NCBI RefSeq assembly: GCF_003253995.1
Contig: NZ_QKZL01000020.1
Location: forward strand, 30,021 to 68,616
Source: Palleronia aestuarii
GTDB taxonomy: Bacteria > Pseudomonadota > Alphaproteobacteria > Rhodobacterales > Rhodobacteraceae
Reading direction: 5' to 3'
Length of the DNA stretch: 38,596 bases
Shown here: piece after piece, positions 1 to 38,596 of the stretch
Layout: the number at the start of each line of letters is the position of its first letter
Position numbering within the stretch: position 1 is the stretch's first letter
Notes under the pieces: generated by a model
Seen by the model: only the letters and a program-made list of their open reading frames with translations
Databases searched by the model: none
What the model was told of the DNA's origin: nothing
Program-made: the position numbers and the translations under genes

Positions 1-462
1 TCGACATCTTGGTCTTGCCCCTGTTTCACCGGACACTCAGGCGGTTGCGGTTTGAGCGGCGATGAATTCGCGAGGCGAGCGCATTTTCAGCCCTGAGTGC
101 GGGTGGTTTTCGTTGTAGTCGCGCTTCAGCGTCTTCACGAAGGCCTCCGATATTCCGTTGCTCTGCGGGCTCTGGATCGGCGTGAAGCAGGGTTTCAGGC
201 CGAGCTGACGGGTGAAGATCTGCGTGTCTTTCGCGATGTAGGGTGAGCCGTTGTCGGACAGCATCTCGATGACCGAGGACGCGCGGTATGCGCCGAAGCG
301 GCGTTCCACGGCCTCGAGCATGATGTCGCGGATGTCGGAGCCACTGATCCCGGCGTTGACCACGGCACGCCAAGCAATGATCTCGCGGTCGTGGGCGTCG
401 ATGATGAAGGCGCCGCGGACGATGTCGCCGTTCCAACAGGTATACTCGAACCCGTCCGAGCA

Positions 463-505
463 GTGAGCCGGTGAGGCGCCACTGGTTCGAGCCCACCGGC
501 GAACG
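463..505 (+). repeat. Palindromic mini-element, copy C (in IS3 orfB)
   Basis: Arms GCCGGTG (467-473) and CACCGGC (494-500) pair perfectly around a 20-base loop containing GCGCCACTGGTTCGAG. The element splits the codons for an expected SNLRWCSDGFEYTCW stretch of OrfB, of which SNLR lies on one side and CSDGFEYTCW on the other, and shifts the frame. The consensus strand is the plus strand, antisense to orfB, unlike the other four copies. The unit aligns over about 43 columns with copies A, B, D and E in other transposase genes of this window. Confidence 0.72.
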
Positions 506-667
506 CAGGTTCGAACGCACGACGATGACCTTGCCGTCGTGGACATGCTCGGGACGCTCCGTGTATTTCCGTGCGAACAGCAGGTTGTGGGCCTTCATGA
601 TGCGACAGACCCGCTTGTGATTGACCGGCGCCAAGTCCCGAGCTCGAAGCTGCCGGTTCAGGAGCGC

Positions 668-710
668 GTCGCCAGTGGTCGCTCGGACCAGTGGCGCAAC
701 CACTGGCAAC
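668..710 (-). repeat. Palindromic mini-element, copy D (in IS3 orfB)
   Basis: Arms GCCAGTGGT (671-679) and ACCACTGGC (699-707) form a perfect 9-bp stem with a 19-base loop that reads GCGCCACTGGTCCGAGCG on the minus strand. It interrupts the OrfB stretch RPTYGYRR...LLNRQLRA, adding about 38 net bases and breaking the frame. The consensus strand is the coding strand of orfB. Loop and flanks match copy C in the same gene, while the arms differ. Confidence 0.72.
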
Positions 711-830
711 TCCGCCGGTAGCCGTAGGTCGGACGCGCTGCCACCAGCGCCGTGATCATTGGCACCACCGCCGCGTCTTGCGCTTTATGGTAGCGCCGCC
801 GCGGCTTTGTCTCCCCCTTCGACCGGTCGA

Positions 831-1279
831 TCAGGTTGGAACGGGCGACACCCAGAGTTTAGGCCACGACCTTAACCGGAAATCGTCCTTCAGCGGCGAC
901 CGCGCGAGCAAGGTCAGTTTTTTTGAGCGTGACTTGTCCAGAGCCTCGCGCAGGATTTCGGCCTCCAGCGTCTTGCGGCCGAGCTGGCGTTCGAGTTCGC
1001 GGATGCGGTCCTCCATCTGGCGGACGACCTGTCTCGCAGGCTCGACCTGGTGACGTCATCATCCTCGGACACGGCGACACTTCCCCCTTCGAGCATGAGC
1101 CGGCGCCAACGATACAGCAGGTTCGGTGCTGCGCTATTGCGGCGCGCAACCACCGAGATGCTGGCACGGTCGTCCAGCGTCTCTTCCACGATCCGCAGCT
1201 TCTCAGCCGCGGTCCAGCGGCGCCGACGGCCGCCATCGGTGATAATTTCTATCTCAGACATAAGCACGTGCTCAGGCAT
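831..1279 (-). pseudogene. IS3 transposase OrfA (HTH), frameshifted
   Basis: The first part reads as an IS3 OrfA: MSEIEIITDGGRRRRWTAAE followed by KLRIVEETLDDRASISVVAR, a helix-turn-helix of the HTH_Tnp_1 type. The C-terminal coiled-coil (MEDRIRELERQLGRKTLEAE) continues in another frame from about 1050. A single base gain or loss therefore separates the two halves. The gene precedes the orfB remnant on the same strand, as in intact IS3 elements. Confidence 0.8.
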
Positions 1280-1330
1280 ATGCCCAAGCCTCCATGGTTA
1301 TGCCTGAGTGTCCGGTCAAAACGGGGGCCA

Positions 1331-1660
1331 GTTCAACGGATTACGCCAGTCATTACGGCATGACCGGGCAATTGGAAGAAAATGAGTAGCGCGCCCATCG
1401 TAACCGGCTGCCGAGGACCGTCTACCGCGGAGAGGGGTCGAATTTTATGCTCCGTCGTTCCTGGACGTTGACAATGACGTCGTATCGAACAGAGGCAGGG
1501 ATGCGGCGCAAGGTGATCGTTGGTGCGGAAAGGCGTCGACGGGGGACCCGAGAACAGAAGCGCAGAGTGCCGTCAAAAATCGGCGTCGGCAGAGCGAAAT
1601 TGACCTTACCCTTGGATTAGTGCCGCGTTGATCCGGAAAATTGCGGTCACCGCACAATGT
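1331..1660. other. Intergenic stretch without recognised gene
   Basis: This stretch lies between the IS3 right end and the IS5 fragment. Open frames here (for example a 70-residue one on the minus strand at 1445-1657) have no recognisable motif and no convincing ribosome site. I see no repeat, RNA gene or terminator. Confidence 0.5.
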
Positions 1661-1860
1661 TCAGCGACAGTACGAAGACAGCAGGTAGGCATGGATCATG
1701 TCGTCGCTGCAGACATGCTGGCCACTCCCCCTGCAGCTCAGCGCCGCATCCCACGGCATCTTTGGGTCGAACCAGACAGTCAGCGAGCCATGCTTACGCA
1801 GTTCGGCATTTTCAGCGGCCCAGTCAAGTTGCGCTAGCGGATCGAAGTTGGTCGCATCAT
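1661..1860 (-). pseudogene. IS5 (IS903-like) transposase N-terminal fragment
   Basis: The minus strand encodes LDWAAENAELRKHGSLTVWF followed by DPKMPWDAALS and a degraded CSDDMIHAYL. This matches the start of IS5/IS903-type transposases (typically NWPAYNAALRRRGSLTVWFD, then YSDAAIQACL), as I recall them. The catalytic core is missing and the frame runs into unrelated sequence on both sides. A C-terminal piece of the same broad family sits at the other end of the window (38285 onward). Confidence 0.65.
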
Positions 1861-1992
1861 GCACTCTGGCTGTCTCACTGATTTGCCATTGTGTCTTCCA
1901 CCAGTACGGGGCTGTGCGACAAGGTCCTGGTAAGCGAGCTGTGCCGCCAGCGCCGGCAAACGGCGGTACCGGTCGCGGGTGTGGCATAGCTA

Positions 1993-3132
1993 CTATCGTG
2001 CCTCGCGCGTTGTAGCGTCGGCGAGGGTCGCACGGTCGATCTCGATGCCGAGGCCGGGGCCATCCGGGATCGCGATCATTCCGCCGTGCGGGACGAGCGG
2101 CGTCGTCAGCACGGTCTGCTGGAACGGGTGCTCGGTCCGGTCGAACTCCAACATCGGCGCGATGGGGGCGCCGCGCACCGGGTCGGGCGGCATCGCCGCG
2201 ATGAACTGGAGCGCCGCGGCGATCTGCACCGCCGTTCCCCACACGTGCGGGATCACGCGGATACCGAACAGGCTGGCAAGGTCGTGGATGCGCTTGGCCT
2301 CGGTGAAACCGCCGCAGCCGCCCACATCGGGTTGGAGGATGTCGACCGAGCGGCGCCGCAGCGCCTCGTACATGCCCCAGCGGGTGTGCCAGGTCTCGCC
2401 GCCGGCGACCGGCAGCGGCTGACCCGCGCGCACCGCGTCGTAGGCATCGAGTTGCTCGGGGACCACCGGCTCCTCGAACCACTTCACACCGTACTCGGCC
2501 GCCCTGCGTCCCACATCGAGGCTTTCCAGGACGTCATAAGCGTTGTTGGCGTCGATCATCAGGTCCATGCCGTCGCCCATCACCTCGCGCACGGCGGCGA
2601 TGACGCGCATGTCCTCCTCCACATCGAAGCCGATCTTGATCTTCGCCGCCTTGAACCCGTCCGACTTGTGGCGCTCCATGTCGAGCGCGTTGTCCTCCAC
2701 CCGGTCGACGCCTTCGCGTTTGAAGGCGCCGGTCGCGTATGCCTGGACCTCCTCGCGGAAGCGCCCGCCCATGAGGGTGGAGATCGGCACACCGAAGTGC
2801 TTGCCCTTGATGTCCCACAGCGCGATGTCAATCCCCGACAGCGCCGTCACCGTCAGCCCACGCTGGCCCTGGTGGCGCAGCGCGCTATAGAGTGTCGACC
2901 AGGTCTTCTCGGTTTCAAGCGGATTGCTGCCCGTGAGCCAGCCTGCATACGTCTCCACGATCGCTGCATTCGCCCAGGCCGGGCCGAGGCATTCGCCCCA
3001 CCCCGTCGTCCCGTCATCGCACACGATCTCTACAAGCGTGTGCGTGCGACGGGAGAACTTCATCGTCGCCGCCTCGTAGGGGACCTCCATCGGGGTATCG
3101 AGCACATGCGTGCGGACGAGGTCGATCTTCAT
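1993..3132 (-). CDS. gci: D-galactarolactone cycloisomerase-like enolase-superfamily enzyme
   Basis: This 379-residue enzyme belongs to the mandelate racemase/muconate lactonizing group of the enolase superfamily. It has the KxK base motif (Lys164-Ile-Lys166), metal ligands at Asp194 (MIDAN), Glu220/221 (WFEEP) and Glu246 (AGGET), and the general acid/base His296 (IPHVWG). The whole chain closely resembles my recollection of Agrobacterium Gci, for example ALSGIDIALWDIKGKH and EEPVVPEQLDAY. Gci isomerises galactaro-lactones during oxidative galacturonate/galactarate catabolism. The start is an ATG just after the regulator gene (67-bp gap), so the two are probably co-transcribed. A related sugar-acid dehydratase is the main alternative. 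Confidence 0.85.
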   Translation of the reverse strand: MKIDLVRTHVLDTPMEVPYEAATMKFSRRTHTLVEIVCDDGTTGWGECLGPAWANAAIVETYAGWLTGSNPLETEKTWSTLYSALRHQGQRGLTVTALSGIDIALWDIKGKHFGVPISTLMGGRFREEVQAYATGAFKREGVDRVEDNALDMERHKSDGFKAAKIKIGFDVEEDMRVIAAVREVMGDGMDLMIDANNAYDVLESLDVGRRAAEYGVKWFEEPVVPEQLDAYDAVRAGQPLPVAGGETWHTRWGMYEALRRRSVDILQPDVGGCGGFTEAKRIHDLASLFGIRVIPHVWGTAVQIAAALQFIAAMPPDPVRGAPIAPMLEFDRTEHPFQQTVLTTPLVPHGGMIAIPDGPGLGIEIDRATLADATTREAR

Positions 3133-3199
3133 CGCGGGTGTTTCCTGTTGCCTGGTGCGGCCGTAGGCCGGCTATCGTTCGTACAAAGTCGTCCCGGCC

Positions 3200-4003
3200 T
3201 CACCGGCCGGGCGTTGCGCGGCTGCGGTCTTCGTCGGCAGACGCCTCCGCGGACGGCGCCGGAGCGCCGGCATGGCTGAGCATGAGCGTGCGGTAGCGCT
3301 TCTGGCTCCATAAGAGGTGCGTGCGCATGGCTTGCCGGGCGCCATCCGGATCGCCGTTCATGATCGCTGCAATGATGGCGTCGTGCTCGGCAAGCAGCGT
3401 CTGCAAGTCTGGCAGAAGTTCGGAGCCGGGGCCGCGGACCGCCTTGCGCGGCAGCCCCTCGACCCCCATCGCCTCCAGAAAAGCCGCAAAGCGCGGGTTG
3501 CCCGAACCCAAGGCCACCGCGTGATGGAAGCCATAATCGGCATCGTTGCTCGGCTCGCCGCGCGCGATGACCGCGCGCAGTGTCTCGTTGGCCTCCATCA
3601 TGGCGACCTCCTGCGCGGCGGTCCGGCGCAGCGCGGCGAAGGCGGCCGTCTCCACCTCCACTGCCATGCGCAATTCCAGCATCTCCAGGATCGATGAGAT
3701 GTTCTGCGGGTCGACGGTCGTAAAGTCCAACGCGCGGGCCTTCGCCTCGCACACAAAGGCGCCGGAGCCGCGGCGGGAGACCAGAAGGCCATCGGCTCGC
3801 AGCACGGCGAGCGCTTCGCGGATGACGGTGCGGCTGACGCCGAACTGATCCACCAAGCGCACCTCTGCCGGCAGCTTGCCGCCGGTCTTGTACTCGCCGG
3901 CGCGGATCGATCGGCGCAGCCCTTCGGCGACCCGTTCCGCGCGGCTTTGCGACCCGGTGTGCAGTGGAGCCGAATTCTCGCCGGGGCGGCGTACCTGTTT
4001 CAT
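3200..4003 (-). CDS. GntR-family regulator, FadR/FCD subfamily
   Basis: This 267-residue protein is read from an ATG at 4003; an upstream in-frame start at 4060 is possible but lies in the promoter gap. The N-terminal winged helix carries GKLPAEVRLVDQFGVSRTVI and REALAVLRADGLLVSRRGSG. The C-terminal FCD domain keeps the likely metal/effector ligands: Asp and His in DADYGFHHAV, His in LLAEHDAII and His in MRTHLLW. FCD regulators usually sense carboxylic acids or sugar acids. It sits between gci (same strand) and a divergent TRAP binding protein, so it very likely controls both. Two candidate operators lie in the gap at 4067-4098. Confidence 0.88.
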   Translation of the reverse strand: MKQVRRPGENSAPLHTGSQSRAERVAEGLRRSIRAGEYKTGGKLPAEVRLVDQFGVSRTVIREALAVLRADGLLVSRRGSGAFVCEAKARALDFTTVDPQNISSILEMLELRMAVEVETAAFAALRRTAAQEVAMMEANETLRAVIARGEPSNDADYGFHHAVALGSGNPRFAAFLEAMGVEGLPRKAVRGPGSELLPDLQTLLAEHDAIIAAIMNGDPDGARQAMRTHLLWSQKRYRTLMLSHAGAPAPSAEASADEDRSRATPGR

Positions 4004-4066
4004 CTGTCCGTACGTACCCTGTCTCGCCTGATCACCAATGTACCAGACGCACCCTCGCAATACAAT

Positions 4067-4098
4067 TAGTCATACAACTTTACGCAAAGCAGTCGTAC
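4067..4098. promoter_or_regulatory. Pair of candidate GntR/FCD operators
   Basis: TAGTCATACAA (4067-4077) fits the TNGTNNNACNA pattern of FadR-type operators on both strands. A second GT-N3-AC core, GTCGTAC, lies at 4092-4098 inside the near-palindrome AGTCGTACT. The cores start 23 bp apart, about two helical turns. A possible -10 box TATAAC (4107-4112) for dctP follows directly. Both sites sit in the divergent gap between the regulator and dctP. The assignment is inferred from pattern and position only. Confidence 0.5.
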
Positions 4099-4187
4099 TG
4101 TTAATGTATAACGGGAATTAGGGCGGGGGAGTCGCTGGAGCCATGCCATCAGCGCGGCCGAGGTCCCGCAGTTTTTGGGAGGATACC

Positions 4188-5165
4188 TTGCGCACTATCA
4201 CATCACTTGTGCCCGCGATCGCGATTGCGGCGGGCCTGACCCTTGCCGCGCCCGCACAGGCCAAAACTCTAAAATTCGCGCATACCTACGAGACCAGCGA
4301 GCCTTACCACGAGGGCGCGCTTTGGATTGCCGATGAGATTGAGAAGCGCACCGAGGGGCGCTACGACATCGAGGTTTTCCCCGCCTCATCGCTGGGCAAG
4401 GAGGTCGACATCAACGAGGGTCTCGGCCTTGGGACCGTCGACATAATCTACACCGGCGCGCTGTTCGTCTCGACGAGTTACGGCCCGCTTGCCATCTCTG
4501 ATGCGCCCTACATCATGAGAGATTTCGACCACTGGCTTGCTTACCGCGAAAGTGGCCTGCTGAAAGAATTGTCGCAGGGGTATGAGGAGGCCACCGGTAA
4601 CCACCTCCTCAGCATCGTCTACCACGGGCAGCGCCACATCACGGCGAACCGGCCGATCCTCTCGCCGGAGGACATGAAAGGAATGAAGCTGCGCGTGCCC
4701 AATGCACCGCTTTTCCACCTGCTCACCGATCCGCTCGGCGCCAATGCCACTCCGATCTCCTTCGCCGAAGTTTATCTCGCTTTGCAGCAGGGCGTGGTGG
4801 AAGGGCAGGAGAACCCGCTCATCACCATCCGCGCCAAGCGCTTTTACGAGGTGCAGAGTGACATCTCGCTGACCGGCCATATCGCCAACACACTCCTCCT
4901 CCTGATGAGCGGCAACGCCTGGAACGAGCTCAGCGAGGCGGATCAGGCGATCTTCACCGAAGTCTTCGAAGAGGCCGCAGTGGAAATCACGAAAGATGTA
5001 CGCGTGCAGGAGGCCGAACTCGTGCAGTGGTTCCGCGACCAGGGCGTGAACGTCCACGAGGTCGATCGTGCGCCCTTCCGTGAAATTGTGCTGCCAGGCC
5101 TTACCGGCCCGAATGCGCCGTGGACGCAGGACCAGTTCGACCGTCTTCAGGCGCTCGCGAACTAA
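4188..5165 (+). CDS. dctP: TRAP transporter solute-binding protein (DctP family), orphan
   Basis: The start is taken as TTG at 4188, because GGGAGG (4177-4182) lies 5 bases upstream and the product then begins with a normal signal peptide (RTITSLVPAIAIAAGLTLAA, cleavage near AQA-KT). The upstream ATG at 4143 would add an odd basic leader. The mature part is a DctP domain with the substrate-carboxylate Arg region MKLRVPN and the hinge region ALQQGVVEGQENP. It should bind a sugar acid or dicarboxylate in the periplasm. No DctQ or DctM gene follows; transposase debris begins about 85 bp downstream. The transporter is therefore incomplete in this window, or relies on membrane subunits encoded elsewhere. 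Confidence 0.9.
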   Translation: MRTITSLVPAIAIAAGLTLAAPAQAKTLKFAHTYETSEPYHEGALWIADEIEKRTEGRYDIEVFPASSLGKEVDINEGLGLGTVDIIYTGALFVSTSYGPLAISDAPYIMRDFDHWLAYRESGLLKELSQGYEEATGNHLLSIVYHGQRHITANRPILSPEDMKGMKLRVPNAPLFHLLTDPLGANATPISFAEVYLALQQGVVEGQENPLITIRAKRFYEVQSDISLTGHIANTLLLLMSGNAWNELSEADQAIFTEVFEEAAVEITKDVRVQEAELVQWFRDQGVNVHEVDRAPFREIVLPGLTGPNAPWTQDQFDRLQALAN

Positions 5166-5249
5166 GAGCGGGCCTCGTTGTAAGAAGCCTACAGCGTTCG
5201 TTCGCGCTACTGGCCCGGTAACCGCGGCCCCTCGCACGAGGAACGGCCC

Positions 5250-5710
5250 TGAACCACGAGAAGCTCTGTCGGCTCTGCTGGCACGAGAGGCTACTGCGCT
5301 CTCTGAGGGCTGCGCAACCAGCTATGGCCTCCGTCAGCACGTCATTCCAAAGCTGTTACGGGACGGAGTTCACCAGCCGGGAATCCTCTGGGAGGCAGAT
5401 CAGAACGCGGCCCCCTGGCACGACATCGACCCCGTCAAGCCGCAGCAGAACGCCTTCATCGAGTCCTTCAGCAGAAGCCTCTGGGACGAACTGCTAAACT
5501 AGGAGATCTTCGATACCCCGGACGATGCCAAGAGCAAGCTGACGCTACGACGATAACGCCGTTAGGCCGCACTCATCGCTTGGAAACCCGACGCCACTCG
5601 AAGCGCGCCAAATGCTTCGGCAATTAGAGGGCTCCGAGCCCGGCGCGATCACCCGAAACGACTGGCCCGGCTACCAATCTCGCTTTCGCAGGCTTTCCCT
5701 ATAACCAACA
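5250..5710 (+). pseudogene. IS3-family (IS407-like) OrfB remnant, internally deleted
   Basis: Near 5251 the plus strand reads LNHEKLCRLCWHERLLRSLR, the HTH_21 boundary of an IS3 OrfB. From about 5360 it jumps to the C-terminal third: WHDIDPVKPQQNAFIESFSR, DELLN, a stop codon, EIFDTPDDAKSKL, and in a later frame RPHSSLGNPTPLEARQ. The DD(35)E core between these parts is missing. Stops and frame changes make it non-functional. Its position directly after the orphan dctP suggests that it took part in losing the downstream TRAP genes. Confidence 0.7.
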
Positions 5711-5855
5711 AACCGGCACCGGGCAGGTCACCTCCGGCAGACCCGGGACGGTCCAATTTCCATCAGCTTCACCGAGGGGTCTCGATTGAGGCAAAGCGCT
5801 TGTACCGCCGCATCGCAGGGTTCACGGTACCGCAATATGAGTGGGGTGAGTTGCG

Positions 5856-6710
5856 ATGCAGTGGCGTGGGCGTAGAGGAAGCAGCAATATCGAGGATCGG
5901 CGTGGCCGTAGGGGTGGCGCTGCGGCGATCGGCAGCGTGGGGGGGCTCGGCGTTGTCGCCGTGGTCGTGATCGGGTGGTTTCTGGGGGTCGACCTGACGC
6001 CGCTTCTTCGAGATCAGGAGATCTCGCTCGGGGGTGGCGGAGAAAGCCAGATCACTCAAGCCGACGAGGAAGCGGCAGAATTCGTCAGCGTCACGCTCGC
6101 CGATACGGAGGAAGTCTGGTCCGCGATTTTTTCTGAGCAGGTGGGCGAGGTCTACGAGCCGCCAACCCTGGTGCTCTTCAAGAACGTGACCCAAAGCTCA
6201 TGCGGCAACGCCTCTGGGGCAACCGGGCCATTTTATTGCCCTGGCGACCGCAAGATCTATCTCGACACCGCCTTTTTCACCACCATGTCCGAACGCCTGG
6301 GCGCGGAGGGGGATTTCGCCGCTGCCTACGTAGTAGCTCACGAGGTCGCGCATTACGTGCAAGACGAGTTGGGTATTCTCGGAGAAGCCAATCGGATCCG
6401 CTCGCAGGCAAGCCAGATCGACGCGAATGCCATATCCGTCAGGATCGAGCTTCAAGCCGATTGTCTTGCCGGCATCTGGGCGCGCGCCGCTGGCGACCGT
6501 TTCGGCTCGCTCGATCAGGGCGACATCGAGGAGGCGATGAACGCTGCCAAGCAGATCGGCGACGACACGCTGCAGCGCCGTGCAGGACGCGTTCCCGCAC
6601 CGCATACCTTTACCCACGGCACTTCGGAGCAGCGCGCAAAATGGTTCGAAATCGGGTATGGGTCGGGAGAGGTTCCCGCCTGCAATACGTTCAGCGCGGA
6701 GCAACTTTAA
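5856..6710 (+). CDS. YpfJ-family putative neutral zinc metallopeptidase
   Basis: This 284-residue protein matches the usual length of the Zn_peptidase (YpfJ/KPN_02809) family. A basic N-terminal tail (residues 1-22) is followed by one membrane helix (about 31-44). The lumenal or periplasmic part carries the zinc motif HEVAHYVQD (His162, Glu163, His166) and the third-ligand region IELQADCLAG (Glu198). Paired cysteines (SSCGNA and FYCPG) are typical. It starts at an ATG with a weak purine-rich GTGAG upstream. It stands alone between two transposase remnants. The substrate is unknown for the family. Confidence 0.85.
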   Translation: MQWRGRRGSSNIEDRRGRRGGAAAIGSVGGLGVVAVVVIGWFLGVDLTPLLRDQEISLGGGGESQITQADEEAAEFVSVTLADTEEVWSAIFSEQVGEVYEPPTLVLFKNVTQSSCGNASGATGPFYCPGDRKIYLDTAFFTTMSERLGAEGDFAAAYVVAHEVAHYVQDELGILGEANRIRSQASQIDANAISVRIELQADCLAGIWARAAGDRFGSLDQGDIEEAMNAAKQIGDDTLQRRAGRVPAPHTFTHGTSEQRAKWFEIGYGSGEVPACNTFSAEQL

Positions 6711-6732
6711 GCGTTAGGCGAACCGTTGAGTT

Positions 6733-7280
6733 GGCATTGTCAGGTGTTTGACCGCGACGCGGGAGTAGTCGCTTGGAACCGCTTATGCCGACAGTTCGGT
6801 CGTGTAGCCTGCCCAATGGTCGAACGCGTCCCGTCCGGCATGGCGATCGGAATGGGCGGAGAGGCGGTGACGGTGGGGGCGGAAGATGGCGGCGGCCTGG
6901 TCGTGGACCGACAGGAACCGCTAGGCCTGTCGCGTCGATCGCCCGCCACAACCAATACTTCATTCCGTCGATCTCGAGGACGACATCGTCGAGGTGCCAC
7001 GTGTCGGCCGGCCCGGGCCGGTCACGCCATATTTTCTCGGCGATCGGTGTCCCGCATTTCGCCGCCCAAACCCGGATCGTCTCGCAGGAGACGACGACCC
7101 CGCGTTCGGCGAGGAGATCCTTGCCGTCGTGCAGGCCGAGGGCGAAGCGGTGATAGGCTCAGACGGCATATCCGATCACGGTTCGCGGGAACCGATGTCC
7201 CTTGAGGCAGGAGAGATCGTCGGGGTTCAGCATCCGGAGGGGCTGGCTGGGCGTCGCCGGGCCGTCAGCATGACAATCCC
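6733..7280 (-). mobile_element. Internally deleted IS6-family element, copy 1 (548 bp)
   Basis: The left end is GGCATTGTCAGG (6733) and the complement of the right end is GGGATTGTCATG (7280), 10 of the first 12 bases matching. Between them, on the minus strand, lie the transposase N-terminus (CLKGHRFPRTVIGYAVWAYH, then AERGVVVSCETIRVW and DTWHLDDVVLEIDGMKYWLW) joined directly to its C-terminus (FLSVHDQAAAIFRPHRHRLS, then DAFDHWAGYTTELSA). The catalytic middle is gone. The junction falls at a short shared GCGTCGAT/GCGTTGAC-like sequence. The element is closely related to the remnant at 30083. Confidence 0.75.
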
Positions 7281-7659
7281 GCGGGATGGGCTTGTCGAAC
7301 CCCGGGCGCATTCGACGGATGCACGGGCCAAGACAATTCACCTAACGAACCGAGCCCGCGCCCTGCACGCTTCGGCAAAGGCCGCCGCGTGAAAGGTCAA
7401 CGCGATGGCCCTCGGACACTTCGACGAGGGCAACTGCGATCTCTTCGTGTCCACGATGCGCAGTGCCGTCGAGAAGCTGAAGGCGGGAGAGGCCAGTTAG
7501 CGTGAGGGCAACGAAGCGCGCCGCGACTACGATCGTCAGCCCCGATGCCGGGCAGAGAACTATCTGCTCACCCGCGCCTAGTTGGAAGCTGAAACGCGGG
7601 CGTGCCTGCGCTCCGGAACGGCCATTCCCCCGCCTTCCCGCACCGGTCGAAATAGGTGC
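7281..7659. other. Gap without recognised gene
   Basis: The gap lies between the deleted IS6 element and the adenine deaminase stop codon. A 31-residue plus-strand frame at 7404-7499 (MALGHFDEGNCDLFVSTMRS, then AVEKLKAGEAS) looks codon-like but is not recognised and has no clear start signals. It may be the remains of a gene. No terminator was identified. Confidence 0.4.
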
Positions 7660-9540
7660 CTACCAGACAATGTCATGCGTCTCGCCGGTGCTCACGTTGA
7701 CGAAGCCCTGCGGCGCGGCTTCCGTCGGCGCTACGAGGACCCAGCGCCAAGGCGAACATGTCAGCGTTGCGAAGATCAATCGTTCGGGGAAGCCCGGCTC
7801 CCACCTTGGTCCGGGCGATTGCTCCCACATCCAGTTTACCTGCTCGGCTTCGGCATAGAGGTTCTGCATTTCTGCATCGAGTTCTTCGGCCGAGCGACAA
7901 GACATCAGGCCGCCGATTTCGTAGCGCACGGTTGCCGCAACAGCGCCCTCCCTCACGAGGACCCAACCACCCTGTTGTTCCTTCATCGTGTTCGCTGCGA
8001 GGGCCATTGCCTTATCGGACGATCCCACAACCCATAGGTTATGCTTGTCATGGGCTACCGTGCAGGCAAGCGCAGTGTCTTTCGTAGATGGACCGCAACC
8101 GCGCCAGAACATCTTGGACGTAAGGCCATTCCCGGAAAAGCGGTCCACCATGGCGAATTTCGTTATGTTCTGGGAATGATCCCGGAGCACTGCGCCATCT
8201 TCGACCGGGAGCTCTACGGTCTCGAAGTCGTCCTTCCAGTGGAACGGTCTGAGGATCGCGGCCGTCATCGTCTCGCGACCGGGGAGGGCTGCAATCGCGA
8301 AGTCGTCCGCTACGATTTCACGCTCGATCTTGACGGTCTTCACGGCCCAGTCTGGCCATTCGATGCGTGGAACCTCGGGCTTGTAAACCGAACCTTCTGA
8401 AATCTGCGTGCCGTCGGCCCATACCTCGGCGATGGAAAGTGATGCGACATCGTCGAGCAGCACCATGTCCGCGTATCGACCGGGCGACACCGATCCGACC
8501 CAAGGTGTCAGCCGCATGTGACGTGCAGGATTAATCGTAACACATTGGATGGCTATCTCGGGTGTCAGCCCCGCTTTCATTGCCGTTCGCACGTTGTGAT
8601 CGGATGCGCCGTACCGAAGCGTGTCCGACGCACTTCGATCGTCGGTCGTAAATGCTATCTGCGACCAGTCTTCCAGACCGATCTTGAAGAGGGCGGAAAT
8701 GATCTCTTGGGCATTGTAGGGACGGATTTCGACGAAAATGCCCCGACTGAGTTTCGCGATCACCTCTTCGGGTGTCTGGACCTCGTGGTCGGAGGCAAGC
8801 CCCGACGCTGCAAATGCACTGATCGAATGAGGATCGCGCAATCCGGCCCCATGGCCTTCGACCACACCGCGATGTTCGAAAGTCGCGCGGATCATTCCCC
8901 AGAGGCGATCATGGGAAGGATTGTTCCTGTCGTGGACCGCGGGCCAGTCCATCACCTCGTCGAGACCGGGCACCATCAAAGACTGCTGGAGAAACGACGA
9001 TTGCTCCTCGTAACCAAAATGTCCGCCACCCCATTCGTATCCAGTAGGTGGTACAGCTGATCCGGGAAGGGGAAAGATCTTCAGTGGCGATCCTTGCAGA
9101 CGGCTCTCCAACCAGAATTCCAGGTTCCGTTCGCCATTCACATTCGAAAATTCGTGGCTCGCCTCGCATGTCCACGTGTTGCCGCGCGGCAGGACGAGCG
9201 CGGCTTCCCATTCCGGCGTCAAATGAGAACTTTCGATATGCTTGTGAACCTCGCCGAACCCCGGGACGGCGGATAGGTACGATCGATCGACGGTCAGGCT
9301 GGTCCGACCGGGATAGGTGCCAGCATCTCCTATCCAGGCGATCCGCTTTCCGCGGACGACGACCTCCTGATCCTCCAGCCATCGTCGCGTGTGGACGTCC
9401 AGAAGCCGCCCTACGCGGATAGAGACATCGGCCTCTCGTTTTCCCAAGGCGACCTGAGTGAGGTCCTGACGGATTTTTATTTCGTCGAACGCTTCGATGC
9501 GAAGATCGGGCGGAATTTCTGTATCTTCGATTTTTGACAT
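7660..9540 (-). CDS. ade: Adenine deaminase (amidohydrolase superfamily)
   Basis: Adenine deaminase converts adenine to hypoxanthine and ammonia. This protein has 626 residues from the ATG at 9540 (630 from a TTG at 9552, which has a closer but weak GGAT). The amidohydrolase metal site begins with VPGFGEVHKHIESSHLTP. The family usually has GFIDAHVHIES, so HxH is kept while the preceding residues differ. EGHGAGL, ASDHE and the late Asp (TTDDRSASD) follow. The C-terminal adenine-deaminase domain shows ALACTVAHDKHNLWVVGSSD and GLMSCRSAEEL. It lies 77 to 89 bp downstream of a purine permease on the same strand, a typical uptake-and-deaminate pair. A deaminase for a modified adenine is an alternative. 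Confidence 0.85.
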   Translation of the reverse strand: MSKIEDTEIPPDLRIEAFDEIKIRQDLTQVALGKREADVSIRVGRLLDVHTRRWLEDQEVVVRGKRIAWIGDAGTYPGRTSLTVDRSYLSAVPGFGEVHKHIESSHLTPEWEAALVLPRGNTWTCEASHEFSNVNGERNLEFWLESRLQGSPLKIFPLPGSAVPPTGYEWGGGHFGYEEQSSFLQQSLMVPGLDEVMDWPAVHDRNNPSHDRLWGMIRATFEHRGVVEGHGAGLRDPHSISAFAASGLASDHEVQTPEEVIAKLSRGIFVEIRPYNAQEIISALFKIGLEDWSQIAFTTDDRSASDTLRYGASDHNVRTAMKAGLTPEIAIQCVTINPARHMRLTPWVGSVSPGRYADMVLLDDVASLSIAEVWADGTQISEGSVYKPEVPRIEWPDWAVKTVKIEREIVADDFAIAALPGRETMTAAILRPFHWKDDFETVELPVEDGAVLRDHSQNITKFAMVDRFSGNGLTSKMFWRGCGPSTKDTALACTVAHDKHNLWVVGSSDKAMALAANTMKEQQGGWVLVREGAVAATVRYEIGGLMSCRSAEELDAEMQNLYAEAEQVNWMWEQSPGPRWEPGFPERLIFATLTCSPWRWVLVAPTEAAPQGFVNVSTGETHDIVW

Positions 9541-9629
9541 TGGGTCAGTCAACTATCCGGTTGGAATTTTGCGGCAGGAACTATCCGGAAAGAACATGTC
9601 TTCACGGGTCTCGCAATCGAGGCGTCGTC

Positions 9630-10991
9630 TCAGATGCCTTGCGACAAGTAGATGAAGATCAGGAAGATGACGTCGAGACCGATCAGCATCGGCGTAACAT
9701 GTTCCCAGCGTCGGCGCGCGATCACGATCAGCGTGTAGACGAAGCATCCCATCGCGATCCCCATGATGAGGTTGGTCGTGGTGACCGTGATGAGCAGCGT
9801 CATGATCGGGGCGATGGCATTTTCCGGTTCCGTGACGTCGAGGTCACGGATGCCCTCCATCATGAGGACACCGACGAGCACCAGCGCGGGCGATGTCGCC
9901 TGGGCGGGAATTATCGCGACAAGGGGCCAGAGGAATAGAGACAGACAGAACAGTGCCGCTACCACGATGGCCGTCAGGCCAGTACGGCCGCCAGCTTCTA
10001 CGCCAGAGGCCGACTCGATGTACGTGGTGACCGTCGACGTACCGAGAGCGGAGCCGACGACGGTGGCGGCTGCGTCTGCCGTGAACGCTGCCCGCGCGTT
10101 CGGGATTTCCCCGCCTTCGGTCATCATGTTGCCGCGACGGGTCACACCGATCAGTGTGGCCGTCGAAGAGAAGAAGTCGGAGATGAAGAAGTAGAGAGTG
10201 ATCGGCAGCAACAGGAAGAAATTCGAGAAGAACTCGTTGAAATTAAAAGCCAGAAAGATGCTGCTCGGAAATATAGGGAAATCCAGGATTCGATCCGGGA
10301 TCGGGGTCACACTGTTGTCTGTCCCGGACGGCACGAAAAGGCCAATGAGTGTTAGGCCGATGATAGAGACCAGGAAAGCCGCGGGAATCTTCAAGGCGAT
10401 GAGCACCGGCGTGACGAGAAGTCCGAGGAACGTCAGAAGGACGGCCGGTCGGGACAGGTCTCCGAAACTGACACTGCCGTCACCAACGACGAGAATGCCT
10501 CCATTGCGCAGCCCGAGATAGGCAATGAAGAGACCTATACCGCATTGGATGCCGAGCCGGATTGCTTCCGGGAAGCCGCGCACAATCTGCTCCCGAGCCC
10601 GCGTCAGTGACAGGATGAGGAAGAGTGTGCCGGAAACGAGCACCATCGTCAGTGCGGTCTGATAGGAGACACCTAGCTGGATCACCACGATCTGGGCGAA
10701 CACGATGTTGCTGCCCATTCCGGGCGCGAGCGCGACAGGCAGGTTTGCTGTCAGAGCCATCACAAGGCAGCCGAAAATGGCGGCGAGGCCCGTCGTGATG
10801 ATGAGCTCCTGCCGATCCATCCCTGCAGCAGAGAGGATCGCCGGATTGACGGCCATGATGTAACTCATAGCCCCGAAGGTCGTGAGGCCCGCTATCACCT
10901 CGCGCGAAATAGTGGATCCAGACGACGTAAGACCGAAGTACCGATTGAGAACACCGTCCCTGTCGCTCCCAGCCGCGCTTTCGTTGACCAT
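9630..10991 (-). CDS. AzgA-type NCS2 purine permease
   Basis: This 453-residue membrane protein belongs to the AzgA branch of the nucleobase-cation symporter 2 family (adenine, guanine and hypoxanthine uptake with protons). Recognisable parts are REVIAGLTTFGAMSYIMAVN at the first membrane segments, ALAPGMGSNIVF, GIQCGIGLFIAYLGLRNGG and the signature GTSTVTTYIESASGVEAGGR. Hydrophobic stretches fit the 12-14 helices of the family. The ATG is preceded by GGGACGGGAT. It is the first gene of a two-gene operon with the deaminase. A TGGTCCAAT sequence lies about 55 bp upstream. Confidence 0.9.
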   Translation of the reverse strand: MVNESAAGSDRDGVLNRYFGLTSSGSTISREVIAGLTTFGAMSYIMAVNPAILSAAGMDRQELIITTGLAAIFGCLVMALTANLPVALAPGMGSNIVFAQIVVIQLGVSYQTALTMVLVSGTLFLILSLTRAREQIVRGFPEAIRLGIQCGIGLFIAYLGLRNGGILVVGDGSVSFGDLSRPAVLLTFLGLLVTPVLIALKIPAAFLVSIIGLTLIGLFVPSGTDNSVTPIPDRILDFPIFPSSIFLAFNFNEFFSNFFLLLPITLYFFISDFFSSTATLIGVTRRGNMMTEGGEIPNARAAFTADAAATVVGSALGTSTVTTYIESASGVEAGGRTGLTAIVVAALFCLSLFLWPLVAIIPAQATSPALVLVGVLMMEGIRDLDVTEPENAIAPIMTLLITVTTTNLIMGIAMGCFVYTLIVIARRRWEHVTPMLIGLDVIFLIFIYLSQGI

Positions 10992-11043
10992 GGAAATCCC
11001 GTCCCCTTGAGTGATGGCCCCGGGTTTCGCCGGCGCCGATCCA

Positions 11044-11052
11044 ATTGGACCA
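11044..11052 (-). promoter_or_regulatory. TGGTCCAAT motif upstream of azgA
   Basis: On the minus strand this 9-mer matches the core of the TTTGGTCCAAYATTT sequences at 20495 and 35211. It lies 53 bp before the azgA start, within a larger ATCCAATTGGAC palindromic context. It may bind the same FadR-type regulator. A 9-base match alone is weak evidence. Confidence 0.3.
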
Positions 11053-11235
11053 GTAGCTCAGTCTATGTTTTCCCTTTAGGGTCCACCTTTGCTGCCGAAA
11101 GAGGCAGGAAATTTCCGAAGTGCCCCGATCCCGGCATGAAACCATTCCAGCCGGTCGAGCCGTCCATCCCTCAAAACGAGCAGACCATCGGATCGTAGGA
11201 TCACAGGCCTATGGATGGCTTATGCACCGAACAGA

Positions 11236-11265
11236 AACGGCGGGCCCGTCACCAAGCCCGCCGTT
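11236..11265 (-). terminator. Rho-independent terminator of the phasin gene
   Basis: A perfect 10-bp stem (AACGGCGGGC at 11236-11245 with GCCCGCCGTT at 11256-11265) closes a 10-base loop. On the minus strand it is followed by TTTCTGTT. It lies 44 bp after the phasin stop codon, as expected for that transcript. Confidence 0.8.
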
Positions 11266-11308
11266 CGTCTTTCCGTCGATCGGCCGGTCCGCAGACCGGC
11301 TGGTCGGT

Positions 11309-11740
11309 TCAGGCAGCCTTCTTCGCCGCGGGGCCGGCCTTGTCGGCGGCGCTCTCGGCGTTCGCCGTGGCTTGCTCGGCCATGTCCCGGCCGGCTTCGG
11401 AGGCCAGCTCGGCGGAGTTCTTGGCCGTCTCTTGCGTCACGCCGGCAAAGCTCTGCGCCGTGCGCATGAAGAGCTCCATCTGCTTCTGGAAGAATTCGTT
11501 GTAGGCTTGACCGTAGGCCGCCGGTTCATCCCGGACCTGGCCAAGCTCGTGCAGGTTCGACAGCGCTTCCTTCGACGTCTCGCTGAAGATCTCGGTCGAC
11601 CGGGTGCCGGTCTCGACCATCACCTGCGTCAGGCGCTCGTTCGAGTTCGCCATCGTGCGGAAGACGTTCTGGTAGCCCTGCGGGTCGAACAGGCTCTGGA
11701 TGTCGTTGGCGGCGGATTTGGTGCTTTGCTTCGTGGCCAT
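11309..11740 (-). CDS. Phasin family protein
   Basis: This is a 143-residue protein from the ATG at 11740, chosen because AGAAGGAGA precedes it and the upstream extension is unlike the family. Phasins coat polyhydroxyalkanoate granules. The chain is helical and amphipathic: DIQSLFDPQGYQNVFRTMAN, then NSNERLTQVMVETGTRSTEI and QAYNEFFQKQMELFMRTAQ. It ends in an Ala/Lys-rich tail (ADKAGPAAKKAA) like many alphaproteobacterial phasins. It is monocistronic with its own terminator. No PHA synthase is in the window. Confidence 0.85.
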   Translation of the reverse strand: MATKQSTKSAANDIQSLFDPQGYQNVFRTMANSNERLTQVMVETGTRSTEIFSETSKEALSNLHELGQVRDEPAAYGQAYNEFFQKQMELFMRTAQSFAGVTQETAKNSAELASEAGRDMAEQATANAESAADKAGPAAKKAA

Positions 11741-11892
11741 GTCGGGTCTCCTTCTGGAGTGTCGGTGTGTGTCTCGGGGCATGTCTTGCGCCGTTGACCC
11801 ATACCTAATGCCGCAGCGCAGCATTTAAACCGGGATACGCTGCACTGCGGCAAGAAAGTTTGTGCCGTGGAGAAGACCAGCGGTAGGCGAGG

Positions 11893-12688
11893 TCATGTTG
11901 ACAAATGGCGTAGCCAGAGGCGGATCGACGTGATGTCGACGAAGCCCAGGAAGCTCTCTGCACTCTTGTCGTATTGGGTTGCGACCCGGCGGGCATTCTT
12001 CAGTTTGTTGAAACAGCGCTCTATCAGGTTGTGCAGCCGATAGAGCGATCGTTCCACACCAACCCGCATCTTGCGGGATTTCGGCATAGGGATCACCGGT
12101 AAGGCATTGCGGTGTTCGACAGCTGTCCGGATGTGATCCGCATCATAGCCCCGATCGGCGAGCAAGACGCTCGGGGCGGGCATGTTGTCGGCCATCACCA
12201 GATCGAAGCTGCGGTAATCGGACGTTTGACCCGGCGTGATCTCGGTTCTCATGGGCAGGCAGCTCGGCATCGTCCTCGGACCGATGACGGACAATGCCTC
12301 GCCGTTAACGAGGAGGTGGAGCTTGGTCGTGAAACCACCACGAGAACGGCCGAGACCTTGGCGCGGAGTCCCCCTTTTGAGCCTGCTGCCTGATGGTGGG
12401 AGCGGATCACCGTACTATCGATCATTTGGAGCGCGTCCGGCACGGCACCGCGGCGGTTCAGCGCTTCCATGATATCCTCCCAGAGGCCGGCCAGCGTCCA
12501 GCGCCGAAACTGCCGGTAGACGCTGGACCACTTGCCGAACTCTCACGGCAGGCCGCGCCACGGAGCCCCGGTCCGGGCGATCCAGAAGACGCCATCCAGA
12601 ACACGCCGGTGATTGCGGGTTTGCGCCCGTTCGAAGCGCGGGCGGCCAGGATGAAGGGCTCAAAAAAAGCCCACTCCTCGTCTGACAT
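11893..12688 (-). pseudogene. IS5-family transposase (DDE), multiply broken
   Basis: In order, the pieces are MSDEEWAFFEPFILAARASN, a one-base loss before FWIARTGAPWRGLP, a stop codon in place of a Glu-region codon (LP*EFGKWSS), MEALNRRGAVPDALQMIDST (first Asp), LLADRGYDADHIR (second Asp) and RCFNKLKNARRVATQYDKSA (Glu region). The carboxy end IRLWLRHLST is intact. A frame change occurs at AAAAGGGGG near 12370. Some IS5 elements use programmed slippage, but the other lesions show decay. A 36-base palindromic insert adds LSVIGPRTMPSC before LPMRTEITPG. Confidence 0.82.
12262..12302 (-). repeat. Palindromic mini-element, copy A (in IS5 transposase)
   Basis: On the minus strand the arms GGCATTGTCC and GGACGATGCC (12266-12298) pair with one G-T wobble around the loop GTCATCGGTCCGA. 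It adds 36 bases in frame, between the codons of NGEA and LPMRTEI, giving the extra residues LSVIGPRTMPSC. CGAG occurs on both sides of the hairpin, as in copy B. The expected uninterrupted protein is recalled from the family, not looked up. Confidence 0.72.
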
Positions 12689-12889
12689 CAGGTCTCATGC
12701 CAAAATGGTCTCCATCGCAGATACCAGCTTGGATCACGCCTTCCAGTCAGCGTGAATCCCTTCTTTCAACACAGCCTAGGCAACCATCAACGGCGATCTC
12801 ACAGGATGTAGGGCCTGGCCTTTGTCACCGGAATCGGTCGGTTTCGAGAAAGTCCCGTTAAGTCGCAGCCCCTTGCGGCTATACGGATA

Positions 12890-12907
12890 TAGACTAATGT
12901 TAGTCTA
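12890..12907. promoter_or_regulatory. Palindromic operator of the toxin-antitoxin locus
   Basis: TAGACTAA and TTAGTCTA form a perfect 8+2+8 palindrome directly before the GGAGGGG ribosome site of the antitoxin gene. Phd/YefM antitoxins repress their own operon from such sites. A TATAGA at 12888-12893 may be the -10 box, which the palindrome would cover. Confidence 0.65.
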
Positions 12908-12921
12908 GACCGGAGGGGTTC

Positions 12922-13158
12922 ATGCAGTTCAATATCCATGAAGCTAAGACGCAGTTCTCGAAGCTCGTTGCCGCGGTCGAAAAGGGTGAGACCGTTACGA
13001 TCTGCCGCAACGGGAAACCAGTGATCTCGTGCGTTCCGATCGTCCCGGCAAGTCCGTTTCCCTTCGGAGCCTGGAAATCGGTGCAGGACACCTCCGGTCC
13101 ATTGCATTACCTCGCCAATCCGACCGATGAGAGCTTGCTGAATGACATGGGGCTCTGA
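12922..13158 (+). CDS. Type II antitoxin, Phd/YefM family
   Basis: This 78-residue protein starts MQFNIHEAKTQFSKLVAAVE, the classic Phd/YefM N-terminus, followed by KGETVTICRNGKPV. This half binds DNA as a dimer. The C-terminal segment (FGAWKSVQDTSG...NDMGL) should wrap the toxin. GGAGGGG lies 6 bases before the ATG. Its stop codon shares one base with the toxin start, the usual coupled arrangement. The antitoxin frame is intact although the toxin frame is not. Confidence 0.88.
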   Translation: MQFNIHEAKTQFSKLVAAVEKGETVTICRNGKPVISCVPIVPASPFPFGAWKSVQDTSGPLHYLANPTDESLLNDMGL

Positions 13159-13547
13159 TGCTTCTCGATAAGCATGTGCTCGCTTGGTCGATGCTGGCAC
13201 CTGAGTACCTGTCCCGTGACGCCTACAATGCGCTGGCGTCTGCGACAGAGAGATGTGTAAGCGCAGCAAGTCTCTAAGAGATCACCTACAAGGCGATGCT
13301 TGGGAAATGGCCGGAAATTGCCGGGCTACTGTCTTTCAACCTGAATGCACGACTGCAATCTGACGGCTTCGAGGTCATTCCAACCACGGGTGCCATCATG
13401 GAATGCGCCGGGCGCTTCGACTGGGCGCACCGCGATCCGTTCGATCGGATCATAGTGGCCACTTCGATACAACGAGCTATGCCTGTTGTGTCGAAGGATG
13501 CCACCCTGGACGGGGTACCGGACCGCGGATTCCGTCGGCTCTGGTAG
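13158..13547 (+). pseudogene. PIN-domain (VapC-like) toxin with premature stop
   Basis: The frame encodes a 129-residue PIN ribonuclease if one codon is ignored. Visible acids are Asp4 (MLLDKHVLAW), Glu41 (SL*EITYKAM), the DPFD pair (WAHRDPFDRIIVATSI) and Asp in VSKDATLDGV. Codon 40 (13275-13277) is TAA where the family has Trp or Tyr (SxWEI). The toxin therefore stops after 39 residues, before most of the active site. A shorter restart at ATG 13296 would lack Asp4 and Glu41. It is either an inactivated toxin or a sequence error of one base. Confidence 0.82.
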
Positions 13548-13726
13548 GCCCGTTGCGTGAACCGCCCTGCGCCGCGCGGCGGGCTCGGGATTTCGATGGA
13601 TCGCCCAAGCCTGGCGCTTGGCTATGCTCGAGCCGCGCGAGAGGCCCGGCCGGGTCAAGTGGCTCGGACGGCACAGGGCATCGTCATGCCGGAGCGGCGA
13701 TGTGACGTGGCAGCTGATCTTGCAGT
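13548..13726. other. Gap without recognised gene
   Basis: The gap lies between the toxin remnant and the left end of the deleted IS6 element. I see no open frame with recognisable content, no RNA gene and no clear terminator. Confidence 0.4.
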
Positions 13727-14264
13727 GGCACCGTCGACTTAGTGGGCTAGCCGACCTCGCGGCGGCCGGATAGCCTTTGCGGATGACACCCAGGCGCGAC
13801 GCTTTCTACTCCGCCTACCGCTATCCGGCGGCGGTCATTGCCCATGACGTTTGGTTGTACTCCTGCTTCCCGCTGAGCTTGAGGATAGTCGAGGAAATGC
13901 TGGCCGAGCGCGGCATCGTGGTGAATTACGAGACGATCCGCCGATAGGGACGGAAGTTCGGCGGGGCGTACGCCGCCGAGATCCGTCGGCCTGAACAACC
14001 TTGCGGAGAGCGGTCACTAGTCGACCCGAACACGGTAGAGGATCATGAAGCGCTTTAAGTCATTTAGACAGGCGCAGCGATTTTTCTCTACCCACGATCA
14101 TGTCGCCAATCTCTTAACGACGCCCGCAACCGCCACCGCCGATCAACGCCGAGAAACGAAGCGACAAGCTCACGTCGTCTGGAAGAATATTGCGCGGGTT
14201 CCTGTCGCCTGACCCATCGACCCAAAGCGCCCACCTTACGTTGAGAGCGAAAGTTGACGGTGCC
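13727..14264 (+). mobile_element. Internally deleted IS6-family element, copy 2 (538 bp)
   Basis: The ends GGCACCGTCGACTT (13727) and, complemented from 14264, GGCACCGTCAACTT match at 13 of 14 bases. Inside, the plus strand carries an IS6 transposase N-terminus from ATG 13783 (AYRYPAAVIAHDVWLYSCFP, then AERGIVVNYETIRR, a TAG stop, GRKFG). From about 14046 it carries the C-terminal MKRFKSFRQAQRFFSTHDHV. The DDE core is absent. No 8-bp target duplication is evident. It differs in sequence from the 6733 element, yet has nearly the same length and the same kind of deletion. Confidence 0.78.
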
Positions 14265-14448
14265 AAACTGCTGCTTCCACCGCGCACTCATCCCGCCTTC
14301 GTCTAAGCTTGGTCCCGGTGGCATCGAGAGCACCAAGCCCCCGCCGCAATCAACTGTCGAGGGACACTGCTCAATGCGCAACTGTAGTACTAGGCTTGCC
14401 GTTACTGATGACGATGACCTTGGCCCCGACCCATTCAACTCACCGTAA
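14265..14448. other. Gap without recognised gene
   Basis: This gap separates the IS6 remnant from the stop codon of the GntR gene. The short frames on either strand are not recognised. No terminator hairpin was found for the regulator transcript. Confidence 0.4.
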
Positions 14449-15228
14449 TCATGGGGTCTGATGCTCTTCGGAGGCGGGAGGTTCACTACGTCGCGAGGGA
14501 TCTCCATGTCTCGCGGAGACCGTGTTGATATATGCGGTCAGATGCCGCTCCATGCGCTTCCGGGCCAGAGGTTCGTTGCGTGCCCGGACCGCTTCGAGGA
14601 TCGCTTCGTGCGCGGTCTTGGCGGCCTTTCGCATCTCCGCGGTCGTTGCTTGCTGATAGCCGGACGTCTCGAAGATCGGGTCGGATATCGCTTCCATCAA
14701 AGTGTACAAGAGGTCGTTGTGGCTGGCGGCGGCGATGGCGAGATGCCAGTCGAGATTGAGGCGCTTGTAGTGGCTGATATCCTCTTCCGCTAGGAAGGCC
14801 GCATGAATCTCCTCTATATGCGCAAGGTCCGCCTCCGTACGGTTCGCTGCGGTGCGGCCCGCGAGGAACGGCTCCACGGCAAGGCGGCAGTCGAAGAGGG
14901 AGGCCAGGTCGATCTCCCGGCTGCGGACGTAGAGTTGCAGCGGCCGTGCCACGGCGTCGCGCCCGACCTGCCGCACTGTCGATCCACCCGCCCGTCCCGG
15001 TCGGGTCGTGATGAGTCCCTCGACCTCGAGAAGCCTCAACGCATCGCGCACGGAGGTGCGGCTGATGCCCGAACTATGAACCAGGTCGCGTTCCGCCGGT
15101 AGCAGTTCGCCGGGCTGGTACTGCCCGTTCAGGATCAGGGAGCGAAGCTGTTCGGCGAGGATGTCGGAGGCTTTCGGCACGTTGATATGCGTGATGCGTG
15201 CCGGGTCCGATCGTGAACTTTTCGTCAT
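14449..15228 (-). CDS. GntR-family regulator, FadR/FCD subfamily
   Basis: This 259-residue protein is read from the ATG at 15228; longer in-frame starts overlap the divergent gene. The winged helix has GELLPAERDLVHSSGISRTS then VRDALRLLEVEGLITTRPGR. The FCD domain has SLFDCRLAVEPFLAG, NLDWHLAIAAASHNDL, AKTAHEAILEAV and MERHLTAYIN, which hold the Asp and three His ligands. It is divergent from a class III CoA-transferase with a 52-bp gap and probably controls it. It may also control the neighbouring hyu and acd operons. The start has no strong ribosome site. Confidence 0.85.
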   Translation of the reverse strand: MTKSSRSDPARITHINVPKASDILAEQLRSLILNGQYQPGELLPAERDLVHSSGISRTSVRDALRLLEVEGLITTRPGRAGGSTVRQVGRDAVARPLQLYVRSREIDLASLFDCRLAVEPFLAGRTAANRTEADLAHIEEIHAAFLAEEDISHYKRLNLDWHLAIAAASHNDLLYTLMEAISDPIFETSGYQQATTAEMRKAAKTAHEAILEAVRARNEPLARKRMERHLTAYINTVSARHGDPSRRSEPPASEEHQTP

Positions 15229-15280
15229 ACCGGTTATTGCACTTTCTGATGGAGGGACGCTCGAATATATAAAGATCGAA

Positions 15281-16561
15281 ATGTCGGACCAAAACACGAA
15301 TCCTCCATTCCAGTCTTTTCCACTCCACATTCCGCGGCCGAAGGATGCGCCGCTGCCTCTGGCCGGCGTGCGTGTCGCGGATTTCACGCGGTACATGGCT
15401 GGGCCCTACTGTACGCAGACCTTATGCGATCTCGGGGCGGAGGTGATCAAGATCGAGGCAGTGGAGGGTGGTGACGAGACCCGAACCTTCATACCCCCGG
15501 AAATAGATGGCGAAAGCCCGTACTTTCTCGGTTTGAACCGTGGAAAACGGAGCGTTGCGCTCAATCTCGCAAGCGAGGGCGGGCGCAGGGTCGCGCGCGA
15601 TATCGTCGCGGCCTGCGACATCGTGGTCGAGAACTTCTCGCCCGGCGTGATGGAGCGGCTCGGACTGTCGGAGCCCGACCTGCGGAAGGTTCGCCCGGAC
15701 ATCATTTACTGCGCCATCAGCGGGTACGGGTCCGGGACGAGCCATGCGGATCAGCCGGGCTTCGATTCCGTCTTCCAGGCAGAGACGGGTTTCATGTCGA
15801 TGACGGGCGCGTCCAATGGCCCGCCGATGCGGACAGGTTCGCCAATCATAGACATCGCAAGTGCCATGCAGGCCACGACGGCGATCCTCGCCGCGCTGGT
15901 TGCGCGACACGTCCATGGTGACGGTCAGCGGGTCGAAGTCTCAATGTTCGATACCGGTCTCGCGATCCTGGGCTACCAATCGATGAACTACCTCTCTGGC
16001 GGCGGTGATCCCGTTCGTCAGGGCAACGAGGCGGCGGTCGCGACGCCGATCGGGTTGTTCGACACGGCGGATGGCGGCCAGCTTTATGTAAGCTGCGGCT
16101 CGCAGCGGTCTTGGATCGCGCTCGCGAAACATGTGCTTGAGCGACCGGACCTCGTTGAGGATCCCCGCTTCTCGGACAATCGGAGGCGGAACGAGAACCG
16201 CTTGGATCTGACGGAGATCATGGAGCGCATTTTCTCCGGCGCACCGCGCGATCATTGGATTGGCAAGGCGCGGGCGGGCCGCGTTCCGATTGGGGCCGTC
16301 CGCACGGTGGGCGAGGCTATGGAGGCGACGCTGACCCGCGAACGGGGACTAGTTTCCCGTATTGAAGACGCCTCCGGACGTCAGGTGCCGAACATCGGCT
16401 CGCCCCTCCGGTTCGATCGCACGCCGGTCGCCGATCCGCAGCCGGCGCCGCGGCTGGGGGCCGACACGGAACCGGTGCTCCGCACGTGGCTCGGCTATGA
16501 CGATGCGTGTATGGAGAAGGCGAGGCGGGACGGCGCCTTCTCACCGAGGAAGCCGAAGTGA
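15281..16561 (+). CDS. Class III (CaiB/BaiF) CoA-transferase
   Basis: This 426-residue enzyme transfers CoA between carboxylic acids. The start is the ATG at 15281; GGAGGG lies about 22 bases upstream, rather far. The N-terminal Rossmann part has LAGVRVADFTRYMAGPYCTQ and LGAEVIKIEAVEGGDETR. The catalytic aspartate is probably Asp162 (QPGFDSVFQAETG), at the position of Asp169 in formyl-CoA transferase. VENFSPGVMERLGL and GQRVEVSMFDTGLA are typical of the family. It is convergent with hyuB and divergent from the GntR gene. A second paralogue lies in the operon at 22608, so the two may activate different acids or act in sequence. Confidence 0.88.
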   Translation: MSDQNTNPPFQSFPLHIPRPKDAPLPLAGVRVADFTRYMAGPYCTQTLCDLGAEVIKIEAVEGGDETRTFIPPEIDGESPYFLGLNRGKRSVALNLASEGGRRVARDIVAACDIVVENFSPGVMERLGLSEPDLRKVRPDIIYCAISGYGSGTSHADQPGFDSVFQAETGFMSMTGASNGPPMRTGSPIIDIASAMQATTAILAALVARHVHGDGQRVEVSMFDTGLAILGYQSMNYLSGGGDPVRQGNEAAVATPIGLFDTADGGQLYVSCGSQRSWIALAKHVLERPDLVEDPRFSDNRRRNENRLDLTEIMERIFSGAPRDHWIGKARAGRVPIGAVRTVGEAMEATLTRERGLVSRIEDASGRQVPNIGSPLRFDRTPVADPQPAPRLGADTEPVLRTWLGYDDACMEKARRDGAFSPRKPK

Positions 16562-16637
16562 TCGCGGGGACGTTACCGCGTTCTCAGCGAGAAATGACCT
16601 TGGGCTTGGACACACACGCTGTCGCGCATCCTTAGCC

Positions 16638-18371
16638 TCAATCGCTCGCGCGCAGCGTCTCTGTCGCGCCCGTGTCGATCCGGAGTGGACGATCCGCCGT
16701 TTCGCGAATGACGACCTTGTAGGTATCGCGCGCGGCCTCGATCGTGATGTAGCCCATCTCCACGTCCTCGAGCACCGTGTCGGGCGCGCGCTCTGTCGGA
16801 TCGCCGAAACCGCCGCCGCCGGGGGTCTGCGCGTAGACCCAATCGTCCGGCGAGAGAACCGTCTTCTGTACCTTGGACCGCATCGGCGGCCTTTCTTCCC
16901 GGCCGTCCGCCTTGATGACGAGCCGGCTCGGCGCGGCTGCATGGCCGCCGGCGATACCGAAGGGCGGGTGGTCCTGACGATCGCCAAGGACGGAGATCGT
17001 CATCTCGGAGAGGGTACGGATGCGGTACTGCGTCCCGCAGCCGCCACGAAACGTACCGGCGCCGCCGGAATTCTCACGAAGGGCATACTCGTCGAACTGC
17101 AGGGGATAGCGGTGTTCCGATGCCTCGATTGACATGAAATTCGCCATCGAGACCGGCGGGGTCCCGTTCACAAGCCCGTCGCCCCCCGAATAGCCGCCAT
17201 AGCCGCCGGGATAGGGAAAGACCGCGACGAAGTAATCCCCGGTATCGGGTTGCCTGCCGCCGGCAGTGATGACGCCGACGGTTCCGAAGGCGGGCGCGGG
17301 CACGCGGTCGGGGATCGCGAGAGAAAGCGCACCGATCACCACGTCGAAGACGCGCCCGATCGGCTCGAGATAACCCGAGACGGGCGAGGGATAGGACGCG
17401 GCGACGACGGAGCCCTCCGGGATGTCGAAGGCCGTCGGTCTGAATGCGCCTCCATTGACCGGCACTTCGGCGAAGATGTGCTTGAGCGCGATGAAGCAGG
17501 TGGATTGCGTGGTCGATCGCGCAAGGTTCAGCGGGCCCCGCGCCGCCGGATCGCTCCCCGTGAAATCGAAGTGCAGATTGTCGCCTCGGACGGTCAGCTT
17601 CAATGCGACGCGGATCGGTGCATCGACGATGCCATCGTTGTCCATGAAATCTTCGTATTCGTAGACCCCGTCCGGTATCTCCTCGATATAGGAGCGCATC
17701 TGCCGTTCGGACCGGTCGTTCAGGGCGGCAATGCAGTCCGACAACGTCTCCCGCCCGTAGCGCGCGACGAGGGCGTCGAGGCCACGCTGTCCGACGTGGA
17801 AAACGTTCGCCATCGCGAACATGTCGCCCCTGATCTGGTCGGGGAGCCTGACATTGCCGGTGAACATCGAGACGAGGCCGTCGTTCAGCCTCCCGGCCTC
17901 GTAGAGTTTGCAGGGCGGTATGAGGATGCCTTCGGTATGGATGTCCTGCGCCGCCGGTGCCCAGCCTCCAGGGACGCTGCCACCGATATCCATCCAGTGA
18001 CCGGTGCTCGCGAGAAGGGCGAAGAGCTCCTCGTCGACGAAATGGGGGGCGACGAGCACGACGTCCTGCAGATGCGTGCCGCTGAGATAGGGGTCGTTCA
18101 GGATCCACACGTCGCCGGGCGAAAAGCCGCCGTGGGCCCTAACGTGCTCGACCAGGTTCTGGACCGTGAACTGCATGTTCGCAAGAAAGACCGGCAGCCC
18201 GAACCGGCCCTGCGCGACGGTTTCACCGGTATCTGGAAGGAAGATACCGTGGGCGCAGTCGTTCGTCTCGGAGATGATCGGCGAAAGGGCGGCGTGGATC
18301 AGGTGCTGATCCATCTCGTCGGCGATCTGTTCGAGGGCGCCGCGGACGACGGCAAGGGTGACGGGATCCAT
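16638..18371 (-). CDS. hyuB: Hydantoinase B / oxoprolinase-type subunit
   Basis: This 577-residue HyuB-family protein is typical in length. It starts MDPVTLAVVRGALEQIADEM and has the characteristic GDVWILNDPYLSGTHLQDVV, ASTGHWMDIGGSVPGGWAP, FDFTGSDPAARGPLN and the late AQTPGGGGFGDP. HyuA/HyuB pairs hydrolyse N-methylhydantoin or 5-oxoproline with ATP; relatives carboxylate acetone or acetophenone. The ATG overlaps the hyuA stop by one base (TAATG), so the two are translationally coupled. It ends tail-to-tail with the CoA-transferase gene. The exact substrate cannot be read from sequence. Confidence 0.88.
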   Translation of the reverse strand: MDPVTLAVVRGALEQIADEMDQHLIHAALSPIISETNDCAHGIFLPDTGETVAQGRFGLPVFLANMQFTVQNLVEHVRAHGGFSPGDVWILNDPYLSGTHLQDVVLVAPHFVDEELFALLASTGHWMDIGGSVPGGWAPAAQDIHTEGILIPPCKLYEAGRLNDGLVSMFTGNVRLPDQIRGDMFAMANVFHVGQRGLDALVARYGRETLSDCIAALNDRSERQMRSYIEEIPDGVYEYEDFMDNDGIVDAPIRVALKLTVRGDNLHFDFTGSDPAARGPLNLARSTTQSTCFIALKHIFAEVPVNGGAFRPTAFDIPEGSVVAASYPSPVSGYLEPIGRVFDVVIGALSLAIPDRVPAPAFGTVGVITAGGRQPDTGDYFVAVFPYPGGYGGYSGGDGLVNGTPPVSMANFMSIEASEHRYPLQFDEYALRENSGGAGTFRGGCGTQYRIRTLSEMTISVLGDRQDHPPFGIAGGHAAAPSRLVIKADGREERPPMRSKVQKTVLSPDDWVYAQTPGGGGFGDPTERAPDTVLEDVEMGYITIEAARDTYKVVIRETADRPLRIDTGATETLRASD

Positions 18372-20401
18372 TAGGCGATCTCCACGAGGATGTTGTCGTA
18401 GGCGTCGACCCTGCCGATCATGCCGGGCTCGATGACGATCGTCGTGTCTGCCTGCTCGACGATGCAGGGCCCATGCACGACGACCCCGGGCTCGAACGTT
18501 TCACGGTCGTAGATCGCGCTGTCGTGCCAGCCGCCGAAATAGACGGGGCGATGTCCCGCCGGCTCCAGCGCCGACTTCTCGGCCGGAGCCGGCAGGTCGC
18601 GATGATCGCGGTTCCGCTGTCCCTCGACCACCGTCCGAAGGCTCACGATGGCGGTCGGAATGCCGTCGAGCAGGTTTCCGAACTCGGATCGGTAAGCTTT
18701 CGCGAAGGCCGCATCGACTTTCTCAGGCCCCCAACCGCGTTCGACAGGAACGCGGAGGGTATGGATCTGCCCCTTATAGGCCATCTCCGCGAAATGCCGA
18801 ACGAGCACGCTGCGCACGGTTACGCCGCTCTCCTCGAGTTGTCCGCGTCCTTCTGCTTCCTGGGCATCGAGATGGGCAGCGAGCGCGTCGGCTGTGATCT
18901 CCTGCGTCGGCCGGGCGAGGGTGCGCGAGATGTCGTAGCGAAGATCGGCCACGACGCATCCCATTGCGCAGAGCACGCCCGGCGCGGGCGGGACGATCAT
19001 CGTCTTGATCCCGACCTCGCGGATTATGGCGGCACCATGCAGCGGGCCCGCGCCGCCGAAGATGACGAGCGCGAAGTCCCGGGGATCGTATCCACGCTCG
19101 ATCGACAGGAGGCGCGTCCGGCCAGCCATGTTCTGATTGACGACGGTCAGGATCGCCTCCGCCGTTTCCTCAACGCCCAAACCGAGCTTTTCACCAAGCG
19201 ATCCGATCGCCGCCCGCGCCGCCTCAACGTCGAGGCGATCGAGATTGGTGAGCCCGATCGGATCTTCCGCGTTGATACGCGACAGGACGACGTTTGCATC
19301 GGTTACCGTCGGCTCCGTCCCTCCATGCCCGAAGCAGGCAGGTCCGGGACGGGCGCGTGCGGATCGTGGGCCGACCACTAGCAGCCCGGCTCGGTCGATC
19401 GACGCGATCGACCCGCCGCCCGCGCCGATCGTGTGGACGTTGATCATCGAGACGCGCAGCGGCATCCGGAAATCGAGATTGGTGCTTGGCGTGATCTCCG
19501 GCTCGCCGTCGATCACCACGGCGACGTCGAAGCTCGTCCCGCCCATATCGCCCGTGATCGCGCGGTCGAAGCCCGCCTCGGCCGCGATCCGGGCGGCGGC
19601 CGTCACGCCCGCCGCAGGTCCCGAACGAACGATATGCGCGGCCTTGTCGCCGAGCCGTTCGGCCGGCGTGAGCCCGCCATTCGACTGCATCACCAGCGTG
19701 CGGCGATCGAAACCCCATTTTTCGAGACGTTCCAGCAGGCGGGACGCATACTGCTTGATCAGGGGCTGCAGGAAGGCCTGGATCGCGGCGGTGCTGGTGC
19801 GTTCGAACTCGTAGTATTCCCGGTTGATGGCCGAGGAAACGACGATCTCCCAGTCTGGATTGACCTCCCTGAGGATACGCGCCGTTTCCTCCTCGTGGCC
19901 GGCATTCGCGTAGGAATGGAGATAGGAGACGACGACGGCTTCAATGTTCAGCTTTTTGAGGTGCTTGGCGAGACGCCGGACCTCTTCCCCATCTACGGCC
20001 TTTTGAACCTCGCCTCGATGAGTCATTCGCTCGCCGATCTCGAAGCGCAGGTTCCGGGCAATCAGCGGGTTCTGTTTGTCCGTCAGCCCGTAAAAGTGCG
20101 GCCGATCGCGGCGGCCGAGTTCGAGGACGTCGCGAAATCCTTTCGTCGTCACCAGGGCGCAACGTGCGCCCACCCTCTCGATCACGGCATTGGTCGCGAT
20201 CGTGGTGCCATGTAGGATAAGTCCCAGTGCCTCCTTGCGGACACCTGTCTCGTGCAGGCGGTCCAGCGCGTCGAGCAAACCTTCGGACGGATCGTGCGGG
20301 GTCGATGGCACCTTGAGGATCCGGTGCGGATTGATGCCGTCCTCCGAATAGAAAAGGTCGGTGAAGGTGCCGCCCACGTCAATTCCAACCACATCCGCCA
20401 C
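18371..20401 (-). CDS. hyuA: Hydantoinase A / oxoprolinase-type ATPase subunit
   Basis: The start is placed at GTG 20401 because GAGGGAGG lies 6 bases upstream and the product then begins VADVVGIDVGGTFTDLFYSE, the usual N-terminus. An ATG at 20482 would add an uncharacteristic leader. The protein has 676 residues. The ATP-binding actin-like fold shows GIDVGGTFTD and GDMGGTSFDVAVVIDGEPE; LHGTTIATNAVIER and LIFGGAGPLHGAAIIREVG-like stretches are also present. It is first in the hyuA-hyuB operon, divergent from the acyl-CoA dehydrogenase operon. The shared gap holds a TTTGGTCCAA motif. Confidence 0.88.
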   Translation of the reverse strand: MADVVGIDVGGTFTDLFYSEDGINPHRILKVPSTPHDPSEGLLDALDRLHETGVRKEALGLILHGTTIATNAVIERVGARCALVTTKGFRDVLELGRRDRPHFYGLTDKQNPLIARNLRFEIGERMTHRGEVQKAVDGEEVRRLAKHLKKLNIEAVVVSYLHSYANAGHEEETARILREVNPDWEIVVSSAINREYYEFERTSTAAIQAFLQPLIKQYASRLLERLEKWGFDRRTLVMQSNGGLTPAERLGDKAAHIVRSGPAAGVTAAARIAAEAGFDRAITGDMGGTSFDVAVVIDGEPEITPSTNLDFRMPLRVSMINVHTIGAGGGSIASIDRAGLLVVGPRSARARPGPACFGHGGTEPTVTDANVVLSRINAEDPIGLTNLDRLDVEAARAAIGSLGEKLGLGVEETAEAILTVVNQNMAGRTRLLSIERGYDPRDFALVIFGGAGPLHGAAIIREVGIKTMIVPPAPGVLCAMGCVVADLRYDISRTLARPTQEITADALAAHLDAQEAEGRGQLEESGVTVRSVLVRHFAEMAYKGQIHTLRVPVERGWGPEKVDAAFAKAYRSEFGNLLDGIPTAIVSLRTVVEGQRNRDHRDLPAPAEKSALEPAGHRPVYFGGWHDSAIYDRETFEPGVVVHGPCIVEQADTTIVIEPGMIGRVDAYDNILVEIA

Positions 20402-20494
20402 AGACACCTCCCTCGATCGCCAGGGCGGCACTGCCGTCAGCCCGACCATCTGGCCGCACCCACCATCAAAGACGAACCGCACGCGGTCAAGAGG

Positions 20495-20509
20495 TTTGGT
20501 CCAATATTT
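20495..20509. promoter_or_regulatory. TTTGGTCCAATATTT motif in the hyuA/acd gap
   Basis: This AT-rich sequence in the divergent gap matches TTTGGTCCAACATTT at 35211 in 14 of 15 bases. TTGGTCCAA is nearly palindromic, and the TTGGT/ACCAA half-sites resemble those of FadR/GntR operators. A further partial copy, TTTGGTACGATG, starts at 20519. It is a candidate common operator for the island. Confidence 0.45.
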
Positions 20510-20613
20510 AGATCTATCTTTGGTACGATGATATGTTGACTCCGGCGGGGTTCATGCCGGACAGTTACAGAGCGCGCAGGTTTGGTTGACGGGAAGAGGA
20601 GGAGCTTTCGGGC

Positions 20614-21828
20614 ATGGATCAGCAGATGGAAGCAGACGCGGATCGCGCGCTCGGAGCCTGGGAGATGCCCGAGGAGTTCGAAATGCTCCGCACGACCGCG
20701 CGGCGCTTCATGAAGGACGAAGTATTGCCGCGCGAAGAGCGGCTGGAGCACGATGCCTACGCCTTTCCCGACGGCGAACTCTCCGAACTGCAGCGCCGGG
20801 CGCGGGAGATCGGATTGTGGTGCGTGCAGACGCCGGCGGAATATGGTGGGGCGGGGCTGAACCTTCTTGCGCAATGCGTCGTGGCCGAGGAATCCTCCCA
20901 ATGCCGGATGGGCGCCTATATCCCGGCGGGCGGCGCGTTCGGCTTCGATCCCCCGAACGTGATCTTCAAGGGCACGTCAGACCAGATCGAGAAATACGCG
21001 CGACCAATCATCGAGGGCGGCGGCAAGACGTTCGTGGCGATCTCGGAGCCGTCGGGCGGTTCCGATCCCGCGCGATCGATCCAGACGCGCGCGGTCAGGG
21101 ACGGGAACCACTACGTGCTCAACGGCACGAAGGTCTGGATCTCGGGCGCCAGCCAGGCCGAATGGGGCATCGTCTACGCGCGGACCGGTTCGGAGAAGGC
21201 GCGCGGCAACATCACCGCCTTCATCGTCGAGCGGGACACGCCCGGCCTCACGCAGACCCGGATCCCGGTCATCCGCTCCTATTCGCCCTATGAATTGACC
21301 TTCGAGGATGTGCGCGTCCCGATCGAGAACCGGCTGGGAGAGGAGGGTGAGGGCTTCAAGCTGGCCGAGGAGTGGCTGGTCCACGGCCGTGTCCCCTACG
21401 CAGCCGCGACGCTGGGGATCGCGGAGGCGTCCCTGCGGATGGCCATCGAATGGGCGAAGGACCGCTATCTTTTCAAGTCCGCCTTGGCCGAGAAGCAGGC
21501 GGTCCAGTGGATGATCGCCGATTCCGAGATCGAATTGCGCGCCGCGAAACTGATGGTCTACCAGGCCGCCTGGCGGGCCGATCTCGGCCGGGACATCAAG
21601 GTCGACGCGTCGATGGCGAAGGTGCTGGCGACCGAAACGGCAGGACGGATCGTGGATCGCTGCATTCAGATCCACGGCGGCATGGGCGTGGCCTGCGAAA
21701 TGCCGCTCGAACGCTGGTACCGCGAGATGCGGATCAAGCGGATCGGCGAAGGGCCGTCGGAGGTCCACCGCATGGTCGTCGCGCGCGACATCCTCGGCAG
21801 TCCCAACCGCCGCTCGAGCGCGGCGTGA
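20614..21828 (+). CDS. Acyl-CoA dehydrogenase
   Basis: This 404-residue flavoenzyme forms a trans-2-enoyl-CoA and passes electrons to ETF. AISEPSGGSDPARSIQTRAV and LNGTKVWISGAS are the flavin and substrate-binding middle region. IQIHGGMGVACEMPLERWYR is close to the C-terminus. The catalytic base is probably Glu379 in RIGEGPSEV, the MCAD Glu376 position. GAGGAGG about 9 bases upstream supports the ATG. It is the first gene of a ten-gene operon. A branched or hydroxylated short acyl-CoA is a reasonable substrate class, inferred from context only. Confidence 0.92.
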   Translation: MDQQMEADADRALGAWEMPEEFEMLRTTARRFMKDEVLPREERLEHDAYAFPDGELSELQRRAREIGLWCVQTPAEYGGAGLNLLAQCVVAEESSQCRMGAYIPAGGAFGFDPPNVIFKGTSDQIEKYARPIIEGGGKTFVAISEPSGGSDPARSIQTRAVRDGNHYVLNGTKVWISGASQAEWGIVYARTGSEKARGNITAFIVERDTPGLTQTRIPVIRSYSPYELTFEDVRVPIENRLGEEGEGFKLAEEWLVHGRVPYAAATLGIAEASLRMAIEWAKDRYLFKSALAEKQAVQWMIADSEIELRAAKLMVYQAAWRADLGRDIKVDASMAKVLATETAGRIVDRCIQIHGGMGVACEMPLERWYREMRIKRIGEGPSEVHRMVVARDILGSPNRRSSAA

Positions 21829-21832
21829 CGCC

Positions 21833-22606
21833 ATGTCCATCGATTTCGAACTGACGGACGGCATCGCGACGATCACAATCAACCGCCCAGAGCGGATGAA
21901 CGCGATGGATGCCGAGCATTATTCGGGCCTTTCTGACGCCTGGAAGCGGGTACGTGACGACGACGACATCCGCGTCGCGATCGTGACCGGGGCGGGCGAG
22001 AAATCTTTCACGGCCGGGGCGGACATCAAGAGTTTCATCGGCAAGCCGCCCGGTATCGAGGAGATGTGGCTGACGCAGAAGGACCAGCTTCTGAACCGCG
22101 GCCTCGAACTCTGGAAGCCCGTGATATCCGCGGTGAACGGGTATTGTCTCGGCGGGGGCATGACGCTGCTTCTGGCCACCGACATCCGCCTCGCCGCGCC
22201 ACATGCCACGTTCTCGCTCGCGGAAGTGAAGCGGGGCGTGATCGCGGGCAACGGAGGGACGCAGAGGATCCTGTCGCAGGTTCCCTACGCGATTGGGATG
22301 GAGCTTCTGCTTACCGGCGACGGGATCGATGCCGAGACCGCGGCACGGTGGGGTCTCGTCAACCGGATCGTCGCGGCGGACGAGCTGATGGAGGCCGCCC
22401 GGGAGGTCGCGAAAAAGATCGCGGCCAATGCTCCGCTCGCGACGCAGGCGGCCAAGGAACTGGCGATCCGGTCGCGCGACATGCCGCTATCCACCGGTCT
22501 GCGTGTCGAGCAGATGTGGAACCGCATGCTGCAATTCTCCGACGACGCGCGGGAAGGCCCGGCGGCCTTCGCCGAAAAGCGCCCGCCCGAATTCAGGGGG
22601 CGCTGA
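21833..22606 (+). CDS. Crotonase-fold enoyl-CoA hydratase/isomerase
   Basis: This 257-residue crotonase has the oxyanion-hole segments KSFTAGADIKSF and NGYCLGGGMTL. Rat mitochondrial hydratase uses two glutamates. Here the first position is Thr111 (GGGMTL instead of GGGxEL), while the second is kept as Glu131 (SLAEVKRG). Single-Glu crotonases include isomerases and some hydratases such as CaiD-like proteins; GIDAETAARWGLVNRIV resembles those. It begins 4 bases after the dehydrogenase stop. It probably hydrates the enoyl-CoA, but an isomerase or lyase reaction is possible. Confidence 0.88.
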   Translation: MSIDFELTDGIATITINRPERMNAMDAEHYSGLSDAWKRVRDDDDIRVAIVTGAGEKSFTAGADIKSFIGKPPGIEEMWLTQKDQLLNRGLELWKPVISAVNGYCLGGGMTLLLATDIRLAAPHATFSLAEVKRGVIAGNGGTQRILSQVPYAIGMELLLTGDGIDAETAARWGLVNRIVAADELMEAAREVAKKIAANAPLATQAAKELAIRSRDMPLSTGLRVEQMWNRMLQFSDDAREGPAAFAEKRPPEFRGR

Positions 22607-22607
22607 G

Positions 22608-23801
22608 ATGTCCCAGAAGCTCCCCCTGACCGGCATCACGGTGATCGATTTCGGGCAGATCTACAACGGACCCTATGCCAGTTTCCTTATGGCGATGGCA
22701 GGGGCGCGGGTCATAAAGATCGAACCGCCCCAAGGAGAGAACATGCGCCGTCGCGGCGCGGTCGGCGGGGCAATGATCCCCTTCGCGATGCTGAATTCGA
22801 ACAAGGAATTCGTGACGCTCAACCTCAAGACGGAGGAGGGTCTGTCACTGGCACGGCAGATGATCGCGCGCGCCGATGTGGTCCTGGAGAACTTTGCGCC
22901 GGGCGTGATGGAGCGGTTGGGGCTAGGCCACGAATTGCTTCTAAGCCTCAATCCGAAGCTGATCTACGCCGCCGGAACGGGGTACGGTTGGTCGGGGCCG
23001 TATCGCGACTTTCCGGCGATGGACCTGACCGTGCAGGCCATGTCGGGGATCATGTCGACGACGGGCTTTCCGGATCGTCCGCCGGTGAAGGCCGGACCCG
23101 CGGTCGCCGACTTCTTCGGTGGCGTCCACCTCTACGGCGCGGTGGTGACCGCGCTCTACGAGAGGGAGCAGACCGGGCGGGGCCGCCGGGTCGAGGTCTC
23201 GATGCTCGATTCCGTCTATGCGTCGCTCGCTTCCGCGCTCGGGCTCTATTTCGGCGGGAAGGACGTCCCGAGCCGGACCGGGAACCGCCATTCCGGCATG
23301 GCCGAGGCACCTTACAACGTCTATCCTGCGAAGGACGGGTATCTCGCCCTCATCTGCGTAAGCGAACGTCACTGGACCTCCCTTCTTTCCGCCCTCGGCC
23401 GCGAGGATCTGAACGAGGATCCGCGCCTGGGGAGCCTAGCCGCGCGCGTAGAGAATATAGAATTCGTCGATGAGACGATTGCGGCCTTCACGCAGCAATT
23501 CACCCGTGCGGAACTCTACGAGCGATTGAAAGCGCATCGCGTTCCCTGCGCGCCGGTTCGCGATCTCGACGAGGTGGTCCATGATCCGCACCTGCACGAA
23601 CGCGGCATGTTGCGCCATGTGCATCATCCCTTGCTGGGCGATCTGGTCCTTCCCGCCTCGCCCATGCGCTACGACGGAGAGGCAATCGAGGACTTGCGGC
23701 CATCGAAGTCGCTCGGTGCCGACAACGAATATGTCTACCGCGACTGGCTCGGATTGTCGCAGGACGAATTTGCAGCCTACGGCTCGAAGGGGGTGTTCTG
23801 A
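22608..23801 (+). CDS. Class III (CaiB/BaiF) CoA-transferase, second paralogue
   Basis: This 397-residue paralogue of the 15281 protein starts at an ATG one base after the crotonase stop codon, with AGGGGG upstream. It has TGITVIDFGQIYNGPYASFL and MAGARVIKIEPPQGENMR, and probable catalytic Asp139 in FPAMDLTVQAMSG. GRGRRVEVSMLDSVYASLAS and DNEYVYRDWLGLS are typical. Being inside the dehydrogenase/crotonase operon, it most likely loads CoA onto the imported acid. The stop codon overlaps the thiolase start by one base. Confidence 0.9.
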   Translation: MSQKLPLTGITVIDFGQIYNGPYASFLMAMAGARVIKIEPPQGENMRRRGAVGGAMIPFAMLNSNKEFVTLNLKTEEGLSLARQMIARADVVLENFAPGVMERLGLGHELLLSLNPKLIYAAGTGYGWSGPYRDFPAMDLTVQAMSGIMSTTGFPDRPPVKAGPAVADFFGGVHLYGAVVTALYEREQTGRGRRVEVSMLDSVYASLASALGLYFGGKDVPSRTGNRHSGMAEAPYNVYPAKDGYLALICVSERHWTSLLSALGREDLNEDPRLGSLAARVENIEFVDETIAAFTQQFTRAELYERLKAHRVPCAPVRDLDEVVHDPHLHERGMLRHVHHPLLGDLVLPASPMRYDGEAIEDLRPSKSLGADNEYVYRDWLGLSQDEFAAYGSKGVF

Positions 23802-24925
23802 TGGCATCGCGAGCGGTCATCGCGGGAATCGGCCAGACGGCGTTTGGCCGGCTGCCCGGACGGACGACGGAATCCCTCAACATCGAGGCCTGCCGCAAGG
23901 CACTCGAGGATGCCGCAATCGAGAAGGACCGCGTGGACGGCCTCCTCGTCAAGGTTCCGACCTCCCGTGTCGAGATGATGTACGGCCAGAAACTCGCGGA
24001 GGCGATGGGGATGCAGCCGCGGTTCGGCGGCGTCTTCGATCAGGGCGGCGCATCCAACATCAGCATGATCGGGATCGCGGCGATGGCGATCGAGGCGGGG
24101 CAATGTGAGATCGCGCTGGTCTCGCTGGCCGACAATCCCAAGACCGGAAGTCGGGCGGCCTACGAGAAGCCGTGGGGGGATGCCGCCGATCTGGGCTGGT
24201 CGAGCGTCGTTGCGGGCTACGCACTGATCGCGCGGCGCTACCTGCACGAGTTTCCCAACGCCGAGGAGCTTTTCCGGGACATTGCGATCGCGGCCCGGGC
24301 GCATGGTGCGGAAAATCCGAACGCGCAGCTCCGAAAGCCGCTCGACACGGCGACGTACGAGGCGGCCAACTGGATCGTCGAACCGTTGCGCCGGGACGAT
24401 TGCTGTCTCATCTCCGACGGTGCCGCGGCCGTCGTCGTCATGTCGGAGGCGAGGGCGAAGGAGTTGGACGTTCGCGCGCCGGTTCCGGTGCTCGGTATCG
24501 GGCAGGGCAACTCCTCCTCGGACGTGACGCTGCGGGCGGATCTGACGAAGACGCGTGCCGACGTATCGGCCGCCACGGCCTTCGCGATGGCAGGTCTCGA
24601 ACCGCGCGACATGGATTGCGCGCAGATCTACGACTGCTTCACCGTGACCGTCGCGATGACGCTTGAAGCTTACGGTTTCGGCTCGTTCGACGCACTCCAC
24701 GAACTAGGCCGGGCCGGGGGGTTCGGCGTATCGGGCGATCTGCCGATCAACACGTCGGGCGGCCTTCTCAGCGAGACGGGGATGCCCGGAATGCAGCTCG
24801 TCCTCGAAGGGGTGCGGCAAATGCGCGGGGACTCCGTGAACCAGGTGGAAAACGCGCGCAAGTGCGTCGTGAGCAATCAGGGAGGGATCATGCATACGCA
24901 TTCGACACTGATCCTGGGCCAATGA
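23801..24925 (+). CDS. SCP2-type thiolase-like protein lacking Cys/His, possible aldolase
   Basis: This 374-residue thiolase-fold protein is of the lipid-transfer (SCPx/Ltp) kind. The nucleophile region reads FDQGGASNISMIG, with no cysteine (Ser85 nearby). The C-terminal GGLxxxGHP motif is replaced by NTSGGLLSETGMPG (Gly327 at the His position). Tyr277 in IYDCFTVT is conserved in the family. Thiolysis is thus unlikely. Ltp-type members that pair with DUF35 proteins catalyse retro-aldol C-C cleavage of 3-hydroxyacyl-CoAs in steroid degradation. Its stop overlaps the DUF35 start (ATGA), supporting a two-subunit enzyme. Retro-aldolase activity here is inference. Confidence 0.82.
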   Translation: MASRAVIAGIGQTAFGRLPGRTTESLNIEACRKALEDAAIEKDRVDGLLVKVPTSRVEMMYGQKLAEAMGMQPRFGGVFDQGGASNISMIGIAAMAIEAGQCEIALVSLADNPKTGSRAAYEKPWGDAADLGWSSVVAGYALIARRYLHEFPNAEELFRDIAIAARAHGAENPNAQLRKPLDTATYEAANWIVEPLRRDDCCLISDGAAAVVVMSEARAKELDVRAPVPVLGIGQGNSSSDVTLRADLTKTRADVSAATAFAMAGLEPRDMDCAQIYDCFTVTVAMTLEAYGFGSFDALHELGRAGGFGVSGDLPINTSGGLLSETGMPGMQLVLEGVRQMRGDSVNQVENARKCVVSNQGGIMHTHSTLILGQ

Positions 24926-25314
24926 CCGATACGCCCGCCATGTCCCCGACAGAGACGTATCGCGCGAACCTCGCCGAGCGGAGGCTGACGTTCCAGTCCT
25001 GCCGTGCCTGTGGGCAGACCTGGATGCCGGCGCGGTCCGAATGTCCGAACTGCCTCTCCCCCGAATTCGAATGGTGCGAGGCGGGAGGGCGGGCGACGAT
25101 CGTCAGTTGGGTCGTCTTCCACGTGGCCTTCGATCCGCGCTACGAGGATCGCCTTCCCTACAACGTTGCGCTCGTCGACCTGGAGGAGGGCGCGCGCATG
25201 GTCACGAACATCATCGATCTCCCGGATGGGGAGGATGTCATCGGCAGAACGGTCACGCTGGAATTCGAGCACGATCTCGAACGGGAATTGCCGCGGTTCC
25301 GGCTCGCCGACTGA
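24922..25314 (+). CDS. DUF35 OB-fold/zinc-ribbon partner protein
   Basis: This 130-residue protein has a rubredoxin-like zinc ribbon with Cys27, Cys30, Cys41 and Cys44 (CRACGQTW and CPNCLSP), followed by an OB-fold (ATIVSWVVFHVAFDPRYEDR, then LPYNVALVDLEEGARMVTNI). DUF35 proteins form complexes with thiolase-like enzymes and help bind acyl-CoA. The 4-base overlap with the thiolase-like gene indicates coupled translation and a complex. The ATG at 24922 is the only start that fits the fold. Confidence 0.9.
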   Translation: MTDTPAMSPTETYRANLAERRLTFQSCRACGQTWMPARSECPNCLSPEFEWCEAGGRATIVSWVVFHVAFDPRYEDRLPYNVALVDLEEGARMVTNIIDLPDGEDVIGRTVTLEFEHDLERELPRFRLAD

Positions 25315-25372
25315 CCGCGCTTGCATGTGGGAGGAGCGGGCCGGCTCGGCCTGCGCAGAGGAGGAGAACGAG

Positions 25373-26593
25373 ATGATAGGAACGACACGGCGTACCTTCG
25401 TCGCCGCTGTTATCGCGGCGATCGCCGCGGGCGGCACGGCAGCGGCGCAGGACGATCCGATCCGGATCGGGGCCATCAATCCCTATTCTGGCCAGCTTGC
25501 ATTATACGGGACCGAGGTCACGCGGGGCTACGAGCTCGCCGCCGACCAACTCAACGCCAATGGCGGGCTCCTGGGATCGCAGGTGGAGGTCGTTCGCGGC
25601 AACGCCGCGAGCCCGCAGGAGGGGATCGCCGTGGTCGAGAGGCTTGCCGGTCGCGACGACGTCGATGCCTTCATCGGTACCTATCTCAGCGCGGTATCGG
25701 GGGCCGCGTCCGAGGCGGCGCTGAACTACAACAAGCTCTACTGGGATACGAACGCGATCGCCGCGGGCCTGACCGAGCGTGGCTTGCCGAACTTCGTGCG
25801 GTCGGGCCCCTATGCCACCACGTTCGCCGACGCCTCCGTCGAACTGGTGATCGATGCGCTCGCGCAGGAACTCGGGAAGGATCCCTCCGAACTCCGCGTC
25901 TGGCTCGAGCACGAGGAATCCGTCTACGGAACCTCGATCTCCGAACGCCAAGAAGCGCAGTTCGAGGACGCGGGTGTCGAGGTCGTCGGAGTTGGCTCGC
26001 ACGATTACCGCTCCATCGACCTGACCGACAGCGTGCTGCGAGCGAAGGACGCGGACCCGGATGTCTTCATCCAGACGGGCTACGTTCCGGATGGGAATCT
26101 TCTCCTGCGCACCATGCGCGACCAGGATTTCGATCCCAATGCGATCGTGTTCGTCGGGACCGGCGATACGGCCGAGACACTGCAAGCGATGGGGGAAAAG
26201 GGGGTCGAGGGCCTGCTCGTCGTGTCCTATCCCCGTCCCGGCATCTCGGAGGAATTCGGGCCGGGCTCCGGCGCCTACCTGGAGGCCTACCGCGAGAAGT
26301 ACGGTTCGGACCCGGTCGCGCCGCAGGGGATGGCCGCCTATGTCGGGTTCCAGATCATGGCCGAGGCCGTGGAGAAGGCGGGCAGCTTCGATCCCGCGGA
26401 GGTAACCGCGATACTGGGCGAGTTCGACGAACCGCAGGGCACCTACGCCACCGGCTTCGGCGCCCGGTTCGACGAGAACAAGCAGAACGTCCTCGCCTAT
26501 CCGACGGTGATCCAGTGGCAAGGCGGTGAGCCGGTCACGGTATTCCCCGAGGAAGCAGCCGGCGGCTCCAAGATGACGGGTTTCGGAGGCTAG
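25373..26593 (+). CDS. Branched-chain amino-acid-type ABC transporter binding protein
   Basis: This 406-residue periplasmic protein (Peripla_BP_6/LivJ family) starts at ATG 25373 after GAGGAGAA. The signal region TTRRTFVAAVIAAIAAGGTA ends near AAAQ-DDP and has a twin-arginine-like start. The domain reads IRIGAINPYSGQLALYGTEV, ELAADQLNANGGLLGSQVEV and MAAYVGFQIMAEAVEKAG. Ligands of this family range from amino acids to aromatic and short-chain acids. It heads the transporter half of the operon, 58 bp after DUF35. Confidence 0.9.
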   Translation: MIGTTRRTFVAAVIAAIAAGGTAAAQDDPIRIGAINPYSGQLALYGTEVTRGYELAADQLNANGGLLGSQVEVVRGNAASPQEGIAVVERLAGRDDVDAFIGTYLSAVSGAASEAALNYNKLYWDTNAIAAGLTERGLPNFVRSGPYATTFADASVELVIDALAQELGKDPSELRVWLEHEESVYGTSISERQEAQFEDAGVEVVGVGSHDYRSIDLTDSVLRAKDADPDVFIQTGYVPDGNLLLRTMRDQDFDPNAIVFVGTGDTAETLQAMGEKGVEGLLVVSYPRPGISEEFGPGSGAYLEAYREKYGSDPVAPQGMAAYVGFQIMAEAVEKAGSFDPAEVTAILGEFDEPQGTYATGFGARFDENKQNVLAYPTVIQWQGGEPVTVFPEEAAGGSKMTGFGG

Positions 26594-26656
26594 GCCGCGA
26601 TTGGCGGCGATGCTTCGGCATCGCTGCCGACGCTGCAGGCTTCTTGGGGGAGGAGA

Positions 26657-27547
26657 ATGGCAGCTTTTCTGAACATCGTCACAGTAGGCCTCCTGCTCGG
26701 CGGGATCTACGGCCTCGTGAGCATGGGCCTGAACGTGATATTCGGGGTGATCCGCATCGTCAATTTCGCCCAGGGCGAACTGGTGATGCTCGGCATGTAC
26801 GGCGCCTACATGAGCTGGGCGCTTCTCGGGATGGATCCCTACCTTTCGGTCCTGATCGTCGTCCCCGGCCTCTTCGTTCTAGGCATGATCCTGCAGCGTT
26901 TCGTCCTCCAGCCTTTGCAGAACGAACCTTTCATGCAGATCTTCGCAACGTTCGGATTGCTGATGTTCTTCCAGAACCTCGTCCTCGGCATCACGGGCGG
27001 CACGGGTTATTCGGTGCGCTCCGATATCGCGTCGGAGGTGATCCGGATCGGCCCGGTGAACCTGACGCTGTCTCGCCTCATCGTGCTCGCGACAGTCATC
27101 GTGGTGGCGCTCGGGATGAACTGGTTCGTGAAGTACACGATGCCGGGCAAGGCCGTCCGCGCCGTGACGCAGGACCGGCGCGCGGCGCGGCTGATGGGGA
27201 TCAATGTCGAATGGGTCTTCATGCTGACCTTCGGGGCGGGTGCCGCGCTCGCGGGAATGGCTGGGGTCCTTCTCTCGCCGATCTACACGCTCTCGCCCCA
27301 GATCGGCAGCAACTTCATCCTGGCGGCGTTCGCGGTCGTGGTTCTCGGCGGGCTCGGAAGCGTCTGGGGGGCGTTCATCGGCGGGTTCGTCATCGGGCTC
27401 GTGGAGGCATTCTCGGGCTATTACTTCGATCCTGCCCTGAAACACGCGATCTGGTTCCTGATCTTCATCGCGGTCTTGCTGGTCCGTCCCGGTGGGCTCT
27501 TCGGGATCGCCGGAGCAGAGGAGATGGGTCTTCGTGAGCAAGATTGA
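26657..27547 (+). CDS. livH: ABC transporter permease, LivH family
   Basis: This 296-residue inner-membrane permease has the LivH features GGIYGLVSMGLNVIFGVIRI then VNFAQGELVMLGMYGA near the N-terminus. The EAA-type loop near DRRAARLMGINVEWVFMLTF is followed by ALAGMAGVLLSPIYTLSPQI. About eight hydrophobic segments are visible. GGGGGAGGAG precedes the ATG. The end overlaps livM by 14 bases. Confidence 0.92.
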   Translation: MAAFLNIVTVGLLLGGIYGLVSMGLNVIFGVIRIVNFAQGELVMLGMYGAYMSWALLGMDPYLSVLIVVPGLFVLGMILQRFVLQPLQNEPFMQIFATFGLLMFFQNLVLGITGGTGYSVRSDIASEVIRIGPVNLTLSRLIVLATVIVVALGMNWFVKYTMPGKAVRAVTQDRRAARLMGINVEWVFMLTFGAGAALAGMAGVLLSPIYTLSPQIGSNFILAAFAVVVLGGLGSVWGAFIGGFVIGLVEAFSGYYFDPALKHAIWFLIFIAVLLVRPGGLFGIAGAEEMGLREQD

Positions 27548-28577
27548 GGCGACGGAACTGGGCGGCCGCCGGACCACCGGAAAAGGTGATCGGCATATCA
27601 CGTCGCTCGCGACGGAACTCTTGCGGATCGCGGGTCTGGCAGGTCTTTTCGCGATCGCGCTCGTGGTTCTGCGGGACGATCCGTTCCTTCTGAACATCCT
27701 GGCTTATACCTGCCTCTTCGGCGGGCTCGCTACGAGCTGGAACATCATCGGCGGGTTCGGGGGTCAGTTCTCGCTCGGTCACGGGGTATTCTTCGCCGCA
27801 GGGGCCTATACCACGGCCAATCTTTACTTCCATTTCGGCATCTCGCCCTGGCTGACCCTCATCCCGGCCGTCGTCGTCGCATCCGCGGTGGCGCTCGCCG
27901 TGTCCTGGCCAACCTTCCGGCTCAAGGGGCCGTTCTTCGCCATCGCGACGCTTGCCTTGAACGAGGTGGCGTTCGTGCTCGCCAACTATTTCGACGGTCT
28001 GACGGGGGGGCCGCGCGGCATGATGCTGCCGTTCCGGGCCGGGTTCGAGAACATGGTCTTCACCTCGAAACTGCCCTACGCGATCATCATGATCGGCTTC
28101 CTCCTGGTCACGCTCGTCACCGCGGCGATCGTGTTGCGCAGCCGGCTCGGGTATTACCTCCAGGCCGTCCGCCTGGACGAGGATGCGGCCCGGTCCGTCG
28201 GTATCGGCGTTCTCAGGGTCAAGCTCATGGGCATGGCAGTGAGCGCGGGCCTGACCGGGGTCGGCGGTTCGCTCTTCGCGATGTACATCCGGTACGTCGA
28301 TCCCCCGACGCTGCTGAGCATCCAGGATGTCGGTGTGCGCTTTCTCCTGATCTCGCTGATCGGCGGTGTCGGAACCCTCTATGGTCCGCTCGCCGGGGCG
28401 CTGCTGATCGTGCCGCTGGAGTTCCAGCTTCGCGCGACCCTCGGCAGCGCGTTGCCGGGCGGCAATTTGATGGTTCTGGGGGCCCTGCTCGTCATCTTCG
28501 CGCTCTTCATGCGCAAGGGTCTCGTCGGAACGGTGTCGGACATCTGGGACAGGTACGGGAGGCGGCGCGATGAGTGA
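27534..28577 (+). CDS. livM: ABC transporter permease, LivM family
   Basis: The start is placed at GTG 27534, inside the end of livH, with GAGGAG 10 bases upstream; an ATG at 27492 is possible but would enlarge the overlap. The product has 347 residues. WNIIGGFGGQFSLGHGVFFA and GLTGGPRGMMLPF are LivM signatures. VRLDEDAARSVGIGVLRVKL is the ATPase-contact loop. The stop overlaps livG by 8 bases. It forms the membrane channel together with LivH. Confidence 0.88.
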   Translation: MSKIEATELGGRRTTGKGDRHITSLATELLRIAGLAGLFAIALVVLRDDPFLLNILAYTCLFGGLATSWNIIGGFGGQFSLGHGVFFAAGAYTTANLYFHFGISPWLTLIPAVVVASAVALAVSWPTFRLKGPFFAIATLALNEVAFVLANYFDGLTGGPRGMMLPFRAGFENMVFTSKLPYAIIMIGFLLVTLVTAAIVLRSRLGYYLQAVRLDEDAARSVGIGVLRVKLMGMAVSAGLTGVGGSLFAMYIRYVDPPTLLSIQDVGVRFLLISLIGGVGTLYGPLAGALLIVPLEFQLRATLGSALPGGNLMVLGALLVIFALFMRKGLVGTVSDIWDRYGRRRDE

Positions 28578-29298
28578 TGCCACGGCCCTCGCGGCCGAGA
28601 ATCTCACCAAGCGCTTCGGCGGCCTGACCGCCGTGGGTGGATTGAACTTCTCGCTGCGGCGAGGTGATCTGCTCTCGATCATCGGCCCGAACGGGGCGGG
28701 CAAGACCACGCTGTTCAACCTCCTGACCGGGCAGCATCCGCCCAGCGATGGCCGCGTGATCCATGAAGGCCGCGACATCTCCGCCCTCGCGCCGGAACAG
28801 AGAGCCCGCCTCGGCCTAGGACGGACGTTTCAGATCTCGAAGACGCTCACCTCGATGACGGCGCTCGAGAACGTCATGATCGGCGCATTCCTGCACCGCG
28901 GAAAACTCGCCGCGGCTGCCGAACATGCGATGCACATTCTCGACCGCGTCGGTCTTGCCCGCCGCGCGTCGGTAAGGGCCGGTACCCTAACGCTGAGTGA
29001 GCGGCGGCGGCTCGAGATCGCGCGGGCACTCGCGCTCGACTGTTCCGTCCTGCTTCTCGACGAGGTTATGGCGGGCCTGAACCAACGGGAGGTGGACGAC
29101 GTCATCGGCCTCGTCAGGCAGCTCCATGCCGAGGGACTGACGGTGCTCGTAATCGAGCACAATCTCAAGGTCGTCCGTGCCTTCGAGAACCGGGTGATCG
29201 TGATGGATTTCGGTCGGATGATCGCCGACGGGACGCCGGACAAGGTTCTGTCCGACCCGCAGGTGGTGGAAGCGTATCTGGGGAAGAAGGCGGAATGA
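28570..29298 (+). CDS. livG: ABC transporter ATPase, LivG family
   Basis: This 242-residue ATPase has Walker A GPNGAGKT (residues 39-46), Walker B VLLLDEV and the switch His in VIEHNL. The signature region reads LTLSERRRLEIARAL instead of the more usual LSxGxxRRLEIARAL, a mild deviation. LGRTFQISKTLTSMTALENV is the Q-loop region typical of LivG. It overlaps livM by 8 bases and livF by 4, so the ATPase pair is translated in concert. Confidence 0.92.
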   Translation: MSDATALAAENLTKRFGGLTAVGGLNFSLRRGDLLSIIGPNGAGKTTLFNLLTGQHPPSDGRVIHEGRDISALAPEQRARLGLGRTFQISKTLTSMTALENVMIGAFLHRGKLAAAAEHAMHILDRVGLARRASVRAGTLTLSERRRLEIARALALDCSVLLLDEVMAGLNQREVDDVIGLVRQLHAEGLTVLVIEHNLKVVRAFENRVIVMDFGRMIADGTPDKVLSDPQVVEAYLGKKAE

Positions 29299-30011
29299 GC
29301 ATCGGGCTTGCGATCGAGAACCTCCATGCGGGTTACGGGCCGGCGACAGTGCTCGAGGATGTTTCGCTCACCGTGAATGCAGGCGACATAGTCGCCATCG
29401 TCGGGGCCAACGGGGCGGGCAAGAGCACGCTTCTGAACACGATCGCGGGGCTCGTTCCGGCAAGTTCGGGGCGAATGCGCTTCGGCGACACGGATATCGC
29501 GGCGACGCGCGCCGATGCCCTTCCCCGCAAGGGCCTCGTCCTCGTCCCGGAAGGCGGGCGGCTCTTTCCCTTCATGACAGTCCGGGAAAACCTCGAGGTC
29601 GGCGGGTTCAGCCGCCGCAAATCGGCCGACTTCTCGACATGGCTCGACGAAGTGATGGACCTGTTCCCTATTCTGCGGGAACGCCAGGGACAGCTCGCCG
29701 GATCGCTCTCGGGGGGCGAGCGACAGATGTGCGCGATCGCGCGGGCAGTGATGAGTCAGCCGGATCTGATCATGCTGGACGAGCCCTCCGTTGGCCTGTC
29801 GCCAAAGCTGGCCCACGAGGTACTCGGCCTGGTGCAGACGCTGCGGGACACGAAGGATGTCACCGTGATCCTCGTCGAGCAGAACGTCGGCGAGGCCCTC
29901 GCCGTCTCCGATCAGGCACATGTCCTCGATCACGGGCGCATCGTGCGTTCCGGCCCCGCGGCCGAACTGGCAGACGATCCCGCGATACAGAAGGCGTATA
30001 TGGGGTTGTAA
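29295..30011 (+). CDS. livF: ABC transporter ATPase, LivF family
   Basis: This 238-residue ATPase has Walker A GANGAGKST (37-45), signature SLSGGERQMCAIARAVM, Walker B LIMLDEPSVGLSPKL and His switch LVEQN (Gln in the His position, as usual in LivF). It ends the operon. The 71 bp before the IS6 remnant show no strong hairpin, so the terminator may have been lost when the element arrived. Confidence 0.93.
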   Translation: MSIGLAIENLHAGYGPATVLEDVSLTVNAGDIVAIVGANGAGKSTLLNTIAGLVPASSGRMRFGDTDIAATRADALPRKGLVLVPEGGRLFPFMTVRENLEVGGFSRRKSADFSTWLDEVMDLFPILRERQGQLAGSLSGGERQMCAIARAVMSQPDLIMLDEPSVGLSPKLAHEVLGLVQTLRDTKDVTVILVEQNVGEALAVSDQAHVLDHGRIVRSGPAAELADDPAIQKAYMGL

Positions 30012-30082
30012 GGCGTCCCTCGACGTTCGGTACGTGACGGAGGAACGATCTTCCGGATTGTCGTCAGTCTACCCCTCGCTGG

Positions 30083-30800
30083 GGCATTGTCAGGTTGTTC
30101 GACCGCGACGCGGAAGTCGTCACCCGGAACCGCTTATGCCGACAGGTCGGTCGAGTAGTCTGCCCAAAGGTCGAACGCCTCCCGTCCGGCATGGCGATAG
30201 GAACGGGCGGAGAGGCGGCGACAGTGCAGGCGGTCTGGCCGTGAACCGACAGGAACCGCTGCGCCTGTCGCGTTGACATGAACCGCCCCATGACCTTTTT
30301 TCGTCTCCTCGTATGCCGATGCGATGCTTAGGCCGCGACGTTGATCCCCTTGTGGTGGCGATGCTCTAAGCCACGGGGCGAGTTTTGCCGTCGCGGCGGC
30401 GTAGGACCGAAGTTTGTCGAGCTTCATCACCCGCGGCAGATCCCATCTTCTAAAGAGCTTGCGCATGAACCGTCTGGCGGTAACGGCGTGGCGGCGTGAC
30501 CGGGCGAGGATGTCCAGGATATCGCCAGCCGCGTCGATGGCCCACCACAACTAATGCCTTAGTCCGATGATCTTGAGGACGACCTCGTCGAGGTGCCACG
30601 TGTCGGTCGGCCCGGGCTGGTCGCGCCGTACCTTTGCGGCGATCTGCGTCCCGAACTTCGCCAACCAAACGCGGATCGTTTCGTACGAGACAACAACCCC
30701 GCGTTCGACGTGGAGAACCTCGCCGTCTCGCAGGTGTCGTGTTGCTTCACGTAATTCTCTTACCGCTTGCCTAATCGAGCGTGTTGCCTGCTGACGTGGT
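30083..30800 (-). pseudogene. IS6-family transposase remnant, copy 3 (nearly full length)
   Basis: The left end GGCATTGTCAGG (30083) matches the 6733 element, and the first ~170 bases are close copies. On the minus strand, in order, lie ERGVVVSYETIRVWLAKFGT, DTWHLDEVVLKIIGLRH then a stop, LWWAIDAAGDILDILARSRR, VMKLDKLRSYAAATAKLAPW, a shifted LEHRHHKGINVAA and FMSTRQAQRFLSVHGQ. At least one stop and two frame changes break it. The right end was not found; the N-terminal region merges with the C-terminus of another transposase around 30790. Confidence 0.75.
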
Positions 30801-30987
30801 ATGGGGCCTTGGTTCGCCGTATGGTTCGGGGCTCCCGACCTCCCCAATGAGCCGTTGGACGGCTTGCCGCCGCCATTCTCCCACGCGCCGTTGCAGCGTG
30901 TGAACCTGCCGCAAGGTGTATCGTTCTAAGTAGAGGGCCTTAAAACGACAAGGAGTTCGTGCGCGGTCTGATCGGGGCGTTCTCTAA
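30800..30987 (-). pseudogene. Transposase C-terminus, left part (split by IS66)
   Basis: The minus strand reads RPDQTAHELLVV, then ERYTLRQVHTLQRRVGEWRR and QAVQRLIGEVGSPEPYGEPR. This is the C-terminal tail seen in a group of integrase-core transposases, recalled as having RPDQTARELLVEFQARYPGR and YSLGQLRTLQRR. The upstream part continues across the IS66 element at 33604-33866. The frame is damaged. Confidence 0.6.
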
Positions 30988-31057
30988 GTAGGCCTCCGGC
31001 GGGAGCCGCCTGCTGCGGGTGGGGGTTTGTCGGCTATCTGACCTTATGGGTGCCCAT

Positions 31058-31462
31058 ATGGACAGACCGCAGGTGATGACGCTGGACGTGGTGGACACGG
31101 GCTGGCGGCGTCGCTGGACGGATGCGGAGAAGCAGCGGATCATTGAGGAGAGCTTTGCGGCGCCCCGGCAGGTGGCGGCGACGGCGCGACGGCACGGGAT
31201 GTCGCGCTCGTTGCTGACAACGTGGCGGCGGCTGCATCGGCAAGATCTCCTGTCGAGGGCTGGAACTCCCGCGCCGGGATTTGCATCGGTGACATTGGCT
31301 CCCGATCCGCCACCCACGCCTGCACCGCGGTTTCCTGTCGTGGATTGCGGTCGTGTCGAGATCGTGCTGCGGAACGACCGCTGAACCATCATCGGCGCGG
31401 GCATGGACCCGGCTGCCCTGGCGCAGCTGATCGCGGTGGTCGAGCGGGCATGATCGCGCTGC
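31058..31462 (+). pseudogene. tnpA: IS66 TnpA (Orf1) with internal stop
   Basis: The N-terminal half is a helix-turn-helix protein: RRRWTDAEKQRIIEESFAAP, then ATARRHGMSRSLLTTWRRL. After VEIVLRND comes Arg and then TGA (31382-31384) in the place of another sense codon. The frame continues with TIIGAGMDPAALAQLIAVVE, the expected TnpA tail. One base change (CGA to TGA) would explain it. Confidence 0.78.
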
Positions 31463-31797
31463 CGCCGGGCGCGCGGGTCTAGCTGGCCAACGGGGTGACG
31501 GACATGCGGAAGGGCATGCCGGGGCTTGCGCTGTTGATACAAGAGGGGCTGGGGCGCGACCCGCATGCCGGCGACCTGTACGTGTTCCGCGGCCGCTCGG
31601 GATCAATGGTCAAGGTTCTCTGGCACGACGGCGTGGGCATGTCGCTCTACATCAAGAATCTCGAGCGCGGGCACTTCATCCGGCCCGTTCCGAAGGACGG
31701 CGCGGTGGCGATTTCGGCGGCGCAGCTGACCTATCTGCTGGACGGCATCGACTGGCGCAATCCGCGCCATACCTGGCGGCCGGCAGTGGCCGGATAA
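31450..31797 (+). pseudogene. tnpB: IS66 TnpB (Orf2) with internal stop
   Basis: MIALPPGARV is followed by TAG and then LANGVTDMRKGMPGLALLIQ, GDLYVFRGRSGSMVKVLWHD and NLERGHFIRPVP. The family has Trp at the stop position (RVWLA), so TGG to TAG is likely. A restart at the Met in TDMRKG could still yield most of the protein. The start overlaps the end of tnpA. Confidence 0.8.
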
Positions 31798-32482
31798 TCT
31801 ACCCTGCAAGGGAGATTGCGCTCTAACTTGCTGTGAAGGCGTTCTAATATCCGGCATGCCCGCCGATGCTCCATCCGACTTCGAAGCCTTGCGCGCCGCC
31901 CTCGCGGCATCCGAGGCGCGGGCAGACGCGATGGCGGCCGAGATCGCCGCGGTGCGGGCGCAGGCCACTCGGGCCCAGGCCGCCGCATCGGGCGACGCGG
32001 CGGTGATCGCGACGCTCAAGCTGGAGATCGAGAAGCTGCGCCGCGCGCTTTACGGACACCGCTCCGAGCGCAGCGCCCGGTTGCTCGACCAGTTGGAGTT
32101 GCAGCTCGAGGAGATCGAGGCCGCGGTGACCGAGGACGAGCTTTTGGCCGAGCAGGCTGCCCGCCGCGCGGGGACCGATCCATCACCGACCTCCCGACGC
32201 CATCCCGGCCGCAAGCCGTTCCCCGCCCACCTGCCGCGCGAGCGCGTGGTGATCGAGGCGCCCTGCGCCTGCATGGCCTGCGGCTCGGGCCGGATCGTCA
32301 AGTTGGGCGAGGACATCACCGAGACCCTGGAGGTCGTGCCCCGGTCTTGGAAAGTAATCCAGACCGTGCGCGAGCGGTTCGCCTGCCGCGACTGCGAGCG
32401 CATCACCCAACCGTCGGCACCCTTTCATCCCACGCCGCGCGGGTGGGCGGGCCCGAGCTTCCTCGCCATGCTCCTGTTTGAG

Positions 32483-32522
32483 AGCGAGCCTTGTCCGCCA
32501 TTGGTCCAAGGACAATGGCGAG
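32483..32522 (+). repeat. Palindromic mini-element, copy B (in IS66 tnpC)
   Basis: Arms GCCTTGTCC and GGACAATGGC (32488-32519) pair except for one A missing from the left arm. The loop is GCCATTGGTCCAA. GCGAG stands on both sides (32484 and 32518). It lies between the codons of LLFE and GQHQPLNRQ, where the family usually has Lys-Phe. Restoring the missing A would both complete the stem and restore the reading frame. It aligns with copy A at about 36 of 41 positions. Confidence 0.75.
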
Positions 32523-33292
32523 CGGGCAGCACCAGCCGCTGAACCGGCAGGCCGAGCGCTATGCGCGCGAGGGCGTCGAGTTGAGCCAGTCGACGCTGGC
32601 AGACCAGGTCGGCGCGGCCGCCGCGGCGCTCGCGCCGCTGCACGCGCGGATCGAGGCGCACGTCATGGCCGCTACGCGTCTGCACGGAGACGATACGACC
32701 GTGCCGGTGCTGGCGAAGGGTCGGACCCGAACCGGACGGCTGTGGGTCTACGTGCGCGACGACCGTCCCTTCGGTGGGCAAACCCCGCCGGCAGCACTGT
32801 TCCGCTACTCCCCCGACCGGCGCGGCGAGCATCCGGAGGCGCATCTCGAAGCATGGTCCGGCATTCTCCAGGCGGACGCCTATGCCGGCTTCGGAGGCCT
32901 TTATGCCGAAGGTCGCAACCCGGCTCCGGTCGTGTCCGCGCTCTGTTGGGCGCATGCGCGACGTAAGTTCTACGAGCTGGCCGACATCGCCGCGGGCACG
33001 CGACGCGGAAAGGCCGCGCCGTCGATCTCGCCACTCGCCTTGGAAGCCGTGCGGCGCATCGACGGGATCTTCGATGCCGAGCGCGCCATCAATGGCGCCA
33101 GCGTGGACGCGCGCCTCGACGCACAGCGCGAGACGATCGCGCCGATGGTCGCGGATCTCGAGCGGTGGATGCGCGACGAGCGTGCCCGCCTGTCCCGCCA
33201 CGCCCCCGTCGCCAGGGCAATGGACTACATGCTCCGCCGCTGGCCGGGCTTCGCGACCTTCCTCGAGGACGGCCGCGCCTGCCTCACCAACA

Positions 33293-33334
33293 GCGAGCCT
33301 GTGAACGCCACCGGTTCGAGAGAACAGGCGAACG
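33293..33334 (+). repeat. Palindromic mini-element, copy E (in IS66 tnpC)
   Basis: Arms GCCTGT (33297-33302) and ACAGGC (33324-33329) flank a loop with GCCACCGGTTCGAG. It adds 39 bases in frame, giving SEPVNATGSREQA between ACLTN and NAERALRG, where IS66 TnpC proteins as I recall them have only LTNNAAERALRG. AAC codons border both sides. The insert lies next to the catalytic Glu (AERAL). Flanks GCGAG and GCGAACG match copies B and C. Confidence 0.72.
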
Positions 33335-33603
33335 CCGAGCGCGCGCTGCGCGGCGTCGCTCTCGGAAGAAAGGCATGGCTCTTTGCGGGCTCGAACCGCG
33401 GTGGCGAGCGCGCCGCCTTCGTCTACGGCATGATCGCTACAGCCAAGCTCAACAGCGTCGACCCCCACGCCTGGCTCGCAGACGTCCTTGCCCACATCGC
33501 CGACATGCCCGCCTCGCGCCTCGACGATCTCCTGCCTTGGAACTGGGCTGCTACGGTAACGACAGCAAAAGCCGCCTGACCGTGGCCCACGCCGGAAGGT
33601 TAC

Positions 33604-33866
33604 TTCTTTGAGGCATTGCGTCATCGCTTCTAAGTCCTCCCTGAAAATAATTGGACGCAGTCCGCGGGGCTTATCGCCGAGACGATAGGTCTCGGGACCG
33701 ATGACGACGCCGCAGGCCCGCGCGGCCTGTCGCCATTGGCTGACCCGGCGCGCCAGCGTCTTGTACTGCTTGCGCGTGAACCAGCCTGGGAATTGGGTAC
33801 ACAACTCTTCGTAGAGCTGTGCGGCGCTGATGCTCGGGAGTTCCTCCCGCCGGTGATTGCGATATG
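33604..33866 (-). pseudogene. Transposase C-terminal region, right part (split by IS66)
   Basis: The minus strand reads SISAAQLYEELCTQFPGWFT, RKQYKTLARRVSQWRQAARA and RLGDKPRGLRPIIFREDLEA, ending MTQCLKE at the IS66 insertion point. It continues at 30987 with RPDQTAHELL. The sequence resembles the C-terminal domain of integrase-core transposases of uncertain IS family. Its catalytic domain is absent. Confidence 0.62.
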
Positions 33867-34340
33867 AACTTTCGGCCAAAGCAGCGATATTCCTGCCGAC
33901 AGGCCACGAGCCGCCTGGCGATCGGACATGCCAGCGAGCTCGACCGCGTATGCAACGAAAAAGCCTTGCGTATCGACGAGCATCTGGCGCTTGCGCCCCG
34001 TCACGTGCTTGTGGCCGTCGAAGCCGCCCCCCTTTCAGTCGTCTTCATCGATTGGGCGTCCATGATCACCACCGTGGGATCGGTTCGGCGGCCGGCCTTC
34101 AGCCGGGCCGCCGCATAAAAGGCTCGATGCTAACCCACCCATACCCCGCCGAGCCACCAACGCCGGACGTACCACCAGACTGGGCCCATGGAAGTAAAGT
34201 CGGCCGGCAGCATCCGCCATTAACAGCCTGTCCGCAGCAGATGGAGGATCGCGTCCAACACGGCGCGCAGATCGGTTCGACGGGGTCTCCCACCCCGCTG
34301 CTCGGGCGGGAAATAGAGCGAGATCATTTCCCACTAAACA
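33867..34340 (-). pseudogene. IS5-family transposase fragment
   Basis: In several frames the minus strand shows GGRPRRTDLRAVLDAILHLL, RTGC then a stop and WRMLPADF, VVIMDAQSMKTTERG, and after a one-base shift FDGHKHVTGRKRQMLVDTQG and FFVAYAVELAGMSDRQAA. This is the first two thirds of an IS5 (IS1031-like) transposase. The end is replaced by the unrelated transposase fragment at about 33866. Confidence 0.7.
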
Positions 34341-34446
34341 TCACTCAGGTTCGTCGGGAGCTGCGTCGCGCCCTGTCATGCCTCCAATTCGCAGAGAACA
34401 AAATGGTCTTCCGCACGAGAACGGCGACGTCTCACACACCCTCTAA

Positions 34447-35196
34447 TTAGTATCGTGCTCGATCGGACGCTACAGCCGCCGTGGCTGCAGAGAGCAGTAG
34501 GGCTTCGTCGGTGTTTGTCGTCATGAAGCGCGCTCCATTCGCGATACACTTGGCGCGTTGCGCCTGATCTCGTTCGCCGCCCAGCCCCCAAAGCTTCCCC
34601 CTTGATGTCGCAGCGTGCGCCGTCTGCAAGATAGCTTGCGCAAACTCGAAAGGGCGAACATCTGGATCAACGCCCATGGCCACGCGTAGGTCGACACATC
34701 CTATGTGGAGAAGGTCGACCCCCGGCACCGCCGCGATGGCGTCGGCATTGGCCACGCCGGTGGTGGTCTCGATCATGCACACTACCAGCGGATCGTCGTC
34801 TCCACCCGGAGCAGTCGGCTTGGCGGACGAGCGCCTACCATCCGGCGGCAGCCGGCAGAGGCTGACCGCATGGGCCGCTTCTTCACCCGAGTTTATATTC
34901 GGTAGGATCACACCCGCTGCGCCGACATCAAGGTGGAGAGTGATATCCGGGTCATCGGATCCGCGGACCCGCACCAGCGCAGGAATATCTACCCCTTCGG
35001 CCGCCACGATCAGGTCCGCTATGGACTCGCGCGAGAACGGCGCATGTTGCGTGTCAATGAAGAGAAAATCATGCCCGCTCATCTTCGCGATGCGCGCAAT
35101 ACCACGTGCGCGGGTCATCCGCACGATCATTCCGAGGGCCACACAGTCTCCGCGCATCAGCGACCGCAGCCGCGCTCCCGGGCGCCGGTCACGCAT
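34447..35196 (-). CDS. HpcH/HpaI (CitE-like) aldolase family protein
   Basis: This 249-residue TIM-barrel protein belongs to the class II pyruvate aldolase family. Family motifs are recognisable but altered: FLFIDTQHAPFSRESI (usually LLIDxEHAP), GAAGVILPNINSGEEA, CMIETTTGVANADAI with the metal Glu, and LLHIGCVDLRVAMG (usually IGPxDLSxSMG). It would cleave or form 4-hydroxy-2-oxo acids with pyruvate or glyoxylate. AGGAG ends 8 bases before the ATG. It is divergent from the TRAP operon, so the imported compound is probably an acid that leads to a hydroxy-oxo acid. Confidence 0.8.
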   Translation of the reverse strand: MRDRRPGARLRSLMRGDCVALGMIVRMTRARGIARIAKMSGHDFLFIDTQHAPFSRESIADLIVAAEGVDIPALVRVRGSDDPDITLHLDVGAAGVILPNINSGEEAAHAVSLCRLPPDGRRSSAKPTAPGGDDDPLVVCMIETTTGVANADAIAAVPGVDLLHIGCVDLRVAMGVDPDVRPFEFAQAILQTAHAATSRGKLWGLGGERDQAQRAKCIANGARFMTTNTDEALLLSAATAAVASDRARY

Positions 35197-35210
35197 TCAC
35201 CTCTCCTAAA

Positions 35211-35225
35211 TTTGGTCCAACATTT
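35211..35225. promoter_or_regulatory. TTTGGTCCAACATTT motif in the aldolase/TRAP gap
   Basis: It lies directly upstream of the aldolase ribosome site and 117 bp before dctP. It matches the 20495 site in 14 of 15 bases. A further AT-rich TTGTTGACTAAATATTATTA follows and may hold the -35 (TTGACT) of the TRAP promoter. It is a likely operator shared with the hyu/acd locus; the regulator is unknown. Confidence 0.45.
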
Positions 35226-35341
35226 GTTGACTAAATATTATTATTCCATTTAATGATTGTGCGGGTAACCGATCAAGAGAGATGTGAGACGTCCATGCAC
35301 TTGCGTTAATCTACGAGCGCATGCCCAGGGAGGGGATACCA

Positions 35342-36361
35342 ATGCGAATCTTGGAATACTTGATGTGCGCCGGAGCGCTCATTGCCACTCAGGCGACGGC
35401 AGAGCCGGTAAGTCTCCGACTCTCCGAGCACTTTCCGCCGACACATGTTGGGTCTCAATCGGGCGCTCAGCATTTCATGCAACGCGTAGAGGAGATTGCT
35501 CCCGGAAAGATTGAATTTGAGCATTACCCCGGCGAACAACTTGCGAAGGCCGCCGGACAGCTCGACGCGGTATCGAAGGGCCTTGTCGACATGGCTGTCG
35601 TCGGTCTGGTCTACGTCACGGAGAAGGTGCCGCTTTCTACCGCCGTCGAGCTGCCAGGGCTGTTCTCCGATGCAACGGTAGGAGCACGTGCGTTCTGGAA
35701 GCTCGCGCAGAACGACTTGCTAGAGAAAGAATACAAGCCTCTGGGAGTCCGGCCGCTCTTTACATTCGTCGTAACGCCATACCAACTTATGATCACGAGT
35801 GACCAAGAGATTAACGATTTAAGTCAAATCGAGGGCCTAAAGCTGCGCGTAGCCGGCGCTACCGGCGAATTGATTGCAAGTTCTTTGGGGGCTGTCGGAG
35901 TAAAGATTTCGCCCACTGACCTCTATCTCGCGTTAGAGCGCGGCGTGGTGGATGGGGCAATCTCTAACCCCGCGAGTCAAGTCACTTATAAGACCGACGC
36001 GCTACTGAATTCCTGGACTACCAATGCCAGTCTCGGCAACGTCGCGTTCGGGCTCTTCGTCAATGAGCGGCGCTGGCAAGAGCTACCGGAGGACGTCAAG
36101 CAAGCGCTTCTTAAGGCCGGTGAGGAAACCGGTGTTAACGTCGCGCAAAAGTATACCGACGGCGACAAGGAAACTTTCGCCAAGCTTCGCGATGAAGGAA
36201 AGACGGTGTACGAGCTAACATCCGAAATGCTTTCGCAGATGGACGATCGGCTTCAGGCCGTGCGGGAGAACTGGCTGAAGCAGATGACGGAGCGCGGGCT
36301 CGACGGCGAGGAAGTTCTCGCAAATTTTCGCGCATACGTTGAGGAGGAACGCGCGGAATGA
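35342..36361 (+). CDS. dctP: TRAP transporter solute-binding protein (DctP family)
   Basis: The start is ATG 35342, 7 bases after GGGAGGGG; the ATG at 35321 lies upstream of that ribosome site. The protein has 339 residues. The signal peptide RILEYLMCAGALIATQATA precedes EPVSLRLSEHF. The DctP fold shows GLKLRVAGATGELIASSLGA with the carboxylate-binding Arg, and LYLALERGVVDGAISNP. It captures an organic acid in the periplasm for the DctQM channel encoded next. Codon use here is less GC-biased than in the 15-30 kb block, hinting at a different origin. Confidence 0.93.
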   Translation: MRILEYLMCAGALIATQATAEPVSLRLSEHFPPTHVGSQSGAQHFMQRVEEIAPGKIEFEHYPGEQLAKAAGQLDAVSKGLVDMAVVGLVYVTEKVPLSTAVELPGLFSDATVGARAFWKLAQNDLLEKEYKPLGVRPLFTFVVTPYQLMITSDQEINDLSQIEGLKLRVAGATGELIASSLGAVGVKISPTDLYLALERGVVDGAISNPASQVTYKTDALLNSWTTNASLGNVAFGLFVNERRWQELPEDVKQALLKAGEETGVNVAQKYTDGDKETFAKLRDEGKTVYELTSEMLSQMDDRLQAVRENWLKQMTERGLDGEEVLANFRAYVEEERAE

Positions 36362-36885
36362 CTGTTGCCCCGTCGCGCTCGGTCCGTTTCGTGGGCCGAG
36401 CGCTTACCTTTGCGGAACGGGCGTTCATGCTGATCGCGTTGCTGAGCCTCATCTCGATGGTCCTGTCGGTCTCTGCAGACGCGATTGGCCGTTACGCCTT
36501 CCGCGCGCCGTTCTCCGGCAATTACGAATTCACCTCCTTCTTCGCCATGGTGGCGCTGACATTCATGGGCATGCCGGGGACCTATGCTAGCGGAGGCCAT
36601 ATCCGCCTAACCATATTCACTCCGTTTCTCGATCGTATTCCGGGGCGACTTTCCGAACGCATCAACGTGATCTTCGGCATCGTCGCATTTGGCCTTCTTG
36701 CCTGGGCGACTGGTCAGGAGGCAATCCATAAATTCGCGGTTCTTGAGACGACTTTGGGCGCTGTCCAATTCCCGATGTACTGGAGCTACGTTTGGGTTCC
36801 GCTCGGCGCCGGTCTGCTTTGCCTCCGCCTTCTTTACGAGCTTGTTCATCCACAATCCCGCGCATCCGTCGAAGTTCCGGCGTGA
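36358..36885 (+). CDS. dctQ: TRAP transporter small permease (DctQ)
   Basis: This 175-residue protein has four hydrophobic segments, typical of DctQ: FMLIALLSLISMVLSVSADA, FTSFFAMVALTFMGMPGTYA, INVIFGIVAFGLLAW and YVWVPLGAGLLCLRLLYEL. The ATG overlaps the dctP stop (ATGA). It bridges the binding protein and DctM in the inner membrane. Confidence 0.92.
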   Translation: MTVAPSRSVRFVGRALTFAERAFMLIALLSLISMVLSVSADAIGRYAFRAPFSGNYEFTSFFAMVALTFMGMPGTYASGGHIRLTIFTPFLDRIPGRLSERINVIFGIVAFGLLAWATGQEAIHKFAVLETTLGAVQFPMYWSYVWVPLGAGLLCLRLLYELVHPQSRASVEVPA

Positions 36886-38177
36886 CGCTGGCGGGCATCA
36901 CCGCATTGCTTTTTGCCATGCTGGCAAACGGCGCGCCGGTCGCCTTCGCGATGCTCGGAGCGGGCGTTATTGGCATTTACTTAGTAGCCGGATCGTTTCC
37001 CTTAGACGGCGTACTTGCGACCGCGCCCTACGAGACTGTGGCGAGCTATACGCTCTCCACCCTCCCGATGTTCATTCTAATGGGCGAGTTCCTTACCGCC
37101 GGCCGCTACACACGCGACGTGTTTGACGCATCTCACCGCTGGCTCGGGCACCTGCGAGGCGGGCTAGGTTATGCCGCGATCACCGGCGGCGTACTGCTGG
37201 CAGCGGTAACGGGATCGAGCACCGCGGCGGCTAGCACGCTGGCCGGTGCTGCTTATCCAGAAATGAAGCGATACGGGTACAAGGATTCACTTTCCACCGC
37301 CACCCTCGCCGTGATCGGTACGCTCGCGATCCTGATCCCGCCGAGTGTTACTCTCATCATTTACGGCATCCTGACCGAAACTTCTGTCGGCGCGCTTCTA
37401 ATTGCCGGAGTGGCGCCAGGCATCCTCACAGCTCTAGGCTTTGTTACGGCGATCAAGGTTTCGGTGACGCGTGATCCCAACGCGGCGCCCGTCGCGACCG
37501 AGCGCTATCCGCTGCGTCAGCGCATCGTCTCTTTAGGATCGGTGTGGCCCGTCATGCTACTGATGTTCTTTCTGCTGGGAGGCATCTACAGCGGAGCGGT
37601 CACTGTGACCGAGATCGGCGCGGTCGGAGCGCTTGCGGCCTTTCTTATTGCTATGCTCATGGGGCGTCTCACGGTCGGCTCGACGATCGGGGCGCTGGTT
37701 CGAACTGCCCGCAGCAGCGCGATGATCCTGACGATCATTGCCAGTGCCGCGGTGTTCGGCATTTTCATCACCCTGACCCAAGCGCCGCAGCAGCTTCTGA
37801 CTTTCGTACAGGAGGCCGGGCTTGACCGCAGGTCGGTGTTGTTAGCGGTCCTGTGCGTGTTGCTAATGCTGGGTTTCTTCCTTGATCAGCTTGCAATCCT
37901 AGTGCTGACTATGCCGATCGTCTTCCCAATACTTATCGGGCTCCAGTTTGATCCGGTATGGCTAGGTATCATTGTCATCAAGACTGTTGAGATCGGACTT
38001 ATTACACCGCCGATGGGCCTAAACTGTTTCGTTGTTTCGAGCGTCACCGGCGTTCCTGTGCATCGAGTATTTCGGGGGGTTTGGATCTTCGTCGGCATTG
38101 ACCTTGCCATTCTAGCCATTTTAGCTGCGTTTCCCGAGATATCGTTGTTTCTACCTCGATGGGCAGGCATAAATTGA
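36882..38177 (+). CDS. dctM: TRAP transporter large permease (DctM)
   Basis: This 431-residue transport subunit starts at GTG 36882, overlapping the dctQ stop (GTGA). It has the DctM landmarks TLPMFILMGEFLTAGRYTRD, GGVLLAAVTGSSTAAASTLA, IGTLAILIPPSVTLIIYGIL and the C-terminal VEIGLITPPMGLNCFVVSSV. About eleven or more membrane segments are visible. It completes the three-gene TRAP operon. No terminator hairpin was clear in the 107 bp before the next IS. Confidence 0.94.
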   Translation: MTLAGITALLFAMLANGAPVAFAMLGAGVIGIYLVAGSFPLDGVLATAPYETVASYTLSTLPMFILMGEFLTAGRYTRDVFDASHRWLGHLRGGLGYAAITGGVLLAAVTGSSTAAASTLAGAAYPEMKRYGYKDSLSTATLAVIGTLAILIPPSVTLIIYGILTETSVGALLIAGVAPGILTALGFVTAIKVSVTRDPNAAPVATERYPLRQRIVSLGSVWPVMLLMFFLLGGIYSGAVTVTEIGAVGALAAFLIAMLMGRLTVGSTIGALVRTARSSAMILTIIASAAVFGIFITLTQAPQQLLTFVQEAGLDRRSVLLAVLCVLLMLGFFLDQLAILVLTMPIVFPILIGLQFDPVWLGIIVIKTVEIGLITPPMGLNCFVVSSVTGVPVHRVFRGVWIFVGIDLAILAILAAFPEISLFLPRWAGIN

Positions 38178-38284
38178 GCGTCGATGGCGCGGGACGGGCA
38201 CTGGTGCGAACTCGGTGGGCGCGGATGGGCGCTAATGGCTCAACCGCCCTTAGAAGGCATAGATGTGCCACGGTGGGTCTAGAC

Positions 38285-38596
38285 GGCCTTGTTGCGCAAA
38301 TCTCCTGACGGAGGGACTTCCCCTTTCTTCGTTTGAGGTCAGCCGACGGGCTGCGTGACGGGGATGCCGAGGGCGGTGAAGCGGTTGAGGATGGCGATGC
38401 GAACTTGGAGTTCGGCGGTCTGGCGGTCGAAGTCGCGGGACATGAGCTTCTGACCGAGGAGCTTCATGCAGTTCATCTTGGTCTCGACGCGGCTTCGACG
38501 GTGGTAGCCGGACCACCTTCTCCAGAGCGTCCGACCGAAGCGTTTGATGGCGCGCAGGGCCTCGTTTCTCGCACCTGCCCCCGGGCTGTCTTTCTT
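38285..38596 (-). mobile_element. IS5-family (IS903-like) element, cut by window edge
   Basis: GGCCTTGTTGCGCAAATC (38285-38302) is a typical IS903-group terminal repeat. The transposase C-terminus is read on the minus strand from the window edge to a stop at 38339-38341. It contains AIKRFGRTLWRRWSGYHRRS, then RVETKMNCMKLLGQKLMSRD, AELQVRIAILNRFTALGIPV and TQPVG. No lesion is visible in this part. The remainder lies outside the window. Confidence 0.85.

Follow-up and report, generated by a model that had tools for sequence, protein, structure and literature searches.

Small palindromic repeats are old puzzles of bacterial genomes, and many of them are without a known enzyme. Group II introns nest in IS elements, and those of the group IIC type prefer terminators. 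Among the described systems closest to the hairpins reported here are the Rickettsia palindromic elements (RPEs), small palindromes of several families inside reading frames (PMC10969869 and PMC3733652). RPEs are about 150 bp long and occur in varied metabolic genes (PMC10969869), and those of R. conorii end in CGTC (PMC3733652). REPs are hairpins of 20-40 bp present in many copies and mostly intergenic; the CGTC types are frequent in alphaproteobacteria, and the GTAG types are associated with Y1 transposases (PMC3733652).

In this study, we analysed a stretch of 38,596 nt from Palleronia aestuarii (the window), which contains five units of a hairpin family. The units share with RPEs a palindromic form, a compensatory stem and a position inside reading frames, but they are about 41 bp long, lie in IS genes, end in RYGAG/CGARY and replace 4-5 bases. 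Their hairpin shape, small size and many copies recall REPs, whereas the units are found in IS genes and carry no GTAG or CGTC tag, and only relatives with TYG ends are intergenic. Like MITEs, they are small, non-autonomous and made of inverted repeats; unlike MITEs, they have no target site duplication, and bases are lost instead.

Each unit lies within one or two bases of the place given by the sequence-only reading. The IS3 element (10..1330, minus strand; about 82% identity to an annotated copy of Paracoccus sp. MC1862) holds two of them in opposite orientations to each other: unit 1 (463..504, plus strand, 42 nt, GTGAG...CGAAC), antisense in the transposase gene, and unit 2 (668..710, minus strand, 43 nt, GTTGCC...GGCGAC), sense. 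Unit 3 (12262..12302, minus strand, 41 nt, GCGAGGC...GCCGAGC) is sense in the transposase gene of an IS5 element (11880..12770, minus strand) with ISPme2-like relatives. Units 4 (32484..32523, 40 nt) and 5 (33293..33333, 41 nt), both on the plus strand, are sense in an IS66 tnpC gene (31856..33579, plus strand). The 42 nt spanning unit 4 are identical in G006:C34:8833-8874, where the host gene encodes a Mutator-type transposase (L110). Edges close to GCGAG/GCGA had been claimed for all five; this was not so for unit 2, which has TTG and not GAG beside its left end, an alternative form of the unit ends. Exact matches to the loop pattern GYCAYYGGTYCRAG occurred in the window at the five units only, and the 11 matches obtained with two mismatches were not above chance. 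When folded alone against 200 shuffles, the units other than unit 5 beat nearly all of them (z -2.9, -5.6, -4.1 and -2.7), while unit 5 folded weakly (z -1.5; 16 of the 200 shuffles equally good).

Across copies, the fold of the family is real, by its compensatory changes. It consists of an R-Y pair, tandem G.A and A.G, a G-C pair and a stem of up to nine pairs around the conserved loop GCCAYYGGTYCRAG. Paired cells make up 88.8% of the total, and double-sided compensatory cells numbered 92 against 27 in shuffles, with double-sided changes at 10 of 12 pairs and a near-invariant tandem G.A motif. The covariation score was 0.574, compared with 0.181 after shuffling and at most 0.10 after sliding. 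A second pairing, of the loop with the right arm, covaries too (judged on the inner pairs only), so that either pairing may be the active one. The ends follow RYGAG...CGARY without an unpaired GTAG or CGTC tag. Outer dinucleotides were reverse-complementary in 65 of the 81 distinct copies having such ends (22 GC/GC, 21 GT/AC, 13 AT/AT, 6 AC/GT, 2 CT/AG and 1 CC/GG), a count that left out 52 contexts without these ends. Related hairpins with TYG ends lie between genes, in terminator-like repeats.

Unit-free relatives of the IS3, IS5 and IS66 elements exist, which bears out the claim that the units are extra sequence, and exactly 5 bases were replaced per unit in 19 of 19 comparisons (three relatives each for units 1, 2 and 3, five each for units 4 and 5). 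Unit 2 replaces TCACC. The net gains of units 1 to 5 are +37, +38, +36, +35 and +36, so the reading frame is kept only by the units at 12262 and 33293, the latter adding 12 codons; unit 4 causes a frameshift that breaks the tnpC frame. The possibility that the unit is bypassed in translation or spliced out was rejected because removing the unit alone leaves the frame 4-5 bases short. A wider survey covered 181 units with distinct flanks and found an empty relative for 128 of them among the collected loci, many of which had been collected for likeness to IS elements of the same genome, so that IS5 and IS3 are inflated. The bases lost were 5 nt in 78 pairs, 4 nt in 31, 7 nt in 10 and other numbers in 9. 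Nine of the ten 7-nt cases have TYG ends, which the script had placed one base too far out on each side; corrected, they fit 5, and unit 2 itself gave 7 nt in this survey and 5 in the window comparison. At 62 distinct empty sites, a purine was found at -1 in 97%, A at -3 in 63% and G at +1 in 77%. These comparisons show a target resembling (A/G)N(A/G)-NNNNN-G, whose 4-5 central bases are replaced by the unit in either orientation without target duplication. The outcome varies, as unit lengths differ and 31 sites lose 4, not 5, bases.

Further copies of the proposed family exist. In the genome of the window, the exact loop pattern gave 57 matches and the reversed-pattern control none; four matches (on C7, C8, C9 and C26), without unit ends and with no transposase match nearby, were dropped as chance. 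A covariance model matched 83 of the 149 genomes searched within the same bacterial family, the other 66 being without a match, and these counts are lower bounds under strict filters with at most 43 candidates scored per genome. In a class-wide draw, 15 of 240 genomes matched, the own genome and one relative among them, and one of the weak matches inspected (G303, E 1.4e-4) adjoins cellular genes. All 40 matching plasmid records are named as Rhodobacterales, and a search of phage records gave zero matches. An Rfam search of 15 loci with an E cut-off of 1 returned a single match (E 0.38), regarded as chance, and none of the titles and abstracts listed in literature searches describes the family.

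Almost every copy is located in IS DNA. Among the best matches per genome, taken from 30 of the 83 matching genomes, 29 lay inside an IS gene or no more than about 200 bases from one, with many IS families represented, three of these assignments being weak (L204 and L206, Pfam score below the curated cut-off; L222, short match). Of 29 armed units counted in six of these genomes, 27 lay within 120 bases of an IS gene; some of the reference proteins used here had been taken from loci of this set that themselves bear units, and some units are also among the best-per-genome ones. By the same 120-base rule, 465 of 20,000 random placements (2.3%) in the own genome fell near an IS gene. There, 51 of the 53 copies are inside transposase genes or at most about 350 bases away from them, several of these assignments resting on neighbouring Pfam matches and that of C34:819 on a short match; the other two share a single context, found at the ends of two contigs (C40:17242 and C51:10785). 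These two, L224, L331 and L333 are the copies without an IS assignment. None of the 53 was shown in plain intergenic DNA, which is expected to be several times larger than the share of IS-like DNA. Host-family tallies are inflated for IS5 and IS3, whose loci were collected by IS likeness; the best-per-genome set is unaffected. Together, the tests support the sequence-only reading in its central proposal, a palindromic mini-element family within the transposase genes of IS families unrelated to one another.

We consider it probable that the units form a new family of mobile hairpins in Rhodobacterales, which are non-autonomous, for the most part 40-43 bases long and strongly biased to IS DNA. 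The hairpin would move as a folded single strand, either RNA or ssDNA, with the help of a trans-acting enzyme; at the target, the unit takes the place of the 4-5 central bases. The density of units suggests that the IS bias arises at insertion, and the near-exclusive location in mobile DNA hints at a process that finds such DNA. Unit-bearing IS copies then multiply and spread, probably in trans through intact relatives. Judged by shared junctions in sequence, such multiplication and spread between replicons and genera is shown. IS5 copies on three contigs carry the same units, and the junction of unit 1 (463) is also present in Paracoccus marcusii (L159). In a multiply hit IS5 group, variable sites were 19:13:25 by codon position, compared with about 65:55:145 between diverged copies. 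Movement in trans by intact relatives is therefore probable, given that this single group examined evolves almost neutrally.

The same multiplication across genera and the decay of this group are also what is expected if units insert everywhere, without targeting, and survive only in dispensable, multiplying IS elements on which they hitch-hike, and nested mobile DNA is known from group II introns. This explanation is doubtful, with an appreciable chance of being correct. It is opposed by density, since 51 of 53 copies are in IS genes while the IS-like share of a 400 kb sample is about 1-2%, and by units in otherwise open transposase frames such as istA of P. liaowanqingii.

A bolder proposal, that a new process recognises IS DNA as such, writes hairpins into it by a five-base replacement unlike any transposition known to us and restrains IS elements genome-wide, is unlikely. 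Slightly less likely still is an anti-transposon system, in which a function of the host or of a plasmid would detect IS DNA and inactivate it by inserting hairpins, with an effect like that of repeat-induced inactivation in fungi. It would fit with units being confined almost exclusively to IS genes, of many families, and with single genes that hold as many as five units (L168), or four units together with two further palindromes. A unit located in an IS21 helper gene or next to it (L315) also suggests that the target may be IS DNA in general. However, 38 of 81 copies are 41 nt long and, with 5 bases lost, keep the frame, which is poor inactivation; unit-bearing IS copies still multiply, and no candidate system was found.

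It is improbable that the units are protein-coding palindromes that persist because they are translatable in frame. The sequence-only reading had pointed to the Rickettsia elements as the best-known analogue, and the likeness holds in that the units are palindromic and some are read through: the 41-nt units add +36, the unit at IS5 site 4 is in frame in several copies, and an IS3 frame annotated on P. marcusii pKGP1, 461 codons long, contains five unit loops. It fails in that the units have less than one third of the RPE length, the frame is often broken (lengths of 40, 42 or 43 nt occur in 43 of 81 copies) and no copy was found in a cellular gene in the sets assigned. Moreover, variation in the loop affects all three codon positions, and units are found in either orientation (42 sense and 30 antisense among 72 units with a reference match). 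Codon phases 1:2:0 were 21:10:8 for sense and 2:10:18 for antisense units, at non-independent sites, and no conclusion is drawn from them. That the units are ordinary REPs moved by a Y1 (RAYT) transposase is largely contradicted and highly improbable, for despite their REP-like size and hairpin and their intergenic relatives they lie in IS genes, lack a GTAG tag and cost the target 4-5 bases, and only one of the 14 genus genomes, not the own one, has the Y1 domain (PF01797).

The Y1 transposase was accordingly rejected as the mobiliser, and so was a reverse transcriptase, whose domain (PF00078) is absent from 8 of the 14 genus genomes. It is present in six, including G000 (one partial match) and G001, and absent from G002, G006 and G011, three of the five unit-richest. 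The analysis found no mobilising enzyme. The units thus resemble group II introns as mobile elements preferring other mobile DNA, but differ from them in being about 41 bases long and in these three genomes without the domain.

The replacement signature, the empty sites, the covarying fold and the IS preference make the movement of enzyme-less palindromes testable, as well as the question of whether anything in bacteria can distinguish mobile DNA from other DNA. The family may also account for broken, unannotated transposases in Rhodobacterales. Its carriers are marine and soil bacteria, and a second palindrome is present in the unit-bearing IS5 copies.

The hairpins carrying the loop GYCAYYGGTYCRAG form a genuine and widely distributed mobile mini-hairpin family: many sites occur both with and without a unit, bases are replaced, and the units have a target preference, a covarying fold and a marked bias in location. 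The loop has five exact matches in the window, all of them units of 40-43 bases, and no sixth. Units 1 (463-504, plus strand) and 2 (668-710, minus) lie in an IS3 transposase gene (about 10-1330, minus), unit 3 (12262-12302, minus) in an IS5 transposase gene (about 11880-12770, minus), and units 4 (32484-32523, plus) and 5 (33293-33333, plus) in an IS66 tnpC gene (31856-33579, plus); the sequence-only reading had placed them within 1-2 bases of these coordinates. Its claim that the units are extra sequence was borne out by comparison with unit-free relatives (three IS3, three IS5 and five IS66; one IS3 reference is the Paracoccus sp. MC1862 copy, about 82% identical and annotated as an IS3 family transposase). 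Exactly 5 bases stood opposite the unit in 19/19 unit-by-relative comparisons, irrespective of unit length. The net gains of units 1 to 5 are +37, +38, +36, +35 and +36, and therefore only units 3 and 5 keep the frame. The window IS3 copy is also without about 70 bases that relatives have near the 3' end of the transposase gene, and has about 11 additional bases in orfA.

Base replacement was also assessed for 181 units with distinct flanks. An empty relative was present among the retrieved loci for 128 of them; IS5 and IS3 are over-represented in this set, much of which was retrieved by its relationship to such elements. The unit replaced 5 bases in 78 pairs, 4 in 31, 7 in 10 and other values in 9, and no target duplication was seen. 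Nine of the ten 7-base values belong to units with TYG ends, a second end type whose ends were scripted one base too wide on each side; unit 2, of this type, gave 7 bases in this table and 5 in the direct window comparison. At 62 distinct empty targets, position -1 was A or G in 97%, position -3 was A in 63% and position +1 was G in 77%.

In 38 distinct 41-base units, 88.8% of cells were paired, and double-sided changes occupied 92 cells versus 27 in shuffles. The score was 0.574, compared with 0.181 when shuffled and at most 0.10 when slid. GAG faces CGA in 38 of 39 units (CAA in one), giving tandem G.A and A.G plus G-C, and outside these the two terminal bases are reverse-complementary in 65/81 copies. 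Folded singly as RNA, three of the five window units formed this 2x2 loop with its closing pair. Covariation also links some loop positions to the right arm, which makes an alternative fold possible.

The loop pattern matched 57 times in the genome of the window, versus 0 for the reversed pattern, and these matches are clustered, falling into 32 groups. Four matches were judged chance, and 51 of the remaining 53 copies were assigned to IS genes, the other 2 having no assignment. Among 60 relatives, G001 had 46 matches and G002, G006, G011, G020 and G031 had 16-19 each (reversed pattern, 0-2). The covariance-model search proposed in the sequence-only reading did recover further copies: a model built on 38 units matched 83 of 149 same-family genomes, own genome counted, at E up to 0.01. 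In a class-wide draw, 15/240 genomes matched, including the own genome and one relative. Outside the family, E below 1e-6 was reached in this draw only in G225, G322 and G386, in or beside transposase genes; among the minority of weak matches located, that of G303 adjoins cellular genes. All 40 matching plasmid records bear Rhodobacterales names (taxonomy lines checked for those retrieved).

The best match was located in 30 of the 83 genomes, and in 29 it lay in or beside IS-family genes by tblastn or Pfam. Of these 29 assignments, two (L204 and L206) have Pfam scores under the cut-off and one (L222) has a short hit; the thirtieth locus, L224, has no assignment. The families were IS3, IS5, IS256 (Mutator), IS630-like, IS1380-like, IS1182-like, IS21-like and others, some IS names being assigned through Pfam domains. 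In regions of six of these genomes, 27/29 armed units had a transposase hit no more than 120 bases away, in one case at an IS21 helper gene; some of these units recur from the best-match set, and some reference proteins were drawn from the same set. Random placement under the same rule across a 400 kb sample of the window's genome gave 465/20,000. Location in IS DNA through pure survival alone is opposed by about 50 units in the IS-like 1-2% of the genome, with none shown in plain intergenic DNA, although this density argument presupposes a roughly equal tolerance of intergenic insertions.

As mobile elements, the units may move as a folded single-stranded intermediate, and a trans-acting enzyme would mobilise them. 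Of 14 genus genomes, only G001 (loci L190-L196) has Y1 transposases, with seven matches besides many units; the own genome has none. Reverse transcriptase domains occurred in 6 of the 14, including the own genome (one partial match) and G001, and were absent from the unit-rich G002, G006 and G011. The mini-hairpins work like REP and RPE elements, yet lack defining features of both, and no description of the family was found in the literature titles and abstracts searched.

One own-genome IS5 group, bearing four units and two copies of a second palindrome, has copies on three contigs, and unit-bearing IS copies therefore multiply. Sites that vary among these copies number 19, 13 and 25 at the three codon positions, with 14 more in the 217 columns of the inserts; this variation is close to neutral. 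The junction of the unit at 463 is common to the window and a P. marcusii plasmid. An open frame is kept in a unit-bearing istA of P. liaowanqingii, and the annotated IS3 frame of P. marcusii pKGP1 (L168) is open over 461 codons with five unit loops.

TYG-end units also lie between genes in G023, G019 and G031, embedded in a terminator-like repeat that starts with AAATACYYCGGGG and occurs in both hairpin-bearing and hairpin-free forms. This repeat has 33, 37 and 59 copies in G023, G031 and G019, and its middle holds varied small hairpins, including TYG-end relatives of the units (30 loci, L246-L275). The second palindrome (TCGTCGGGnGATC..CCACTGG..TCCTCCTCA, about 47 bases long) occurs in the unit-bearing IS5 copies L128 (own-genome contig C12, pattern sites 5104-5125 and 5467-5488), L139 and L150, and replaced about 5 bases as judged by eye; its pattern was matched at 6 own-genome sites, at 2 sites of G002 and at 1 doubtful site of G011. 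Window positions 6726-6900 and 29920-30276 both encode the near-identical short sequence MPT.RS.SLP.GRT.PVRHGDRNGRRGGD and are probably pieces of another repeated IS.
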